A stretch of 64,000 nucleotides of DNA from Ensifer adhaerens (GTDB lineage: Bacteria > Pseudomonadota > Alphaproteobacteria > Rhizobiales > Rhizobiaceae). The notes under the pieces are model-generated. The model did not search any database. It was not told the origin of the DNA and was given only the letters and a program-made list of their open reading frames with translations. Both the position numbers and the translations under genes were made by a program. Every line of letters starts with the position of its first letter. The stretch's first letter is position 1. This document shows, piece after piece, positions 1-64,000 of the stretch. The DNA lies in the NCBI RefSeq assembly GCF_000697965.2, contig NZ_CP015882.1:1054001-1118000 (forward strand), in the 5' to 3' direction.

Positions 1-425
1 GCGTTGGCGCGCGGTAGTTCCTTGCGCTCCAGGTGGTCGGGAAGGATACCGTATTTGACCGGCCCGAAGAGCGCGGAGATGGCGCCGAACAGGAAGAGCG
101 CAACCAGCAGCACCGCGATGGAGGAGAACGCGATCCCGACAACCGCAACGCCTGCGGCAGCAAGCTCCCAGCGCTTCAGTCGCTCGGCAACGATCGCCTT
201 GTCGAACTTGTCGGCGAGTTCGCCGCCGAGTGCGGAAAAGACTAGGAACGGCGCCATGAAGACGGCGCCGGCCAGCGTGACCAGCGATCCCGCATCATCG
301 GCCGCCACGGTTGCGAGGATGAGGAAGACGAGCGTATTCTTAAGAAAATTGTCGTTGAACGCGGATAGAAACTGCGTCCAGAAGAGCGGCGCAAAGCGCC
401 GGGATGTCATGAGATTGGTTTTCAC
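1..425 (-). CDS. MFS transporter, LplT/Aas-like, C-terminus outside window
   Basis: Only the N-terminal 141 codons lie in the window; the reading frame runs off position 1 without a stop. The protein begins with the FWTQFLSAFNDNFLKN segment typical of the lysophospholipid transporter LplT and of the transporter half of Aas-type acyl-ACP-phospholipid O-acyltransferases. Several hydrophobic segments and an MFS loop (GGELADKFDK) follow. I chose the GTG start at 425 because AGGGAG lies 7 nt upstream; an in-frame ATG at 410 is the alternative. It lies 90 bp downstream of yiaA on the same strand, so it could extend a membrane-maintenance operon. Whether the PlsC and AMP-binding domains follow cannot be seen. 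Confidence 0.75.
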   Translation of the reverse strand, partial: MKTNLMTSRRFAPLFWTQFLSAFNDNFLKNTLVFLILATVAADDAGSLVTLAGAVFMAPFLVFSALGGELADKFDKAIVAERLKRWELAAAGVAVVGIAFSSIAVLLVALFLFGAISALFGPVKYGILPDHLERKELPRAN

Positions 426-515
426 GGGACGTCTCCCTTTTTTGAGCGTTCTAGATGAAAATAGTTACGCACTCGTCCACAGGTTGTTCGCCATAGCGAC
501 AAGGCTAATGAGCGA

Positions 516-794
516 TTAAACTTCGTCCGCCTTAATGCCGAGCAGCAATTTCTCGGTCTTGGCATCATCGATCCTGCGGATGAGCTTTTCTGCCTCCAGA
601 TTGTCGCGCAGCGTCTTGGTGACGTTCACGGCCGTCTGCAACAGCATCAGGATGCCCATGGCCAGGTACCCTTTGCCCCAGAGGTCGATCGGCATCATGT
701 AAAGGCCAATCACCACCATGAAAGCGGCCACCCCGAAGCTAACATAAGAGAAGGAGGTCCAGGCCGGAGAGTGTTTCATCAGGCTGTCGTTCAT
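516..794 (-). CDS. YiaA/YiaB two-helix inner membrane protein
   Basis: This 92-residue protein has two hydrophobic helices (about residues 15-35 and 42-62) separated by a short loop (MMPIDLWGKGYLAMG), followed by a charged C-terminal tail. This matches the YiaA/YiaB domain family of inner membrane proteins, whose biochemical role is not established. AAAGGA precedes the ATG at 794. It follows the pspA-like gene by only 28 bp on the same strand, so the two are probably one transcript and the protein may act in envelope stress. Confidence 0.75.
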   Translation of the reverse strand: MNDSLMKHSPAWTSFSYVSFGVAAFMVVIGLYMMPIDLWGKGYLAMGILMLLQTAVNVTKTLRDNLEAEKLIRRIDDAKTEKLLLGIKADEV

Positions 795-822
795 CGTTGT
801 TGTCCTTTGAGAAACAGAGGTT

Positions 823-1509
823 CTAAAGCGTAAGGTTCATCTTGGCGCGCAAGCGCTCGAGCACGTCGTCGGCGCTTGTCACCAGAGGGCGTCCGCAACC
901 GGCCGCAGCCAGTTTCTGCGCAAGTGCTGCCGGATCCGGCCGCTCTTCCAGCTCGATCAGCGCCTCGGCGGTCAATTCGGCCTCGCGCTGACGCGTTTCG
1001 AGCCGCGTGAGCGTTGCCTCGGCGTCGCTGAGTGTCGCGAGATCATTGCCGGGCACCTCTTTGGAAAGGCGCTGCGTCCGGTCACGTGCGGCGGCCAGGC
1101 GTTCGCCGCGGCGCAGCGCCTCCAGGCGCGTTTCGCTCTGCCGCACCGCTTGCCTCAGCCGATCTATTCCGTCTGCAAATTCCGCCTGAACCTGGCGCGC
1201 ATTCTGCAGTTCGGTTTCCAGCCGCGCGATCGAGGCTGCGGCTTCCGCGGCCAGATCCTCTCGCCCCTTTTCAAGGGCTGCAATGGCGCGGATTTCGAGC
1301 TCCTCGATGTGAGCGGAAAGCCTCTCGACGTTTTCCTTTTCCAGGCGATTTTGCGCTATGGCCAAAGCGACGGCCCGTCGCGCGCTTTCGACACCGCGGG
1401 CAGCGTCGCGTATCTGCTGAGCAAGAATGGGCAGCGCATGCCGATCGGCGAAGGCCTCCTCCGCCATATGAGCGCGACCGCGCAAGAGCGTTACGATTTG
1501 TTTGAACAT
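823..1509 (-). CDS. PspA/IM30 family envelope-stress protein
   Basis: The 228-residue protein is almost entirely charged helix and coiled coil: it starts MFKQIVTLLRGRA and continues with long Glu/Arg/Ala-rich heptads. This is the architecture of PspA/IM30 (ESCRT-III-like) proteins that bind and protect the cytoplasmic membrane. The ATG at 1509 is preferred over one 24 bp upstream because GGAGGTGAGGAG lies directly before it. It reads divergently from a TetR gene, and three copies of an inverted repeat lie between them. It lacks a PspF/PspBC neighbourhood, so control is probably by the TetR protein rather than the enterobacterial Psp circuit. Confidence 0.8.
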   Translation of the reverse strand: MFKQIVTLLRGRAHMAEEAFADRHALPILAQQIRDAARGVESARRAVALAIAQNRLEKENVERLSAHIEELEIRAIAALEKGREDLAAEAAASIARLETELQNARQVQAEFADGIDRLRQAVRQSETRLEALRRGERLAAARDRTQRLSKEVPGNDLATLSDAEATLTRLETRQREAELTAEALIELEERPDPAALAQKLAAAGCGRPLVTSADDVLERLRAKMNLTL

Positions 1510-1526
1510 CTCCTCACCTCCATGTA

Positions 1527-1595
1527 TGAACAATGTTCAATAATGTTTTCCCACAAAAATGAACGTTGTTCAAGATTGAAAATGAACATCGTTCA
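1527..1595. promoter_or_regulatory. Three TGAAC-N3-GTTCA operator-like repeats
   Basis: Three 13-bp inverted repeats of the form TGAAC-N3-GTTCA lie at 1527-1539, 1560-1572 and 1583-1595. The half-sites are identical in all three and only the central triplet varies (AAT, GTT, ATC). They fill the intergenic space between the divergent pspA-like and tetR genes; the last one ends 6-18 bp before the tetR start. This is the expected placement for an autoregulating TetR repressor. Confidence 0.8.
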
Positions 1596-1612
1596 ACAAA
1601 ATGAGGTGGCCA

Positions 1613-2209
1613 GTGGCCGGAAAGCGTGAAGCGAAGAAGGAAGATCTGAGATCGAGGCTTATTGCCGCCGGCACGGAGCTGATCCGGGAGCAAGGATTAA
1701 AGAACCTGCGCGCCCGCGATATAGCCGAGCGTGCAGGTGCAGCACTCGGCGGGCTCTACACCGTCTTCGATGATCTCGACGGACTGATCCTGCATATCAA
1801 CTCGGGTACATTGAAGCGCCTGGAAGCCGCCCTCAACGCTGCGGTCCAACCGGCGGCAGATGTTCAGGAGGCCTTCCTGAGCCTGTCGCTCGCCTATCTC
1901 CGTTTTGCGCTCGCAGAGCGAAATCTATGGTCGGCGCTATTTGAACACAGAATGCCCGAGGGTGCCCCGGTCCCCGAGTGGCATCTTGCCGAACACGGCT
2001 TTCTGATCGGTCTCATCGCAGCACCGCTTGCGCAGCAGTTTCCGGAGGCTGCTCAGGAGGATGTGGCAGTTCGTGCCCGCACGTTCTTCGCGGCCGTTCA
2101 TGGGGTAATCTCTCTCAGCCTGGAAGGACGGTTCATCGGAATAACGCCCGAAGTGCTCGAGCGCGAGATTACAGCACTCGCCGGACTTCTTGCCAGGCGC
2201 CCGAACTGA
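1613..2209 (+). CDS. TetR/AcrR family transcriptional regulator
   Basis: This is a 198-residue one-domain regulator. Residues about 8-55 form the TetR helix-turn-helix (LIAAGTELIREQGLKNLRAR, then DIAERAGAALGGLYTVFDDL), and the rest is a helical ligand and dimerization domain with little family-specific signal. I chose the GTG at 1613 because GAGGTGG lies just upstream; an ATG at 1601 is possible but has no ribosome binding site. It is divergent from the pspA-yiaA pair and probably represses both itself and that operon through the three palindromes between them. The inducer is unknown; a membrane-active compound would fit. Confidence 0.85.
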   Translation: MAGKREAKKEDLRSRLIAAGTELIREQGLKNLRARDIAERAGAALGGLYTVFDDLDGLILHINSGTLKRLEAALNAAVQPAADVQEAFLSLSLAYLRFALAERNLWSALFEHRMPEGAPVPEWHLAEHGFLIGLIAAPLAQQFPEAAQEDVAVRARTFFAAVHGVISLSLEGRFIGITPEVLEREITALAGLLARRPN

Positions 2210-2365
2210 CGCGCTCATTGCCGGATTGCGGGTTTCAGCGCGAGAGATCGCGAACTGGGGCTTAAGCGATCGTCAAAGGACAACAGGAAAGCGGAAGAGG
2301 CTAACCGGCGATATTGAAGCGGCTGGACCTTGGCCCGGCAGATCGGTGAAGGTCCATTTCGTAGC

Positions 2366-2394
2366 GGGTAGCCCACACCTGGTGCGGGCTACCC
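2366..2394. terminator. Hairpin between convergent tetR and DUF4168 genes
   Basis: GGGTAGCCC pairs exactly with GGGCTACCC, and an inner CACC/GGTG extension lies in the loop. It sits between the 3' ends of two convergent genes and could stop both transcripts. There is no strong T-run on either side, so intrinsic termination is only suggested. Confidence 0.5.
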
Positions 2395-2430
2395 ATTTGT
2401 CGCTGTCCAACTGGTTGCGTCCGAGCCCGG

Positions 2431-2856
2431 CTATTGCTGTGCCGGAGCGGTGTCTTGGAGTTTTGCCTGAACCTTCTTGGCGACTGCGGGATCGCTCTGT
2501 GCAGCCGTAAGGATTGCCGAATACTCTTCGATCGAAATGGCCGGTGAGGCTTGGACGGCCTCGACCATTTTCTTGCTGGCTTCGGTCTCCAGGTCCTTCT
2601 TCGCCGTTGCATCCGACGTTGCTTCTATCTTGGCGGAATATTCCTGCCTCACCTTGTCGACCTGAAGATAGGCAACCGCGAAGGCCTCGATTTTCTGGTC
2701 GCTGATCGCAGCGTCCGGGCCCTTGCTGCCAGCCTGGCCCTGCGTCGGCTGGGTCGTTTCGGCCTGAGCGATCTCAAGGGCGGATGCGGGACTGACGACC
2801 ATGAAGCTAAAGACTGCCGCCGCGAGCGACGCGACGGGTTTGTAACCGGTGATCAT
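2431..2856 (-). CDS. DUF4168 domain secreted protein
   Basis: This 141-residue protein has an N-terminal signal peptide (hydrophobic stretch SLAAAVFSFMVV, then SPASALEIAQA). A Gln/Thr-rich linker follows, and then a helical domain with the DUF4168 pattern (IEAFAVAYLQVDKVRQEYSA, later SIEEYSAILTAAQSDP). The second ATG (2856) is favoured because GAGAGGA lies 6 nt upstream. It is probably periplasmic and the function is unknown. It reads toward the tetR gene and has no clear operon partner. Confidence 0.75.
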   Translation of the reverse strand: MITGYKPVASLAAAVFSFMVVSPASALEIAQAETTQPTQGQAGSKGPDAAISDQKIEAFAVAYLQVDKVRQEYSAKIEATSDATAKKDLETEASKKMVEAVQASPAISIEEYSAILTAAQSDPAVAKKVQAKLQDTAPAQQ

Positions 2857-3258
2857 ATTCATTCCTCTCTGATGCGCATGACGTGATTAGGAGCGATACT
2901 GACTTTCAATCGCCCCTAAGGTCGGCCGGATACCGAATGCGCCGCGACGATGGAACGTTGGAATGGGCTCGATGCGGCCGTATCGGGGCCATTTGCTGAC
3001 CATTCCACGGCAGCTTTACGGCTCACCCGACGCCTCCGGTCCCACACTTTCTCCCGGTCCCGGACCGACTACTTCTTCCCCACCCGTTGGCGCCGGACCC
3101 GGCGCGTCAGATTGAACACGTCATGGCCGGCACCGGAAACGATGTCGCGATGGGAGAGTTGGCACCCTCTTTGCGCTTGCTCTAACGGCCGCGATCAAAT
3201 CGCGATCGAAAGCGATCACCGGCGAGTGCCAGGTTAGACGCCCTGAAGATCGATCGCG
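2857..3258. other. Non-coding stretch upstream of a gene remnant
   Basis: About 400 bp contain no open frame with ribosome binding site, codon use or family resemblance that I can support. The only recognisable item is a sigma-54-like promoter at 3159-3174, listed separately. The base composition is GC-rich and does not obviously differ from the neighbouring genes. Confidence 0.5.
3159..3174 (+). promoter_or_regulatory. Sigma-54-like -24/-12 promoter
   Basis: TTGGCACCCTCTTTGC matches the sigma-54 consensus TGGCACG-N4-TTGC at all but one position. It has the required 10 nt between the GG and GC dinucleotides. It points toward the degraded aldehyde dehydrogenase that begins about 85 bp downstream. 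No enhancer-binding activator gene is visible nearby, and single matches of this kind can occur by chance. Confidence 0.4.
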
Positions 3259-3540
3259 CCATGGCAACGCCGCCGACATCGAGGTCGCCTGCGATATCGC
3301 GGCCACGCGGTTTCGATAGGATGTCTGGTCGCGCATTCCGCTTCGGCGGCGGACCGACGTCCTCATCCGTTTTTCCGAATTGATCGCCGAGAGCCGTGAC
3401 ATCCTGGCGGTGCTCGATACGATGGAGATGGGCAAGCCGATCGCCAAAATGTGTGCGAAGAACCGGGACCGATGCCGGTCGCCAAGATCGAGTACGTAGT
3501 CAACGAGGCGCAGGCGACGGTCGAATTCGCCTCAAAGCTG
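3259..3540 (+). pseudogene. Degraded aldehyde dehydrogenase N-terminal remnant
   Basis: Reading from about 3273, the frame gives DIEVACDIAATRFR, an in-frame TAG (3318), then DVWSRIPLRRRTDVLIRFSE and ILAVLDTMEMGKPIAKM. This matches the N-terminal part of NAD-dependent aldehyde dehydrogenases, where a segment like RKEVLLRFAELI is followed by LETLDMGKPI. The similarity stops near 3450, and no Rossmann or catalytic Cys region follows. The remainder, up to the convergent DUF2721 gene, is not recognisable. It is a gene fragment with at least one stop and a lost 3' end. Confidence 0.6.
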
Positions 3541-3555
3541 ACGGCGGCACCGGCA

Positions 3556-4011
3556 TCAGTCGCCGCCCGACGCTGCCTGATCCATGCGCATCTGGCGCAG
3601 CATGTTCCGCCCGGCGATCAGCATCTCGAACAGGAAGGCCAACAGCGACCCGATGAGCGAGACGATCGCGCCGCCGAAAAACCAGAAAAGGTTCTCCTCG
3701 CGAAACCCGAAGGCAAGCGCGCCGGCGAGCAGATTGAGAATGGCGCAGCCCGTGCAGATCGCCGCGAAAGTCCCCAGCGCAACGGCGATCTCCAGCGCCA
3801 GCGTCCGCCGGCGCAGATAGTCAAGCTGCATCCGCCGCGCGTCGTTCTGCTCGTATTTCTCCCCGATCTCGTTGACGCGATCGGACACCCTGCCAAGCCG
3901 GGAGGCATAGACACTGACGAAGCCGGCAGTGCCGGCGAGAAGAAAGACGGGCGCCAGCGAGGTTTGGACGATCGAAGCGAGATCGATGACAGTCGACGGC
4001 GTCTCCATGCT
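3556..4011 (-). CDS. DUF2721 family membrane protein
   Basis: The 151-residue protein has three hydrophobic segments: about residues 10-35 (IVQTSLAPVFLLAGTAGFVS), 70-95 and 105-130. Between the first and second lies a polar stretch with the conserved ASRLGRVSDRVNEIGEKYE motif of DUF2721. This family consists of small integral membrane proteins of unknown role. I preferred the ATG at 4011 (GAAGG 6 nt upstream) to the one at 4020. It stands alone between a gene remnant and the formamidase gene, transcribed in the same direction as the latter. Confidence 0.75.
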   Translation of the reverse strand, partial: SMETPSTVIDLASIVQTSLAPVFLLAGTAGFVSVYASRLGRVSDRVNEIGEKYEQNDARRMQLDYLRRRTLALEIAVALGTFAAICTGCAILNLLAGALAFGFREENLFWFFGGAIVSLIGSLLAFLFEMLIAGRNMLRQMRMDQAASGGD

Positions 4012-4167
4012 TGCCTTCATTTTGCGTCGCTCGCTTCCGGCGAGACCGGGAGGAGCACTCTAGTCAGTTTTGACGGATATAGTAGCGATACAAACACCAA
4101 GATATGGCGCAGATAGATGCGCTTCATACCCTTATCGAGGGAATGCGGGAGCGACCCAGCCCGACGT

Positions 4168-5001
4168 TCACACGCCCAACAGCAACGTCCGCACCAGGGG
4201 ATGCTTGGCGTCGGCAAGGCCGTCGACGACGTTGAAGTGGTGCCGGTCCGGCTCCGCGACAGCAGCCGTCGTTGCACCCAATCCGGTCCAGATATTGGCA
4301 AGAAGCGCGTTCTGACGCAGGAACTCCGCACGCTCTCCGCCTCCGACCCAGCAGGTGATGCGGGCGTCTGGCATCGGCCGCAGCAGTGCCGGGCTCTGTG
4401 AAAGTGCCTCGGCCTCGTCGATCGCGAGCTTCTCGTTCATGGCCGTCGACATGATCGGGCGCAGGTCATGCACGCCGGAGATCGAGACGACGTTGCGGAT
4501 CCGGCCCTGGACATCAGGCGAAAGCGGCGCGGTCGTCGTGATCATTCGGCTGACGAGGTGGCCGCCGGCCGAATGGCCGGTCAGCATCAAGGGACCCTCG
4601 ACGCGTTTCGATGCCTCGCTGATAGCGGCGGCGACCTCTTCGACGATCCCGGCAATGCGAATCTTTGGGCAGAGCGTGTAGGACGGCATCGCGACGGCAT
4701 AGCCGCGCTCCACTGCTCCGGCCGCCAGGTGCGACCAGAAGCTCTTGTCGAGCTGTAGCCAGTACCCACCGTGGACGAAGACCACCAGGCCCTTGGGCGA
4801 ACCGTCGGGAAGAAAGATATCCATGCGGTTCCTCGGCCGATCGCCATAGGCAAGGTCGAGTTTGGCGCGTCCAGCGCTCAAGAGGGCGTTGCGGAACGCC
4901 TCGGCCGGTTTGACCCAGGCTTCCGGCCAGCGATCGCCGCGCGCGATGTTCGAGCCGTTCGCATAGGCGTCGTCCCAGTCGGAAATGCGGTGTTCCAGCA
5001 T
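4168..5001 (-). CDS. Alpha/beta-hydrolase, probable kynurenine formamidase
   Basis: This 277-residue alpha/beta-hydrolase carries the oxyanion-hole motif HGGYW, the nucleophile elbow GHSAGG and a C-terminal catalytic His in PDRHHFNVVDGL. HGGxW plus GHSAGG is the signature of the arylformamidase (AFMID/KynB-equivalent) branch, which hydrolyses N-formylkynurenine to kynurenine and formate. It is unrelated to the metal-dependent cyclase-type KynB of many bacteria. The start at 5001 has GGGAGG 9 nt upstream. It is divergent from the ligase-kynA operon, so it supplies the missing step between KynA and KynU in this window. Substrate assignment rests on motif plus context. Confidence 0.75.
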   Translation of the reverse strand: MLEHRISDWDDAYANGSNIARGDRWPEAWVKPAEAFRNALLSAGRAKLDLAYGDRPRNRMDIFLPDGSPKGLVVFVHGGYWLQLDKSFWSHLAAGAVERGYAVAMPSYTLCPKIRIAGIVEEVAAAISEASKRVEGPLMLTGHSAGGHLVSRMITTTAPLSPDVQGRIRNVVSISGVHDLRPIMSTAMNEKLAIDEAEALSQSPALLRPMPDARITCWVGGGERAEFLRQNALLANIWTGLGATTAAVAEPDRHHFNVVDGLADAKHPLVRTLLLGV

Positions 5002-5329
5002 CGATTTCATCCTCCCTTTGATGTCTCCTCACAGATAGCAATCGCCTGCCCCACCGGGAAAGGCAATGCCGGCAATCGAAAAAACTTTAGGCTTGAAATA
5101 ATTTTGGACTGGTGCGATGCTGCCCCATGTTCAGCCGAGAAGTGGAGGTCTCGCTGTGCCTATCGCCATAACTGGAGTCGCGCCGGCGACGGCCCGTGTC
5201 ACTTTGAATAGTGCCGCGACGCTTGCCGCTTGTCCGCAGACCAGGGCTTTGAACCACCGCAAGACTTTCCGCCGGCTTTGAACAATGCCTGGGCAACAGG
5301 CACGAACGAAATTAGGGAACAGCCGCCAC
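5002..5329. promoter_or_regulatory. Divergent promoter region, formamidase / ligase-kynA
   Basis: This 328-bp intergenic region separates two divergent parts of the tryptophan pathway. Around 5077-5106 there is a local AT-rich stretch, which includes the 18-bp operator-like site described separately. No convincing open frame is present; the ligase gene's upstream in-frame ATG at 5285 lacks a ribosome binding site. Confidence 0.6.
5083..5100. promoter_or_regulatory. Operator-like site shared with the abmA promoter
   Basis: AACTTTAGGCTTGAAATA matches the palindromic site upstream of the monooxygenase/reductase gene (AATTTTAAGCTTGAAATT, 19216-19233) at 15 of 18 positions. Both sites lie in AT-rich patches before genes that act on anthranilate. 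The probable regulator is the MarR protein at 18574-19098. Binding is inferred, not shown. Confidence 0.6.
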
Positions 5330-6949
5330 ATGCTTGGACCGACTTCGCACGTCGATACGTTCACCCGTGACCATCTTCCGCCACAGGAAGAATGGCCGGA
5401 GTTTCTTCTCGAAGGTTTTGACTACCCGGATCACCTCAACGCCGCCGTCGAATTGACGGACGCCATGGTTGCCAAGGGTTTCGGCGATCATACCGCGTTG
5501 ATCGGCAATGGCCGCCGCCGGACTTACAAGGAACTGTCCGACTGGACCAACCGTCTCGCCCACGCGCTGGTTGAGAATTACGGTGTGAAGCCCGGGCACC
5601 GCGTGCTCATCCGCTCCGCCAACAATCCGGCCATGGTCGCCTGCTGGCTGGCAGCCACCAAGGCCGGCGCCGTCGTCGTCAACACCATGCCGATGCTCCG
5701 GGCCGGGGAACTCGCCAAGATCGTCGACAAGGCCGAAGTCAGCCTGGCACTTTGCGACACGCGACTGATGGAAGAAATGATCGTCTGCGCGAAGGACAGC
5801 CGCTTCCTGAAGCAGGTCGTGAGTTTCGACGGGACCGCGAACCACGACGCCGAACTCGACCGCATTGCGCTCGACAAATCAGTGGTCTTCGAGGCGGTGC
5901 ATACCGGTCGCGACGATGTGGCGTTGCTCGGTTTCACCTCTGGCACGACGGGGATTCCGAAGGCGACCATGCACTTTCACCGCGATCTCCTGGCGATCGC
6001 CGACGGCTATGCCCGCGAAGTGCTCGGGGTCACGCCCGACGATATCTTCGTCGGCTCGCCGCCGCTCGCATTCACCTTTGGCCTTGGCGGCCTCGCGATC
6101 TTCCCCTTGCGCTTTGGAGCCGCAGCGACACTGCTCGAGCATGCGACGCCGGCCAACATGGTGGAGATCATCGAGAAGTACAAAGCGACGATCTCGTTTA
6201 CCGCCCCCACCGCCTATCGGGCAATGATGAAGGCGATGGATAACGGCGCCGATCTTTCATCACTGCGCGTCGCGATCTCGGCGGGCGAGACCCTGCCCGG
6301 TCCGGTCTTCGAGGAATGGACGGCCAAGACCGGCAAGCCGATCCTCGACGGGATCGGCGCGACCGAGATGCTGCATATCTTCATTTCCAACCGCTTCGAG
6401 GACCGCAAGCCCGCCTCGACCGGAAAGCCGGTCGGCGGCTACGAAGCGCGGATCGTCAATGACGACATGCAGGAAGTCCCCCGCGGCACGATCGGCAGGC
6501 TTGCGGTGCGTGGCCCGACCGGCTGCCGCTACATGGCCGACAGCCGACAGCGCGACTATGTGCGCGACGGCTGGAACCTGACCGGCGACGCCTTCTATCA
6601 GGACGAGGACGGCTTCTTCCATTTCGCCGCCCGTTCGGACGACATGATCATCACCGCCGGCTACAACATCGCCGGCCCCGAGGTCGAAGCCGCCCTGATT
6701 TCCCACCCGGAGGTCGCAGAATGCGCCGTCGTCGGTGCGCCCGATCAGGAACGCGGCCAGATTGTCGAAGCCTATGTCGTTCTGATATCTGGCGTGTCGG
6801 CAGACGACGCAACGATCAAGCGTCTGCAGGATCATGTGAAGGCGACGATCGCGCCTTACAAATATCCGCGATCGGTAAAGTTCCTGGACAACCTGCCGAA
6901 AACAGCCACGGGCAAGATCCAGCGGTTCCGATTGCGGTCGGAGAACTGA
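5330..6949 (+). CDS. 2-aminobenzoate-CoA ligase (anthraniloyl-CoA synthetase)
   Basis: The 539-residue AMP-forming acyl-CoA synthetase shows the P-loop-like A3 motif [19 protein letters not shown], the A5 region [11 protein letters not shown], the A8 hinge and the C-terminal catalytic Lys in [14 protein letters not shown]. The opening [17 protein letters not shown] is characteristic of 2-aminobenzoate/benzoate-type CoA ligases. The ATG at 5330 has AGGGAA upstream; one at 5285 does not. It probably activates anthranilate to 2-aminobenzoyl-CoA, the substrate of the flavoprotein at 19330. kynA follows after 4 bp, so the enzymes that begin the pathway and use its anthranilate product are co-transcribed. 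Confidence 0.82.
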
Positions 6950-6953
6950 AAAC

Positions 6954-7790
6954 ATGAGCAAATCATACGACCCTTCGAAAGAAGGCGCCCAGATGTCGTT
7001 CGAGGGACGCATGTCCTATAGCGACTACCTGATGCTGGAAAAGGTACTGGATGCGCAGGAGCCGCTTTCCAAAGCCCATGACGAGATGCTGTTCATCATC
7101 CAGCATCAGACGTCCGAGCTCTGGATGAAGCTCGCGCTGCACGAGATCAATGCGGCGGTCCGCTCGATCCGCGACGACCGGCTGGAGCCCGCATTCAAGA
7201 TGCTGACGCGCGTCGCCCGCATCTTCGAGCAGCTGAACAGCGCCTGGGATGTGCTGCGAACGATGACCCCCAGCGAATACACCACGTTCCGTGAATCGCT
7301 CGGCCAATCCTCCGGCTTCCAGTCCTGGCAGTACCGGGCGATCGAGTTCCTCGCCGGCAACCGCAATGTCGCGATGCTCGGGCCGCATGCGCACCGCCCC
7401 GACATCATGGAAAAGCTGGAAGCGATCCTGGCAGCGCCGTCGCTCTACGACGAGGCGATCCGGCTTCTTTCGCGCAACGGTTTCGATGTCGGCGCGGAAG
7501 CGGACAAGAGCGATTGGCGCGAGACGCGCACGGCAAGCGAAAAGGTCTTCGCCGCCTGGCAGATCGTCTACCGCGATCCCGAGCGCTATTGGATGCTCTA
7601 CGAGCTCGCCGAGAAACTGGTCGATTTCGAGGACTACTTCCGTCGCTGGCGCTTCAACCACGTCACGACCGTCGAGCGCATCATCGGCATGAAACGCGGA
7701 ACCGGGGGCACATCCGGCGCGTCCTATCTGAAAAAGATGCTCGAAGTGGAACTTTTCCCCGAGCTCTGGCACGTGCGCACGGGTCTCTGA
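6954..7790 (+). CDS. kynA: Tryptophan 2,3-dioxygenase
   Basis: This 278-residue haem dioxygenase opens the indole ring of L-tryptophan to N-formylkynurenine. Hallmarks are [18 protein letters not shown], the substrate-pocket segment [27 protein letters not shown], the proximal haem His in [13 protein letters not shown] and the GTGGTSG loop that closes over the substrate. Length matches bacterial enzymes. It lies 4 bp after the ligase gene and 42 bp before the importer binding-protein gene, so it is the central gene of a ligase-kynA-importer operon. Confidence 0.95.
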
Positions 7791-7832
7791 TAGAACACAA
7801 CCCAAAAGGGAACCAACAAAGAGGAGAACAGC

Positions 7833-8972
7833 ATGAACCGCATTCTGGCACCAGGCCTTCTTGGCCTTTCACTTGCAACGTCAAGCCTTGCCCATGCCGA
7901 GCCGGTGAAGATCGGCGTCATCACCACGCTGTCGGGCGGCGGCGCCGGCCTCGGCATCGATATGCGCGACGCCTTCACGCTGGCGATCAAGCAGTCGGGC
8001 AACAAGGACGTCGAGCTGGTGATCGAGGACGATGCCCAGAAGCCGGAACTTGCGGTGCAGATCGCCGAGAAGATGATCCAGGGCGACAAGGTCGACCTGA
8101 TGACGGGCATCATCTGGTCGAACCTTGCGATGGCCGTCGTGCCGAACACGGTGGCGCAGGACGTGATCTATCTGTCGCCGAACGCCGGTCCCTCGGCACT
8201 TGCCGGTGCGAACTGCAATGCGAACTATTTCAACGTCGCCTACCAGAACGACAATTTCCATGAGGCGATGGGCCAATACGCCAACAAGGATTACAAGAAC
8301 GCCTTCATCCTCGCCCCCAACTACCCGGCCGGCAAGGACGCGCTGACCGGCTTCAAGCGCTATTACAAGGGCGCGCTTGCCGGCGAGATCTACACGCAGG
8401 TCGGGCAGACGGACTACGCCGCCGAAATCGCCCAGATCCGCGCCTCGGGTGCCGACACCGTCTACTTCTTCCTGCCCGGCGGCATGGGCATCGCCTTCAT
8501 GAAGCAATATGCCCAGTCGGGCGTGAACATCCCCGTCATGGGCCCGGGCTTCTCCTTTAGCCAGGACGTCCTGCCGGCGATCGGCGACGCGGCGCTTGGC
8601 GTCAAGAACTCGGCGACCTGGTCGAAGGACCTCGACAACGAGGCCAACAAGAAGTTCGTCGAAGCCTTCAAGGCCGAGTACAAGCGCCTGCCCTCGATCT
8701 ACGCGGCGCAGAGCTGGGATACCGCAAACCTGATCCTCGCCGCGCTGTCCAAGGCAAGCGTCAAAGACAAGGACGCCTTCCGCGCGGCACTTAAGGCAGC
8801 AGACTTCCAGTCGGTGCGCGGCAAATTCGTCTTCAACAACAACAACCACCCGATCCAGAACATCTACGTCCGCGAGGTGGTGAAGGAAGCCGACGGCGTG
8901 CTCACCAACAAGATTATCGCCACCGCCTTCGAAGACCACAAGGACGCCTACGCCGAGAAGTGCAGCATGTAG
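7833..8972 (+). CDS. Liv-type ABC transporter substrate-binding protein
   Basis: The 379-residue periplasmic protein has a signal peptide (MNRILAPGLLGLSLA, cleavage after AHA) and the type I periplasmic fold of the LivJ/LivK family (VKIGVITTLSGGGAGLGIDM, VIEDDAQKPELAVQIAEKMI). GAGGAG lies upstream of the ATG. It starts the importer portion of the kynA operon and is followed by two permeases and two ATPases. The ligand is not readable from sequence. Position suggests tryptophan, kynurenine, anthranilate or a related aromatic acid rather than branched-chain amino acids. Confidence 0.85.
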   Translation: MNRILAPGLLGLSLATSSLAHAEPVKIGVITTLSGGGAGLGIDMRDAFTLAIKQSGNKDVELVIEDDAQKPELAVQIAEKMIQGDKVDLMTGIIWSNLAMAVVPNTVAQDVIYLSPNAGPSALAGANCNANYFNVAYQNDNFHEAMGQYANKDYKNAFILAPNYPAGKDALTGFKRYYKGALAGEIYTQVGQTDYAAEIAQIRASGADTVYFFLPGGMGIAFMKQYAQSGVNIPVMGPGFSFSQDVLPAIGDAALGVKNSATWSKDLDNEANKKFVEAFKAEYKRLPSIYAAQSWDTANLILAALSKASVKDKDAFRAALKAADFQSVRGKFVFNNNNHPIQNIYVREVVKEADGVLTNKIIATAFEDHKDAYAEKCSM

Positions 8973-9067
8973 TGCCCTGCACCTGTCGTTTGCCCGGGTG
9001 CGCGGCCTTGATGCCGCCATCCGGTCGAAGATCCATGTCCTCCTGACATCAAGCTTGGACCGGTCTC

Positions 9068-9988
9068 TTGTTCACCGCACTTCTGATCGAACAACTGCTC
9101 AACGGGCTCCAGCTCGGTGTGATGCTGTTTCTGATGGCCGCCGGCCTGACCCTGATTTTCGGGGTCATGGGCCTCATCAACCTGGCGCACGGCTCACTGT
9201 ATATGATCGGCGCGTTTGCCTGCGCCACGGTCGCAGCCGCCACCGGCTCCTTCTGGATCGGCCTCATCGCCAGCCTTGCAGCTGCAGCTGGTGTCGGCGC
9301 GATCATCGAGGTTGCCGTCATCCGCAGGCTCTACGACCGCGATCATCTCGATCAGGTCCTTGCGACCTTCGCGCTGATTCTGATCCTGTCGGAAGGCGCC
9401 CGCTGGCTCTTCGGCTCCTTCCCGCTCTATCTCGACATTCCGCCCTTGCTCCAGGGTGCCGTACCGCTGCCGGGCGGCGGCCAGTACCAGCTCTACCGCC
9501 TGGCGATCATCGGCGTCGGCATTGCCGTTGCGATCGGCCTCTATCTGTTGATCTCCAGAACCCGGCTCGGCATGCGCATCCGGGCGGGCGAGTCCGATCG
9601 AGAGATGATCGGAGCGCTCGGTGTCGACATCGGCACGCTCTATACGGTCGTCTTCGCACTCGGTGCAGCGCTTGCCGGGCTTGCCGGCGCGTTGGTGGGC
9701 GCATTGCAATCGGTGCAGGTCGGCATGGGCGAACCGGTCCTCATCCTCGCCTTCGTCGTCATCGTCATTGGCGGTATCGGCTCGATCAAGGGGGCACTGG
9801 TCGGCGCTGTCATCGTCGGTGTCGTCGACACGATGGGCCGTTTCCTGCTCCCATCGCTTCTGGCACTCACCATGCCCGCATCGCAGGCGACCACGATCGG
9901 GGCGGCGCTCGCCTCGATGCTGATCTACGTCGTCATGGCCCTTATCCTCGCCTTCAGGCCGAGTGGCCTGTTTTCGGCACAGTCGTGA
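9068..9988 (+). CDS. Liv-type ABC permease (LivH-like)
   Basis: This 306-residue, highly hydrophobic permease has the LivH pattern LIEQLLNGLQLGVMLFLMAA followed by GLTLIFGVMGLINLAHGSLY and about eight membrane helices. The start appears to be TTG at 9068, because no ATG or GTG is available near the family's usual N-terminus. It lies 95 bp after the binding-protein gene, a wider gap than elsewhere in this operon. It forms a heterodimer with the next gene product. Confidence 0.85.
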   Translation: MFTALLIEQLLNGLQLGVMLFLMAAGLTLIFGVMGLINLAHGSLYMIGAFACATVAAATGSFWIGLIASLAAAAGVGAIIEVAVIRRLYDRDHLDQVLATFALILILSEGARWLFGSFPLYLDIPPLLQGAVPLPGGGQYQLYRLAIIGVGIAVAIGLYLLISRTRLGMRIRAGESDREMIGALGVDIGTLYTVVFALGAALAGLAGALVGALQSVQVGMGEPVLILAFVVIVIGGIGSIKGALVGAVIVGVVDTMGRFLLPSLLALTMPASQATTIGAALASMLIYVVMALILAFRPSGLFSAQS

Positions 9989-9995
9989 GGCCAAG

Positions 9996-10967
9996 ATGAC
10001 CCGCGAAACCACAATCAACCTGCTGCTCGCCCTGCTGCTTCTCGGTGCGCCGATACTGGCTGCAAGCTTGGGCGAACCCTTCTATGTGACGCTCGCAACC
10101 CGCATCGTCGTGCTGGCGCTTGCCGCCGTCGGCCTCAATATGGCGCTCGGGCTTGGTGGGCTGCTCTCTTTCGGGCATGCGGCCTTTTTCGGCCTCGGCG
10201 GTTATGTCGCCGGCATCCTCGCCACGCACGCCTTCAATGCCGAGCCGCTCTTTGCCGGCATTCCGGCGACGACATCCATGCCGCTGATCTGGGTCGTCGC
10301 CGTCGCAGTCGCCGGGCTCATCGCGTTGCCGATCGGTGCGATCAGCCTGCGCACCTCAGGCGTCTATTTCATCATGATCACGCTCGCCTTCGCGCAGATG
10401 ATCTACTACTTCGCGATCTCCTGGCCGGCCTATGGCGGCGAGGACGGCCTGTCGCTGTCGATGCGCAACGCCTTTCCCGGCGTCAACACGGCCAAGCCCC
10501 TGCCCTATTTCCTGATCTGCTACGCGGCACTGATGGCGGCGCTGCTTCTGTTTCGCGTGGTCGAGGGTTCACGCTTCGGCAGCGCCCTGCAGGCGGCGAG
10601 ACAGAACGGTACCCGCCTTGCCGCAGTCGGCATCGCACCTTTCAACATCCGCCTCGTCGCCTTCGCCGTCTCGGCGATGATCACCGGGTTTGCCGGCGCG
10701 CTCTATGCCGACCTCAATCGCTTCGTCGGTCCCTCTATGCTCTCCTGGCACATGTCGGGTGAACTGATCGTGCTGATCATCCTCGGCGGCAAAGGCCGAC
10801 TGTTCGGCCCGGTTGCCGGCGCGATGATCTTCGTCTTCTTCGAATATGTGCTCGGCGGCATCACCGAGCGCTGGCAGTTCTTCCTCGGCCTCATCCTGCT
10901 CGGCATCGTGCTGTTTGCCCGCGGCGGTCTGCTGGGTCTCCTCTCCGGAAAGCCGCGCCATGTCTGA
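9996..10967 (+). CDS. Liv-type ABC permease (LivM-like)
   Basis: The 323-residue permease carries LivM hallmarks: RIVVLALAAVGLNMALGLGG, LLSFGHAAFFGLGGYVAGI and the cytoplasmic coupling loop region GTRLAAVGIAPFNIRL. The ATG at 9996 follows GTGAGG and lies 7 bp after the LivH-like stop. The 3' end overlaps the next ATPase gene by 8 bp, indicating translational coupling. Confidence 0.88.
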   Translation: MTRETTINLLLALLLLGAPILAASLGEPFYVTLATRIVVLALAAVGLNMALGLGGLLSFGHAAFFGLGGYVAGILATHAFNAEPLFAGIPATTSMPLIWVVAVAVAGLIALPIGAISLRTSGVYFIMITLAFAQMIYYFAISWPAYGGEDGLSLSMRNAFPGVNTAKPLPYFLICYAALMAALLLFRVVEGSRFGSALQAARQNGTRLAAVGIAPFNIRLVAFAVSAMITGFAGALYADLNRFVGPSMLSWHMSGELIVLIILGGKGRLFGPVAGAMIFVFFEYVLGGITERWQFFLGLILLGIVLFARGGLLGLLSGKPRHV

Positions 10968-11709
10968 GCCCGTTCTCGAAATCCGCGACCTCAGAAAATC
11001 CTTCGGCGCCCTTAAAGCGACTGATGGCGTCAGCCTCGAGCTTCACCCGGGGCAGATCCATGCGCTGATCGGCCCGAACGGCGCCGGCAAGAGCACGCTG
11101 ATCCACCAGATCGCCGGATCGCTCAGGGCCGACAGCGGCACGATCCGTTTTCTCGGCCAGGATATCGGCGGCCTCGATATGGCCGCCCGCGCAAGGCTCG
11201 GCCTTGCCCGTAGCTTCCAGATCTCCTCGCTGGCGCAGGAATTCTCGGCTCTTCGCAACGTCATGCTGGCGGTGCAGGCGCGCCACGGCAGCAGCTTCCA
11301 CTTCTTTCGCCAGGTCAGCAACGACAAGGAACTGACCGAACCGGCGATGGCGATGCTGGAGCGCGTCGATCTTGCTGCGCGTGCCCACGTGCCGGCGGCC
11401 GAACTCTCGCACGGCGAACGCCGGCAACTCGAAATCGCCATCGCGCTGGCGCTGTCGCCGAAAGTCTTTCTGTTCGACGAGCCCATGGCCGGCATGGGAC
11501 CGGAGGGCTCCAAGCGGCTGACTTCGTTCCTTGATGGGCTGCGTCACGAAGCGCCAATGCTCTTGGTGGAGCACGACATGGATGCGGTCTTTGCGCTGGC
11601 GGATCGCATCTCCGTGCTGGTCTACGGCCGCATCATCGCGTCAGGCACAGTCGATGAAATCCGCAGCGATCCGGATGTGCGCCGGGCCTATCTGGGAGAA
11701 GCCGCGTGA
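10960..11709 (+). CDS. Liv-type ABC ATPase (LivG-like)
   Basis: This 249-residue ATPase has Walker A GPNGAGKST, a signature region LSHGERRQLEIAIAL and Walker B VFLFDEPMAGMGP. The Q-loop context LGLARSFQISSLAQEFSAL is typical of LivG. It overlaps the LivM-like gene by 8 bp and the LivF-like gene by 4 bp. It powers the importer encoded from 7833 to 12392. Confidence 0.88.
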   Translation: MSEPVLEIRDLRKSFGALKATDGVSLELHPGQIHALIGPNGAGKSTLIHQIAGSLRADSGTIRFLGQDIGGLDMAARARLGLARSFQISSLAQEFSALRNVMLAVQARHGSSFHFFRQVSNDKELTEPAMAMLERVDLAARAHVPAAELSHGERRQLEIAIALALSPKVFLFDEPMAGMGPEGSKRLTSFLDGLRHEAPMLLVEHDMDAVFALADRISVLVYGRIIASGTVDEIRSDPDVRRAYLGEAA

Positions 11710-12392
11710 GCCTGCTCGAACTCAAAGGTCTCGAAACCTTCTACGGCGCATCCCAAGCGCTCTTCGGCGTCACCCTAGATGTGCGCGAGGGCGAGGTCGT
11801 CGCGCTCATGGGCCGCAACGGCATGGGCAAGACGACGACGATCAACTCGATCCTCGGGCTCGTGCGCCCGCGTTCAGGCGCCATCTCCTTTGCCGGCAAG
11901 ACCATCTCCGGCCTGCGCCCGCACCGGATTGCAAGGCTCGGCCTCGGTCTCGTTCCTGAAGGACGGCGCTGCTTTCCCAATCTCACCGTCATGGAGAACC
12001 TCGTCGCCACGGCTCGCGGAAACGAATGGACCTTCGAGAAAGTGACCGCGCTCTTCCCTCGCCTCGGCGAGCGGCGCGATCAGTATGCCAACACGCTTTC
12101 GGGCGGGGAGCAGCAGATGCTTGCGATCGGCCGGGCCTTGATGACCAATCCCAGCCTGCTCATTCTCGACGAGGCAACGGAAGGGCTGGCGCCGGTCATT
12201 CGCCAGGATATCTGGTCGGCGATCCGCACTCTGAAGGCGGCAGGGCAGTCGATCCTCGTCGTCGACAAGACGCTTTCGGAACTCCTGCCCGTTGCCGACC
12301 GCTGCTTCGTCTTGGAAAAGGGCGCGACCGTGTTCGAGGGAGCGCCGCTTGCGCTGACGCCAGAACTCCAGGATCGCTATCTCGGCGTTTGA
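11706..12392 (+). CDS. Liv-type ABC ATPase (LivF-like)
   Basis: The 228-residue ATPase shows Walker A GRNGMGKTT, signature LSGGEQQMLAIGRAL and Walker B LLILDEATEGLAPVI, the last being typical of LivF. It starts with GTG inside the LivG stop codon (GTGA overlap). It is the last gene of the operon and ends 8 bp before the 3' end of the convergent threonine-dehydratase-like gene, leaving no room for a separate terminator. Confidence 0.88.
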   Translation: MSLLELKGLETFYGASQALFGVTLDVREGEVVALMGRNGMGKTTTINSILGLVRPRSGAISFAGKTISGLRPHRIARLGLGLVPEGRRCFPNLTVMENLVATARGNEWTFEKVTALFPRLGERRDQYANTLSGGEQQMLAIGRALMTNPSLLILDEATEGLAPVIRQDIWSAIRTLKAAGQSILVVDKTLSELLPVADRCFVLEKGATVFEGAPLALTPELQDRYLGV

Positions 12393-12400
12393 TCGGTCGC

Positions 12401-13369
12401 TCAGGCCGAGGGAATGCCACCGCCGAGCACTGTGGAATAGGCAGCCGCGTCGATGTTTCCGCCCGAGACCACGCAGACGATGTTTCCCTTGAGATCCGGC
12501 CGCGCGATTGCGGCGGCAAGCGAGGCAGCACCCGCGCCTTCGGCAACGATCTTCGCCTTCTTGAAGAGAATCCGCATCGCTTCGGTCACCTGCCCCGGGC
12601 TGACCGCAATCGCCCCATCGATCAGGTCACCGACCACCGGCCAGATCTGAGGCACCAGCGACGGCGCGCCGATGCTCTTGATAAAGGAGGGGCGGGTTTC
12701 GATCGTCACGATTTGGCCAGCGACCAGGGCCGCCGAAACAGGGGCGGCGCTGTCATCTTCAACCGCAAAGACACGGCAGCGGTCGGAAGCGGCCTTGATA
12801 GCGCTGGCCACCCCGGTGGTCATGCTGCCACCGCCATACGGGGTAAGCACGACGTCGACATCGGGCAGATCCTCGATGATCTCCACACCGATGGAGCCGT
12901 TCCCGGCCAGCACCGCCTGATCGGTCACCGGATTGATCAGCAGTTCCAGCGCATCCGGATGATCGGCGCCAGTGATGTAGTCCCACCAGGTCTCGGCACT
13001 GACGAACCGTACTTCTCCGCCGAGCGCACGCACACCGTCGATCTTGGTCTGGGGTGCGCCGCGATACATGTAGGCAACCATCGGCACACCGATGAGGCGT
13101 GCCGCCCAGGCCATGCCATAGGCCATATTGCCGGAACTGGTGACTGCGACGCCGCTTTCGAGTTCGGCCGGATCGCGCGACAACACAGCGTTCAAGGCGG
13201 GACGGAGCTTGAACGCGCCAATTGGCGACAGCGTCTCCAGTTTCAGGAATATCTGACGGTCCGGAAACCCAAGATCGAGCCTGACGAGCGGTGTGCGCGC
13301 GAAATGCGGCGCGATGCGTTTACGGGCATCGGCGATTTCCTCCGGGGTCGGGCGGTGTGGCGCGATCAT
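12401..13369 (-). CDS. PLP-dependent threonine/serine dehydratase-like enzyme
   Basis: This 322-residue fold-type II PLP enzyme has the Schiff-base Lys in SPIGAFKLRPA (K54), the substrate-carboxylate loop TSSGNMAYGMA and the PLP-phosphate Gly loop PYGGGSMTTG. It resembles the catalytic domain of biodegradative threonine dehydratase and serine racemase, and has no regulatory ACT domain. It lies 141 bp downstream of kynU in the trpXYZ-type/kynU gene set, which hints at a role in amino-acid catabolism, such as disposal of alanine-, serine- or threonine-like products. The exact substrate is unknown. Confidence 0.75.
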   Translation of the reverse strand: MIAPHRPTPEEIADARKRIAPHFARTPLVRLDLGFPDRQIFLKLETLSPIGAFKLRPALNAVLSRDPAELESGVAVTSSGNMAYGMAWAARLIGVPMVAYMYRGAPQTKIDGVRALGGEVRFVSAETWWDYITGADHPDALELLINPVTDQAVLAGNGSIGVEIIEDLPDVDVVLTPYGGGSMTTGVASAIKAASDRCRVFAVEDDSAAPVSAALVAGQIVTIETRPSFIKSIGAPSLVPQIWPVVGDLIDGAIAVSPGQVTEAMRILFKKAKIVAEGAGAASLAAAIARPDLKGNIVCVVSGGNIDAAAYSTVLGGGIPSA

Positions 13370-13510
13370 TGCTTAAATCCCCCGTTAGCCGTCCTCTCGC
13401 CTCCAGGCACAATGGCTCTGAACGAATCCGCTGCGGGGCGGCAGCCTCGGTATGTGTCTGAACAAGAGGCAACGGGCGAAATACCGCCCGCTGCTCTTTG
13501 GTGCCATCAA

Positions 13511-14758
13511 TCAGGTTACGGCCGCACGGACCGCGAAGCGCGCATCCTGCCATGCACCGGTCTTGAGGATGTCCTCCAGGATTTCGACGGCCTGCCAGAC
13601 GTCGGCGTAGCTCACATAGAGCGGCGTGAAGCCGAAGCGCATCGTCGTCGGCGCGCGGAAATCACCGATAACGCCACGGGCAATCAGCGCCTGCATGATT
13701 TCGTAAGCGTGCGGGTGTTTGAACGATACCTGGCTTCCGCGCTTGGTTCCGTCGCGCGGGCTTTCGAGCGCCAGACCGTGGGCACCGCATTTCGCCTCAA
13801 CGAGCGCGATGAAGAGATCCGTGAGCTGGATGCTCTTTTCGCGCAGCGCTTTCATGTCGACCTCGTCCCAGACGTCGAGCGCGCCCTTTAGCGCCCGCAG
13901 CGACAGGATCGGCTGTGTTCCGCAGAGGAAACGGCGGATGCCCTCGCCGGCAGCATAGTGCTTCTCGAAGGCGAAGGGACGGGCGTGTCCCCACCAGCCG
14001 GTGAGCGGCTGGCGGATATCGCCGTGGTGACGGGTGGCTGCATAGATGAAGGCGGGGGCTCCGGGGCCACCGTTCAGGTACTTGTAGGTGCAGCCGACCG
14101 CGAAATCGACATTGGCGCCGTCAAGATCGACTGGCAACGCGCCGGCCGTATGGCAGAGGTCCCAGATGACCAGTGCGCCATGTTCGTGCGCCTTGCGGGT
14201 CAGGGCCGCCATATCGCGCAGCTCGCCGGACTTGTAGTTGACGTGGTTGACCAGAACGACGGCGACGCTGCCATCGATCAGATCCTCGATCTCGGGCGCA
14301 TCGACCCCTTCGAGCCTGAGCGAGGCGCCCGGACGCGTCGAGACCACGCCTTCGGCCATGTAGAGATCGGTCGGAAAACTGCCGCCTTCGCTGACGATCA
14401 CCGACCGATCGCGCCGCAAGGCCATGGCCGCATGGAGGGCCTTGTAGATGTTGATCGACGTGGTGTCGCAGACGACGGTCTGGCCGGCGGCCGCCCCGAT
14501 CAGCCGCCCGACCCGGTCGCCGAGCGTCAGCGGCATCTCGAACCAGCCGGCCGTATTCCAGCTGCGGATGAGGTCCTGCCCCCATTCCTCGGTGGCGGCC
14601 TTGCGAAGCTCGTCGAAGGCGGCGGTCGAGGCAACGCCGAGCGAGTTGCCGTCGAGATAGATGAGACCCGGCGGCAGGATGAAACGCTCGCGCATCGGGC
14701 TGAGCACATCGGCCACATCCATGGCCTTTATCGCGGCAAGATCAGGAACTGCATTCAT
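13511..14758 (-). CDS. kynU: Kynureninase
   Basis: This 415-residue PLP enzyme cleaves kynurenine to anthranilate and L-alanine. Diagnostic segments are LIYLDGNSLGV near the N-terminus, the PLP Asp region LVIWDLCHTAGALPVDL, and the Schiff-base Lys in DFAVGCTYKYLNGGPGAPAF. Of two in-frame ATGs, the one at 14758 is preferred because GAGG lies 9 nt upstream. The upstream ABC permease gene stops immediately before it. Clustering with an aromatic amino-acid importer and with kynA fits catabolic rather than NAD-biosynthetic use. Confidence 0.93.
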   Translation of the reverse strand: MNAVPDLAAIKAMDVADVLSPMRERFILPPGLIYLDGNSLGVASTAAFDELRKAATEEWGQDLIRSWNTAGWFEMPLTLGDRVGRLIGAAAGQTVVCDTTSINIYKALHAAMALRRDRSVIVSEGGSFPTDLYMAEGVVSTRPGASLRLEGVDAPEIEDLIDGSVAVVLVNHVNYKSGELRDMAALTRKAHEHGALVIWDLCHTAGALPVDLDGANVDFAVGCTYKYLNGGPGAPAFIYAATRHHGDIRQPLTGWWGHARPFAFEKHYAAGEGIRRFLCGTQPILSLRALKGALDVWDEVDMKALREKSIQLTDLFIALVEAKCGAHGLALESPRDGTKRGSQVSFKHPHAYEIMQALIARGVIGDFRAPTTMRFGFTPLYVSYADVWQAVEILEDILKTGAWQDARFAVRAAVT

Positions 14759-14773
14759 GAAGGTGGTCCTCAT

Positions 14774-15697
14774 TTATTCGCGAACGGTTTCGCGGGCGGG
14801 CGCAGGGCCGCGGCTTCGCTTGAGGCTCGGAAGAGCCAGCATGGCCAGAACGAAGAGGCCGGTCGCAAGTTTCAGGTCCGGCGGTGGCATGCCGGCGGCC
14901 AGGCAGAAGGAGACGAGCTGGTAGTAGACGATCGCACCTACGAACGGCGCAGCGAGCTGGCGCGCCACGCTCTGCTTGCCAACGATCGCCTCGCCGATCA
15001 TCAGCGCCGCAAGGCCGTTGATCAGGATGCCGAGGCCCATGTTGACGTCAGCAAAGCCCTGTGACTGCACCATCAGCGCGCCGCCTGCCGCCGAAAACGC
15101 ACCCGCAAGCCCGACGCCACCGATCGTCGCCATCCAGACATTGATCCCTTGAGCTTCAGCCATATCGGGATTGGCGCCGACGGCGCGAACGGCCGTGCCT
15201 TTTTCCGTGCGGAAGAAGTGGTAGAGCAGGACGAAGACGATGAGTGCGATCAGGCCCGCGACGACGATCTTGCTTGCGGGGAAGCCCGGCTGCAGCCCCG
15301 GCGCCCAGTCGAACACCGTTGGCGCACCGAAGACCGAGAGGTTCGAGCGCCCCATGATCCGGAGGTTGATCGAATAAAGCATCGTCATCATCAGGATGCC
15401 GGCGAGCAGCGTGTGGATCCGGAACCGCAGATGGATGAAGGCCGTGCAGCAGCCGGCAACGAATCCGGCGAGAAGTGCGATGGCGATCGCGGCGAGCGGC
15501 GACATGCCCGCCGCCATCAGCACGCCGCAGACGCAGCCGCCGAGCGGAAACGCACCCTCGCTGGTCAGATCCGGGAAGCTCAACATGCGGAACGGGATCA
15601 TGATCCCGAGCACGACGAAGGCGAGGATCAGGCTCTGCGCGAGCGTGACGGGAACGAGCGAGACGAAGCTCGCGAAGGTATTTTGAAGAATATCCAT
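14774..15697 (-). CDS. TrpXYZ-type ABC permease
   Basis: The 307-residue permease has about eight membrane helices and resembles the branched-chain-like permease fold (FPDLTSEGAFPLGGCVCGVL, VRAVGANPDMAEAQGINVW). It pairs with a DUF534-type binding protein and a single ATPase, the arrangement of TrpXYZ-like tryptophan/tyrosine importers. It begins 5 bp after the ATPase gene and ends next to kynU, so it shares an operon with kynureninase. Confidence 0.8.
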   Translation of the reverse strand: MDILQNTFASFVSLVPVTLAQSLILAFVVLGIMIPFRMLSFPDLTSEGAFPLGGCVCGVLMAAGMSPLAAIAIALLAGFVAGCCTAFIHLRFRIHTLLAGILMMTMLYSINLRIMGRSNLSVFGAPTVFDWAPGLQPGFPASKIVVAGLIALIVFVLLYHFFRTEKGTAVRAVGANPDMAEAQGINVWMATIGGVGLAGAFSAAGGALMVQSQGFADVNMGLGILINGLAALMIGEAIVGKQSVARQLAAPFVGAIVYYQLVSFCLAAGMPPPDLKLATGLFVLAMLALPSLKRSRGPAPARETVRE

Positions 15698-15702
15698 GAT
15701 CG

Positions 15703-16482
15703 TCAGCTCGCCAGGAACATGCGGTCGGTTTTGACGGAGAAGTGGCCGATCAGATCCGGCACGGTCGTCTGCGCCTTTTCCTTGCCGTCGATTTCGAGAC
15801 GGACGCGCCCGGCGTCGAGCATGATGACCTTGTGACCGAAATCCACCGCGTGCTGCATGTTGTGCGTCACCATCAGCGTTGTCAGCTTCAGGGCTTCGAC
15901 CGCGCGGATCGTCGCCTGCATGACGATATCGGCGGTGCGCGGATCAAGCGCTGCGGTGTGTTCGTCGAGCAGCAGCAGTTCCGGCTCGCCGCCGACCGCC
16001 ATGATCAAGGACAGCGATTGCCGCTGGCCGCCGGAAAGCAGCTCCACCCGTGTGTCGAGGCGGTTTTCAAGGCCGAGCCCGAGCAGCGACAGGCGTTCCC
16101 TGTAGGTGGCGAGCCGCGTCGCGTTCAGGCCGCGCCGCAGGGTGCGTTTGTTGCTGCGCAATTCGGCAAGCAGCATGTTTTCGGCCACCGTCATAGAGGC
16201 AGCGGTGCCGCGCATCGGGTCCTGGAACACGCGGGCAAGCCGCATCGCGCGCTTGTGTACGGGCGTTGCGGTCACGTCGTCGCCATTGATGACGATCTGG
16301 CCGCTATCGAGCACCAATGCACCCGAAATGGCGTTGAGCATGCTGCTCTTGCCGGCGCCGTTGGAACCGATGACGACGCCAAATTCGCCCGTGGCAAGGC
16401 TGAGATTGAGGCCGTCGAGCGCGACTTTTTCGTCCGCCTGCCCCTTGTAGAAAACTTTGCGGGCCGATCTGATTTCCAGCAT
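15703..16482 (-). CDS. TrpXYZ-type ABC ATPase
   Basis: The 259-residue ATPase has Walker A GSNGAGKSS, signature LLSGGQRQSLSLIMA and Walker B LLLLDEHTAALDP, followed by the switch His in MVTHNMQHAVDFG. GAHTAALDP-like Walker B extensions with His are usual in this subfamily. It lies 66 bp downstream of the binding-protein gene and 5 bp upstream of the permease gene. It energizes the importer that probably brings tryptophan or kynurenine to KynU. Confidence 0.85.
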   Translation of the reverse strand: MLEIRSARKVFYKGQADEKVALDGLNLSLATGEFGVVIGSNGAGKSSMLNAISGALVLDSGQIVINGDDVTATPVHKRAMRLARVFQDPMRGTAASMTVAENMLLAELRSNKRTLRRGLNATRLATYRERLSLLGLGLENRLDTRVELLSGGQRQSLSLIMAVGGEPELLLLDEHTAALDPRTADIVMQATIRAVEALKLTTLMVTHNMQHAVDFGHKVIMLDAGRVRLEIDGKEKAQTTVPDLIGHFSVKTDRMFLAS

Positions 16483-16548
16483 TGGCTCCCCCTTAACTTA
16501 TGAGATGACGGCGCTCGGGGCGCCGTCACTGAAGAGACAAGACGGAGA

Positions 16549-17538
16549 TCAATCGACCACGCAGTTGCATTCGGTCGCGAGCGCTGCCGGCACTTCGATG
16601 CCGAAGGCAGCGGCAGCCTTCTTCGAGATCAGCGGCGCGTGATCCTCATAGGCCGGGCGCGACGGCGCGATCGTCTTCGGGTCTGCACCTTTGAGGATCT
16701 GAGCAGCGATCTTGCCGGCATTGACGCCGACCTGCTCATAGTTGACCGCAAAGCTTGCCGGTACGACGCCGTCACGCACTGCACCGTCGTCGGAGTTTAC
16801 GATCGGGATCTGCGCCTGGCGCGCGGCTGCCGACACAGCACCGATCGCCGGCTGCAACAGGTTCGATGCGGGCGTATAGATCACGTCGGCCTTGCCGGCG
16901 AAGGAGGCGATGCGCTGCTGGATGTCGTTGACATTGTCGACGCCGACCTCCACGACCTCGAAGCCTGCGTCAGGCGCTGCTTCCTTGATCTTGTCGAGCA
17001 GGGCCTGGTCGTTCGCCTCACCCGGATTATAGGGCACGCCAAAGCGCTTCGCGTTCGGCAGCAGCTTGTGGGTGAAGGCCATGACGGCGGCCACGTCCTG
17101 AAGGTCGGTCGCACCGGTCATGCCGTCGTCACCGGCCTCCCAAGACGGAACGAGCTTGGCGGCCACCGGATCGGTAACGGCGGAGAAGACGACCGGAATG
17201 CCGGAGCCGGCGAGCGCCTTCTTGGCGATCTGCGAGACGGGCGTGGTGATCGTGTAGACCAGTTTCGGCTGTTCGGCCTGCAGCTTGGCGATCATCTGCG
17301 GCACCAGCGAGGCGTCGAAATTGGTGTGGCTCTCCGTGTAGACGACGTCCTTGCCTTCGACGAAGCCGTTTTCGGCCAGCGCCTTCTTGAAGCCGGCGAT
17401 CGATGCGTTCAATTGCGGATGCTCGCCAAAATTGGCGATGCCGATGCGGATCGGATCAGCGGCCGCTGCTCCCAGTCCCCATGCCATTGCACCGGCGACA
17501 ACCAATCCCGAAAGCCACGTGCTCTTAAGCCTGCTCAT
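16549..17538 (-). CDS. TrpX-type ABC substrate-binding protein (DUF534)
   Basis: This 329-residue periplasmic protein has a signal peptide (LSGLVVAGAMAWGLGAAAA) and the ABC_sub_bind/DUF534 pattern IGIANFGEHPQLNASIAGFK, then VYTITTPVSQIAKKAL and PVVFSAVTDPVAAKLVPSWE. Members of this family beside aromatic catabolic genes are commonly tryptophan or tyrosine binders. It is the first gene of the trpXYZ-kynU set and faces a divergent GntR gene across a 161-bp region containing AT-rich direct repeats. Ligand identity is inferred. Confidence 0.82.
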   Translation of the reverse strand: MSRLKSTWLSGLVVAGAMAWGLGAAAADPIRIGIANFGEHPQLNASIAGFKKALAENGFVEGKDVVYTESHTNFDASLVPQMIAKLQAEQPKLVYTITTPVSQIAKKALAGSGIPVVFSAVTDPVAAKLVPSWEAGDDGMTGATDLQDVAAVMAFTHKLLPNAKRFGVPYNPGEANDQALLDKIKEAAPDAGFEVVEVGVDNVNDIQQRIASFAGKADVIYTPASNLLQPAIGAVSAAARQAQIPIVNSDDGAVRDGVVPASFAVNYEQVGVNAGKIAAQILKGADPKTIAPSRPAYEDHAPLISKKAAAAFGIEVPAALATECNCVVD

Positions 17539-17623
17539 ACATCCCTCCCAGAATTTGACGAGCGTTACCGCCCTCCTCGGCGGCTTGCGCGGATCATGGA
17601 ACCGCTCCGGCCTCTTGTCAAAT

Positions 17624-17669
17624 TAATATATATATTTTCACATGAGGCGCAGAACTATATATATTTGTA
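17624..17669. promoter_or_regulatory. AT-rich direct repeats between trpX-like and gntR genes
   Basis: TATATATATTT occurs twice, at 17627-17637 and 17656-17666, spaced 29 bp apart (close to three helical turns). In GC-rich surroundings this alternating TA tract is conspicuous. It may hold the -10 elements of the divergent promoters, operators of the GntR protein, or both. Confidence 0.45.
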
Positions 17670-17699
17670 TCGACCCGGTGTGGGCGCTAAGGGAACCTG

Positions 17700-18473
17700 A
17701 TGCAAGACCACGAACAGTCGACCAAAACGGAATCGGCATACCGGTTGCTGCGCCGCGACATTCTTTCGACGCGGCTGAAGCCGGGCGCGCCGATGAAGCT
17801 GAGCACGCTGCGCGAAAGCTACGGGATCGGCTGGACGCCGCTACGCGAGGCTCTGTCGCGGCTGGAGGCGGAAGGGCTGGTGACCGCCATCAGTAATCGC
17901 GGCTTTGCTGTTGCTCCGGTGTCACGCGAGGAACTCGACGACCTCACCCGCGCCCGCCTTGCCGTCGAAATGCCGCTGCTCATCGAGTCGATCGAGAACG
18001 GCGACAGCGCCTGGGAATCCGCCGTCGTCACGGCACACTACCGGCTGTCGCGCTGCAAGGTTTCCGTCGAGCGTTTCTCCGAGAGCGAAGTCGACGAGTG
18101 GGACGAGAAGCATGCCGGGTTTCATACGGCCTTGATCAGTGCTGCGAGGTCGCGCTGGCTCACGCGCTTTCAGGCGACGATCTCCGACCAGCTTCGCCGT
18201 CACCACCGCTTCCTAAGTCTGGCGCCGACGATTAGGGCCGCCGCCGGTATGAGCGCAGGCTACGAGGAGGCCGTTTCGGCGCTTGAGGACGCGATGGCGA
18301 TCGAGCACCATACCGAGCTGATGGAGGCAGCACTCGATCGCGATATCGAGCGTGCCCGCATCCTGATGGCCGAGCACATCGGCTTTACCGTCAACGTCTA
18401 TGTCCAGTCCGAGGATGGCGGTCGCGCGTCGCCGCTGCTCGCCCAGTCGGTACCTGGGCTTGCGTCCAAATGA
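17700..18473 (+). CDS. GntR family regulator (FCD domain)
   Basis: The 257-residue protein has an N-terminal winged helix (residues about 12-75: AYRLLRRDILSTRLKPGAPM, LRESYGIGWTPLREALSRLE) and an all-helical FCD ligand-binding domain from about residue 85. The domain keeps a metal-type His pattern (FHTALI, EHHTELMEAAL). It is divergent from the trpX-like gene, so it probably controls the trpXYZ-kynU set in response to an aromatic amino acid or metabolite. AAGGGAAC precedes the start. Confidence 0.88.
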   Translation: MQDHEQSTKTESAYRLLRRDILSTRLKPGAPMKLSTLRESYGIGWTPLREALSRLEAEGLVTAISNRGFAVAPVSREELDDLTRARLAVEMPLLIESIENGDSAWESAVVTAHYRLSRCKVSVERFSESEVDEWDEKHAGFHTALISAARSRWLTRFQATISDQLRRHHRFLSLAPTIRAAAGMSAGYEEAVSALEDAMAIEHHTELMEAALDRDIERARILMAEHIGFTVNVYVQSEDGGRASPLLAQSVPGLASK

Positions 18474-18573
18474 CGGCCCGTGACAACCTGTCCAAGACCT
18501 GCTTACCTCTCTAAAAGCAGAAAAACGAAAGAGCCGCTGATTTGCGGCCAAGGGTTGGAAGCGGACGTTGGGA

Positions 18574-19098
18574 ATGATGGGTGAAGACAAGTTCGACACC
18601 TCGCCGGAATGGGTCGATGGCGAGACCAAGGCGCTCGAGGCTCCGGGCGATCACCGTGCAGAGCTCAGGCTATGGCTGCGTCTCTTGACCTGTTCGACAC
18701 TTGTCGAAAGCGAAATCCGTCGGCGGTTGCGGGAAGAATTCGATTCGACCTTGCCGCGTTTCGACCTGATGGCCCAGCTCGAGCGTGCGCCTGACGGCAT
18801 GGTGCTTGGCGAAGTCTCCAAGCGCATGATGGTCTCCCCCGGCAACATCACGGTGCTGGTGGAACGGCTGACCGAGAGCGGCCACATCAGCCGCACGACG
18901 CTTCCGACCGACCGGCGTGTCCAGATCATCGCGCTTACCCCCTTCGGCCGCGCCGAATTCGAGAAGATGGCAGCAAGCCATGCCGACTGGATCTCGGATC
19001 TGTTTGCCGGCCTTCCGGCCAAGGAAGGCGGCGTGCTGATGGATGAGCTTGCCACACTCAAGCGGTCGATCATCGCCTCGCTCGCGCGAAATTCCTGA
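18574..19098 (+). CDS. MarR family regulator of the CoA-dependent anthranilate genes
   Basis: This 174-residue MarR protein has flanking dimerization helices and a central winged helix. The recognition region is LGEVSKRMMVSPGNITVLVE, followed by the wing RTTLPTDRRVQIIALT. It lies directly upstream of the 2-aminobenzoyl-CoA operon in the same orientation. MarR proteins often respond to aromatic CoA thioesters or acids, so 2-aminobenzoyl-CoA is a plausible ligand. The 18-bp palindrome at 19216 and its relative at 5083 are candidate binding sites. The start could also be the ATG 3 bp later. Confidence 0.85.
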   Translation: MMGEDKFDTSPEWVDGETKALEAPGDHRAELRLWLRLLTCSTLVESEIRRRLREEFDSTLPRFDLMAQLERAPDGMVLGEVSKRMMVSPGNITVLVERLTESGHISRTTLPTDRRVQIIALTPFGRAEFEKMAASHADWISDLFAGLPAKEGGVLMDELATLKRSIIASLARNS

Positions 19099-19215
19099 GT
19101 TCACGGCGCTTCTGCCTACAACTGCCTTACTTTCTGCCGCACCGGCCCCGAAGCGATGCGACGCCGCTCGGCGGCGCTGCGAGCGCCCGGCGTCGGCTTC
19201 CCATCTGCCCAAAAC

Positions 19216-19233
19216 AATTTTAAGCTTGAAATT
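19216..19233. promoter_or_regulatory. 18-bp near-perfect palindrome before abmA-like gene
   Basis: AATTTTAAGCTTGAAATT reads as a palindrome centred on AAGCTT, with one mismatched pair. It sits in an AT-rich patch about 97 bp before the monooxygenase/reductase start and is the expected size for a MarR operator. A relative lies before the CoA ligase gene at 5083-5100. Confidence 0.65.
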
Positions 19234-19329
19234 TCTCCTGAACGAGTCCACCCTGCTTGCAACAGTCCAGCATGGCCACTTGTGCCAGCTCGACGGTGAC
19301 GCGCAGCCGGAACTCGGGAGGAGAACGAC

Positions 19330-21647
<2,318 letters not shown>

Positions 21648-21651
<4 letters not shown>

Positions 21652-22421
21652 CAAGGCACGCCCTCGTCACAGGCGCCGGCAGCGGTATCGGCAAGGCGAT
21701 TGCCCTTAGGCTCGCCGCCGACGGCCACATCGTCAGCCTCGCCGGTCGGCGCGCAGCACCGCTTGAAGCGGTACGGGGCGACATCCTTGCTGCCGGCGGA
21801 CAGGCCTTTGTCCGTGACGGCTTCGATGTGACCAACCCGCAGGCCGTCGAGCAAGGTATCACGGCTGCGATCGCTGAAGCCGGAGAGATTGCCGTTCTCG
21901 TCAACTGCGCCGGCGAAGCGCCCTCGGCGCCGTTCGAAAAGACCGACTTCGCGCTTTGGCAGCGGGTGCTTTCCATCAACCTCACCGGCGTCTATCTGGT
22001 GACGCAGGCAGCGCTTGCCTCCGTGCGGCGGGCCGGCAACGGCCGGATCGTCAACGTTGCGAGCACCGCGGGCCTGACCGGCTATGCTTATGTTTCGGCC
22101 TATTGCGCGTCGAAGCACGGCGTCATCGGCTTGACGAGGGCACTGGCGCTTGAGCTTGCGCGCACCGACGTCACCGTCAATGCCGTCTGCCCCGGCTTCA
22201 CCGACACGCCGCTGATCGACGGCGCGCTCGATACGATCAGCGAAAAGACCGGCCGTTCGCGCGAGGAAGCGCGCGCCAGCCTTGCTCGCTCCAACCCGCA
22301 GGGACGCCTGGTGACGCCGGAAGAAGTCGCCCACACGGTCTCGTGGCTCGTCTCGGAAAAGGCGACGGCAATCACTGGTCAGGCGATCGCTGTCGCCGGC
22401 GGCGAAGTTCTTGGAGGATAG
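21648..22421 (+). CDS. SDR family oxidoreductase
   Basis: The 257-residue short-chain dehydrogenase has the cofactor motif TGAGSGIGK near the N-terminus, the NCAG segment and the catalytic YCASK (Y152, K156). The arginine-rich loop after the second strand ([10 protein letters not shown]) is compatible with NAD(P)H. It overlaps the monooxygenase/reductase gene by 4 bp (ATGA). It probably oxidizes or reduces an alicyclic hydroxy- or oxo-acyl-CoA formed after ring reduction. The step is inferred from operon position. Confidence 0.85.
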
Positions 22422-22423
22422 AG

Positions 22424-23266
22424 ATGACAAACCCGATGCAGGCCAAGAAGCGCGCCTTCAAAGACCACAAGGCCAAGCACTTCCTGTTCGAAACGGATGC
22501 TGACGGACGCGTCGCCACGATCACCCTCAACCGTCCGGAAAAGAAGAACCCGCTGACCTTCGAAAGCTACGAGGAACTTTGCGATCTTTTCCGCTCGCTT
22601 GCCCGCGCCAGCGACGTGCGCGCGGTCGTGCTGGCCGGCGCCGGTGACAACTTTTCATCCGGTGGCGACGTGTTCGAGATCATCGAGCCGCTGACGCGTA
22701 TGGCGATGCCCGATCTGCTGGATTTTACCCGCATGACCGGCGAACTGGTCCGCCAGATCCGCGCCTGCCCGCAGCCGGTCATAGCAGCCGTCGACGGCAT
22801 CTGCGCCGGCGCCGGTGCCATTTTGGCCATGGCCTCGGACTTCCGTGTGGCAACGCTCGAGGCGAAGACGGCCTTTCTCTTTACCCGCGTCGGGCTGGCC
22901 GGCGCCGACATGGGCGCCTGCGGCATTCTTCCCCGCATCATCGGCCAGGGCCGCGCCGCCGACCTGCTCTTCACCGGCCGCGTCATGACCGCGTCGGAAG
23001 GCCACGCCTGGGGCTTCTACAATGCTCTGCATGAGCGTCCGTCGCTGCTTGCCGAAGCCCAGAAATTTGCACGCAGTATCGCCGACGGCCCCTGGTTTGC
23101 CCATGCGATGACCAAGAAGATGCTCGACCAGGAATGGGCGATGGGTATCGACCAACTGATCGAATCGGAAGCCCAGGCGCAAGCGATCTGCATGGCGACC
23201 GGCGACTTCCGCCGCGCCTTCGAGGCCTTTGCCGCCAAGGCGAAGCCTGAATTCAAGGGGAACTGA
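22424..23266 (+). CDS. Enoyl-CoA hydratase/isomerase family protein
   Basis: The 280-residue crotonase-fold protein shows [20 protein letters not shown], the first oxyanion loop [15 protein letters not shown] and the second [23 protein letters not shown] precedes the ATG at 22424, only 2 bp after the SDR stop. Crotonase members can hydrate enoyl-CoAs or cleave cyclic oxoacyl-CoAs. In this operon either hydration or ring opening of the alicyclic CoA intermediate is possible, so a specific reaction is not assigned. Confidence 0.85.
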
Positions 23267-23268
23267 GC

Positions 23269-24465
23269 ATGAGTTCCCATGGCACGACCTTGCGCCCACC
23301 TTCCCGCGATCATCTCGACTGGCCGTTCTACGATGACAGTCACCGTGCGCTCGCTGCGGAACTCGACGCCTTCGTGGCTCGTGGCGGCCTCGGCGAGATC
23401 GATCACGCTGATGTCGATGCCGCCTGCAAGCAGCTGGTCGCGGCACTCGGTACTGCAGGCGTGCTTCGCCATTGCGTGCCAAAGGCGTTCGGCGGTGCTA
23501 GCGACGAGATCGACAGCCGGTCGCTCTGCCTCATCCGCGAAACGCTCGCCTACACAGACGGGCTTGCCGACTTTGCCTTCGCCATGCAGGGCCTCGGGAC
23601 GGGTGCGATCAGCCTGTCCGGCTCCGAGGCGTTGAAACACGCCGTCCTGTCCAAGGTCGCCCGCGGCGAATGGATCTCCGCCTTTGCGCTTTCCGAACCC
23701 GAGGCCGGCTCGGATGTCGCGGCGATGGCGTGCGCTGCGCGCCGGGATGGCGATCATTTCGTACTCGACGGTGAAAAGACCTGGATCTCGAACGGCGGCA
23801 TCGCCGACGTCTATACCGTCTTTGCCCGCACAGGCGAGGCGCCGGGTACGCGCGGCATTTCCGCCTTCGTGGTCTTCGCCGATACGCCGGGCTTTACCAT
23901 CCCCGAGCGCATCGAGACGATTGCGCCGCATCCGCTCGCCCGCCTTCGTTTCGACAATTGCCGCATCCCGGCGTCGCAACTTCTGGGCGCGTCTGGCGAA
24001 GGCTTCAAGATCGCCATGCGCACCCTCGACATTTTCCGCCCGTCCGTGGCAGCCGCCGCGATCGGATTTGCCCGGCGCGCGCTTGACGAGGCGGTGGCCC
24101 ACGCGAAGAGCCGCAGGATGTTCGGCGCGACCCTTGGCGATCTGCCGACGGCGCAAAGCACGCTTGGCGAGATGGCGACCGCTATCGACGCGGCAGCACT
24201 CCTGACCGGCCGCACGGCGTGGCAACGCGACGTGCAGAAACGACCAACGACGCGCGAAGCGGCGATGGCCAAGATGACCGCGACCGAGAACGCGCAATGG
24301 GTCATCGACCAGGCGCTGCAGCTCTTTGGCGGCCGCGGCGTGCGCGTCGGCGAGATCACCGAGCGGCTCTATCGCGAGATCCGCGCGCTCAGAATCTACG
24401 AGGGCGCGACCGAGGTTCAAAAGCTCATCATCGGCCGCGAGCTGATGAAGGGCACGGGACGATAA
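23269..24465 (+). CDS. Acyl-CoA dehydrogenase family protein (first copy)
   Basis: The 398-residue FAD acyl-CoA dehydrogenase contains [17 protein letters not shown] and [20 protein letters not shown] in the middle domain, and the C-terminal [16 protein letters not shown] with the probable catalytic base E378. It starts 2 bp after the hydratase stop. It differs clearly from the second dehydrogenase that follows, so the operon encodes two distinct alpha,beta-dehydrogenation steps. The acyl substrate is unknown. Confidence 0.87.
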
Positions 24466-24480
24466 CAAGGGGTGTCGAAC

Positions 24481-25668
24481 ATGCATGGTTCGAAGGCGTC
24501 ATTCGACTGGCAGGACCCGTTCAACCTGGATCAGCAGTTGAGCGAAGAAGAACGCATGGTGCGCCAGACCGCTGCGCGTTATGCCGAAGACCGTCTGGCT
24601 CCGCGCGTCCAGGAGGCATTCCGCCACGAGAAAACCGATCCGTCGATCTTTGCCGAGATGGGCGAACTCGGCCTGCTCGGTCCGATGGTGTCGGAGGAAT
24701 ACGGGGGCGCCGGCCTCAACTACGTTTCCTACGGCCTGATCGCCCGTGAGGTCGAACGCATCGACAGCGGCTACCGCTCGATGATGAGCGTGCAGTCTTC
24801 GCTCGTCATCGTGCCGATCCATACCTTCGGCAGTGAAGCGCAGAAGCGCAAATACCTGCCAGGACTGATTGCCGGCACCAAGATCGGCTGCTTTGGCCTG
24901 ACCGAGCCCGACCACGGTTCTGATCCCGGATCGATGATCACCAAGGCCGCCAAGGTCGATGGCGGCTATCTGCTGTCCGGTTCAAAGACATGGATCTCCA
25001 ATGCGCCGATCGCCGACGTGTTCGTCGTCTGGGCAAAGACATCAGATGGCGCCATCCGCGGCTTCATCCTCGAAAAGGGGTGGAAGGGTCTCAGCGCGCC
25101 GGCGATCCACGGCAAGGTGGGCTTAAGGGCATCGATCACCGGCCAGATCGTCATGGACGAGGTCTTCGTGCCGGACGAAAACATGCTGCCTGAGGTGACA
25201 GGACTGAAGGGCCCCTTCACCTGCCTCAACTCCGCGCGCTTCGGCATCGCCTGGGGCGCCCTTGGTGCAGCCGAGTCCTGCTATGACACGGCGCGGCAAT
25301 ACGTGATCGACCGCAAACAGTTCGGCCGGCCGCTTGCCGCCAACCAGCTGATCCAGAAGAAGCTTGCGGACATGGCAACCGAAATCGCCCTTGGCCTGCA
25401 GGGCTGCCTGCGCCTCGGGCGCATGAAGGATGAAGGCAATCCGCCGGTCGAACTGACCTCGATCCTCAAGCGCAACTCCTGCGGAAAAGCGTTGGAAATC
25501 GCCAGAACTGCGCGCGACATGCTCGGCGGCAACGGCATTTCGGACGAATTTCCGGTGGCCCGCCACCTCGTCAATCTGGAAGTGGTCAACACCTATGAGG
25601 GTACCCACGACATCCATGCGCTGATCCTCGGCCGTGCCATCACCGGCATTGCCGCCTTTGCGAACTGA
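24481..25668 (+). CDS. Glutaryl-CoA dehydrogenase-like acyl-CoA dehydrogenase
   Basis: This 395-residue enzyme resembles glutaryl-CoA dehydrogenases over its length: [18 protein letters not shown] at the N-terminus, [15 protein letters not shown] containing the Arg that binds the distal carboxylate of glutaryl-CoA in characterized enzymes, [14 protein letters not shown], and the catalytic Glu in [14 protein letters not shown] (E373). ATG 24481 has AAGGGG 8 nt upstream. It suggests the pathway ends through a dicarboxylyl-CoA such as glutaryl-CoA, oxidized and decarboxylated to crotonyl-CoA. It could instead serve lysine or tryptophan side routes. Confidence 0.82.
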
Positions 25669-25679
25669 GGTCGGCATCG

Positions 25680-26108
25680 ATGTTCAGGACCACGAGACCA
25701 CTGCGGTTCGGAGACTGCGACCCCTCGGGGATCGCCTACTTCCCGTCCTATCTCAATATTCTTGTCGGGGTGACGGAGGACTTCTTCGCCTCGCTCGGCT
25801 TTCCCTGGAAAGCCATGAACGACGAGCGGCGGATCGGCGTGCCGACGGTGCGCCTCGATCTCACCTTCTCTCGACCGGGCTTCCAGGGCGACGATCTGGA
25901 TTTCGCGCTGGCGGTGCGCGGCATTGGCCGCTCGTCGCTCGACATGGAGCACACGGTCTCGGCGAGAAGCACCGTGCTCTGGACAGCAAAACAGCGGGTC
26001 GTTGCCACCTCGCTCGACAATCACGCTTCTTGTGCCTGGCCGGACGATATCCGCGCCGCGCTGACACAACATCTGGAGACGACCGATGCACACCATCCTG
26101 CAACCTGA
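25680..26108 (+). CDS. Hotdog-fold acyl-CoA thioesterase (4HBT family)
   Basis: The 142-residue protein has the 4-hydroxybenzoyl-CoA thioesterase signature RFGDCDPSGIAYFPSYLNI, including the catalytic Asp, and a short hotdog domain. In aromatic-CoA operons such enzymes release CoA from dead-end thioesters. Here it might hydrolyse excess 2-aminobenzoyl-CoA or a stalled intermediate. It overlaps the RidA gene by 23 bp. Confidence 0.83.
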   Translation: MFRTTRPLRFGDCDPSGIAYFPSYLNILVGVTEDFFASLGFPWKAMNDERRIGVPTVRLDLTFSRPGFQGDDLDFALAVRGIGRSSLDMEHTVSARSTVLWTAKQRVVATSLDNHASCAWPDDIRAALTQHLETTDAHHPAT

Positions 26109-26481
26109 AGGCTGGGCTAAGCCCATCGGCTATGCCAACGGCGTCTCGGCCAAAGGCCGCACCGTCTTCATCGGCGGCCAAATCGGCTGGAACGCGCAGT
26201 CCGAGTTCGAGACCGACGATTTCGTCGAGCAGGTGCGCCAGACGCTGAAGAACGTGGTCGCAGTGCTTGCGGCCGGCGGCGCCGAGCCGCAGCACATCAC
26301 CACCATGACCTGGTACTTCACTGACAAGCAGGAATATGTCGGCAATCTGCGCGGCATCGGTCAGGCCTATCGCGACATCATCGGCCGGCATTTCCCGGCC
26401 ATGGCTGCGATGCAGGTCGTCTCGCTCGTCGAAGACCGCGCCAAGATCGAGATCCAGGCAACGGCCGTCGTCCCCGATTGA
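26086..26481 (+). CDS. RidA/YjgF family protein
   Basis: The 131-residue protein has the RidA fold pattern (FIGGQIGWNAQ, QTLKNVVAVLAAGGAEPQHI, RDIIGRHFPAMAAMQVVSL). RidA proteins hydrolyse reactive enamines/imines to ketones and ammonia. The reductive step on 2-aminobenzoyl-CoA yields a ring carrying an enamine nitrogen, so a dedicated RidA-type deaminase inside this operon would make chemical sense. GGAGA precedes the ATG, and the gene overlaps the thioesterase gene. The catalytic role here is inferred. Confidence 0.85.
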   Translation: MHTILQPEGWAKPIGYANGVSAKGRTVFIGGQIGWNAQSEFETDDFVEQVRQTLKNVVAVLAAGGAEPQHITTMTWYFTDKQEYVGNLRGIGQAYRDIIGRHFPAMAAMQVVSLVEDRAKIEIQATAVVPD

Positions 26482-26492
26482 GGTTTGGCAGC

Positions 26493-28463
26493 ATGGCCGA
26501 GATCCGATTTTCCGAAAGCGTTTCCGCCCGACTTGAAGGTGGCGTTCTCCTCGTTACCATCGACAACGCGCCCGTCAACGCGCTCTCCGCGGATGTCCGT
26601 TCCGGCCTGATGGCGGCGCTTGACCATGTTGCCGAACGGTCGACGATTGCGGGTCTCGTCATCACCGGCGCCGGCAATACCTTCATCGGCGGCGCGGATA
26701 TCAGGGAGTTTGGCAAGCCGCCGGTCGACCCGCTGCTTCCCGAAGTGATCGAGCGCATCGAGACCTTCGACAAGCCGGTTGCCGCAGCCGTCAACGGCCC
26801 CGCCCTTGGCGGCGGCTGCGAAGTGGCGCTTGCCTGCCACGGCCGGATTGCCGGCGAGAAGGTGTCGTTCGGCCTGCCCGAGGTAAAGCTCGGGCTTGTC
26901 CCGGGTGCTGGCGGGACGCAGCGCTTGCCACGCCTGATCGGCACGGTCATGGCGATCGATCTCATCGGAACCGGTCGTGCCGTGAAGGCCGCCGAAGCTG
27001 TGGCGCTTGGGCTTGCCGACAGCATTGCCGCCGATCCTGTCGCTGTCGCTCTGGCTTTCGTTCAAGAGCAAGCTGGCAAGCCGCTCCGTCGGACCGGCAT
27101 GATCGCCGTCCCGCCTGCGCACGCCAAAGCCGTCGGCGCGGTGGAAGCGAAGGTTCTGGCAAAGGCCCGCGGCCAGGCTGCCCCCGCCGAGGCAATCCGC
27201 CTCGTTAAGGCAGCCGGTGAACTCGACCTGAAGCAAGGACTGGCTGAGGAACGCGCGACTTTCCGGCGTCTGCGGGATTCGGTCGAGTCAGCGGCCCTCA
27301 GGCATGTGTTTTTTGCGGAGCGCGCCGCCGGCAAGGTCGAAGGGCTCGACAAGGTTTCGCCTCGGCCGATCGCGATCGTCGGTGTCGTCGGCACCGGGCT
27401 GATGGGGTCCGGCATCGCGGTCTCCGCCTTGATCTCCGGCTACCGCGTGGTCGCCTTGGAGCAGACGGAAGAAGCCGCAGCCGGCGGACGGGCACGCATT
27501 GCCGAGACGCTCGACAAGACCGTGCGGGCTGGACGATTGACTGCTGACGGACGCGACGAATGCCTCGCGCGGCTGCAGACCACCGCAGAAGCCGTTGAGC
27601 TCGCGAAAGCTGACCTCGTCATCGAAGCGGTGTTCGACGACCTCCAGGTCAAGACGGAGTTGTTTCAGAAGCTCGACGGCATCGTCGCACCGGGCGCCAT
27701 CCTCGCGACCAACACCAGTTATCTCGACCCCGATACGATCGCGGCGGCGACGGTCGATCCATCACGGGTGGTGGGCCTGCATTTCTTTTCGCCCGCCAAC
27801 GTGATGCGGCTCGTCGAAGTCGTTGATTGCGCCAAGACCGCGCCGGACGTCCTGGCGACGGCGCTTGCCTTCGTCAAACGCCTCGGCAAGCTGCCGGTCG
27901 TAACCGGGGTCACCGAAGGCTTCATCGGCAACCGCATTTTCTCGGCCTATCGCCGCGAGGCGGAGTTCATGCTGGAAGATGGAGCACTGCCGCAGGAGAT
28001 CGACGCCGCGCTCGAGGCCTATGGCTTTCCGATGGGCATCTTCGCCGTCAACGACATGGCCGGACTGGAGATTGCCTGGGCACGACGCAAGCGACAGGCG
28101 GCAACACGCGATCCTGCCGCACGCTATGTCGAAATCGCCGACAGGCTCTGCGAGGCCGGCCGTCTCGGCCGCAAGAGTGGCCGCGGCTGGTACGCCTATC
28201 CCGATGGTGAGCGCACCGTTGATCCCGACGTCACGGCGGTGATCGAAACGGCGCGGGCAGCCAAGCGCATCACGCCGCGCGCCTTTAAATCCGATGAGAT
28301 CATGAACCGGCTTCTGAACGCCATGTGCGACGAAGGCAAGGCGCTGCTCGCCGAAGGCATCGCCGCGCGTCCCGGCGACATCGATCTCGTGATGATCAAC
28401 GGCTACGGATTTCCCGCGCACAAGGGAGGGCCGATGTTTGCAGCCGGGCAAAGCAAAGGATAA
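26493..28463 (+). CDS. Bifunctional enoyl-CoA hydratase / 3-hydroxyacyl-CoA dehydrogenase
   Basis: The 656-residue fusion has an N-terminal crotonase domain (ITGAGNTFIGGADIREFGKP, GPALGGGCEVALACHGRI; about residues 1-190). A 3-hydroxyacyl-CoA dehydrogenase part begins near residue 290 (GVVGTGLMGSGIAV) with the catalytic-His region VVGLHFFSPANVMRLVEVV. The layout matches FadB-like and peroxisomal multifunctional enzymes. ATG 26493 has GAGG upstream. It performs hydration and NAD-dependent oxidation before the thiolase, whose gene starts 5 bp later. Confidence 0.88.
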   Translation: MAEIRFSESVSARLEGGVLLVTIDNAPVNALSADVRSGLMAALDHVAERSTIAGLVITGAGNTFIGGADIREFGKPPVDPLLPEVIERIETFDKPVAAAVNGPALGGGCEVALACHGRIAGEKVSFGLPEVKLGLVPGAGGTQRLPRLIGTVMAIDLIGTGRAVKAAEAVALGLADSIAADPVAVALAFVQEQAGKPLRRTGMIAVPPAHAKAVGAVEAKVLAKARGQAAPAEAIRLVKAAGELDLKQGLAEERATFRRLRDSVESAALRHVFFAERAAGKVEGLDKVSPRPIAIVGVVGTGLMGSGIAVSALISGYRVVALEQTEEAAAGGRARIAETLDKTVRAGRLTADGRDECLARLQTTAEAVELAKADLVIEAVFDDLQVKTELFQKLDGIVAPGAILATNTSYLDPDTIAAATVDPSRVVGLHFFSPANVMRLVEVVDCAKTAPDVLATALAFVKRLGKLPVVTGVTEGFIGNRIFSAYRREAEFMLEDGALPQEIDAALEAYGFPMGIFAVNDMAGLEIAWARRKRQAATRDPAARYVEIADRLCEAGRLGRKSGRGWYAYPDGERTVDPDVTAVIETARAAKRITPRAFKSDEIMNRLLNAMCDEGKALLAEGIAARPGDIDLVMINGYGFPAHKGGPMFAAGQSKG

Positions 28464-28468
28464 ATCTC

Positions 28469-29671
28469 ATGGCTGAAGCCTACATCGTCGGCGGCGTGCG
28501 CACCCCCATCGGCCGCTACGGCGGGGCACTCTCGAGCGCCCGCCCGGACGATCTTGCGGCCCATGTGATCCGCGAGGCGCTGGCGCGTGTTTCGTCCATT
28601 CTGGCCGAAGCGATCGACGAGGTCGTACTTGGCTGCGCCAACCAGGCGGGTGAGGACAATCGCAACGTCGCCCGCATGGCCGCCTTGCTCGCCGGGCTAC
28701 CGGAGACGGTCGCCGGAACGACGATCAACCGGCTGTGCGGTTCCGGGCTCGATGCAGTCGGTTATGCCGCTCGCGCGATCCGGCTGGGAGAGGCCGAAAT
28801 CGTGGTCGCCGGCGGCGTCGAAAGCATGTCGCGTGCGCCCTTCGTCATGCCGAAGGCCGAAAGCCCGTTCCAGCGCAGCACCGAGATCCACGACACGACG
28901 ATCGGCTGGCGCTTCATCAACACGGCCATGAAAGACCGATACGGCATCGACTCGATGCCGGAGACCGCCGAAAACGTCGCCGCCGAATTTTCCATCTCCC
29001 GCAAAGATCAGGACGCCTTTGCACTGCGCAGCCAGGCGCGCGCGGCAGTTGCGCAAAAGAGCGGGCGTCTCGCCCGCGAGATCGCCGCCTACGCGATCAA
29101 GGGACGCAAGGGCGAGACGACCCACGTCGAACACGACGAACATCCGCGCGAGACGACGCTCGAAAAGCTTGCGAGCCTGCCGACGCCGTTCCGCGCCAAT
29201 GGCACGGTAACCGCGGGCAACGCATCGGGCGTCAACGACGGCGCGGCCGCGCTCATTCTCGCCTCAGCCGGCGCGGTCGAGCGCTACGGACTTCAGCCCT
29301 TGGCCCGCGTCGACGGCATGGCAACGGCCGGTGTTGCCCCACGCATCATGGGCATCGGACCGGTCTTTTCCACGCACAAGCTCCTGGAACGTTTTGGTCT
29401 CGGCATCGGCGACATCGATGTCGTCGAGTTGAACGAGGCCTTTGCAGCGCAGGCGCTCGCCTGCATGCGGCAACTGGGGCTTGCCGACGATGCGCCCCGT
29501 GTCAATCCGAACGGCGGCGCCATCGCGCTCGGCCATCCGCTCGGCATGTCCGGTGCACGCCTGGCGTTGACCGCCGCGTTGGAGCTCGAAGCGCAGGGTG
29601 CCAAGCGTGCGATCGCCACCATGTGCATCGGCGTCGGACAGGGCATCTCGATGCTGTTGACACGGCCGTAG
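28469..29671 (+). CDS. Thiolase (acetyl-CoA C-acyltransferase)
   Basis: The 400-residue thiolase has the nucleophilic Cys in INRLCGSGLDAV (C90), NEAFAAQAL, the His loop GGAIALGHPLGMSGAR and the C-terminal proton-shuttle Cys in CIGVGQG. It resembles 3-oxoadipyl-CoA/acetyl-CoA acyltransferases. It is the last gene of the operon and releases acetyl-CoA plus a shortened acyl-CoA, probably completing beta-oxidation of the opened ring. AAGGA lies before the start. Confidence 0.9.
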   Translation: MAEAYIVGGVRTPIGRYGGALSSARPDDLAAHVIREALARVSSILAEAIDEVVLGCANQAGEDNRNVARMAALLAGLPETVAGTTINRLCGSGLDAVGYAARAIRLGEAEIVVAGGVESMSRAPFVMPKAESPFQRSTEIHDTTIGWRFINTAMKDRYGIDSMPETAENVAAEFSISRKDQDAFALRSQARAAVAQKSGRLAREIAAYAIKGRKGETTHVEHDEHPRETTLEKLASLPTPFRANGTVTAGNASGVNDGAAALILASAGAVERYGLQPLARVDGMATAGVAPRIMGIGPVFSTHKLLERFGLGIGDIDVVELNEAFAAQALACMRQLGLADDAPRVNPNGGAIALGHPLGMSGARLALTAALELEAQGAKRAIATMCIGVGQGISMLLTRP

Positions 29672-29752
29672 CGGCTGCACGCTTCGTGCCGTCAGCCGAA
29701 GGCTGCTCAAGACAATGAGAAAGCTGGGCTTGCTACTCAGCTGATGGGACTG

Positions 29753-29778
29753 AGACCGAGCCGCAAGCGGCTCGGTCT
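29753..29778. terminator. Strong hairpin between convergent thiolase and sugar-binding genes
   Basis: AGACCGAGCCGC and GCGGCTCGGTCT form a perfect 12-bp stem around AA. It lies 81 bp after the thiolase stop and 7 bp beyond the stop of the convergent sugar-binding-protein gene. It is placed to end both operons. Downstream T-runs are weak. Confidence 0.75.
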
Positions 29779-29784
29779 TCAAGC

Positions 29785-30909
29785 TTATTTTCCACCCCAG
29801 GCGGCGGGATAGTCCGGCAGCTTCTCGCAGCCGCACATGGCGTGATGCAGCGGGGGCATCTTGGCGTCGACATATTGATCGAGCGTTTCTGCCGTGATCG
29901 CCGGCTGCGGCATTACCCATTCCGGACCCGGCACCGCCTCGCCCTGCAGCACCTTCACTGCCGCGATGATTGGCGTGCGCCATTGGTAGGTCGGATAGGT
30001 CGGGGCTATCGCCTTGAAGCCTTCCGACTTCCACTTGACCAGGAAGTCCTGCTGGTCCTCGCCGGTAATGATCGGGGGCGGCAGGCCCGCATCCTCGAAG
30101 GCTTCGAGGGCTGCAACTGCTGTGGCACCAGCGTCCATCCAGATCGCGTCGATTTTGCCGCGTTGCAGGTAGTCTTCGACGATCGACTTGGTCTTGGCAT
30201 TGTCGCCCTCGGTGAATTCCTCGCCGACGACGTTCAGCCCTGTCTCCTTGAAAATGCGCTTGGCCGCGGACGCGCGGGTCTCGAGCACATCGACACCCGG
30301 TACGATGCGCAGCATCAGGACGTCGGCGCCCGCGGGTGCTGTGGCCGCCACGAACTCGCCTGCCTGGATACCGAAGCCGTAACCACCCACCGGATGGATG
30401 AAGGTGACCGGGCATTTGGTGTTGACGCCGCGGTCAAAGACGATCACCGGCAGCTTGGCACAAGCCTTCTCGACTGCAGGCGTCAGGGCTGCCGTCGTAT
30501 TCGGCGAGACAATCAGGGCCGAACATTTGCCGCCGTTGATGAGGTCGTCGATGTCAGCGATCTGCTTGTCGTCGGACCCTTCGGCATCGACGTGAATGAG
30601 CTCCTTGATTTCCGGATGGAGCTTTACTTCGGCCTGCATGTTCGTCCAGCCGGTTACCCGCCAGGCATTGTTCACGCCGGCGTTCGAAAAGCAGATCGTG
30701 TAGGGACCTGGCTTCTTGTGCTTTGCGGTGTCGGCCATCTGGTCGCCGTAGTACTGCTCCCAAGGCTCCCCGTCGGGACCATTGGCCTTGGCCGTCAGCA
30801 GCGTCCGCTGTCTGTCGAACTCGGCAGTATCGTCGAAGTTCAGCTGTTGGCTATGCGCCGTGCCGGCGACGAGCGCAGCCGAAAGTGCGGCGGTCAGCAA
30901 TTTTTTCAT
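29785..30909 (-). CDS. Sugar ABC transporter substrate-binding protein
   Basis: The 374-residue periplasmic protein has a signal peptide (MKKLLTAALSAALVAGTAHS) and a RbsB-type fold: ICFSNAGVNNAWRVTGW, DKQIADIDDLINGGKCSALI, PVIVFDRGVN. Cysteines near the C-terminus (MCGCEKL) are unusual for the family. It is the last gene of the operon, behind a 91-bp gap with a stem-loop, an arrangement that often allows separate mRNA levels for binding proteins. The sugar is unknown. Confidence 0.85.
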   Translation of the reverse strand: MKKLLTAALSAALVAGTAHSQQLNFDDTAEFDRQRTLLTAKANGPDGEPWEQYYGDQMADTAKHKKPGPYTICFSNAGVNNAWRVTGWTNMQAEVKLHPEIKELIHVDAEGSDDKQIADIDDLINGGKCSALIVSPNTTAALTPAVEKACAKLPVIVFDRGVNTKCPVTFIHPVGGYGFGIQAGEFVAATAPAGADVLMLRIVPGVDVLETRASAAKRIFKETGLNVVGEEFTEGDNAKTKSIVEDYLQRGKIDAIWMDAGATAVAALEAFEDAGLPPPIITGEDQQDFLVKWKSEGFKAIAPTYPTYQWRTPIIAAVKVLQGEAVPGPEWVMPQPAITAETLDQYVDAKMPPLHHAMCGCEKLPDYPAAWGGK

Positions 30910-30956
30910 GTCTCACTCCCATTGATCATGATTTTTCAGTTCCTCCCGATGGCCTG

Positions 30957-30988
30957 GAGCGGAATGCGGAAAGTGCCCGCAACCGCTC
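30957..30988 (-). promoter_or_regulatory. Intercistronic stem-loop before the binding-protein gene
   Basis: On the coding strand, GAGCGG and GCGG pair with CCGC and CCGCTC around a short loop. The element lies between the permease stop and the binding-protein start and has no T-run. It may stabilize or separate the binding-protein message. Confidence 0.45.
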
Positions 30989-31000
30989 TGACCCTCGAAA

Positions 31001-32002
31001 TCAGGTCCCGCCGGCGCGGTTGCGCCGGTAGGTTGCAAGCACGACTGCGGCGATCAGGATCAAGCCCTGGACGACATCGCGCGTCGGCTTCGGCAGTCCG
31101 ATGAAGTTGAGCAGCGTGAAGATGGCGGTCAGCGTCAGCGCGCCTGCAATCGAGGCGGGCACGGAGCCGCGGCCGCCGAGAAGCTGCGCTCCGCCGATCA
31201 CGCAGGCGGTGATCGCCTGCAGCTCGTAGCCGACGCCGACATCGGTTGATACGCCCGCAAATCCACCGAGCAGGATGCCGGCCGTCACCGCGCTCAGCGA
31301 CGAGGCGACAAAGGCGATGATGCGCACCCTCTCGATCGGCACACCCGACATTTGCGCCGCGCGCGGATTGTCGCCGAGCGCATGCAGCATGCGCCCGAGA
31401 TTGGTGCGATGCATGAGCCAGAAGAAGACGAAGCCGACGACCAACAGCACCAGCAATGCCACCGGCAGGAACTGGATCAATGGAATGCCCTGAAGGCTGG
31501 CGCGCCCGAAGAAGCGGAACGTCTCCGGCAGGTAGCCGCGCGGTGATCCGCTCGACCACATGAAGGCAGCACCATTGAGCGTGATCATCATGCCGAGCGT
31601 GGCGATCAATGACGGCACCCGCAGATAGGAAACGACCAGGCCGTTCACCACGCCGACGGCGAGCCCCACCGCATACATGACCGCAATCACCCACCAGGTC
31701 GCATCGGCACTGTTGTCGAGCAGCATCGACGAGCCGACGACCGTCAGCGTGATGAGCGAGCCTGCCGAAAGGTCAAAACCGCCGGAGACGATGACGTAGA
31801 TTTGGCCGGCCGCAAGGATTGCAAGAGGAGCGGCTCGCTTCAGGAAATTCATGTAGCCCGTGGGCTCGATGAAGTTCGGGTTCGAAAACGTGATGGCAAC
31901 GAGAAGGGCTGCCAGCACGAAGAAGACGGGATTGATCTTCGGCAGCCGCCCAATGCTTGCCACGCCGCGCGTCTTTGCGGAGCCGACGGTTTCCTGGATC
32001 AT
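31001..32002 (-). CDS. Sugar ABC permease (RbsC-like, second)
   Basis: The 333-residue permease has about eight to ten membrane helices and the RbsC-family motif LAAGQIYVIVSGGFDLSAGS followed by the coupling loop ALGDNPRAAQMSGVPIERVR. Its start overlaps the stop of the first permease by 4 bp, so the two are translationally coupled and probably form a heterodimer. Confidence 0.87.
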   Translation of the reverse strand: MIQETVGSAKTRGVASIGRLPKINPVFFVLAALLVAITFSNPNFIEPTGYMNFLKRAAPLAILAAGQIYVIVSGGFDLSAGSLITLTVVGSSMLLDNSADATWWVIAVMYAVGLAVGVVNGLVVSYLRVPSLIATLGMMITLNGAAFMWSSGSPRGYLPETFRFFGRASLQGIPLIQFLPVALLVLLVVGFVFFWLMHRTNLGRMLHALGDNPRAAQMSGVPIERVRIIAFVASSLSAVTAGILLGGFAGVSTDVGVGYELQAITACVIGGAQLLGGRGSVPASIAGALTLTAIFTLLNFIGLPKPTRDVVQGLILIAAVVLATYRRNRAGGT

Positions 32003-32979
32003 GCCACTATCCTCTTTGAACGGACTGCGTAAAAGGCGACGGCGGCGACGATGATGATGCCGCGCATTACCTGCTTGGCGAAGGCGTCAATGCCGGCGAG
32101 ATTGAAGATGGAATCGATCAGCGAGAAAATGATCACGCCGGCAACAGTGCCCCAGATCCCACCCTTGCCGCCGGAGAGGATTGTGCCGCCGATGACGACG
32201 ACGGCGATCGATTCCAGATCATATGCGCCCTCCGTGCCGATCCAGGGCGAACCGGATTTCAGGCGGCTGGCCAAATAGAGGCCGGCGAGCGCCGCGCAAA
32301 GGCTGCAGATGATATGGCTCGCCATGACGACCCGCGTCGTGTTGATGCCGGCCGCGCGCGCCGTGTCGCGGTTGCCTCCAACCGAGTAGATGTTGGAGCC
32401 AAAGCGCGTGAAGCGCAGGACGATCCATGCGCCAAGGACCAGCAGCGCCAGAACGACCAGGCTGACCGGCAGCCCGAGCACCTCGCCATAGGCGAAATAC
32501 TGGAACGCATCCGGTACCGAGCCGCCGAACCGGCCATGAAGGGAGGCAAGACAGCCCTGAATGATCAGCGCCATGCCGAGCGTCGCGATAAGCGGGTTGA
32601 CATCGAGGCGGGTGATCAGGAGCCCGTTGAGGGTTCCGACCACCGTCCCCATCACGAGCACCGCAGCAACGGCCGGCACCATCATCGCCGGGTCGCCGTT
32701 CATGATCGCAGAGGACACCACGGCCGAGGCCGAGATGAGATGGGCCACCGACAGGTCGATCGAGCCGACGAGGATGGTGAAGGTCTGCCCAACGGCGGTG
32801 ATGCCGAGCGCGATGGACCGGTTAAGGATGGAGACGGTCGCCTCCGGTGTCAGGAAGCGTGTCAGGCCGAGGCTGAGCGCAATCGCCGCATAGATCAGGA
32901 CGGCCAGACCGAGCAGAAGCGCCGGCGCGTAGTGTTCCATGCGCCAGGCCGGACGCCGGATGAGAGTTGCCTTGTTCAT
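31999..32979 (-). CDS. Sugar ABC permease (RbsC-like, first)
   Basis: The 326-residue permease shows the family motif ITAVGQTFTILVGSIDLSVA and the coupling loop SVGGNRDTARAAGINTTRV. It overlaps both the ATPase gene upstream and the second permease gene downstream by 4 bp. Together with the double-domain ATPase it forms a ribose/xylose-type importer. Confidence 0.87.
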   Translation of the reverse strand: MNKATLIRRPAWRMEHYAPALLLGLAVLIYAAIALSLGLTRFLTPEATVSILNRSIALGITAVGQTFTILVGSIDLSVAHLISASAVVSSAIMNGDPAMMVPAVAAVLVMGTVVGTLNGLLITRLDVNPLIATLGMALIIQGCLASLHGRFGGSVPDAFQYFAYGEVLGLPVSLVVLALLVLGAWIVLRFTRFGSNIYSVGGNRDTARAAGINTTRVVMASHIICSLCAALAGLYLASRLKSGSPWIGTEGAYDLESIAVVVIGGTILSGGKGGIWGTVAGVIIFSLIDSIFNLAGIDAFAKQVMRGIIIVAAVAFYAVRSKRIVA

Positions 32980-34490
32980 GCTGCCACCGCCTCCTCGCCG
33001 GTTGCCGCCAACATCACATCGGCTTCAGAGGCCCCGCGCGAAAACGCCGCGACGAGTTCGCCGTTCCGCATCACAAGGATGCGGTCGGATACGCCGAGAA
33101 CCTCCGGGAGATCGGACGAGACCATCATGATGGCCGTGCCCCTGCGCGCGAGATCGCGCATCAGGTGGTAGATCCCGGCCTTGGCATTGACGTCGATGCC
33201 GCGTGTCGGCTCGATGAAGATCAACAGCCGAGGCGCCAGCGCCAGCCAGCGCGCAACGATGGCTTTCTGCTGGTTGCCGCCCGACAGCGCCTTGATGTCC
33301 TGGGCAAAGCTGCCGGCGCGCACGTCGAGTTCGCGCAGCAGCTTTTCCATCGCTTCCGCCGAAACGAAAGGCGTCGCATTGGCATTGCCGGAAAGGCCGG
33401 AGAGTGCGCGAGACGTAAGCATGCCGTTGTCGACGACCGATTGCATCAACACCAGCGCTTCGGCCTTGCGATCGCCCGGCAGCAACCCTACCCCGGCGCT
33501 GATCGCCTCGCGCGGACTGGTGAACCGCGCCGGCTTGCCGGAAAGGGTGATCTCACCCTTGGTGAAGGGAGAAAGGCCGAATATCGCCTGCGCGAGCGCG
33601 ACGCGCCCTGCCCCTTGCAAGCCCGAAAAACCGACGATCTCGCCTGCGCGCAGTTCGAAGGACACATTTTTCAGCCGTTCGTTGCCGGCGTTGCGGACTG
33701 AGAGCACGACGCCGCCGATCTCCTGCGGTGCTGCCGGTTCCGCATAGAAATCGCCAAGGTCGCGGCCCACCATGGCTCGTACGATCGCCTCGGGCTCAGG
33801 CACATGGTCGAAGCGAACCGCCACCTCGCCATCCTTGAGCACGGTAACACGATCGGCCAGCCGCGTGATTTCGGGCATGCGGTGGGTGATGTAGACGATC
33901 GCCACACCGCTTTTCTTCAAGGTGTCGACGAGACCGTAGAGCACCTCGCATTCGGCCTCGTTCAGCGCTGCCGTCGGCTCGTCCATCACGATCACCTTTG
34001 CCTCTAGCGACACCGCCTTGGCGATCTCCACCAGTTGCTGGCTGGCGACGTCGAGGTCAGCGACAACGGTGCTCGGCTCGATCCGGTGCGCCGAGCCGAA
34101 GAGCGCAAGCACGCGCCGCGCTTCGTCATTCATCGCCCTGTGGTCGATTAGACCGCGGCGCGTCGGCTCGCGGCCGAGGAAGATGTTCTGTGCGACGGTT
34201 CGCTCGGGCAGTAGGGAGAATTCCTGATAGATGACGGCAATGCCCGCGCGGATCGCCGCAAGCGGATGCGTGAAATGCCGTTCCTCACCGTTTACGACAA
34301 CCGCGCCTGCGTCCGGCCGATAGATGCCGGAGAGGATCTTCATGAGCGTCGACTTGCCGGCACCGTTTTCTCCCGCCAGCGCATGGACCTCACCGCAATG
34401 CGCGGAGAAGCTGACGTTTTTCAACGCCTTGACACCGGGGAAACTCTTGGCGATGCCGCGCATCTCGATAGCGGGGTGTTTCGTGTTCAT
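32976..34490 (-). CDS. Sugar ABC ATPase, tandem nucleotide-binding domains
   Basis: The 504-residue protein contains two ATPase domains, as in RbsA/XylG. The first has canonical Walker A (GENGAGKSTLMKIL), Walker B (VIVMDEPTAALNEAE) and switch His. The second has a degenerate Walker A (GLQGAGRVALAQAI), a signature LSGGNQQKAIVARWL and a Walker B Asp-to-Glu variation (LLIFIEPTRGID). The ATG at 34490 overlaps the epimerase stop by 4 bp. The FIEP sequence replaces the usual FDEP and could lower hydrolysis at that site. Confidence 0.87.
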   Translation of the reverse strand: MNTKHPAIEMRGIAKSFPGVKALKNVSFSAHCGEVHALAGENGAGKSTLMKILSGIYRPDAGAVVVNGEERHFTHPLAAIRAGIAVIYQEFSLLPERTVAQNIFLGREPTRRGLIDHRAMNDEARRVLALFGSAHRIEPSTVVADLDVASQQLVEIAKAVSLEAKVIVMDEPTAALNEAECEVLYGLVDTLKKSGVAIVYITHRMPEITRLADRVTVLKDGEVAVRFDHVPEPEAIVRAMVGRDLGDFYAEPAAPQEIGGVVLSVRNAGNERLKNVSFELRAGEIVGFSGLQGAGRVALAQAIFGLSPFTKGEITLSGKPARFTSPREAISAGVGLLPGDRKAEALVLMQSVVDNGMLTSRALSGLSGNANATPFVSAEAMEKLLRELDVRAGSFAQDIKALSGGNQQKAIVARWLALAPRLLIFIEPTRGIDVNAKAGIYHLMRDLARRGTAIMMVSSDLPEVLGVSDRILVMRNGELVAAFSRGASEADVMLAATGEEAVAA

Positions 34491-35335
34491 GCAGCAGCCC
34501 ATGTCTTGCGGATGAATGTCGCGCTCTCGGAAAAGAGCGTATCGAAGTCGGGAAACAGCGGCCGCCAGACGCGGGTCGCCGTCGCGATCGCCGGCAGCCC
34601 GGCGCCGAATGCCTCAAGCGTCAGCCAACCGTCATAGCCGAGCTCCTTCAACACCGTGAACATCGCGCCAAATTCGATATGCCCCCGCCCGGGAATGCCA
34701 CGATCGTTCTCGGAGACATGGAAGACCCCGATATCCTGGCCAATCAGGCGGATCGCCGCCTCCGGCCGACGCTCCTCGACATTGGCATGGAACGTGTCGT
34801 ACATGATCTTGAAGGCAGGATGCGCCACGCGATCCACATAGGCACGCGCCTGCTCCATCGTGTTGAGAAAATAAGTCTCGAAGCGATTGAGCGGCTCGAG
34901 GCTCAAATGCATGCCGTTGGCCGCCGCCCGCTCCGCCAGCGCATGGTGCGCGTCTGCCCCATACTTCAACTCGTCTTCGCTGGCGCCCCTGCCGGTAAAG
35001 AAGCCGATCGGGGCATGAAACGGCCCGCCCATGCTTTCAGCACCAAGCGCTATTGCGCAATCCAGCGCCCAGTCGAGATGGGAAAGCCCGCGCGCCCGCA
35101 CTTCGGCATCGCAACTGACGGGGTTTGCCTCAGGCGTTGGCACGATCGATGTGGTGGATCGGCCAAGGCCGAGCCCGTCCAGTTCGCGGCCCAGGCGTTC
35201 GTAGTGACTGACCTTGCCCGACAGAACCGGCACTTCGACGCCATCATAGCCGAGATCGCGCAACCGGCCGATATTGTCGAGATGCCTCTCCTCGACGAAA
35301 TCGGTCAGGCAAAGGAGATTGATACCAAGCTTCAT
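34487..35335 (-). CDS. Sugar epimerase/isomerase, D-tagatose 3-epimerase-like
   Basis: The 282-residue TIM-barrel protein of the AP endonuclease 2 superfamily has the metal-ligand regions LSLEPLNRFETYFLNT, IMYDTFHANVEE and FHVSENDRGIPGRGHI. These are typical of D-tagatose/D-psicose 3-epimerases. It lies 7 bp downstream of a second epimerase and overlaps the ATPase gene. It probably epimerizes an imported ketose or keto-acid sugar; the exact sugar is not readable. Confidence 0.83.
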   Translation of the reverse strand: MKLGINLLCLTDFVEERHLDNIGRLRDLGYDGVEVPVLSGKVSHYERLGRELDGLGLGRSTTSIVPTPEANPVSCDAEVRARGLSHLDWALDCAIALGAESMGGPFHAPIGFFTGRGASEDELKYGADAHHALAERAAANGMHLSLEPLNRFETYFLNTMEQARAYVDRVAHPAFKIMYDTFHANVEERRPEAAIRLIGQDIGVFHVSENDRGIPGRGHIEFGAMFTVLKELGYDGWLTLEAFGAGLPAIATATRVWRPLFPDFDTLFSESATFIRKTWAAA

Positions 35336-35342
35336 GACGCGC

Positions 35343-36209
35343 TCACTTCAGCGAAATGCCGAGATCGCGACACGTCGCGCGGATCCAGGCCAGTGACGTT
35401 TCGATCATCGGGCCGGCGGCGCCTTCGCATTCGAGGCTGAGTACGCCGTCGTAGCCGTGGTCGCGAAGCATGGCGAGACAGATCTTGATATTCTCGGCAT
35501 TGACGCCATCGCCGAGCGCACAATGGCTGACCGCGATCCCGGTCTGTCCGCCACGGGCAGCCGCTGCCAGCGACGGTGACACGTCCTTAAGATGGACATG
35601 AGACACCCTGTCGATGAACCGCGACAGAAACTGCGGCGGTTCCTGGCCGGCGATGAAGGTGTTGCCGGTGTCCATGTTCATGCGCAGCCACTTGCTGTCT
35701 GCGAAGGCGAGCATGCGCTCCATGAATTCCGGACGCGTCGTGAAATGACCATGAGGCTCGATGTTGACGACGATCTCGTGCGCTTCGGCGACTTCGACGA
35801 TCTTTTCGTAGCTGCGCTTCATCAGCGCCATCGAGTCTTCTTCGGTAAGTCCGGGCGGCATGTGGAGCCCGTCGGTCGTGTCGACGCAGGGACTGCCGGC
35901 CTGCGCGGCCCAGGCAATCGACTTCAGCACATAGGGCACACCTCTGAGCGGTCCGTCCTCGCCAGACAGCGGATAGGCCGCATCGACCTGGGAAAAGCGC
36001 ACGCCGTAACGCTCCATCTTGCGACGCAAGAGGACCGGGTCCTCGTAGAGCGCGACATGCGGTTGATAGCCCAGTCCGTGGATCCAGCTCACGCCGTCGA
36101 TCAGACCACACTCGATGAAGTGCAAATCGTTGTCGCTCGCCCATTCCAGGCATTTTTCAAACGACCAGTAGGCCGAGTTGAACGCGTCCGTGTGGAAGCC
36201 TATCCGCAC
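35343..36209 (-). CDS. Sugar phosphate isomerase/epimerase family protein
   Basis: The 288-residue AP endonuclease 2 superfamily barrel contains EIVVNIEPHGHFTTR, RMNMDTGNTFI and VSHVHLKDVSP, each carrying a likely metal ligand. I place the start at GTG 36209, preceded by GGGAGG and followed by RIGFHTDAFNSAYWSFEK, the usual N-terminus. ATGs at 36236 and 36296 are longer alternatives. It is only distantly similar to the next epimerase, so the two may act on successive intermediates. As the first gene of the operon it faces the divergent AraC gene. Confidence 0.8.
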   Translation of the reverse strand: MRIGFHTDAFNSAYWSFEKCLEWASDNDLHFIECGLIDGVSWIHGLGYQPHVALYEDPVLLRRKMERYGVRFSQVDAAYPLSGEDGPLRGVPYVLKSIAWAAQAGSPCVDTTDGLHMPPGLTEEDSMALMKRSYEKIVEVAEAHEIVVNIEPHGHFTTRPEFMERMLAFADSKWLRMNMDTGNTFIAGQEPPQFLSRFIDRVSHVHLKDVSPSLAAAARGGQTGIAVSHCALGDGVNAENIKICLAMLRDHGYDGVLSLECEGAAGPMIETSLAWIRATCRDLGISLK

Positions 36210-36370
36210 CGGCAAAATCCTCCCAATTTCCCCCATGCCATTGAGTTTCAACGGCAAATCACCAGCGCCTCCAAAATGCCGCTTGATGATGTCCAAGCAT
36301 TGCGCAATAAATCGCTGCCTGCGTTCGAAATAGACGACTGGTAAATTTTATACATCTGCGGGGGAGCGGG

Positions 36371-37405
36371 ATGACGAAGAGCAGCAACGAACGGGCGGTC
36401 AATCGGCCCGCGGTCTTCCGCGAGCCGGGCGCCCTGCTCTATGCCGGCAATTGCCAGGACCTGATGAAGGCCTCGCTTGCGGGCCAGGTGTCGCTCAATG
36501 CCTGGACGCGACGCGGCTATCCCGGCATCGACCTCGGCGCGGCGCTGCCGCAGGTCTGTTCCGTTGGCGGATGGGATGCGACGACCCCGCAGGACTGGGG
36601 CCTGCGCGAACATTGCAACGAGGGGGTCAAGATCGCCTATCTGGCGCGCGGCTCATTGACGGTCACCATGGATGGCCGCAGGACGACGATCAATGAAGGC
36701 CAGATGTTCGTCGTGCGGCCCTGGCAGTTGCACGCGCTCGGCGATCCCAATGTCGGTGCCAGCCACATCATCTGGGTGCTCATGGATATGGGCGTGCGCC
36801 GACCACACGAAACCTGGCTGTGGCCCGACTGGATCGGCTGGCCCGAGCGCGACCGAAAGCGCCTGAGCGAACTTCTGTCGAAGAACGAACAGATTTCCTA
36901 CAACGCCTCCCGCGAAGTTACCCGCACCTTCCTCGACATCCACGAGGTGGTGGCAGGCGGCGATATCGACGGTGGAGAGGCGCACCTGCGCCTCTTGATT
37001 TCGATGATGCTGCTGCAATTCCGCCAGATGCTGGAAAGCCAGGCACCGGTTCTCGATCTTGCTCTTGCAAGCTCGAAGCGCACGGTCGAGATCTTCCTGA
37101 AGCGGCTGCGTCATGCGCTCGACGAGGACTGGACGCTCGAGAACATGGCGGCGGAGTGCAATCTTTCCCGCACGCAATTTTCGCAGCATTGCCAGGTGCT
37201 GACCAACATGACGCCTGTCCGCTACCTCCAGACGCTCCGACTCAACGCCGCACGGCTGCTTCTTGAAAGCGGCGCGCAATCGGTCACCAACATCGCCTTT
37301 GATTGCGGCTTCTCATCGAGCCAATACTTTGCCACCTGTTACAAGAAGCGCTTCGGGTTTTCGCCAATGGAAACGCCGCGTCAGTCGCTATCGATCGCCA
37401 ACTGA
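36371..37405 (+). CDS. AraC family transcriptional regulator
   Basis: The 344-residue protein has a cupin-like N-terminal sensor domain (IAYLARGSLTVTMDGRR, GQMFVVRPWQLHALG) and a C-terminal double helix-turn-helix (LENMAAECNLSRTQFSQHC, SVTNIAFDCGFSSSQYFATC, KKRFGFSP). It is divergent from the sugar importer/epimerase operon across about 160 bp and is probably its activator, sensing the transported sugar. GGGGGAG precedes the ATG. Confidence 0.88.
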   Translation: MTKSSNERAVNRPAVFREPGALLYAGNCQDLMKASLAGQVSLNAWTRRGYPGIDLGAALPQVCSVGGWDATTPQDWGLREHCNEGVKIAYLARGSLTVTMDGRRTTINEGQMFVVRPWQLHALGDPNVGASHIIWVLMDMGVRRPHETWLWPDWIGWPERDRKRLSELLSKNEQISYNASREVTRTFLDIHEVVAGGDIDGGEAHLRLLISMMLLQFRQMLESQAPVLDLALASSKRTVEIFLKRLRHALDEDWTLENMAAECNLSRTQFSQHCQVLTNMTPVRYLQTLRLNAARLLLESGAQSVTNIAFDCGFSSSQYFATCYKKRFGFSPMETPRQSLSIAN

Positions 37406-37436
37406 AAGTGGGCCGCCGCGACCGGATCAAAGCCGA

Positions 37437-38059
37437 ATGGACAAGAAAGCTCTCCTGACGCCACGAAAGGTCGGTTCGCAGCAACGCTCGCGAGCGATGA
37501 TCGAGGCCTTGGTCGAAGCGACTGCGCGTGCATTGATCAAAGAAGGATTTGAACGCGCCAACACAAACCGGATTGCCGAAGAGGCCGGCGTCAGCATCGG
37601 CTCTCTCTATCAGTAATTCCGGGCAAGGAAGCGCTCGTCGTTGCCGTCATCGAACGCCACAAGAGCGAGATGGTGGATGTCTTGCGGGGTACGCTGGCCA
37701 AAGTGGCGACGCTGCCGCTCGACAGTGCCGTGCGCGAACTGGTCAAGACGATGATCGATGCTCATCGTGTGAACCCGGACCTTCATCGGGTGTTGGTCGA
37801 GGAAACGCCACGTGCAGGGCGGATCGGTACGATCGACGGTTTTGACAGAGAGTTCTACGGGTTGATCAGGGCTTATCTCGAATTGCACAAGGAAGAACTG
37901 CGGCCGATGGATCTGGATCTGGCCGCTTACATTTGCGTCAGCTGCAAGGAGGCGCTGACGCACGGCGCGGTGGTCGACAGTCCAGAGAAGCTAAACGATG
38001 GGAACGTCGACGCCTTCATCAACGAAGTGACGACGCTGATCACGCGCTACCTGAAGTAA
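37437..38059 (+). pseudogene. TetR family regulator disrupted by a frameshift
   Basis: The N-terminal part (MDKKALLTPRKVG, MIEALVEATARALIKEGFER, IAEEAGVSIGSLYQ) is an intact TetR helix-turn-helix that runs into a stop at 37614-37616. The expected continuation (PGKEALVVAVIERHKSEMV, then a helical domain ending at 38059) resumes immediately in another frame. The sequence CAGTAATTCCGGGC lacks one base relative to the usual Tyr-Phe-Pro-Gly codons. Both halves are otherwise intact, so this is either a recent single-base deletion or a sequencing error. Confidence 0.8.
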
Positions 38060-38338
38060 CGGCCTTCGGGTAGCAGACATCCAAGATGCGAGAGCTGGGT
38101 CTTGGCGACTTGATGTCGCTCCGTGAACGCCGGCGTCCAACTGCGCGAACTACCGGGGGAATATGAACCGGGGGCGCTCGCAGAGACAGCTTCTCGAACG
38201 CGAGTAGATTTTTGCGAGTGATCGCTCACAATTGAGGCTGCACGCGGCCAATCCGACAGCCAACCTCGTGTCGAAATCAAATGCAGCACGAGCGGTCGAG
38301 CGACCGCTTCTCGAAGCTCCATACCAAGGTAACAAGAG

Positions 38339-38788
38339 ATGTACGCACACGTCGTGATGATTCATGCCGCGGCCATGGGCACGGCATTTCTGCTGCTTGC
38401 AGCAAGGGAGCTCCTTTTCATTTCTGCCCGGCGAGGGCAAATCGGGGCTGCAAAGTTGGCCCTGACCGCAAACAGGATTGCAGGTCTGCTCACCGGCATA
38501 GGGATTGCCGGAGGCATTGGCCTCATCGTTTTGGGTGGGTGGCCGCTATCGACACCCTGGCTACTGATGTCATTCACCCTGATCGCCGCCTTGATGATTG
38601 TCGAAAGCAGGGTCGTGCGGCCATGGGAGGCACAGGTGCATCCAGCCCTTGAAGGCACGATCGACAAAATGGAAGTCCGAACGCTTCTTAGAAACAAGCG
38701 CGCTTTGGGCGGCCTTCTGGCATCGATCTCGCTTTTTGCTCTGATAATAGCTCTGATGGTCGTCAAACCCGACCTACTCGGCGCCTAG
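38339..38788 (+). CDS. Small integral membrane protein of unknown function
   Basis: The 149-residue protein has four predicted membrane segments: about residues 3-27, 47-65, 72-90 and 122-142. Between the third and fourth lies a polar stretch (RVVRPWEAQVHPALEGTIDK). I do not recognise a family with confidence; a distant DUF2269-like layout is possible. It stands alone between a broken tetR gene and the convergent pntB gene. If the tetR gene once controlled it, it may now be constitutive. Confidence 0.65.
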   Translation: MYAHVVMIHAAAMGTAFLLLAARELLFISARRGQIGAAKLALTANRIAGLLTGIGIAGGIGLIVLGGWPLSTPWLLMSFTLIAALMIVESRVVRPWEAQVHPALEGTIDKMEVRTLLRNKRALGGLLASISLFALIIALMVVKPDLLGA

Positions 38789-38830
38789 GGCGACGCCATC
38801 GGACGCATCGGTCGCTCATCAACGGAGTTG

Positions 38831-38863
38831 AACTCACCGCCCCTATATGCGGAGCGATGAGTT
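38831..38863. terminator. Hairpin between convergent membrane-protein and pntB genes
   Basis: AACTCA-c-CGC pairs with GCG-a-TGAGTT, and GTCTTTTC follows on the plus strand. It is placed between two convergent stop codons and could terminate the membrane-protein gene. Confidence 0.4.
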
Positions 38864-38880
38864 GTCTTTTCAGGGCGTCA

Positions 38881-40314
38881 TCACGCCAGCGCGGGCAGCA
38901 GCTGGTCGATGCTCTTCTTGGCGTCGCCGTAGAACATGCGGGTGTTGTCCTTGTAGAACAGCGGGTTCTCGATGCCGGAGTAACCGGTTCCCTGGCCACG
39001 CTTGGAGACGAACACCTGTTTGGCCTTCCAGACTTCGAGCACCGGCATGCCGGCGATCGGTGAGTTCGGATCCTCCTGGGCGGCCGGATTGACGATGTCG
39101 TTCGAGCCGATGACGATGACGACATCGGTTTCGTGGAAGTCTTCGTTGATCTCGTCCATCTCGAGCACGATGTCGTAGGGAACCTTCGCTTCGGCCAAAA
39201 GCACGTTCATGTGGCCCGGCAAACGGCCGGCGACCGGATGAATGGCAAAGCGCACGTTCTTGCCGGCCGCCCGCAGCTTGCGGGTGAGCTCGGAGACCGA
39301 TTGCTGCGCCTGCGCCACCGCCATGCCGTAGCCCGGCACGATGATGACGCTGTCGGCGTCGTTAAGGGCTGCGGCCACGCCATCGGCATCAATGGCGATC
39401 TGCTCGCCGGTGATTTCCATTGCCGGCCCCGTGGTTGCCCCGAAGCCGCCGAGGATGACCGACAGGAACGAGCGGTTCATCGCCTTGCACATGATGTAGG
39501 AGAGGATCGCGCCCGAGGAGCCGACCAGGGCGCCGGTGACGATCAACAGGTCGTTGCCGAGCGTGAAGCCGATGGCCGCGGCCGCCCAGCCGGAATAGCT
39601 GTTCAGCATCGACACCACCACCGGCATGTCGGCGCCGCCGATGCCCATGATCAGGTGATAGCCGATGAAGAAAGCGGCGAGCGTCATGACAAGCAGCGTC
39701 CAGGTGCCGGCACCATTGACGTAGAGCACCAGCAGCACGAGCGAGAGAAGGGCAGCACCGGCATTGAGCAGGTGACCGCCCGGCAGCTTCTTGGCCTTGC
39801 CGTCGACCTTGCCGGCAAGCTTGCCGAAGGCGATGACGGAGCCGGTGAAGGTGACGGCGCCGATGAAGACGCCGAGGAAGACCTCGACCTTCATGATCGA
39901 CAGTTCCACCGGTTCCTTGTGGGCAAGGATCGCGGCAAAGCCGGTCAATGCAGAGCGGGCCGCCGCATCGAGGCCGGCGACATCAGCCGCCTCGATATGG
40001 GCGTTGAAGCCGATGAAGACTGCGGCAAGACCGACGAAGGAATGGAGTGCTGCAACGAGTTGCGGCATCTCGGTCATCTGGACGCGGGAGGCGACGAAGT
40101 GGCCGAGCAGGGCGCCGCCCGCGATCATCAGCGCGATGATGAACCAGTTGCCGACATCAGGTCCGAAGACCGTGGCGACAATGGCAAGCGCCATGCCCGT
40201 CATGCCGTACCAGACGGCGCGCTTGGCGCTTTCCTGGCCCGAAAGCCCGCCGAGCGAGAGGATGAAGAGGACGGCTGCCGCAATATAGGCGGCCGATACG
40301 ATACCGATCATCAT
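38881..40314 (-). CDS. pntB: NAD(P) transhydrogenase subunit beta
   Basis: The 477-residue protein has an N-terminal membrane part of about eight to nine helices. A cytosolic NADP-binding domain III follows ([49 protein letters not shown]). It forms the proton-translocating transhydrogenase with PntA, using the proton gradient to make NADPH from NADH. Its length matches the E. coli subunit. The gene starts 19 bp after pntA. Confidence 0.94.
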
Positions 40315-40333
40315 AATGCTTACCCCTGCCCGA

Positions 40334-41926
40334 TCAGGATTTCTGGAACATGGCGAGCATGCGCCGCGTGACGAGGAAGCCGCCGACGATGTTGATCGTG
40401 GCGATCAGCACCGACAGCGCCGCAAGCAGCACCACCAGCCAGTTGCCAGACCCGATCTGCAGCAGCGCCCCGAGAATGACGATGCCGGAAACCGCGTTGG
40501 TGACGGCCATCAGCGGGGTGTGCAACGAATGCGAGACGTTCCAGATGACCTGGAAGCCGACGAAGCAGGCGAGCACGAAGACGACGAAGTGGCTCATGAA
40601 GGCAGGCGGAGCAAAGGCGCCGACCAAAAGCAGCAGCGCCGTGCCGACGGCGAGAAGCGTCAGCTGGCTCTTCGTCTGGGCCTTGAAGGCTGCGGCCTCG
40701 GTCGCACGCTTTTCCTCCGGCGTCGGCTCCTTCACTTTCTCCTTTGGTTTCTGCGCCGCGATCGCGGCGATCTTCGGCGGTGGCGGCGGATAGGTGATCG
40801 CACCCTCGAAGGTGACGGTCGCGCCACGGATGACGTCGTCCTCCATGTTGTGGACGAGCTTGCCGTCCTTGCCCGGCGTCAGGTCCGTCAGCATATGGCG
40901 GATATTGGTGGCATAGAGCGTGGACGCCTGCGCGGCCATGCGGCTCGGAAAATCGGTATAGCCGATGATGACGACGCCGTTGTCGGAGACGATCCGCTGA
41001 TCGGCAACGGTCAGGTCGCAGTTGCCGCCACGCTCGGCCGCAAGATCGACCACCACCGATCCCGGCTTCATCGCGGCGACCATGTCGGCAAGCCAGAGTT
41101 TCGGTGCATCACGGCCCGGGATCAGCGCCGTGGTGATGACGATATCGATCTGGGGCGCAAGCTCGCGGAACTTGGCAAGCTGCTTCTCGCGGAACTCCGG
41201 CGAAGAGGGAGCCGCATAACCGCCGGTGGCAGCGCCATCCTGCTGACCGCCCCCCTCACCATCGGCAAAATCGAGATAGACGAACTCGGCTCCCATGCTC
41301 TCGATCTGCTCGGCGACTTCCGGCCGCACGTCAAAGGCGTAGGTCTGAGCGCCAAGCGAGGTGGCGACCCCGATCGCCGCAAGACCGGCGACGCCCGCAC
41401 CGATCACCAGGACCTTGGCCGGCGGCACCTTGCCGGCGGCCGTCACCTGGCCGGTGAAGAAGCGACCGAAATTGTTGCCGGCCTCGATCACCGCGCGATA
41501 GCCGGCGATATTGGCCATCGACGACAGCGCATCCATCTTCTGGGCGCGCGAAATGCGCGGGACCATGTCCATGGCGATGACGTTGACGCCCTTTTCCCTG
41601 GCGAGCTCCAGAAGTTCGGCATTCTGGCCCGGATAGAAGAACGAGATCAGCGTCTTGTCCGCAGACAGATAAGCGACCTCGCTCGGCTCGGGCGGCCGTA
41701 CCTTGGCGACGACATTTGCCGAAGCCCACAGCGCCTCTGCCGACGGGGCCACCTCGACGCCCACGGCCCGATAGGCATCATCGGAAAAACCGGCCGCAAC
41801 GCCCGCGCCCGTCTCAATGATGCTGCAATAGCCAAGTTTCGCAAGTTGCACCGCGCTGTCAGGTGTCAGCGCCACGCGCGCCTCGCTTGCGGTTACCTCC
41901 CGCGGCGCGCCAATTTTAATCGCCAT
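40334..41926 (-). CDS. pntA: NAD(P) transhydrogenase subunit alpha (fused)
   Basis: The 530-residue protein combines the NAD-binding domain I ([40 protein letters not shown]) with a C-terminal four-helix membrane part after a Lys/Glu-rich linker near residue 400. This is the single-chain arrangement of E. coli PntA; many alphaproteobacteria instead split it into PntAA and PntAB. GGAGAGGA precedes the ATG. It forms an operon with pntB. Confidence 0.93.
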
Positions 41927-42485
41927 GCTTGTCTGTCCTCTCCTGCCGACTAGGCAATGCCTTGTCCCTCAACAATGCGACAGCAGAACAAGCAAACCTT
42001 GAGAGTACTGTCCAGTACGCTTTGCCGCGAATCCGTCCATTCTTGTCGCTTTTTAGTTTTCACTAATCGTTTTTATTGGCCAAGCACTCCAGCCGACGGG
42101 CCGCTCGGGCACCAATGGCCAACAAAAAGGGGACGGCGACGCCCCCACGAAGAGGGTGCTGCATCGGCTCCAGGGGGCCGCCGATTGCGTATGTGAAGCG
42201 ACGCTTCACCAGAGAGGGGTCCCGACCTGCGCGCGTTTCATGAAACAATCGTGCCGAGCCGCGACTGACAATCCGGCGCCTGGCGTCGACACGCTACGGG
42301 GCCGCTGCTGCAAGCCCTCCTTCGGAAGTTTTTATTTCAATGCCCTCGGCACGGCACGGCGACGCGGTCTCGCCGCGTGCCGCGCCGTGCGGCCCCTTGG
42401 GAGGATGTTCTAGTTGCGGCTTTCGTAGCTGCTCAGATTTGCAGGGGTGACGAGCTCGAACGTGAACGACCCGCGCGTCCACGCA
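41927..42485. other. 559-bp intergenic region with palindrome and hairpin
   Basis: No supported gene lies here. It contains a perfect palindrome GTGAAGCG-A-CGCTTCAC (42193-42209) and an imperfect GC-rich hairpin (42349-42390) whose arms GCACGGC and GCCGTGC enclose CGGC/GCCG and ACGCGG/CCGCGT. Just after the ATPase stop, a short minus-strand frame ending at 42411 reads FTFELVTPANLSSYESRN, which may be the tail of a lost gene. The pntA promoter should lie at its left end. Confidence 0.5.
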
Positions 42486-43238
42486 TCAAAGGGATTCGTC
42501 GACAATGACGACCGGTCGCCCCAGGGAGCAGGCCTCCACCCGCGCCTCGACGCGATAAACCGAGCGCAGCATATCCGCGGTGATGACGTCGTGGGTGGGG
42601 CCGCTCGCCAGCACCGACCCGCCGCTGATGACGATCGTGTCGTCGCAATAGCGCAGCGCATGGTTCAGGTCGTGCAGCGCGATCAACACCGCCATACCCG
42701 ACTGCGCCGACAAACGCTTCATGAAGCCAAGGACCTCGATCTGGCGAAAGAGATCGAGCGCCGAGGTCGGTTCGTCCATCAACAGCACTTCGGGCTTACG
42801 CACGAGAGCTTGCGCGATGGAGACGAGCTGGCGCTGGCCGCCTGAGAGCTCACCAAGGCCACGAAAGGCGAGATCGGCGATCCGGAGTTCGCCCAGCACT
42901 CGGTCGATCTCGGCGAGTTCGGCGTCCTTCACCTTCCAGCCTGAGCCTTGCTTGGCCGACAACAGCACCGACTCGTAGACGGTCAGCACGGCATTGGCGC
43001 CGGTATCCTGCGGCATGTAGCAGATGCCTTCGGACCCCTTGGCCGTATCGGACAGGTGGACAGTGCCGGGACCGGAGGTCAGGTTTGCTATGCGCTTGAA
43101 CAGCGTCGACTTGCCGGCCGCATTCGGACCAATCACCGCCGTCAGGCCACCGCCGCGCAAGACACCGGTGTTGACATCTAAGAGCACCGTGCGCCGGCCA
43201 TAATTCGCGCCGACCTTTTCCAGCGACAGGCTTACCAT
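42486..43238 (-). CDS. Iron-siderophore-type ABC ATPase (FecE-like)
   Basis: The 250-residue ATPase has Walker A GPNAAGKST, signature LSGGQRQLVSIAQAL, Walker B VLLMDEPTSALDL and the switch His in LIALHDLNHALRYCDD. It overlaps the permease gene by 7 bp and is the last gene of the importer operon. GPNAAGKST, with Ala replacing Gly, is a tolerated variant. Confidence 0.88.
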   Translation of the reverse strand: MVSLSLEKVGANYGRRTVLLDVNTGVLRGGGLTAVIGPNAAGKSTLFKRIANLTSGPGTVHLSDTAKGSEGICYMPQDTGANAVLTVYESVLLSAKQGSGWKVKDAELAEIDRVLGELRIADLAFRGLGELSGGQRQLVSIAQALVRKPEVLLMDEPTSALDLFRQIEVLGFMKRLSAQSGMAVLIALHDLNHALRYCDDTIVISGGSVLASGPTHDVITADMLRSVYRVEARVEACSLGRPVVIVDESL

Positions 43239-44302
43239 GCGCGCCTCCTGTTGGTGAAAATCAGCACGAAGAAGAAGGGCACGCCAACGAGCGCGGTGAT
43301 GACTCCAATCGGCAGGACGGCGCCCGGAATAATCATCTTGCTCACGACCGAAGTGACCGAAAGAAGGAGCGCGCCGCACAACACAGAAGCTGGCAGGAAG
43401 AAGCGCTGATCCTCGCCGACCAGCATGCGTGCGATGTGCGGAGCGACGAGACCAACAAAGCCGATCGTGCCAACGAAAGAAACCGGGATCGCCGCAAGCA
43501 GGCTGACCGTCATCATTGCTTCGAGCCGGAGCCTTCGAACATTGATACCGAAGCTCGCAGCCTTATCGTCACCAAGCCGAAGCGCGGTTAGCGCCCAGGC
43601 GTGCCGTGCAAACAGCGGCAAGGCGAACAGCAGCACGGCGCCGGTGATCCAGACCTTTGGCCAGGTTGCCTTGGTGAGACTGCCCATCGTCCAGAAGACG
43701 ACGGCGGCCAGCGCCTGTTCGGAGGCGAGATATTCGAGCAAAGACAGCGCGGCATTGAAGGTGAAGACGAGCGCAATGCCGAGCAGAACGATTGTTTCGA
43801 CCGTAACGCCGCGCATGGTGGAGGCGAAATGGATGAAGAGCGCCGCCAACATCGCCATAAGGAAGGCGTTGATTGGCACCATGTATTGGACGGCGACGGG
43901 AAAAACCGCCACGCCGGCAACGAGACCGAGGGCCGCACCGAAGCCGGCAGCGGCGGAAATGCCGAGCGTGAATGGACTTGCCAGTGGATTGGCAAGGATC
44001 GTCTGCATCTGCGCGCCTGCGACCGACAATGAGGCACCCACCGTCACGGCCATCAGGGCGATCGGCATGCGAATGTCCCAGATCACCACCCGGAGCTGGT
44101 CGCTTACAGTTTCCGGTCGAAAGAGCGCGGTCAGCACATCCGCGAGTGGATAGTTTGCAGGCCCGAGAGCCATGTCGACTGCAACCGACGCAAAGAGCGC
44201 AACGATGAGGCAGAAGATCAACACCAAGCGGCGCAAAACGAGAGAGCGGTAGCGCCCTCGCCCTTCAACGCCGGATACTTGTTCGGTCATGGCAACCATC
44301 AT
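43232..44302 (-). CDS. FecCD-family ABC permease
   Basis: The 356-residue protein has about ten helices and the FecCD signatures DIRMPIALMAVTVGASLSVA, NPLASPFTLGISAAAGFGAA, LGDDKAASFGINVRRLRLEA and the GFVGLVAPHIARMLVGED loop. These transport ferric siderophores, haem or cobalamin. A single permease gene implies a homodimer. It starts by ATGA overlap with the upstream binding-protein stop. Confidence 0.88.
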   Translation of the reverse strand: MMVAMTEQVSGVEGRGRYRSLVLRRLVLIFCLIVALFASVAVDMALGPANYPLADVLTALFRPETVSDQLRVVIWDIRMPIALMAVTVGASLSVAGAQMQTILANPLASPFTLGISAAAGFGAALGLVAGVAVFPVAVQYMVPINAFLMAMLAALFIHFASTMRGVTVETIVLLGIALVFTFNAALSLLEYLASEQALAAVVFWTMGSLTKATWPKVWITGAVLLFALPLFARHAWALTALRLGDDKAASFGINVRRLRLEAMMTVSLLAAIPVSFVGTIGFVGLVAPHIARMLVGEDQRFFLPASVLCGALLLSVTSVVSKMIIPGAVLPIGVITALVGVPFFFVLIFTNRRRAW

Positions 44303-45438
44303 TCACCACTCTTTGGAAGCGAGGCGAAGTAACCCGCGCGGTAGGTCACCGGCAGAAACTTCTCATGGAACTCGCGGAAAGTCCGGTCCGGGTCTATGTC
44401 GGCAAAGAGCTCCGGATGGAACCACTTGGCAAACTGCTGGATCGGAATGAACTCGTAAGGGGCGCCGTAGAACTGGTGCCAGACGGCATGCACATTGCCC
44501 TCCTTCACCGCCTTCAGGCCGGGAAAGCCCGGGCGCTGCATAAGGCCGCGCAGGCGATCTTCTGCCGCCGCCGCATCGGCGCCGCGTCCGACGCTAACGA
44601 ACTGGTTGAGATCGGATTCCGCCGACCAGTTACTGCCGGTGATAATGACATGATCCGGATCGCTGACGATCAGCTGCTCAGGATTGAGGTCGCCGAAGGT
44701 CCCCTTGACGACGTCAGAACCGATATTGTGGCCGCCGGCCTCTTCCACCATTTTGCCGAAGTTGGCCGGACCGAAGGTGCGGCAGCAGACAACGTCGCCG
44801 GTGATGCCGGGAGAGCGCTCGATGAAGACTTTCGGCCGCGCAATTTCCCCCGCCTTCTTGAGGCGGTCCGTCACCAGCGCGATTTGAGCATTGCGATAGT
44901 CGATGAATTCGCGGGCCTTCGCTTCGGCACCGAAGAGCTGGCCGAGGATTTCGACCGATTTTTCGCTATTGGCGGCAGGATCCACGCGGAAATCGAGATA
45001 GACGACGGCAATGCCGGCGGAAGCGGCCTTTTCGATGAAGCCCGATTCTTCGACCGCCTGCTGCGCTTCGAGATTGAGCGTCAGAACCTCAGGCTTGAGC
45101 GCAATCGCTGCCTCGAGGCTGAAATCGCCCGAAGGGATATAGCCGAACCGCGGCAGTTTCTCGATTTCGGGGAAGCGCTCCACATAGGCAGCGTAGGAGT
45201 CCGGATCCTTCTTCAAAAGATCATCGCGCCAACCGACGATCGTGTCGAAGACATGCTCGCCTTTCAGCGCTGCGGCCACGTGGATCTGCCGCGCCTCGCC
45301 CAACAGGACGCGCTTGGCCGGAAGCGCAATTTCGACCCGACGGCCGGTGACGTCGATGATTTCAGCCGCACTGGCGGGCAAAGCCGCCAATACCAAGGCT
45401 GCGACCATCGCCGACGCGATTTTCCCGAAGATCGACAT
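44299..45438 (-). CDS. Iron-type ABC substrate-binding protein (copy 2)
   Basis: The 379-residue periplasmic protein (signal peptide ending LPASAAEI) has a type III binding fold (IIDVTGRRVEIALPAKRVLL, GTFGDLNPEQLIVSDPDHVI). It carries a conspicuous vicinal Cys pair in DVVCCRTFGPANFGKM. It is clearly a paralogue of the preceding gene product along its whole length, including the Cys pair and the C-terminal WFHPELFADIDPDRTF. ATG 45438 has AAAGGA 6 nt upstream. The ligand is probably an iron complex; this is inferred from the permease family and the iron box. Confidence 0.83.
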   Translation of the reverse strand: MSIFGKIASAMVAALVLAALPASAAEIIDVTGRRVEIALPAKRVLLGEARQIHVAAALKGEHVFDTIVGWRDDLLKKDPDSYAAYVERFPEIEKLPRFGYIPSGDFSLEAAIALKPEVLTLNLEAQQAVEESGFIEKAASAGIAVVYLDFRVDPAANSEKSVEILGQLFGAEAKAREFIDYRNAQIALVTDRLKKAGEIARPKVFIERSPGITGDVVCCRTFGPANFGKMVEEAGGHNIGSDVVKGTFGDLNPEQLIVSDPDHVIITGSNWSAESDLNQFVSVGRGADAAAAEDRLRGLMQRPGFPGLKAVKEGNVHAVWHQFYGAPYEFIPIQQFAKWFHPELFADIDPDRTFREFHEKFLPVTYRAGYFASLPKSGE

Positions 45439-45496
45439 TCTCATTCCTTTTTAGTTGCGACGCCGGAGTCCTCCCCTCCTCCAGCTGTCGATGCGC

Positions 45497-46630
45497 TTAC
45501 TGGGCTGACGTCAGCGAGACGAAGTAGCCGCTCTTGTAGGGAAGCGGCAGGAAGCGCTCATGCAACTCCTTGAACGTCGCCTCCGGGTCGAGGTCCGCGA
45601 AGAGATCCGGGTGCAGCCACTTGGCGATCTGCTGGATGGCCACGAACTGGTAGGGATTGTTGTAGAACTGGTGCCAGATGGCGTGAACCTGGCCGTCTTT
45701 CACGGCTTCAACGCCGGTGAAAGCCGGGCGCTTGGTCAGGTTTTCGAGCTTGCGGGCCGCTTCCTTCTCATCGGCGCCATAGCCGACGCCAACCCAGGCA
45801 CCACCCGGCACATAACCCTGCCAGTTGCCGCCGGTGATGATGATCTGATCGGGATTGGCAGCGATGATCTGCTCCGGATTGACCACGCCGAAGGTGCCGG
45901 GAATGATGTCCTTTGCCATGTTTACGCCGCCGGCGAACTCGACCATCTTGCCGAAGTTCTCGTTACCGAAAGACATGCAGCAATCGTCGGAGTAACCACC
46001 GGCGCGTTCGACAAAAACGAGCGGCTTCTTCGGATTGGCCTTCGCCAAAACGTCGGTCACCTTGGCGATGCTCTCGGCGCGAAACTTGATGAACCCCTCG
46101 GCCTTCTCTTCCTTTCCCAAAAGCTTGCCCATCACGCGCATGCTCGGCTCGGTGTTTTCCATCGGCTTCTCGCGGAAATCGACGTAGACGAGCGGGATAC
46201 CGACCTTGGCAAGCTTCTCGATGTAGCCAGCCTCCTCCGTCGCCGTCTTCGCGTCGACGTTCATCAGAACGACATCGGGTTTCAAGGCAACCGCCTGCTC
46301 GATGTCGAAGGTGCCATCCTTCATGCCGCCGAAGGTCGGCAGCTTGGCAATCTCAGGGTACTTTGCGAGATAGGCGGCATAGCTTTCAGGGTCTGCCTTT
46401 GCCAGATCATCGCGCCAGCCGACGACGCGCTTGAACGGCTCGTCGCGGTCGAGCGCGCCGAGGAAATAGATCTGCCGCCCTTCGCCGAGAATCACGTGCT
46501 CGACGGGTACGTTGACCTCGACATCGCGGCCCGTGACATCCCTCAACGTCACGACATCAGCGAAGGCTGCCGTAGAAAAAAGCACGCAAAGGCTTGCGGC
46601 GGCCGCAGCCACCCTGTTGAAAAACCGCAT
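45497..46630 (-). CDS. Iron-type ABC substrate-binding protein (copy 1)
   Basis: The 377-residue paralogue of the next gene has a signal peptide (VAAAAASLCVLFSTAAFA), the fold motif GTFGVVNPEQIIAANPDQII and the paired cysteines in DDCCMSFGNENFGKM. It is the first gene of the importer operon, with an iron-responsive-operator-like palindrome 43 bp upstream of its start. Two binding proteins for one permease suggest two ligand forms or affinities. Confidence 0.83.
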   Translation of the reverse strand: MRFFNRVAAAAASLCVLFSTAAFADVVTLRDVTGRDVEVNVPVEHVILGEGRQIYFLGALDRDEPFKRVVGWRDDLAKADPESYAAYLAKYPEIAKLPTFGGMKDGTFDIEQAVALKPDVVLMNVDAKTATEEAGYIEKLAKVGIPLVYVDFREKPMENTEPSMRVMGKLLGKEEKAEGFIKFRAESIAKVTDVLAKANPKKPLVFVERAGGYSDDCCMSFGNENFGKMVEFAGGVNMAKDIIPGTFGVVNPEQIIAANPDQIIITGGNWQGYVPGGAWVGVGYGADEKEAARKLENLTKRPAFTGVEAVKDGQVHAIWHQFYNNPYQFVAIQQIAKWLHPDLFADLDPEATFKELHERFLPLPYKSGYFVSLTSAQ

Positions 46631-46672
46631 TGTTTTAGCTCCGCTGGAAAATTCAGGCGATCTAATGTTTGA

Positions 46673-46687
46673 TGACTTTATTAGTCA
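46673..46687. promoter_or_regulatory. Iron-responsive operator-like box (TGA-N9-TCA)
   Basis: TGACTTTATTAGTCA is an inverted repeat that fits the TGA-N9-TCA motif of RirA iron-responsive operators in rhizobia. The flanks extend the symmetry: TGATGACT on the left against AGTCAACA on the right, with one mismatch. It lies midway between the divergent binding-protein and methyltransferase starts and could repress both when iron is sufficient. Confidence 0.7.
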
Positions 46688-46734
46688 ACATTTATCTTTT
46701 AGAACGCCTCCAAACAGGAACGAGCGGTATCGAC

Positions 46735-47538
46735 ATGAGCGATGTGACGGAGCGGCAGAACTACAACCTGCGCGATGAAATCAAGGCCTACTGGTCGGAC
46801 CGCGCGGCAACCTTCGATCTGTCCCCGGGCCACGAGATCTTCTCGGAGGAAGAACGCGCGGCCTGGCATCAACTGTTTCTCCGTCACCTTGGGCCGGGCG
46901 CAGGGCGTGCCGCGCTCGATCTTGCGAGTGGCACCGGCGTCATCTCGCATCTTCTCGATGAACTCGACTTCAAGGTGCAGGGCCTCGACTGGGCCGAGCC
47001 GATGCTCGAACGCGCCAGGGATAAGGCGCGCAAGCGCGGGCGAGCGATCCGCTTCGCCCTCGGCGACGCCGAAAATACCATGGAGCCCGACAACCACTAC
47101 GATGTAATCGTCAACCGGCATCTGGTCTGGACGCTCGTGGACCCGGCCGCAGCCTTTGGCGAATGGCTACGGGTCCTGAAGCCCGGCGGCATGTTGCTGA
47201 TCGTCGATGGCGACTTCGTCAATACAACCGCGCTCGAGCGGCTGTTCTCCAAGCTCAGCACATGGGGACAGCGCCTCGGCCTGTTCAAGGCTGAGACGCC
47301 AACCGGTTCGCCGCAGATGACGGCGACGCACCGCAGCATCCTCTCCCGCGTGCATTTCGCACAAGGCGCCCGCGCCGAGGCCGTCGTCGCGCTGTTGCGC
47401 GAGGCCGGCTTCACCGAGATTACGATCGACAGGGACCTTCGCGAAATCCATCGCACCCAGGCCGCGAATTGGAACCTTTTCAAGGGCTTGGCGCGACAGT
47501 CGCAGCATCGCTACGCCATTCGCGCGACGAAACCTTAG
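46735..47538 (+). CDS. Class I SAM-dependent methyltransferase
   Basis: The 267-residue protein has the SAM-binding glycine loop ALDLASGTGVISHLLDEL, the post-II acidic residue GLDWAEPMLERARDKA and the HLVWTLVDPAAAF/LRVLKPGGMLLIVDGDF region of Methyltransf_11/25 families. The start at 46735 is supported by AGGAACGAG upstream. Its divergent arrangement with an iron-type importer across an iron box suggests it modifies a siderophore, haem-related or metal-binding molecule, but the substrate is unknown. Confidence 0.83.
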   Translation: MSDVTERQNYNLRDEIKAYWSDRAATFDLSPGHEIFSEEERAAWHQLFLRHLGPGAGRAALDLASGTGVISHLLDELDFKVQGLDWAEPMLERARDKARKRGRAIRFALGDAENTMEPDNHYDVIVNRHLVWTLVDPAAAFGEWLRVLKPGGMLLIVDGDFVNTTALERLFSKLSTWGQRLGLFKAETPTGSPQMTATHRSILSRVHFAQGARAEAVVALLREAGFTEITIDRDLREIHRTQAANWNLFKGLARQSQHRYAIRATKP

Positions 47539-47595
47539 GGTCGAGGCAAACCCTACGCAGTCAGTGACTGTGTTCATGCGCAAAAACGACCAGGC

Positions 47596-49098
47596 TCACG
47601 ACTGCGCAATCTCCCTGCCAATCCGCAGGACCTCCGAGATTAAAAGGTTCAGGTCGTCCGGGCGGGTGCGATGATTGCAGATCGCTGCGCGCAGGCAATG
47701 CTTGCCCCGGATCGTCGTGTCGGAAAGCGCCGCCACGCCGGTTTCCTGCAGGCGCAGCATGATCTCGAGGTTGGTCTCCTTCAGTCGCTCCTCATTTAGA
47801 CCTTGGGGCGCATAGCGGAAGCAGACGATGTTGATCTCCGGTTCAACGATGAGTTCCAGAGGCGGATTCGAACGGACGAGATCGGCGAGGAAGGCGGCCT
47901 GCGCGACGTTCTGGTCGATCAGCCGGCCGAACTTGGCGATGCCGTGCTCCATCAGCGCCATCCAGACCTTCAGCGCCGCAAAGCCGCGGCTGGTCTGAAA
48001 GCCGAATTCGTGAAGCCACTGACCGGAGGCGATGCCACGCGGCATGCCCTGCAGAAACTCCGGCGACACCGCAAAGGTTTCCCGGTGCTTTGCCCGGTCC
48101 CGGACAAGCGCGCAACCGACCTCAAAGGGGGCATGCAGCCATTTGTGCGGGTCGAGCGCGACGGAATCCGCCCGCTCGATGCCCTTGACGCGCCAGGCGT
48201 TCTCGGGCGCGATCGAAAGCAGCGCTCCGATACACCCGTCTACGTGGAACCACAGGTTCTCCTCCGCGGCGATCCCGGCCAAGGCGGTGAGATCGTCTAC
48301 TGCACCGGAATTGACCGTACCGGCAGTACCAATGACGCAGGCAGGCCTGAAGCCCCGCGCGCGATCCTCGGCGATCGCCGCGCGAAGCGCCTCAAGGTCG
48401 ATGCGGTAACGGGAATCGGTCGGGATCCGTCTAAGTGCCTTGTTGCCGAGGCCGAGCGTCTCGACCGCCTTGCGATGGCAGGAATGAACCTGATCCGAGG
48501 CGTAGAAGCGCATGGGTTCCGTGAGGGCCGCAACGCCCTCTTCGCGCAGATCGATGCCCGCCATGGCGTTGCGGGCAACCGTCAGCCCGACGAGGTTGGC
48601 CACCGAACCGCCGCTGACCAGCGTGCCGCTCGCTGCCTCGGGAAAGCCGATCATGTCGCGCAGCCATCCGACGACCTGCTGGTCGACGAGGGCAGCGGCA
48701 TGGCGTCCGCCCCCGAGATTGGAACCCTGGATCGCTGCGAGAAAATCGCCGAGCGCCCCGGTGAAGTTGCCGGAGCCCATGTACCAGGACCAGAACCGTG
48801 GATGGATGTTGCCCATTGGATAGGCGAGCACCGTGTCCTTGACCTGTCGGTACACGTCCTCGAGGGGCGTCGGCCGATCCGGGACCGGCGCCTGGTACAG
48901 CGCTTCGATCTCCTCCGGCAGCGGTTGCCAGACCGGACGCTCGCGCACGCGGCCGAGATGGCCGACGGCATCGTCGATGATCCGGTGGGCGAGCGCCGAG
49001 ACGGACGACCAATCGGGTGGGTCGAGGGTCTCGAGCGTAGCCAGGAGTTCCGGTTGCGTGAAGGCTCCCACGCTTTGCCTCGGTGATCGCGCTCCCAT
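47596..49098 (-). CDS. PLP-dependent group II amino-acid decarboxylase
   Basis: The 500-residue enzyme of the aromatic-L-amino-acid/glutamate decarboxylase family has the PLP-stacking region LVSGGSVANLVGLTVARNA, the PLP Asp in WFHVDGCIGALL and the Schiff-base Lys in SVALDPHKWLHAPFEVG. N-terminal PMGNIHPRFWSWYMGSGN is typical of the AADC group. The substrate could be an aromatic or other amino acid. It lies 11 bp after a CysK-like gene; the two may act in sequence, the synthase building a beta-substituted alanine that is then decarboxylated. Confidence 0.85.
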   Translation of the reverse strand: MGARSPRQSVGAFTQPELLATLETLDPPDWSSVSALAHRIIDDAVGHLGRVRERPVWQPLPEEIEALYQAPVPDRPTPLEDVYRQVKDTVLAYPMGNIHPRFWSWYMGSGNFTGALGDFLAAIQGSNLGGGRHAAALVDQQVVGWLRDMIGFPEAASGTLVSGGSVANLVGLTVARNAMAGIDLREEGVAALTEPMRFYASDQVHSCHRKAVETLGLGNKALRRIPTDSRYRIDLEALRAAIAEDRARGFRPACVIGTAGTVNSGAVDDLTALAGIAAEENLWFHVDGCIGALLSIAPENAWRVKGIERADSVALDPHKWLHAPFEVGCALVRDRAKHRETFAVSPEFLQGMPRGIASGQWLHEFGFQTSRGFAALKVWMALMEHGIAKFGRLIDQNVAQAAFLADLVRSNPPLELIVEPEINIVCFRYAPQGLNEERLKETNLEIMLRLQETGVAALSDTTIRGKHCLRAAICNHRTRPDDLNLLISEVLRIGREIAQS

Positions 49099-49109
49099 CC
49101 TTCCTCTCC

Positions 49110-50198
49110 CTATTCGGCGGCGAGCTGGAAGCCGGGCGTGGATCGCGACAGCTCCATCTCCTCGTCATCCATGTCCGCCGGGATCGTTTCGAACAGCGGC
49201 GTCGACAGATAGCGCTCCCCTGTGTCAGGCAGCATGCACAGGATCACCGAGCCGGCCGGCGCGTGCTCCGCGATCTGGCGCGCAACGCCGAAGGTCGCGC
49301 CGCCCGAAACGCCAGTGAAGATGCCCTCTTTCTGTGCGAGCGCCTTGGCCCATTCCATCGCCTTCGGACCGGCAATGGGGACGAGTTCGTCATAATAGCG
49401 GTTGTCAATCGCCTCCTGCAGGACGTCGGGTATGAAGTCCGGTGTCCAGCCCTGGATCGGATGCGGCTCGAAGGCGGGATGGCTGGCGGCCGGCGCACCG
49501 CCCGTTCCGCGCTGTTGCGCATGACCGCTGCCGAGCAACTGCGCGTTGGCGGGCTCGGCAAGCACGATCTTCGTCTCCGGACGCTCACGCCGCAAAACCC
49601 GGGAGACGCCAACCACCGTGCCGCCGGTGCCGTAGCCTGTGACGAAGTAATCAAGACGGGAGCCGGCAAAGTCGTTGACGATTTCCCGGCCGGTCGTCGC
49701 CTCGTGGATCGCGGCGTTGGCTGTGGTCTCGAACTGCCGGGCGAGGAACCATCCGTTCTTCTCTGCGAGTTCGACCGCCTTGCGATACATGCCCAGGCCC
49801 TTCTCGGCGCGCGGCGTCAGAACGACCTTGGCGCCCAGCATGCGCATCAGCCGGCGGCGCTCGACGGAGAAGCTATCGGCCATGGTGACAACCAGCGGAT
49901 AGCCTTTTTGCGCACAGACCATCGCCAGTCCGATGCCGGTGTTACCGCTGGTGGCCTCGACTACGGTCTGTCCGGGCTTCAGCTTGCCTGTGCGCTCGGC
50001 CTCCTCGATGATCGCAATCGCCAGCCTGTCCTTCACCGACGAAGCCGGATTGAAGAACTCCGCCTTGACATAGATGGTCGCGTTGCCGACGCCGAGATTG
50101 TTGACGCGGATCGCCGGCGTGTCGCCGATCGTCTCCAGCACGCTGTCGAAAAGCCGCCCGCGGCCGCTCGTGGTTCTCAGTCCAGAATTGTTTGGCAT
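49110..50198 (-). CDS. Cysteine synthase-family PLP enzyme
   Basis: The 362-residue enzyme has CysK motifs: the Schiff-base Lys in NPASSVKDRLAI, the substrate loop EATSGNTGIGLAM and the PLP-phosphate loop GYGTGGTVVGVSRV. It is about 50 residues longer than typical CysK because of an insertion around AQQRGTGGAPAASHPAFEP and an extended C-terminus. It might make cysteine or another beta-substituted alanine. Clustering with a decarboxylase and a SARP regulator, not with sulfur genes, argues for a specialized product. Confidence 0.8.
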   Translation of the reverse strand: MPNNSGLRTTSGRGRLFDSVLETIGDTPAIRVNNLGVGNATIYVKAEFFNPASSVKDRLAIAIIEEAERTGKLKPGQTVVEATSGNTGIGLAMVCAQKGYPLVVTMADSFSVERRRLMRMLGAKVVLTPRAEKGLGMYRKAVELAEKNGWFLARQFETTANAAIHEATTGREIVNDFAGSRLDYFVTGYGTGGTVVGVSRVLRRERPETKIVLAEPANAQLLGSGHAQQRGTGGAPAASHPAFEPHPIQGWTPDFIPDVLQEAIDNRYYDELVPIAGPKAMEWAKALAQKEGIFTGVSGGATFGVARQIAEHAPAGSVILCMLPDTGERYLSTPLFETIPADMDDEEMELSRSTPGFQLAAE

Positions 50199-50277
50199 GG
50201 GTCCTCTCACTCTTCCGGATGCTAGGTTCGGCGAGGGATGCTAAAGTGCTGGCGTGGGAGCCGGCGTGGGAGTGCGC

Positions 50278-52293
50278 ATGGAAACGGATGGCCCGGACGT
50301 GGTTTTTTCGGCAAAGGAGCTGGAACTGCGGCTGCTCGGGCCGATGAAACTCATGCGCCGCGGGGTGGCCGTGCCGTTACCGCCGTCGCGCAAGGTGCGC
50401 GCGCTGCTCGCTTATCTGGCCCTGACGCCAGGTTCGGTTCCTCGGGAACGGCTCTGCCATCTGCTCTGGCAAGTGCCGAGCGATCCGCGCGGTGAATTGC
50501 GCTGGAGCCTGAGCAAAATCCGCTTGCTCATGGACACGGATGGCCGCAAGCGCGTGATCACGGCTAACGACCGGATTTCACTCGATCTCGAAGACTGTGA
50601 CATCGACGCACGCCACATCCAGGAAGCAAGGCGGCGCGGTATCGGAAACCTCGATCTGGAGGCGTTGCGGCCGATTGCTGGACGATGCGGAGGCGATCTG
50701 CTCGAAGGGGTCGAGATCGACAACAGCCCTGCCTTCGAGCACTGGCTGACATCGGTGCGGAGCGAGTTTCGCCTATACGCGCTGGAGATCGCGGCAGAAA
50801 TCGGCAAGAAAACACCCGTCGGCGGTGAGGACGGCTTGCCGGCAGCCCGGCAATGGCTCGACCTCGCGCCGCTCGACGCAGACGCAAATCTCCGCTTCCT
50901 GGCGGAACTGTCCCGCAGGCGGATGGGCGACGCCTGCAACCGGCATCTCGATGCGGCAGCGCGCCTCTTTGCCGATGAGGGCGAGGACTTCGCGCCGATC
51001 CGAGAGGCATGGGAACGCCTCAGGCCCCTGTCCCGACAACCGGCGGTCGTCGTCGTTTCTGACGGTGTTGGCAGACCTTCCGAGCCCATCCACGTGACGG
51101 TCGCGCGCCGCGCCTCGATTGCCGTCATGCCGTTCCGCGAACTTGTCGCGGGCGGGGCGGGCCGGAACGATCTCGGCAGCGCGGTCGCGCATGACGTCAT
51201 CAGCAAGCTGGCGCGCCTGCGCAGTCTCTTCGTTATTGCCCGAGGCTCTGTTTTTGCCATCGCTGGCGAAGGGCTCGAACTGCCGGAAATCGGCCGCCGG
51301 CTCGGCGTCGACTATGTCGCCACCGGCTTCCTGGAACAGCACGAACTCGGGATCGCAGTGAACGTGGAGGTCGCAGAGGCGGCCACCGCCCATATCGTCT
51401 GGACTGAGCGGTTCGAGGCGCGCGCGGCCGAGCACTTTGCCGTCGTCGACGAGATCAGCAACAGCATCGTGTCGTCGATCGCCGCTGAAATCGAGAACGA
51501 AGAGCGCAACCGCGCGATCCTGAAGCCTCCGGATTCGCTCGACGCCTGGGAGGCCTATCATCGCGGCCTCTGGCACATGTTTCGCTTCACCGCCGAGGAA
51601 AACGAGCGCGCCGCCGAGTTCTTCCGCCTTTCGACACGCCTCGATCCAACCTTCTCACGCGCCCATGCCGGGCTGTCCTTCACCCACTGGCAAAGGGCAT
51701 TCCAGCGCTGGGGCGACCGCGACGGCGAGACCCGGGACGCGCTCAAGGCCGCCGGGCAGAGCCTCTTGGTTGACGATCAGAACCCCGCCGCGCACTGGTC
51801 GATGGGGCGTGCCCTCTGGCTGACCGGAGACCACGACCAGGCGGTGCGCGCACTGGAGCACTCGGTCCTTCTCAGCCCCAATTTCGCCCTCGGGCACTAT
51901 GCGCTCTCCTTCGTGCACGCGCAGTCCGGCGACCCCGCAGCGGCGATCACCGCATCTGATTACTCGCGGCTTTTGAGCCCCTACGACCCGCTGCTGTTCG
52001 GCATGCTCGGCACCCGCGCGATTGCCCTCATCCGGCTGGACGCCTTCGAGGAGGCTGCAGACTGGGCGATCAAGGCGGCAGCCCGTCCGAACGCGCATGT
52101 GCACATCCTCGCGATCGCAGCCCATTGTCTTGCGCTCGCCGGACGCCTCAGTGAGGCTCGCAGCTACGCGGCCCGCATCCGCCTGCAGAAGCCGGATTAC
52201 CGGACGGACAATTTCCTCGACGCCTTCCACTTCACACCCGACGTCATCGCCCGATATCGCCAAGTGGCGGCCTTGATCGGGCTGGCGACCTGA
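50278..52293 (+). CDS. SARP-type regulator with TolB-like and TPR domains
   Basis: The 671-residue protein has an OmpR/SARP winged helix at residues about 15-85 (RLLGPMKLMRRGVAVPL, SRKVRALLAYLALTPGSVPR), followed by a BTAD-like helical region. A TolB_N/FlgO-like module follows (SIAVMPFRELVAGGAGRND, GRRLGVDYVATGFLEQ; about residues 285-410), and then several TPR units. No membrane helix is visible, so it is probably cytosolic. ATG 50278 has GGGAG upstream. It is divergent from the CysK-like/decarboxylase pair and probably activates it. Confidence 0.82.
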   Translation: METDGPDVVFSAKELELRLLGPMKLMRRGVAVPLPPSRKVRALLAYLALTPGSVPRERLCHLLWQVPSDPRGELRWSLSKIRLLMDTDGRKRVITANDRISLDLEDCDIDARHIQEARRRGIGNLDLEALRPIAGRCGGDLLEGVEIDNSPAFEHWLTSVRSEFRLYALEIAAEIGKKTPVGGEDGLPAARQWLDLAPLDADANLRFLAELSRRRMGDACNRHLDAAARLFADEGEDFAPIREAWERLRPLSRQPAVVVVSDGVGRPSEPIHVTVARRASIAVMPFRELVAGGAGRNDLGSAVAHDVISKLARLRSLFVIARGSVFAIAGEGLELPEIGRRLGVDYVATGFLEQHELGIAVNVEVAEAATAHIVWTERFEARAAEHFAVVDEISNSIVSSIAAEIENEERNRAILKPPDSLDAWEAYHRGLWHMFRFTAEENERAAEFFRLSTRLDPTFSRAHAGLSFTHWQRAFQRWGDRDGETRDALKAAGQSLLVDDQNPAAHWSMGRALWLTGDHDQAVRALEHSVLLSPNFALGHYALSFVHAQSGDPAAAITASDYSRLLSPYDPLLFGMLGTRAIALIRLDAFEEAADWAIKAAARPNAHVHILAIAAHCLALAGRLSEARSYAARIRLQKPDYRTDNFLDAFHFTPDVIARYRQVAALIGLAT

Positions 52294-52326
52294 GTGATCG
52301 GTGCCGGCCAAATTCGCCTGCGTGTC

Positions 52327-53217
52327 TTAGAGCCGCTGGAGAAGGCGGTATCGTTCAAGGATTTCAGCGATCTGTTCGTCCTGTGCCTTGTTTGGCAGAA
52401 GTGCTGGCTGTCGGCTTGCGCCGACAGATGCATCCTGCAGGTAGAGGGCGCGCTTGACCATCGCCGGGGCAAAGCCGAGTGCATAGAGGTCGGTCCGAAA
52501 GGCAGCAAAGGTTGCCTGCTGCTTCTGCGCTTCGACAATGTCGCCGGCATTGAAGGCCTTCAAGATACCTGCAAGCACATCCGGCATGGCGTTGCCGAGG
52601 CCCGAGATGCAGCCAGCCGCACCATTCTGCAGTGCCCAGAGCACGAGATGATCGGGGCCGGAGTAGACTTCGAAACCATCGACTTCGTTGGCAATCTGCA
52701 GATAGGCTTCCAAAGTTTCTTTCGCGCCGCCGGAATCCTTGATGCCGGCAATGTTGCCGTGGCCGGCAAGGGCGCGCGCCGTGTCGGGCTCGATATGGTT
52801 CTGCGTGCGGGCGGGTATGTCATAGAGGTAGACTGGCGTCTTCACGGCATCGGCGACGGTCGAGAAATGACGGACAAGGCCATCCTGGGTGCAGGCAATG
52901 AAGAACGGCGTGATCACTGCGATCCCGTCGACGCCGATCCGGTCGAATTCTCGGGCGAGTTTTACTGTCTCGAAGGTGGCAGGCATGCCGGCATTGACGA
53001 TCACCTTGACGCGGCCGCCGACCTCATCAACCACCTCCTCCGTCAGGCGCACCTTTTCCTCGTATGTCAGCGCGGTGAAGTCACCGTTGGTTCCGGCGCA
53101 CATGATGTTGTTGCCGGCTGCGACCTGTCGGCGGACCTGGGCGCGCGTCGCCTGGTAGTTAATGGTCTCGTCGTCGTTGAAGCAGGTCACGAGGGCGACG
53201 AAGGCTTGCTTGGTCAT
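52327..53217 (-). CDS. Dihydrodipicolinate synthase/N-acetylneuraminate lyase family protein
   Basis: The 296-residue class I aldolase-type barrel has the catalytic Tyr in VYLYDIPARTQN, the Schiff-base Lys in IAGIKDSGGAKET and the loop GTNGDFTALTYEEK, which parallels the GTTGE loop of DapA. Family members cleave or condense pyruvate with aldehydes, including sialic acids and 2-keto-3-deoxy acids. As the last gene of a peptide-type importer operon opposite a sialidase-like gene, an acid-sugar lyase is more likely than lysine biosynthesis. GAGAGGA precedes ATG 53217. Confidence 0.82.
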   Translation of the reverse strand: MTKQAFVALVTCFNDDETINYQATRAQVRRQVAAGNNIMCAGTNGDFTALTYEEKVRLTEEVVDEVGGRVKVIVNAGMPATFETVKLAREFDRIGVDGIAVITPFFIACTQDGLVRHFSTVADAVKTPVYLYDIPARTQNHIEPDTARALAGHGNIAGIKDSGGAKETLEAYLQIANEVDGFEVYSGPDHLVLWALQNGAAGCISGLGNAMPDVLAGILKAFNAGDIVEAQKQQATFAAFRTDLYALGFAPAMVKRALYLQDASVGASRQPALLPNKAQDEQIAEILERYRLLQRL

Positions 53218-53245
53218 GCGGATTTTCCTCTCAATGGACGGCGCC

Positions 53246-54865
53246 TCAGGACGCGCGCTGAAGACGGGCGGCGCGATGAGCGGCCTGGACGTCGGGATCG
53301 GGGTCGAGGCCGGCTGCAAGCAGCGCACGCGTATAGTCTTGCTGCGGCGCGTCGAACACCTCGCGCACCGTGCCAAGCTCGACGATGTTGCCCTTCTGCA
53401 TGACCATGACGTGGTCGGCAAAGTCGCGCACCACCGGCAGATCGTGGGCGATGAAGATAAAGGCGATACCCATTTCCTTGCGCAGCCGGTCGAGCAGCGC
53501 GATCACCTGCGCCTGCACCGAAACGTCAAGCGCCGAGACCGCCTCGTCGCAGATGATCAGCTGCGGCTCGAGTGCGAGTGCGCGGGCAATTGCGATGCGT
53601 TGGCGCTGGCCGCCGGAAAACTGATGTGGGTAGCGGCCCATGTGCTCCGGGCCGAGACCGACCTGCACAAGAAGATCAGCCACCCGCTCGCGCCATTTCG
53701 CCTTGGGCAAGATATCCGAATGAATGACCCAGGCCTCGGAAATGAGCTGGTAAACGGTCATACGCGGATTGAGCGACTGCGTCGGGTCCTGGAAGACCAT
53801 CTGCAGGTCGCGGCGCAGCTTGTAGAGTTCCGTGGGCGACATCGTGAAGAGGTCGCGGCCCTTCCACAAGGCGCTGCCACTATCCGGTTCGTCGAGGCGA
53901 AGCAGGATGCGCGCCAGCGTCGACTTGCCTGACCCGCTCTCGCCGACGACGGCCATGGTCTCGCCGGGCATGAGGTCGAAGGACAGGCCCTTCAGCGCCT
54001 CGAAGGAACCATAGCGTTTGCGCACGTCGCGAACTGAAAGAACGGGTTCGGCGCGAGCGGCTGGCACATGCATCTCGCCCTTGCCTGGGGCGGCGGCAAT
54101 CAGCTTCTTGGTATAGGGATGCTGCGGGTTCTTGTAGACCTCGCGCACCGTGCCGGCTTCGACCAGAACGCCTTTTTCCATCACCACCACGCGATCGGCG
54201 ATCTCCGCGACCACGCCGAGGTCGTGGGTGATGATGAGGACCGCCATGCCGGTCTCTCGCTGCAATTCCTCAAGCAGCGCGAGCACTTCGGCCTGCACGG
54301 TGACGTCGAGCGCCGTCGTCGGCTCATCGGCGATCAGGAGATCTGGCCTGAGTGCCAATGCCATCGCAATCATGACGCGCTGGCGCTGGCCGCCGGAGAA
54401 TTCGTGCGGATATTTGTCGAGCGAGCGCTCCGGGTCGGGGATGCCGACCCGGGTCAACAGCCGCAACGCCTCGGAAGCGGCTTTCGCGGCGTCGGTCCCG
54501 TGGGTGGTGAGCGCCTCGCGGATCTGCCAGCCCACGGTATAGACCGGGTTAAGATGGCTCAGCGGGTCCTGGAAGATCATGGCGATACGGCGCCCGTTGA
54601 CCTTTCGCCTTTCCTGCGCCGGCATTGGCAGCAGGTCGACGCCGTCGAGCAGGATCTCGCCCGAGCTGATGCGTCCCGGCGGCATGTCGATCAGGTTCAT
54701 GATCGCCGAGGAGGAGACCGACTTGCCGGATCCGCTCTCGCCAAGGATTGCGAGCGTCTCGCCACGGTCGAGATGGTAGGAGATATTGCGGACCGCTTTC
54801 ACGACGCCGACTGCGGTGTGGAATTCGACCGACAGGTCGCGAACTTCAAGGAGATGGTCAGCCAT
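53246..54865 (-). CDS. Dipeptide-type ABC ATPase, fused DppD-DppF
   Basis: The 539-residue protein contains two full ATPase domains. The first has Walker A GESGSGKSV, signature FSGGQRQRVMIAMAL and Walker B LLIADEPTTALDV. The second begins near residue 275 with GESGSGKST, FSGGQRQRIAIARAL and LIICDEAVSALDV. This replaces the separate DppD and DppF chains. It overlaps the permease gene upstream by 8 bp. Confidence 0.9.
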   Translation of the reverse strand: MADHLLEVRDLSVEFHTAVGVVKAVRNISYHLDRGETLAILGESGSGKSVSSSAIMNLIDMPPGRISSGEILLDGVDLLPMPAQERRKVNGRRIAMIFQDPLSHLNPVYTVGWQIREALTTHGTDAAKAASEALRLLTRVGIPDPERSLDKYPHEFSGGQRQRVMIAMALALRPDLLIADEPTTALDVTVQAEVLALLEELQRETGMAVLIITHDLGVVAEIADRVVVMEKGVLVEAGTVREVYKNPQHPYTKKLIAAAPGKGEMHVPAARAEPVLSVRDVRKRYGSFEALKGLSFDLMPGETMAVVGESGSGKSTLARILLRLDEPDSGSALWKGRDLFTMSPTELYKLRRDLQMVFQDPTQSLNPRMTVYQLISEAWVIHSDILPKAKWRERVADLLVQVGLGPEHMGRYPHQFSGGQRQRIAIARALALEPQLIICDEAVSALDVSVQAQVIALLDRLRKEMGIAFIFIAHDLPVVRDFADHVMVMQKGNIVELGTVREVFDAPQQDYTRALLAAGLDPDPDVQAAHRAARLQRAS

Positions 54866-55781
54866 TCTTGCGACCTTTCATTTCAAGACGCCAGCGCTGC
54901 ACTGGGTCGAGCGCGATGCGCAGCCAGTTCGACAAGAGGTTTAGCGACATGGTGGTAAGGATGATCGCAAGGCCGGGCCAGAACGAAAGCCACCATGCGT
55001 TGGTGAGGTACTGACGTCCCTGCGAGATCATCAGGCCCCAGGTGATTTCCGGCGGCTGGATGCCGATACCGAGGAACGAAAGCGCGCTTTCGGCCAGCAT
55101 CACATAGGCGAAGTCGAGCGTCGCAAGCGTCGTCAGCGTCGGCAACACGACAGGCAGAATGTGGCGGAACAGGATGCGCTTGCTTGATGCGCCCATCACG
55201 CGCGCGGCCTGCACGAACATGCGTTCACGGATTTCCAGCACTTCGGCGCGTGTGGTTCGCAGGTAAACCGGGATGCGTGTGATCGCCAGCACCAGCATGA
55301 GGTTCAGGATCGACGAGCCGAGAATATAGAGAACGATGACCGCGATCAGCAGCGACGGAAAGGACATGATCACGTCCGCGAGCCGCATGATGATCTGATT
55401 GACGCGCGGCGAGGAAAAGCCGGCGACAAGGCCGAGGAAGGTGCCGACGGTTGCTGAAAGCGCGACGGCACCGGCGGCCACCATCAGCGTGTTCTGGGTG
55501 GCAACGATGATGCGGGCAAGCAGCGGCCGCCCGAGGGCATCGGCCCCCATCCACCAGACCCAGCCGCGCTCCCAGTCGAAAGGCACGGCGTTGCGGCCTC
55601 TAAGGTTCTGTTTGGTCGCGAGATCGCCGAGCCAGGTCGGCCCGATGATTGCGATGATGAGAACGAAAAGCAGGAAGATCGCGGCGCAAAGCGCGAATTT
55701 GTCGGCAAGCAGCATGCGGAACATGCGGGTCGCAAAGCGCGGTTCTTCGGTAACAACGGTATCGGCGGTCTGCAGGGTCAT
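54858..55781 (-). CDS. Dipeptide-type ABC permease (DppC-like)
   Basis: The 307-residue permease has an N-terminal cytoplasmic stretch, six helices and the EAA-type coupling loop EIRERMFVQAARVMGASSKR. GADALGRPLLARIIVATQN is typical of DppC/OppC. GAGGAGGGG precedes the ATG, and the gene begins 10 bp after the DppB-like gene. Confidence 0.9.
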   Translation of the reverse strand: MTLQTADTVVTEEPRFATRMFRMLLADKFALCAAIFLLFVLIIAIIGPTWLGDLATKQNLRGRNAVPFDWERGWVWWMGADALGRPLLARIIVATQNTLMVAAGAVALSATVGTFLGLVAGFSSPRVNQIIMRLADVIMSFPSLLIAVIVLYILGSSILNLMLVLAITRIPVYLRTTRAEVLEIRERMFVQAARVMGASSKRILFRHILPVVLPTLTTLATLDFAYVMLAESALSFLGIGIQPPEITWGLMISQGRQYLTNAWWLSFWPGLAIILTTMSLNLLSNWLRIALDPVQRWRLEMKGRKNG

Positions 55782-55791
55782 GGTCCCCTCC

Positions 55792-56706
55792 TCAGTGCCG
55801 GATGCGCGGATCGAGCAGCGCGTAGGCCAGATCGATCAGCAGGTTCATGAGGAAGATCGCCAGCGCCGTGACGAGGATGGCGGCGAGCACGACGTTGAAA
55901 TCGCGCTGCAAGATGGAATCGATCATCAGCTTGCCGACGCCCGGAAACCCGAAGATCGTCTCGACGATGACCGCGCCGTTCAAAAGGCTCGCGGCCTGGT
56001 CGCCAATGACGGTGATGACCGGCAGCATGGCGTTGCGCAGCGCATGCACGAAGATGATCGGCCCGGATTTGACGCCCTTGGCGCGCGCCGTCTTCACATA
56101 GGCCGAAGAAAGCGCCCCGATCATCGAGCCGCGCACCACTTGGACGATGATGCCGAAAGGCCGGATGAACAGAACCGAGATCGGCAGGATCCAATGAAGC
56201 AGCGACCCCGTGCCCGAAGTCGGCAGCCAGGCGAGGTTTACCGAAAAGACGACGATCGCGACGATGGCGATCCAGAAATCGGGAACGGAAGCGCCGACCA
56301 GCGAGATCAGCGAGGAGAGCCGATCGAAGAAGCCTCCAGCGCGGAAGGCGGCAAGCGAACCGACGACGATCGCAGCACCAGCGACCAGCGTCATGGTGAT
56401 GACTGCGAGCCAGAGCGTCCAGGTGAAGGCCTCAAGCACCACGTCCAGAGCAGGACGCGCCTTGCGCAGGGATTCGCCAAAATCGCCGGTGACGACGTCG
56501 CCGACATAGCGTCCGAACTGCACCAGCATTGGATCGTTCAAGCCATGCAGCTCGCGGAATTGCGCCTTCATCTCTGCGGAGGCTTCGACCGGCAGGAACA
56601 AGGCGGCCGGATCACCTGTCAACCGCGACAGGAAGAAGACCATGACGAGCAGCCCGACGAGCGAGATCAGACTGGCCACGGCGCGTTTTCGAACGAATTT
56701 CAGCAT
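55792..56706 (-). CDS. Dipeptide-type ABC permease (DppB-like)
   Basis: The 304-residue permease begins MLKFVRKRAVASLISLVGLL and carries the DppB loop SAYVKTARAKGVKSGPIIFV, then NGAVIVETIFGFPGVGKLMI. ATG 56706 has GAGG 5 nt upstream and is preferred to an in-frame ATG 33 bp earlier. It lies 87 bp after the binding-protein gene. Confidence 0.9.
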   Translation of the reverse strand: MLKFVRKRAVASLISLVGLLVMVFFLSRLTGDPAALFLPVEASAEMKAQFRELHGLNDPMLVQFGRYVGDVVTGDFGESLRKARPALDVVLEAFTWTLWLAVITMTLVAGAAIVVGSLAAFRAGGFFDRLSSLISLVGASVPDFWIAIVAIVVFSVNLAWLPTSGTGSLLHWILPISVLFIRPFGIIVQVVRGSMIGALSSAYVKTARAKGVKSGPIIFVHALRNAMLPVITVIGDQAASLLNGAVIVETIFGFPGVGKLMIDSILQRDFNVVLAAILVTALAIFLMNLLIDLAYALLDPRIRH

Positions 56707-56793
56707 GGCGCCCTCGAAGAAATCCGGCGGCGGGATCATCCCACCGCCTTGATTGCTGTTGTGACTGGCGAACCTGTCGTTCGCCAGGGCAGA

Positions 56794-58293
56794 TTACTTG
56801 ATCTTGATCTCCGAGAGCTGCAGCGTCCCGTTGGTCGCCATCGTCGGCTTGAATTCGAGCCGCTCGGAAACGCGGGAGAAGCCTACCATGTGGAAGAGCA
56901 GGACGTCGGCAACGACATCGTCATGCACATAGGCGATCAGTTCCGACCAGAGCTTGGCACGCTCGTCGCCGACGGCAGCCGACGCGCGCTTGATCAGGTC
57001 GTCGACCTTCGGATCGGAGAAGCCGGACTGGGTGCCTTCGGTTGCGTATTTGAAGAACATCGAGAACGACGGATCGCCCTTGGAATTGTCGTGCATGGCG
57101 GCAACGATCTGCGGGCCGCGACCTTGCTTGAAGGGCTTGGAATAGTACTGCTCGTGCTCGGCGACCTCGACGAATTTCAGCTCGACCTTGAAGCCGACTT
57201 CCTCAAGCTGCGCCTGAATGGCCTCCATGATCTCGGTCACGTTCGGAAAGTTTGCAGAACGGGCGATGATGGTGATGGGCGTGTCGACTTTGACGCCATC
57301 GGCCTTGGCTTCCTCAAGCAGCTTCTTTGCGCCTTCCGGATCGTAGGGGAAGACCTTTACGTCGGGGTTCCAGCCAAGCGTCGGTGGCGGCACGATCGCG
57401 GTGGCGAGCAATGCACTTTCGGGAACCAGGGTACCGAGGAAGGCCTGGCGGTCGATGGCGACGTTGAGCGCGCGGCGGACACGAACGTCGTTCAGCGGTT
57501 CGATGTTGTGATCGATGCGCAGGTAGACGGTTTCGCTGTCGAGGTAGGAAAAGTCCGTTGCCGGGTTCGTGGCATCGAGCTGCGAGATCGACGGCGAAAG
57601 GTCGGCTTCGCCGGTCTGCACCATGGCTGCGCGCACCGACGGGTCGGCGCGGAACAGATAGGTGGCTTCCGTCACTTCGGGCTTTGCGCCCCAATAGTCG
57701 TCACGGCTGGTCAGCACGATCTGCTGGCCCGGCGTCCAGTTGGTCAGCTTGTACGGACCGGTGCCGACCGGTTCGCGCACGAACTCAAGCGGCGTTTCCT
57801 CCGGCACGATCGTGACGAGAGACATCAGCAGCGGCAGGATCGGCTGAACCGGATCGGCCTTGAAATCGATGGTGTAGTCGTCGACGACCGTCGGGGTCAC
57901 CGTGATGCCGCCGAAGTAGCGGCGCGATTCACAGGTGTTCTTGTCGCTCATGATGCGATCGAAGCTGTGCTTGACGTCCTTGGCGTCAAAGGTCGTGCCG
58001 TCGGAGAACTTGACGCCCTTGCGCAGGTGGAAGCGCCAGCTGCTGTCTTCGTTCTGCTCCCATTTTTCGGCCAGGCGCGGCATGACGCCCTTGTCACTGC
58101 GAACGTCGAGTTCGGTCAGCGTTTCGCTGACGTTCTGCATGATGACGCGGCCGATGTTCGAGCGCGTGGCCATGCAGGGCTCCAGCAGGTCGGCCTCCTC
58201 GGCCAGCACGATCTTAATGGGGCCGGACCCGGCGAATGCGGGCGACAGGGCCGAACTCAACATGAGTGCACTCAAGACAAATAATTTCTTCAC
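56794..58293 (-). CDS. Dipeptide-type ABC substrate-binding protein (SBP family 5)
   Basis: The 499-residue periplasmic protein has a signal peptide (MKKLFVLSALMLSSALSPAF, cleavage near AFAGS) and the family 5 pattern LAEKWEQNEDSSWRFHLRKG followed by VKFSDGTTFDAKDVKHSFDR. It starts with GTG, preceded by GGAGG. Family 5 proteins bind peptides, oligosaccharides, nickel or opines; the neighbouring acid-sugar enzymes make a sugar acid or glycoconjugate a reasonable ligand. It lies 26 bp after the EamA gene. Confidence 0.87.
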   Translation of the reverse strand: MKKLFVLSALMLSSALSPAFAGSGPIKIVLAEEADLLEPCMATRSNIGRVIMQNVSETLTELDVRSDKGVMPRLAEKWEQNEDSSWRFHLRKGVKFSDGTTFDAKDVKHSFDRIMSDKNTCESRRYFGGITVTPTVVDDYTIDFKADPVQPILPLLMSLVTIVPEETPLEFVREPVGTGPYKLTNWTPGQQIVLTSRDDYWGAKPEVTEATYLFRADPSVRAAMVQTGEADLSPSISQLDATNPATDFSYLDSETVYLRIDHNIEPLNDVRVRRALNVAIDRQAFLGTLVPESALLATAIVPPPTLGWNPDVKVFPYDPEGAKKLLEEAKADGVKVDTPITIIARSANFPNVTEIMEAIQAQLEEVGFKVELKFVEVAEHEQYYSKPFKQGRGPQIVAAMHDNSKGDPSFSMFFKYATEGTQSGFSDPKVDDLIKRASAAVGDERAKLWSELIAYVHDDVVADVLLFHMVGFSRVSERLEFKPTMATNGTLQLSEIKIK

Positions 58294-58319
58294 GGCATTT
58301 CCTCCCTAGTGAAATTCGT

Positions 58320-59189
58320 TCAGCTGGATGTTGCTTTTCCGGATCGCGCGGCAATTAGCGCCGCGCAACCGATGAGCCCGCCGCCGCAAAGGGTGGTGAG
58401 GGCGATCTGTTCGCCAAAAAGCGCGAAGCCGCCGAGCGCCACGAGCGGCAAGCGCAAAAAATCGACCGGCGCGACGATCGTGGCGGGCGCGAGTGAAAAA
58501 GCATGGGTCATCATACCCATGCAGGCAGTTCCCACGAAACCCTGCAGCGCCAGAAGCGTCATCTCCCTCGCCCCAGGCATGGTCCAGAACGGCAAGGCGA
58601 AAAGAAGCGCGATCGGAACGGTCAAAAGGAGATTCCAGACGACCAGCGTTGAGGTCTTATCGCCCTTCGACATGGACTTCAGGATCAACTGAATGGTCGA
58701 CTGGAGCATCGCGCCAGTGAGGGCGAGAAGGATGGCGAGACTGAAGCCGGTTCCCGAGGGGCCGATGATCAGCATCGCGCCGCCAAAACCGAGCACCACC
58801 GCACCGATCATAGCCGGGCCAGGCCTTTCGCCCAGCGCCAGTGCGGCACCGTGCAAAAGGAAGATCGGCGACATGAAAGCGATGGCCGTCACGTCAGCAA
58901 GCGGCCCCCAGCTGAAGGCAGCGAAGAAGGCGACCATGGCGAGCAGCTTGAAGCCGGCACGGACCGCATGCTGACGCAAGGGGTGGCTCGACTTGAGCAC
59001 CGATGGGCGCAGGGCAACAAAAGGCAGAAGGATGAGCGCGCCGAAGAAAGCGCGGAAGAAGCCGATGACGAAAGGATGCACGGCGCCGTTCAGCGCCCGC
59101 ACGATCACCGCGTCGGCGGCAGCAAGGATCGCTGCACCAACCGCGAACATGACCGCCATCTTAGCCCCCTTCGGGCTGGCTTCCAGCAT
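58320..59189 (-). CDS. EamA/DMT family transporter
   Basis: The 289-residue protein has about ten helices in two EamA repeats (VIGFFRAFFGALILLPFVAL in the first, LRLPLVALGGFALFGEQIAL in the second). These are drug/metabolite-type exporters or permeases. ATG 59189 has GGAGG 4 nt upstream; longer in-frame starts exist. It leads the minus-strand operon (transporter, binding protein, permeases, ATPase, lyase) and faces the sialidase-like gene. Confidence 0.85.
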   Translation of the reverse strand: MLEASPKGAKMAVMFAVGAAILAAADAVIVRALNGAVHPFVIGFFRAFFGALILLPFVALRPSVLKSSHPLRQHAVRAGFKLLAMVAFFAAFSWGPLADVTAIAFMSPIFLLHGAALALGERPGPAMIGAVVLGFGGAMLIIGPSGTGFSLAILLALTGAMLQSTIQLILKSMSKGDKTSTLVVWNLLLTVPIALLFALPFWTMPGAREMTLLALQGFVGTACMGMMTHAFSLAPATIVAPVDFLRLPLVALGGFALFGEQIALTTLCGGGLIGCAALIAARSGKATSS

Positions 59190-59248
59190 CAGACCTCCTC
59201 CCGGCATCCTCTTGCCGGCTTGTTCAGACCATCCACCTTTCACCAAAG

Positions 59249-59380
59249 TTTGTCAAATTAATTCGCGATGTAAATTTTGTATCGAAATAATCACAATTAA
59301 TATTTCAGTAAAATCAGTGCGTTATGCGTCATAGTAAACGGGCACATGTCTATTTGTAACTTTATCAAACTTGACAACTT
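59249..59380. promoter_or_regulatory. AT-rich divergent promoter with TTGTCAA-type sites
   Basis: This AT-rich region separates two divergent operons of the acid-sugar cluster. Related sites lie at its two ends: AAAGTTTGTCAAATT around 59246-59260, and AACTTGACAACTT (59368-59380), whose complement reads AAGTTGTCAAGTT. They could be operators of the GntR protein at 62751. Confidence 0.45.
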
Positions 59381-59419
59381 TGAAAATTGGGTGATTTTCG
59401 AAGCATACAGGAGGAACTC

Positions 59420-60616
59420 ATGGACCCTGAAGAAATCGCCCGCAGCATGAATGGCCTGCTTCAAACCGTGTCGCCCGAGCGTATGGAAGCGCTGTTGCCG
59501 TCGCCGATGATCCAGAACCATGCAGCCTTCCTGCATCTGCTTTCAGACGGCGCGCTCGCCTGTGCCTGGTTCGGCGGCACGCTCGAGGGCAAATCGGACA
59601 TTTCCATCTTTGCTTCGGTGCTGCCCAAGGGGGCGACGCAATGGGGACCGCCGCAGCGCCTGAGCTTCGATGCCGCGCATTCGGAGCAAAACCCGGTGCT
59701 CTTCACTGCGCCCGATGGCAGGTTGTGGCTCTTTCACACCTCCCAACCCTCAGGCAATCAGGACGAGTGCCGGATCCGGATGGCTGAGGTCCGCCGCGAT
59801 GCTTCCGATCCGCTGGTACTAGCGACCGGCGAAGGCCGTTACCTGGACCTTCCCCGTGGCTGCTTCATCCGCGCGCCGCTCGTGGTGCGCGGTGACGGCG
59901 CGTGGCTGCTGCCGATCTTTCGCTGCGTTCAGCGCCCCGGGCAGAAGTGGAACGGCAGCCATGATACGGCAGCCGTCGGCATTTCGCTTAATCAGAGCGA
60001 GACCTGGCAACTGGAAGAACTGGATCAGTCCATTGGCTGCGTGCACATGTCGCCGGTGTCGCTTGGCGAAGGCCGTCTTGCTGCCTTTTTCCGCCGGCGG
60101 CAGGCCGACTGGGTCTACAGGACCGAGAGCCTCGATGAGGGCCGCTCCTGGTCCAGGCCCGAGGCCAGTGACATCCCGAACAACAATTCCTCGATCGCCG
60201 CTCTCAGTCTGAAAGACGGCCGGATCGCGATGATCTGCAACCCCGTAAGCGCGGCCGACACCGCCGAACGACGCACGTCGCTTTATGACGAGCTCGGCGA
60301 GGACGACAACCGCCCGGACGCCGACCCCACGGGCGGTTGCGTTCCGATCTGGGGTGTCCGGCGCGCGCCAGTCTCTCTTTGCCTCTCTCAAGATGGCGGC
60401 AAGACATTTCCCGTGCGCCTGCTGATCGAGGACGGCCCCGGGACATGCCTTTCCAATGACTCGACCGACGGCCGCAACAAGGAGATGTCCTATCCCTGGC
60501 TGCTGGAGGGGCCGGACGGCGCCATGCACCTTGCCTACACCTACCACCGGCGCGCCATCAAATATGTCCGCCTGGCCCCTGGCTGGGACCACGCTGACCA
60601 ACGGAGACCTTCATGA
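59420..60616 (+). CDS. Sialidase-like BNR-repeat protein
   Basis: The 398-residue protein is a predicted beta-propeller of the exo-alpha-sialidase/BNR superfamily. It has an Asp-box SQDGGKTF and a weaker one SLDEGRSW, plus [20 protein letters not shown] and a C-terminal [16 protein letters not shown]. No signal peptide is visible, so it is probably cytoplasmic and could hydrolyse an imported glycoside. AGGAGG precedes ATG 59420, and the 3' end overlaps pdxA2 by 4 bp. Whether it acts on sialic acids or other acid sugars is unknown. Confidence 0.8.
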
Positions 60617-61569
60617 GCAATATCATCGGCATAACCATGGGCGACCCGTGCGGCGTCGGCCCCGAGATTTCGGTGCGCGCGCTGGCCGACATGTCGCCGC
60701 AAGAACGCGATACGGTCCGGATCTACGGCAATCTCGCGACGCTCGAAGCGGCCCGCGCCGCTCTCGGCCTTGAGGTTGATCTCACCGGACATGTCGTCGA
60801 TCTGCCGATTGAAGGTGCGCCGCTTGCCTGGGGACAGCTGAGCCCTGTCGCCGGCGACGCGGCCTTTCGCTTCATCGAAAAGGCAGTGCGCGATGCAGAA
60901 GCCGGTGTGATCGGTTGCATCGTCACGGCGCCCATCAACAAGGAAGCGCTAAACCTTGCTGGTCATCACTATGACGGCCACACCGGAATGCTGCGCAGCC
61001 TCACGGGCTCCAAGGCTGCCTACATGCTGCTTGCCTCCGAGCGCCTCAAGGTTATCCACGTTTCCACCCACGTGGCGCTGCAGGAGGCGATCCGACGCTC
61101 GACGACGGAACGGGTGCTCGCCACGATCCGCGCCGGCGACGCTCACTTGAAGCGTATCGGCTACGTAGCGCCCAAAATCGCGGTCGCCGGCATCAATCCC
61201 CACTGTGGCGAAAATGGCCTGTTCGGCACCGAGGATGACGACCAGATCGTGCCGGCCGTTGCGCAAGCACGCGCGGAAGGCATCGATGCCTATGGACCGA
61301 TTTCAGCAGATACGGTGTTCTATCGCGCCTATTCGGGCGCCTTCGACCTCGTGGTCGCGCAGTATCACGACCAAGGGCACATCCCCGTGAAGCTTGTCGC
61401 CTTCGACACCGCCGTGAACGTCTCGGTGGACCTGCCGATCGACCGAACCTCGGTCGATCACGGCACGGCCTTCGACATCGCCGGCAAGGGGATCGCCAAC
61501 CACGGCAACATGAACTCCGCCATCGCCTATGCCCGCAAGTTGGTGGCAGGCGACGCCAAGCGAGGATGA
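60613..61569 (+). CDS. PdxA2-type 4-phospho acid-sugar dehydrogenase
   Basis: The 318-residue PdxA-family dehydrogenase has [13 protein letters not shown], the metal-ligand His regions [13 protein letters not shown] and [12 protein letters not shown], and [12 protein letters not shown]. PdxA proteins clustered with DUF1537 kinases oxidize and decarboxylate 4-phospho-threonate or -erythronate rather than making pyridoxal phosphate. The DUF1537 kinase at 63456 and the catabolic neighbours favour that role here. It overlaps the sialidase-like gene by 4 bp. Confidence 0.85.
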
Positions 61570-61573
61570 CACC

Positions 61574-62692
61574 ATGACCATCGCTCCCATCACCCTTTAT
61601 CAGCCGCGCCGCCTCGCCGTCGGCGCCGGCACAATCGCAGAGGTCGGCGCCTGGGCGGCCGATGCCCGTTCAGTGCTCGTCATCGCCACGCCGATCACCG
61701 CAGGCTTCGTCGACCGCCTGAAGCTTTCCGGCCGCGTTACGGTGTTCGACGCCATCCCGGGCGAACCCGATGTCGACACGCTCGATGCCGCACTCGACTT
61801 CGCGCGCCAAAACAGCCCGGACCTCATCGTCGGCCTTGGGGGCGGATCGGTGCTCGACGTCGCCAAGCTTGTCGCCGTGCTTTGGGACTCCGAGCAGACG
61901 CTTGCCGATGTCGCCGGGCCAAACCGCGTACTCGGCCGCAACACCCGCCTGGCTCAGGTCGCAACGACCGCCGGCACCGGCTCGGAAGCCGGGATCCGCT
62001 CGCTCATCACCGACCCGGCCAAGGGAAACAAGATCGCGGTCGAAAGCGCGCACATGATTGCCGACCTGGCTGTTCTCGATCCGGAACTCACCTATTCCGT
62101 GCCGCCGGCGGTAACCGCCGCCACCGGCGTCGACGCCATGGCCCATTGCGTGGAAGCCTTCACCAATCGCCGCGCCCATCCGATGATCGACGGCTTTGCC
62201 CGAATGGGCTTCAAGCTCGTGGGCAAACATCTCGCCCGCGCAGTCAGGGATGGAGCCGATACCGAGGCGCGAGAAGGGATGATGCTTGCTTCCTACTACG
62301 GCGGCATCTGCCTTGGGCCGGTCAATACCGCGGCTGGCCATGCCATCGCCTATCCGCTCGGAACGCGGCTTCGCCTGCCCCACGGATTGGCAAACGCCAT
62401 CATCTTTCCGCATGTGCTCGCCTTCAACCAACCGGTTGCCGCGGCCAAGACGGCAGAAGTCGCAAGGGCGCTCGGTCTCGGCGAAGATCTCTCCTCCCAG
62501 GAACTCCTGGGCGCTGCCCGTGGCTTCTGCCGTGATCTCGGCATCGAGATGTCGCTTGCCGCTCACGGCGCAAGTGCCGACGACTTGCCGCTTTATGCAA
62601 GCGAGGCCCATGCCAACCGAAGGCTCATGGACAACAACCCGAGCGATATGAGTGTGGAGGACGTGCTTGCCGTCTACAAGGCAGCCTTTTGA
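61574..62692 (+). CDS. Iron-containing alcohol dehydrogenase
   Basis: The 372-residue group III dehydrogenase has the NAD-binding GGGSVLDVAK motif, TTAGTGSEAG and the iron-ligand His region AMAHCVEAFTNRRAHP, followed by AAGHAIAYPLGTRLRLPHG. ATG 61574 lies 4 bp after pdxA2. It probably interconverts an aldehyde or ketone and an alcohol formed during acid-sugar breakdown; the specific substrate is not readable. Confidence 0.88.
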   Translation: MTIAPITLYQPRRLAVGAGTIAEVGAWAADARSVLVIATPITAGFVDRLKLSGRVTVFDAIPGEPDVDTLDAALDFARQNSPDLIVGLGGGSVLDVAKLVAVLWDSEQTLADVAGPNRVLGRNTRLAQVATTAGTGSEAGIRSLITDPAKGNKIAVESAHMIADLAVLDPELTYSVPPAVTAATGVDAMAHCVEAFTNRRAHPMIDGFARMGFKLVGKHLARAVRDGADTEAREGMMLASYYGGICLGPVNTAAGHAIAYPLGTRLRLPHGLANAIIFPHVLAFNQPVAAAKTAEVARALGLGEDLSSQELLGAARGFCRDLGIEMSLAAHGASADDLPLYASEAHANRRLMDNNPSDMSVEDVLAVYKAAF

Positions 62693-62713
62693 TCCATAGA
62701 CCATGCAAAAAAC

Positions 62714-62740
62714 AAAACCCCGGCGTCTGCCGGGGTTTTT
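62714..62740 (+). terminator. Rho-independent terminator after the alcohol dehydrogenase gene
   Basis: AAAACCCCGGC and GCCGGGGTTTT form an 11-bp stem around GTCT, followed by a T-run. The stem lies 21 bp after the dehydrogenase stop and could also act on the convergent gntR transcript. Confidence 0.9.
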
Positions 62741-62750
62741 GCTTTGTCGA

Positions 62751-63452
62751 TTACTTGGTCGCTTGGAACAGACGTTCGCGGGATCCGGAAAGGTGGTCAT
62801 GCATGAGTTGTCTCGCCTTTACGCCTTCACGCGCGGCAATCGCTTCCGCGATCGCTTCGTGCTCCCCGAAAACGCGCGTCAGCCCGGTCGTCTCCCGTTT
62901 GACCGAGGCGCCATGAAACCGCATCCCGACCGCGATGTGATCCTTGAGCGCTTCCATTGCCGTGAAAAAATAGCTGTTCTGGGCCGCACGTGCGATCGCA
63001 AGATGAAACTGGAAGTCCGCATCCTCCCGGTGCGATTGCCGGTTGGTGGCGTCCCGCATCAGTTCCAACGCCTGGCGGATGGCGGACAAGCTGGCCGCGT
63101 CATGCCGCTCGGCAGCAGCCTGCGCGGCAGCCGGCTCGACCGTCAATCGGAACTCGTAGCAGTTCAGAAGATCGGCGACGTTTTCCAGTTGTCCGAAGCC
63201 CAGCGGCTCACGCATGCCGACGGCACGAACGAAACTGCCGGCGCCGCGGCGTGAATAGATGAAACCCTGCTCGCGCAGCCGGCGCAACGCCTCTCGAATG
63301 ATCGGACGCGAAACCTCGAATTCACTTGCCAGTTCGTGCTCGGTCGGCAAGCGCTCGTCCGGCTTGTAGGCGCCGGACTTGATCGCACGGTGCATGCGCT
63401 CAAAGACGAGATCGCCGAGGCTCTTGCGTGCTGTTCCGTTCTCCAGTCCCAT
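62751..63452 (-). CDS. GntR family regulator (FadR/FCD type)
   Basis: The 233-residue protein has an N-terminal winged helix (AIKSGAYKPDERLPTEHELA, FEVSRPIIREALRRLREQG) and an FCD ligand domain with the metal-binding pattern DADFQFHLAIARA and GEHEAIAEAIAAR. Its gene is 3 bp downstream of the DUF1537 kinase gene, so it is co-transcribed with it. It probably represses the acid-sugar operons, with a sugar acid as inducer. Confidence 0.88.
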   Translation of the reverse strand: MGLENGTARKSLGDLVFERMHRAIKSGAYKPDERLPTEHELASEFEVSRPIIREALRRLREQGFIYSRRGAGSFVRAVGMREPLGFGQLENVADLLNCYEFRLTVEPAAAQAAAERHDAASLSAIRQALELMRDATNRQSHREDADFQFHLAIARAAQNSYFFTAMEALKDHIAVGMRFHGASVKRETTGLTRVFGEHEAIAEAIAAREGVKARQLMHDHLSGSRERLFQATK

Positions 63453-63455
63453 CCG

Positions 63456-64000
63456 TCATCCCATCTTGCGAAGGACAGCCTCCGCGATTTCCTTAAGCGT
63501 ATCCGGCGCGCCGAATCCGCCGGACTTGGCAATGATGCAACGTCCATCGACCTCAGCCAAGCCCAGGCCGGGCAGGCACTCGCCCAGCAGGCGAAAACGC
63601 TGGATGCCCATTTTCCTCAAAACTGCCTCTCCAGTTGCGCCGCCGGACAGAAGCAGCGTCCCTGCCCGTTCGACAAGGCCCGGACAGACGCTCTCGGCAA
63701 GCGCCTCGGAAACGGCCTCCGGCGTCACCTCCCCTTCACCCGGCACCGCCTGAACGAGCGTGATTGCGCCGCCGGTGTCGTCTGCGGCCGAAAGCCGCCC
63801 GTTGGGCGCGGGCAAATAGGATAAGGCAAGGTCGTTGCGAAGCGTGTCGATCTGGGCAAGGGTAATCGGGTCTCGGGACCCAATGACGAACAAAGCCCTA
63901 CCGGCAATCACCTGGGCAGCCCGCGGTTGTTGACCGCCACTCATCCGTTCGGCAAGCGCCTCGGCCAGACCGCGCGCTCCAATCAGCAGATCCGTACCAC
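63456..64000 (-). CDS. Four-carbon acid-sugar kinase (DUF1537), N-terminus outside window
   Basis: The last 181 codons of a kinase are present; the frame is open at position 64000. The segment contains the C-terminal nucleotide-binding domain of DUF1537 kinases, with GTDLLIGARGLAEALAE, ALFVIGSRDPITLAQIDTLR, LLLSGGATGEAVLRKMG and IIAKSGGFGAPDTLKEI. These kinases phosphorylate threonate, erythronate and related acid sugars on C4, providing the substrate for PdxA2. It precedes the gntR gene in the same operon. Substrate stereochemistry cannot be determined. Confidence 0.85.
   Translation of the reverse strand, partial: GTDLLIGARGLAEALAERMSGGQQPRAAQVIAGRALFVIGSRDPITLAQIDTLRNDLALSYLPAPNGRLSAADDTGGAITLVQAVPGEGEVTPEAVSEALAESVCPGLVERAGTLLLSGGATGEAVLRKMGIQRFRLLGECLPGLGLAEVDGRCIIAKSGGFGAPDTLKEIAEAVLRKMG

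Follow-up and report, generated by a model that had tools for sequence, protein, structure and literature searches.

Gene content of the island

The window analysed here is a 64,000-nucleotide stretch of DNA from Ensifer adhaerens, a soil bacterium and kin of nodule-forming bacteria; the island it contains sits on a megaplasmid. Profile searches place kynurenine genes and anthraniloyl-CoA (abm) genes side by side between positions 4168 and 29671 (Table 1).

Table 1. Features of the island (window coordinates)
Feature	Position	Strand	Basis and remarks
α/β-hydrolase, kynurenine formamidase (AFMID-type) candidate	4168..5010	-	PDB relatives, motifs
Predicted operator, copy 1, TTTAGGCTTGAAAT	5086..5099	+	formamidase/ligase-kynA divergent intergenic region
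2-aminobenzoate (anthranilate)-CoA ligase candidate	5330..6949	+	TIGR02262 382 bits (cut-off 375)
kynA, tryptophan 2,3-dioxygenase (TDO)	6954..7790	+	TIGR03036 427 bits (cut-off 391)
Branched-chain-amino-acid-type ABC importer	7833..12392	+	Pfam; PDNC004 orthologues; substrate-binding protein (SBP) 7833-8972, permeases 9068-9988 and 9963-10967, ATPases ~10960-11709 and 11706-12392
PALP-family enzyme, serine/threonine-dehydratase-like	12401..13369	-	PF00291 202 bits; top NCBIfam match 192 bits, below cut-off
kynU, kynureninase	13511..14773	-	TIGR01814 357 bits (cut-off 246)
ABC importer co-directional with kynU	14774..17538	-	permease 14774-15697, ATPase 15703-16482, TrpX-like SBP 16549-17538
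GntR/FCD regulator, divergent from importer-kynU operon	17700..18473	+	Pfam
MarR-family regulator, candidate reader of shared operator	18568..19098	+	Pfam
Predicted operator, copy 2, TTTAAGCTTGAAAT	19219..19232	+	upstream of fusion gene
2-aminobenzoyl-CoA monooxygenase/reductase candidate (FAD monooxygenase + old-yellow-enzyme (OYE) fusion)	19330..21651	+	PRK08255 1356 bits (cut-off 1078); PF00724 + PF01494
SDR oxidoreductase	21648..22421	+	Pfam
Crotonase	22424..23266	+	PRK08258 467 bits
Two acyl-CoA dehydrogenases (ACAD)	23269..24465, 24472..25668	+	Pfam
4HBT thioesterase	25680..26108	+	PF13279
Rid-family protein, RidA catalytic Arg replaced by Met106	26086..26481	+	PF01042
Enoyl-CoA hydratase/3-hydroxyacyl-CoA dehydrogenase (ECH-HAD) fusion	26478..28463	+	Pfam
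3-oxoadipyl-CoA-type (pcaF-type) thiolase	28469..29671	+	TIGR02430 648 bits (cut-off 597)

TDO and kynureninase, both required for the kynurenine pathway to anthranilate, score above their cut-offs, and the kynU product matches the P. fluorescens kynureninase 1qz9 with 478 bits. kynA is the sole PF03301 gene found genome-wide (the profile matches in two pieces); no second TDO was found. The formamidase candidate carries HGGYW and GHSAGG motifs and is related to the uncharacterised structure 2pbl (272 bits) and, at only 63 bits, to the Drosophila kynurenine formamidase 4e11; of the two cyclase-family (KynB-like) proteins encoded in the genome, neither matches an NCBIfam model at E 1e-30. The top PDB match of the ligase candidate is the anthranilate-CoA ligase 4wv3 (305 bits), with benzoate-CoA ligase 2v7b at 262 bits. 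Its start was placed to match the PDNC004 orthologue in length, the frame being open from 5285; likewise, the first permease frame follows the annotated orthologue, the ORF as first cut (8998-9999) having no Pfam match. The ligase gene precedes kynA by 4 bp, from which we infer their co-transcription.

The initial annotation had described a complete tryptophan-to-acetyl-CoA island. The genes that it named (kynA, formamidase candidate, kynU, ligase candidate and flavin fusion) indeed lie within 25 kb at the positions given. KynA, KynU, the fusion, the ligase (as a family) and the thiolase exceed curated cut-offs, and both the two ABC importers and the two regulators (GntR, MarR) were found. Its full set of beta-oxidation enzymes is nearly a set, comprising the SDR, crotonase, two acyl-CoA dehydrogenases, ECH-HAD fusion and pcaF-type thiolase. 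The joined route from tryptophan via kynurenine and anthranilate to anthraniloyl-CoA is well supported by the genes present, their linkage and an operator in common; completion to acetyl-CoA through the steps after the fusion is presumed. The thioesterase, Rid protein and PALP-family enzyme had not been named. The annotation of Ensifer sp. PDNC004 shows an identical gene order, so the grouping goes beyond chance.

The bacterial kynurenine pathway comprises kynA, kynB and kynU. The island shares KynA and KynU with it but has the α/β-hydrolase candidate in place of KynB, and anthranilate would exit as a CoA thioester. The abm system of Azoarcus evansii (Schuhle et al. 2001) reportedly includes beta-oxidation-type genes, a MarR regulator, an ABC binding protein and a 'translation inhibitor' (Rid) protein, and its flavoenzyme is known to convert 2-aminobenzoyl-CoA to 2-amino-5-oxocyclohex-1-ene-1-carbonyl-CoA. 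Of these features, the island has beta-oxidation genes, a MarR regulator and a Rid protein. The aerobic Azoarcus 2-aminobenzoate pathway uses a CoA ligase and a monooxygenase/reductase flavoenzyme (excerpt of PMC4539516); compared by gene list, the island has candidates for both, and it adds the linked kynA, formamidase candidate, kynU and shared operator. Neither the kynurenine route nor the 2-aminobenzoyl-CoA route is new on its own, and tryptophan degradation via anthraniloyl-CoA monooxygenase has been named, as poorly known, in the literature (excerpt of PMC9007349). What the analysis adds, at the level of sequence, is the two-copy operator, a Rid protein without the catalytic arginine and a crotonase without the hydratase glutamates.

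A predicted operator common to both halves

The 7.27-Mb genome holds two exact copies of the predicted operator TTTADGCTTGAAAT and no more, one upstream of ligase-kynA and the other upstream of the fusion gene. Copy 1 is exact in all eight aligned sequences (the window and seven relatives), copy 2 in six (the window, L106 and L138-L141), with one mismatch in L142 and no exact copy in L143. Outside the derivation set, 20 exact matches fall in 17 of 96 independent loci, compared with none in each of eight Markov simulations; the exact operator is absent from the other 79. In Mesorhizobium and Ruegeria it likewise precedes kyn or abm genes; an exact match is lacking ahead of the fusion gene in L011, L013-L016 and L143. 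The shared operator suggests that the kynurenine and CoA-thioester halves run as one unit. Matches to the MarR protein at 40% identity or more occur in 41 of 77 loci. AT-rich repeats are seen in the intergenic region between the GntR gene and importer-kynU in the eight aligned sequences.

Substrate of the fusion protein

The NCBI name of PRK08255 is 'bifunctional salicylyl-CoA 5-hydroxylase/oxidoreductase', and judged by name the model mixes substrates. This name would fit a salicylyl-CoA 5-hydroxylase whose downstream block serves salicylate, with the kyn genes as chance neighbours, as would the 61%-identity relatives in C. taiwanensis and Caballeronia SBC1 that adjoin cupin (gentisate-dioxygenase-like) and FAH-family genes. 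However, a Pfam family scan of the island finds no cupin anywhere in it and no gentisate dioxygenase next to the hydroxylase. The context of related loci splits into a Rid-linked and a gentisate-dioxygenase-linked branch, the gentisate-type pair forming a separate clade (SH-aLRT 100, quick tree); a Rid gene is linked in 92 of 96 loci and a gentisate dioxygenase in only two, a relative of the L147 cupin being present only in L085 and L147. The fusion gene moreover shares its operator with ligase-kynA, and the kyn linkage recurs. A salicylyl-CoA role is thus very improbable.

Distribution and other routes in the genome

The initial annotation had suggested searching genomes for kynA, the ligase and the fusion within 30 kb. 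Of 151 sampled genomes of the family, 72 have both TDO and fusion, at most 30 kb apart in 41; the fusion is present in 72 of the 76 family genomes with TDO (p 2e-21). At class level it accompanies TDO in 48 of 68 genomes (Fisher p 1e-27); the fusion is missing from 20 TDO genomes, and TDO from 23 of 71 genomes with the fusion. Several gene orders are found, e.g. fusion-SDR-MarR-ECH-ACAD-ligase-kynU-kynA-SBP, all in one direction. These counts suggest that the tryptophan-to-anthraniloyl-CoA route is common in Alphaproteobacteria. The packaging into one module recurs across Alphaproteobacteria rather than being peculiar to this strain.

Self-containment, in the sense of a sole kynurenine outlet, does not hold. 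The importer-kynU cassette is duplicated on the same replicon ~50 kb away, beside 3-hydroxyanthranilate dioxygenase (HaaO), so kynurenine has another outlet than the island. Avoidance of catechol-type anthranilate dioxygenation, also claimed initially, needs qualifying: a benzoate-type dioxygenase adjoins an intradiol (catechol-type) dioxygenase gene elsewhere in the genome, although no model of the anthranilate 1,2-dioxygenase large subunit (AntA/AndAc) is matched above cut-off, the best of four Rieske alpha subunits in the genome scoring 453 against a cut-off of 672 on TIGR03228 and 738 against 781 on benA.

Of 120 fusion rows before thinning, 70 are of Rid type and show no kyn gene within the short flanks examined, so other anthranilate sources would also feed such loci. 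The many loci with ligase and abm genes but no kyn genes in these flanks, the duplicated cassette in a genome with a single TDO, and the scores of both cassette SBPs far under the TrpX cut-off (181 bits on NF041285 for the island protein, cut-off 390) are consistent with an island that mainly imports and degrades external kynurenine and anthranilate from rhizosphere or microbial exudates, kynA being an accessory entry. We regard this as possible though doubtful: kynA lies 4 bp from the ligase gene, and the formamidase and ligase-kynA genes share the operator-bearing intergenic region.

The Rid protein and the crotonase

Methionine occupies the RidA arginine position in 101 of 102 cluster-linked Rid proteins with data, while two control Rids have Arg and Trp, respectively. 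Met-type Rids also occur in Actinobacteria, Deinococcus and one haloarchaeon (one example each). The 92 linked loci include 10 with an FAH-like gene in which ECH, ACAD1 and HAD were not found; 12 of 20 regions cut out had no Rid match, partly at least because the region ended. We tentatively propose, at slightly less than even odds, that the Met-type Rid supplies the deamination step missing from the 2-aminobenzoyl-CoA pathway, as an enamine hydrolase acting on a CoA thioester, for which RidA's arginine, serving amino-acid imines, would be dispensable. Alternatively, it may be a generic housekeeping or damage-control passenger, the fusion product deaminating spontaneously. That product is reported to be unstable below pH 5 (excerpt of PMC3534580), and Rid subfamilies lacking the arginine are judged unlikely imine hydrolases, S. 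enterica Rid7 being inactive (excerpt of PMC4433059). Against a passenger, which we consider rather unlikely, stand the linkage, including the 10 FAH-like-gene loci, and the near-invariant methionine with its three examples from other phyla. The Rid4-Rid7 subfamilies of unknown function, as excerpted in PMC4433059, likewise retain the glutamate and have lost the arginine, but the island clade has Met there and is tied to one pathway.

The PRK08258-type crotonase carries Ile/Cys and Arg at the positions of the two catalytic hydratase glutamates in 95 of 95 sequences aligned, and Asp in 95 of 95. In contrast, the ECH-HAD fusion keeps the canonical glutamate pair. We propose that this lone crotonase may be a ring-opening hydrolase or isomerase. 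The SDR is matched at 50% identity or above in 71 of 77 loci.

Proposed pathway

Taken together, the island is best read, with a probability of about 85%, as a module for tryptophan catabolism, organised in three main transcription units with divergent partners, that would proceed through anthraniloyl-CoA. KynA would open tryptophan, the α/β-hydrolase deformylate the product and KynU cleave it to alanine and anthranilate; additional kynurenine may enter through the importer beside kynU, a proposed kynurenine importer. The ligase would form anthraniloyl-CoA, which the monooxygenase/OYE fusion would hydroxylate and partly reduce to 2-amino-5-oxocyclohex-1-ene-1-carbonyl-CoA. The Arg-less Rid may then hydrolyse the enamine to the 2-oxo compound and ammonia, the SDR reduce the 5-oxo group and the Glu-less crotonase open the ring hydrolytically, before acyl-CoA dehydrogenases, ECH-HAD fusion and thiolase would complete beta-oxidation. 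The MarR protein probably reads the shared operator, which would link the ligase-kynA and abm operons; the importer-kynU operon would be under the GntR protein. The sequence itself shows the gene content, conservation, operator and residue losses; we infer the operon structure, each reaction, the regulator-operator pairing and the transport substrates.

The comparison yields a parts list for the lower steps, candidates for ammonia release and ring opening, and one predicted regulon. The Rid reading, if correct, would assign a metabolic role to a Rid clade without the arginine, inside a tryptophan-to-anthraniloyl-CoA regulon that a single operator would hold together across Rhizobiales to Roseobacteraceae and in which the Glu-less crotonase and FAH-type proteins would be interchangeable ring-opening enzymes.

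Related clusters

Plasmid pAL1 of Arthrobacter Rue61a (L179; excerpt of PMC3534580) shares the fusion (49% identity), an adjoining AMP-binding protein corresponding to the ligase (54%), a Met-type Rid and a thioesterase-like gene. It differs in having FAH and small-cupin genes and PaaX-like regulators; SDR, crotonase, ACAD, HAD and thiolase are not annotated in its stretch, which has no kyn genes. According to the same excerpt, a plasmid ligase gene is active on anthranilate, and anthranilate-grown cells contain a C7H8O4-CoA, which in its authors' view might be cyclohexanedione-carboxyl-CoA. Rue61a lacking the plasmid still grows on anthranilate, so the pAL1 copy is non-essential there. The megaplasmid cluster of Ruegeria pomeroyi DSS-3 (L084) has TDO, α/β-hydrolase, fusion, SDR, MarR, ECH, ACAD, ligase, Rid and operator in common with the island, but forms a single divergent locus with an extra small cupin, kynU and thiolase not being annotated in the stretch.

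Gene content and location of the island

Judged from its gene content, the island is a real and functionally coherent tryptophan module built from two known pathways, the kynurenine (kyn) route and the 2-aminobenzoyl-CoA (abm) route; everything said here of its function is deduced from sequence. The gene list of the initial annotation was backed by family scans and solved-structure searches. The genome comprises 7.27 Mb in three contigs, and the FAD monooxygenase/OYE fusion, the candidate 2-aminobenzoyl-CoA monooxygenase/reductase, is 100% identical over its full length to a protein on the 1,459,375-base plasmid unnamedB of Ensifer adhaerens Casida A-T305; the island very probably sits on an E. 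adhaerens megaplasmid. Ensifer sp. PDNC004 is annotated with an identical gene order and also has the unrelated block immediately past the island. The TrpX-like substrate-binding protein (SBP) reached only 181 bits where the cut-off is 390, so that the name tryptophan importer was dropped. A PALP-family gene goes along with the island at varying positions, after kynU in Ensifer and between GntR and MarR in Aminobacter. Elsewhere in the genome a search for a KynB-type formamidase gave two PF04199 proteins, neither with any NCBIfam match at E 1e-30.

Features of the island and of related loci (window positions unless a locus is named)
Feature	Location	Strand	Remark
Window	G000:C3:1054001-1118000
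Island	4168-29671
Formamidase candidate			divergent from ligase
Operator copy	5086-5099		formamidase/ligase intergenic
Ligase	5330-6949	+	4 bp before kynA
kynA	6954-7790	+	leads into branched-chain-type ABC importer
TrpX-like SBP, ATPase, permease, kynU		-
PALP-family enzyme	12401-13369	-
PALP-family enzyme, related locus	L143:14583-15551
GntR, MarR		+
Operator copy	19219-19232		before fusion gene
Fusion	19330-21651	+
Eight tightly packed genes		+	after fusion, ending with thiolase
Rid	26086-26481
Block past the island	29785-36296	opposite	sugar-type ABC importer, two xylose-isomerase-like TIM-barrel genes
Second kyn cassette	L098:6631-16784		L098 = G000:C3:994000-1012000, same replicon
FAH-type abm example	L150:12001-18862		with small cupin

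No paper on a joined kyn-abm cluster appeared among the matches listed in the literature searches. A proteomic study of amino-acid degradation in Phaeobacter inhibens reportedly may cover a tryptophan-anthraniloyl-CoA route. The joint route itself has been named before: PMC9007349 mentions it in one clause, as poorly known, and PMC8879955 lists both abm and kyn genes for Cupriavidus metallidurans, which did not grow on anthranilate. Within the literature searched, what appears to be new is the predicted operator with its two copies, the recurrence as counted here, and the candidate deamination and ring-opening enzymes. Two residue findings, the loss of an arginine in Rid and of glutamates in a crotonase, go beyond the initial annotation.

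The joined packaging is recurrent

With the fusion called at E <= 1e-150 and tryptophan dioxygenase (TDO, KynA) counted above its cut-off, two weaker matches being dropped, fusion and TDO occur in 71 and 68 of 385 genomes of the class, 48 having both (Fisher p 1e-27), and in 89 and 76 of 151 genomes of the family, 72 having both (p 2e-21), p-values that are too strong because the genomes are non-independent. A search over the 30-kb range proposed in the initial annotation found the two genes linked in 7 of the 385 class genomes and 41 of the 151 family genomes, the present genome being counted in both, and these counts are too low since many assemblies are fragmented.

Gene orders vary among the 20 regions selected for linkage and five named loci that were compared. 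The window shares the Ensifer/Shinella order with L106, L171 and L172; the Mesorhizobium type (L020, L063) has ligase-kynU-kynA convergent to abm; L161 and L170 carry an apparent single run fusion-SDR-MarR-ECH-ACAD-ligase-kynU-kynA-SBP; Ruegeria pomeroyi DSS-3 (L084) has an order of its own; and in L168 and L169 TDO-kynU precedes abm with Rid inverted. On a fusion tree of 82 rows, thinned from 120, the kyn label changes at least 10 times. This minimum is rough: the tree is a quick one, built without the mixture model and carrying flagged long branches, and the label is constrained by flank length and by the choice of L153-L172 for kyn linkage. Because of the co-occurrence, the differing gene orders and these changes on the tree, the packaging is, on genomic evidence, recurrent and not peculiar.

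Substrate of the fusion enzyme

The NCBI name of the fusion (PRK08255, salicylyl-CoA 5-hydroxylase) would make salicylyl-CoA its substrate, a reading that was rejected as unlikely on locus context and tree. Among 96 fusion loci, namely the best 80 of 586 relatives and 16 plasmid loci picked by hand, 92 have a Rid gene within the fetched flank, two (L085, L147) have no Rid but an FAH-family gene and a cupin resembling gentisate dioxygenase, and two (L019, L078) have neither Rid nor such a cupin. In the larger set of 120 rows, 104 are Rid-type, 2 gentisate-type and 14 neither, 12 of these 14 being regions cut around the kyn and fusion genes from which Rid may fall outside. On the tree the two loci of gentisate type group together (SH-aLRT 100), apart from the branch of the window.

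No Azoarcus-titled record that could supply the Azoarcus evansii sequence appeared among the best 80 of the 586 fusion relatives. Plasmid pAL1 of Arthrobacter Rue61a encodes a fusion 49% and a ligase 54% identical to those of the window. According to PMC3534580, the cloned plasmid ligase gene confers anthranilate-CoA ligase activity, anthraniloyl-CoA is present in anthranilate-grown cells, and a plasmid-free strain keeps growth on anthranilate via chromosomal paralogues; this ligase gene (ARUE_113p00220) was equated with the pAL1 AMP-binding protein by its place beside the fusion, and tags are not the same from record to record.

The fusion has indolepyruvate ferredoxin oxidoreductase genes nearby in Azospirillum thermophilum (L151) and Caballeronia SBC1 (L147), and ring-hydroxylating dioxygenase genes as well in L151, hinting at other aromatic-acid sources for the pathway. 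The abm locus of L062, titled Bacillus subtilis SK6B4, groups on the tree with Pseudochrobactrum (L152), and that assembly seems to contain foreign DNA or to bear a wrong label.

Candidate enzymes for deamination and ring opening

Imine hydrolysis by RidA proteins requires an arginine, and the Rid4-7 groups lacking it had no known function as of 2015, as stated in PMC4433059. Of the 102 cluster-linked Rid sequences with data, 101 carry Met at this position and one carries Ile; set apart from this count were three rows that are truncated and a distant Rid with Asn (31% identity). The partner glutamate is retained. The residue is Arg in one of two control Rids and Trp in the other. The L145 row of the Rid alignment, translated in the wrong frame, was disregarded. 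Met is likewise found in the fusion-linked Rids of Rue61a, a Deinococcus and a haloarchaeon. In a CoA thioester the carboxylate is not free; if it is the substrate carboxylate that the RidA arginine binds, loss of this arginine fits an enamine-thioester substrate and would make the cluster-linked Rid a candidate deamination enzyme.

Ten loci (L026, L040, L051, L057, L060, L064, L066, L068, L071, L075) have an FAH-like gene, with ECH, ACAD1 and HAD not found in them, and keep Rid, SDR and thioesterase, as if Rid worked ahead of a split between lower pathways. Such FAH-type loci, in which the fusion is kept and the FAH-like gene replaces crotonase, dehydrogenase and HAD, occur in Rhizobium, Devosia and others. 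On pAL1, Rid is accompanied by FAH, a small cupin and a thioesterase-like gene. Anthranilate-grown Rue61a cells contain a C7H8O4-CoA, possibly cyclohexanedione-carboxyl-CoA according to the authors (PMC3534580), the expected deaminated product. A haloarchaeal abm-like cluster on a Natronosalvus halobius plasmid (L180) combines a Met-type Rid and a fusion-like FAD monooxygenase with acyl-CoA dehydrogenases, a thiolase and F420-related genes.

In an alignment to the PaaG-type structure 4fzw, Ile/Cys and Arg occupy the two hydratase glutamate positions of the crotonase PRK08258 in 95 of 95 sequences, and an Asp is invariant in all 95. The ECH-HAD fusion keeps GGGCE and PEV, the usual hydratase motifs. 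Since the glutamates are lost in the one and the motifs intact in the other, hydration is the likely task of the ECH-HAD fusion, and the crotonase that stands alone is a candidate for ring opening, as hydrolase or isomerase.

A predicted shared operator

When intergenic regions of the window and of seven relatives were aligned, they proved to share a near-palindrome, TTTADGCTTGAAAT. It is exact in all eight sequences of the formamidase/ligase region and, before the fusion gene, in six (window, L106, L138, L139, L140, L141); L142 has one mismatch there and L143 no exact copy, L138 and L143 being omitted from the fusion-upstream alignment for their long inserts. Among 14 Ensifer, Shinella and Aminobacter loci (L003-L016) an exact copy directly precedes the fusion gene in nine and is absent there from L011 and L013-L016. 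As the pattern was derived from the island sites, its presence there is no test, but the lack of other exact sites is: across the whole genome it occurs exactly twice, at both island sites, with three more places at one mismatch, and a reversed-pattern control gave one place at <=1 mismatch. Within the window 3 matches, two of which overlap, turn up at <=2 mismatches, where 0.24 would be expected.

A separate set of 96 loci outside the derivation (2.06 Mb) holds 20 exact matches in 17 loci, and all 8 first-order Markov simulations gave none. Retrieval of these loci was centred on the fusion gene, L022 and L083 are one plasmid, and L144 is near the deriving set. None of the 20 falls within a mapped gene: 11 precede the fusion gene, 5 the ligase (4 of them formamidase-ligase intergenic), 2 MarR, 1 SDR and 1 kynA. 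The remaining 79 loci have no exact copy. For a predicted operator, the Ruegeria and Mesorhizobium matches are the most telling. From its gene position we infer that the MarR protein reads this operator. The importer-kynU/GntR intergenic region has other, AT-rich repeats, and the difference may be read as two regulatory circuits.

A second kynurenine cassette

The view of the island as self-contained was not borne out, as a paralogous importer-kynU-GntR cassette lies ~50 kb upstream (L098), joined to 3-hydroxyanthranilate dioxygenase genes. Its proteins are 61% (GntR), 77% (SBP), 81% (ATPase), 77% (permease) and 73% (kynureninase) identical to those of the island; alignment of the two kynureninases offered no ground for differing substrate specificity. 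The kynureninase gene is followed by an aldehyde dehydrogenase, a DHDPS-family gene, 3-hydroxyanthranilate 3,4-dioxygenase and an aspartate-dehydrogenase-like gene, and a decarboxylase was not found among the genes scanned. In the genome no gene scored up to the cut-off of an anthranilate dioxygenase model, and none of the proteins at the 7 best-scoring of 28 FAD_binding_3 places was named kynurenine 3-monooxygenase, for which the model library may have no entry. Elsewhere in the genome a benzoate-dioxygenase-like gene directly adjoins a PF00775 (intradiol dioxygenase) gene. Duplication of the importer-kynU cassette beside a 3-hydroxyanthranilate dioxygenase suggests that the importer may carry kynurenine or a relative. 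Plasmids of Ruegeria THAF33 and Agrobacterium pusense hold a similar HaaO/DHDPS-family set.
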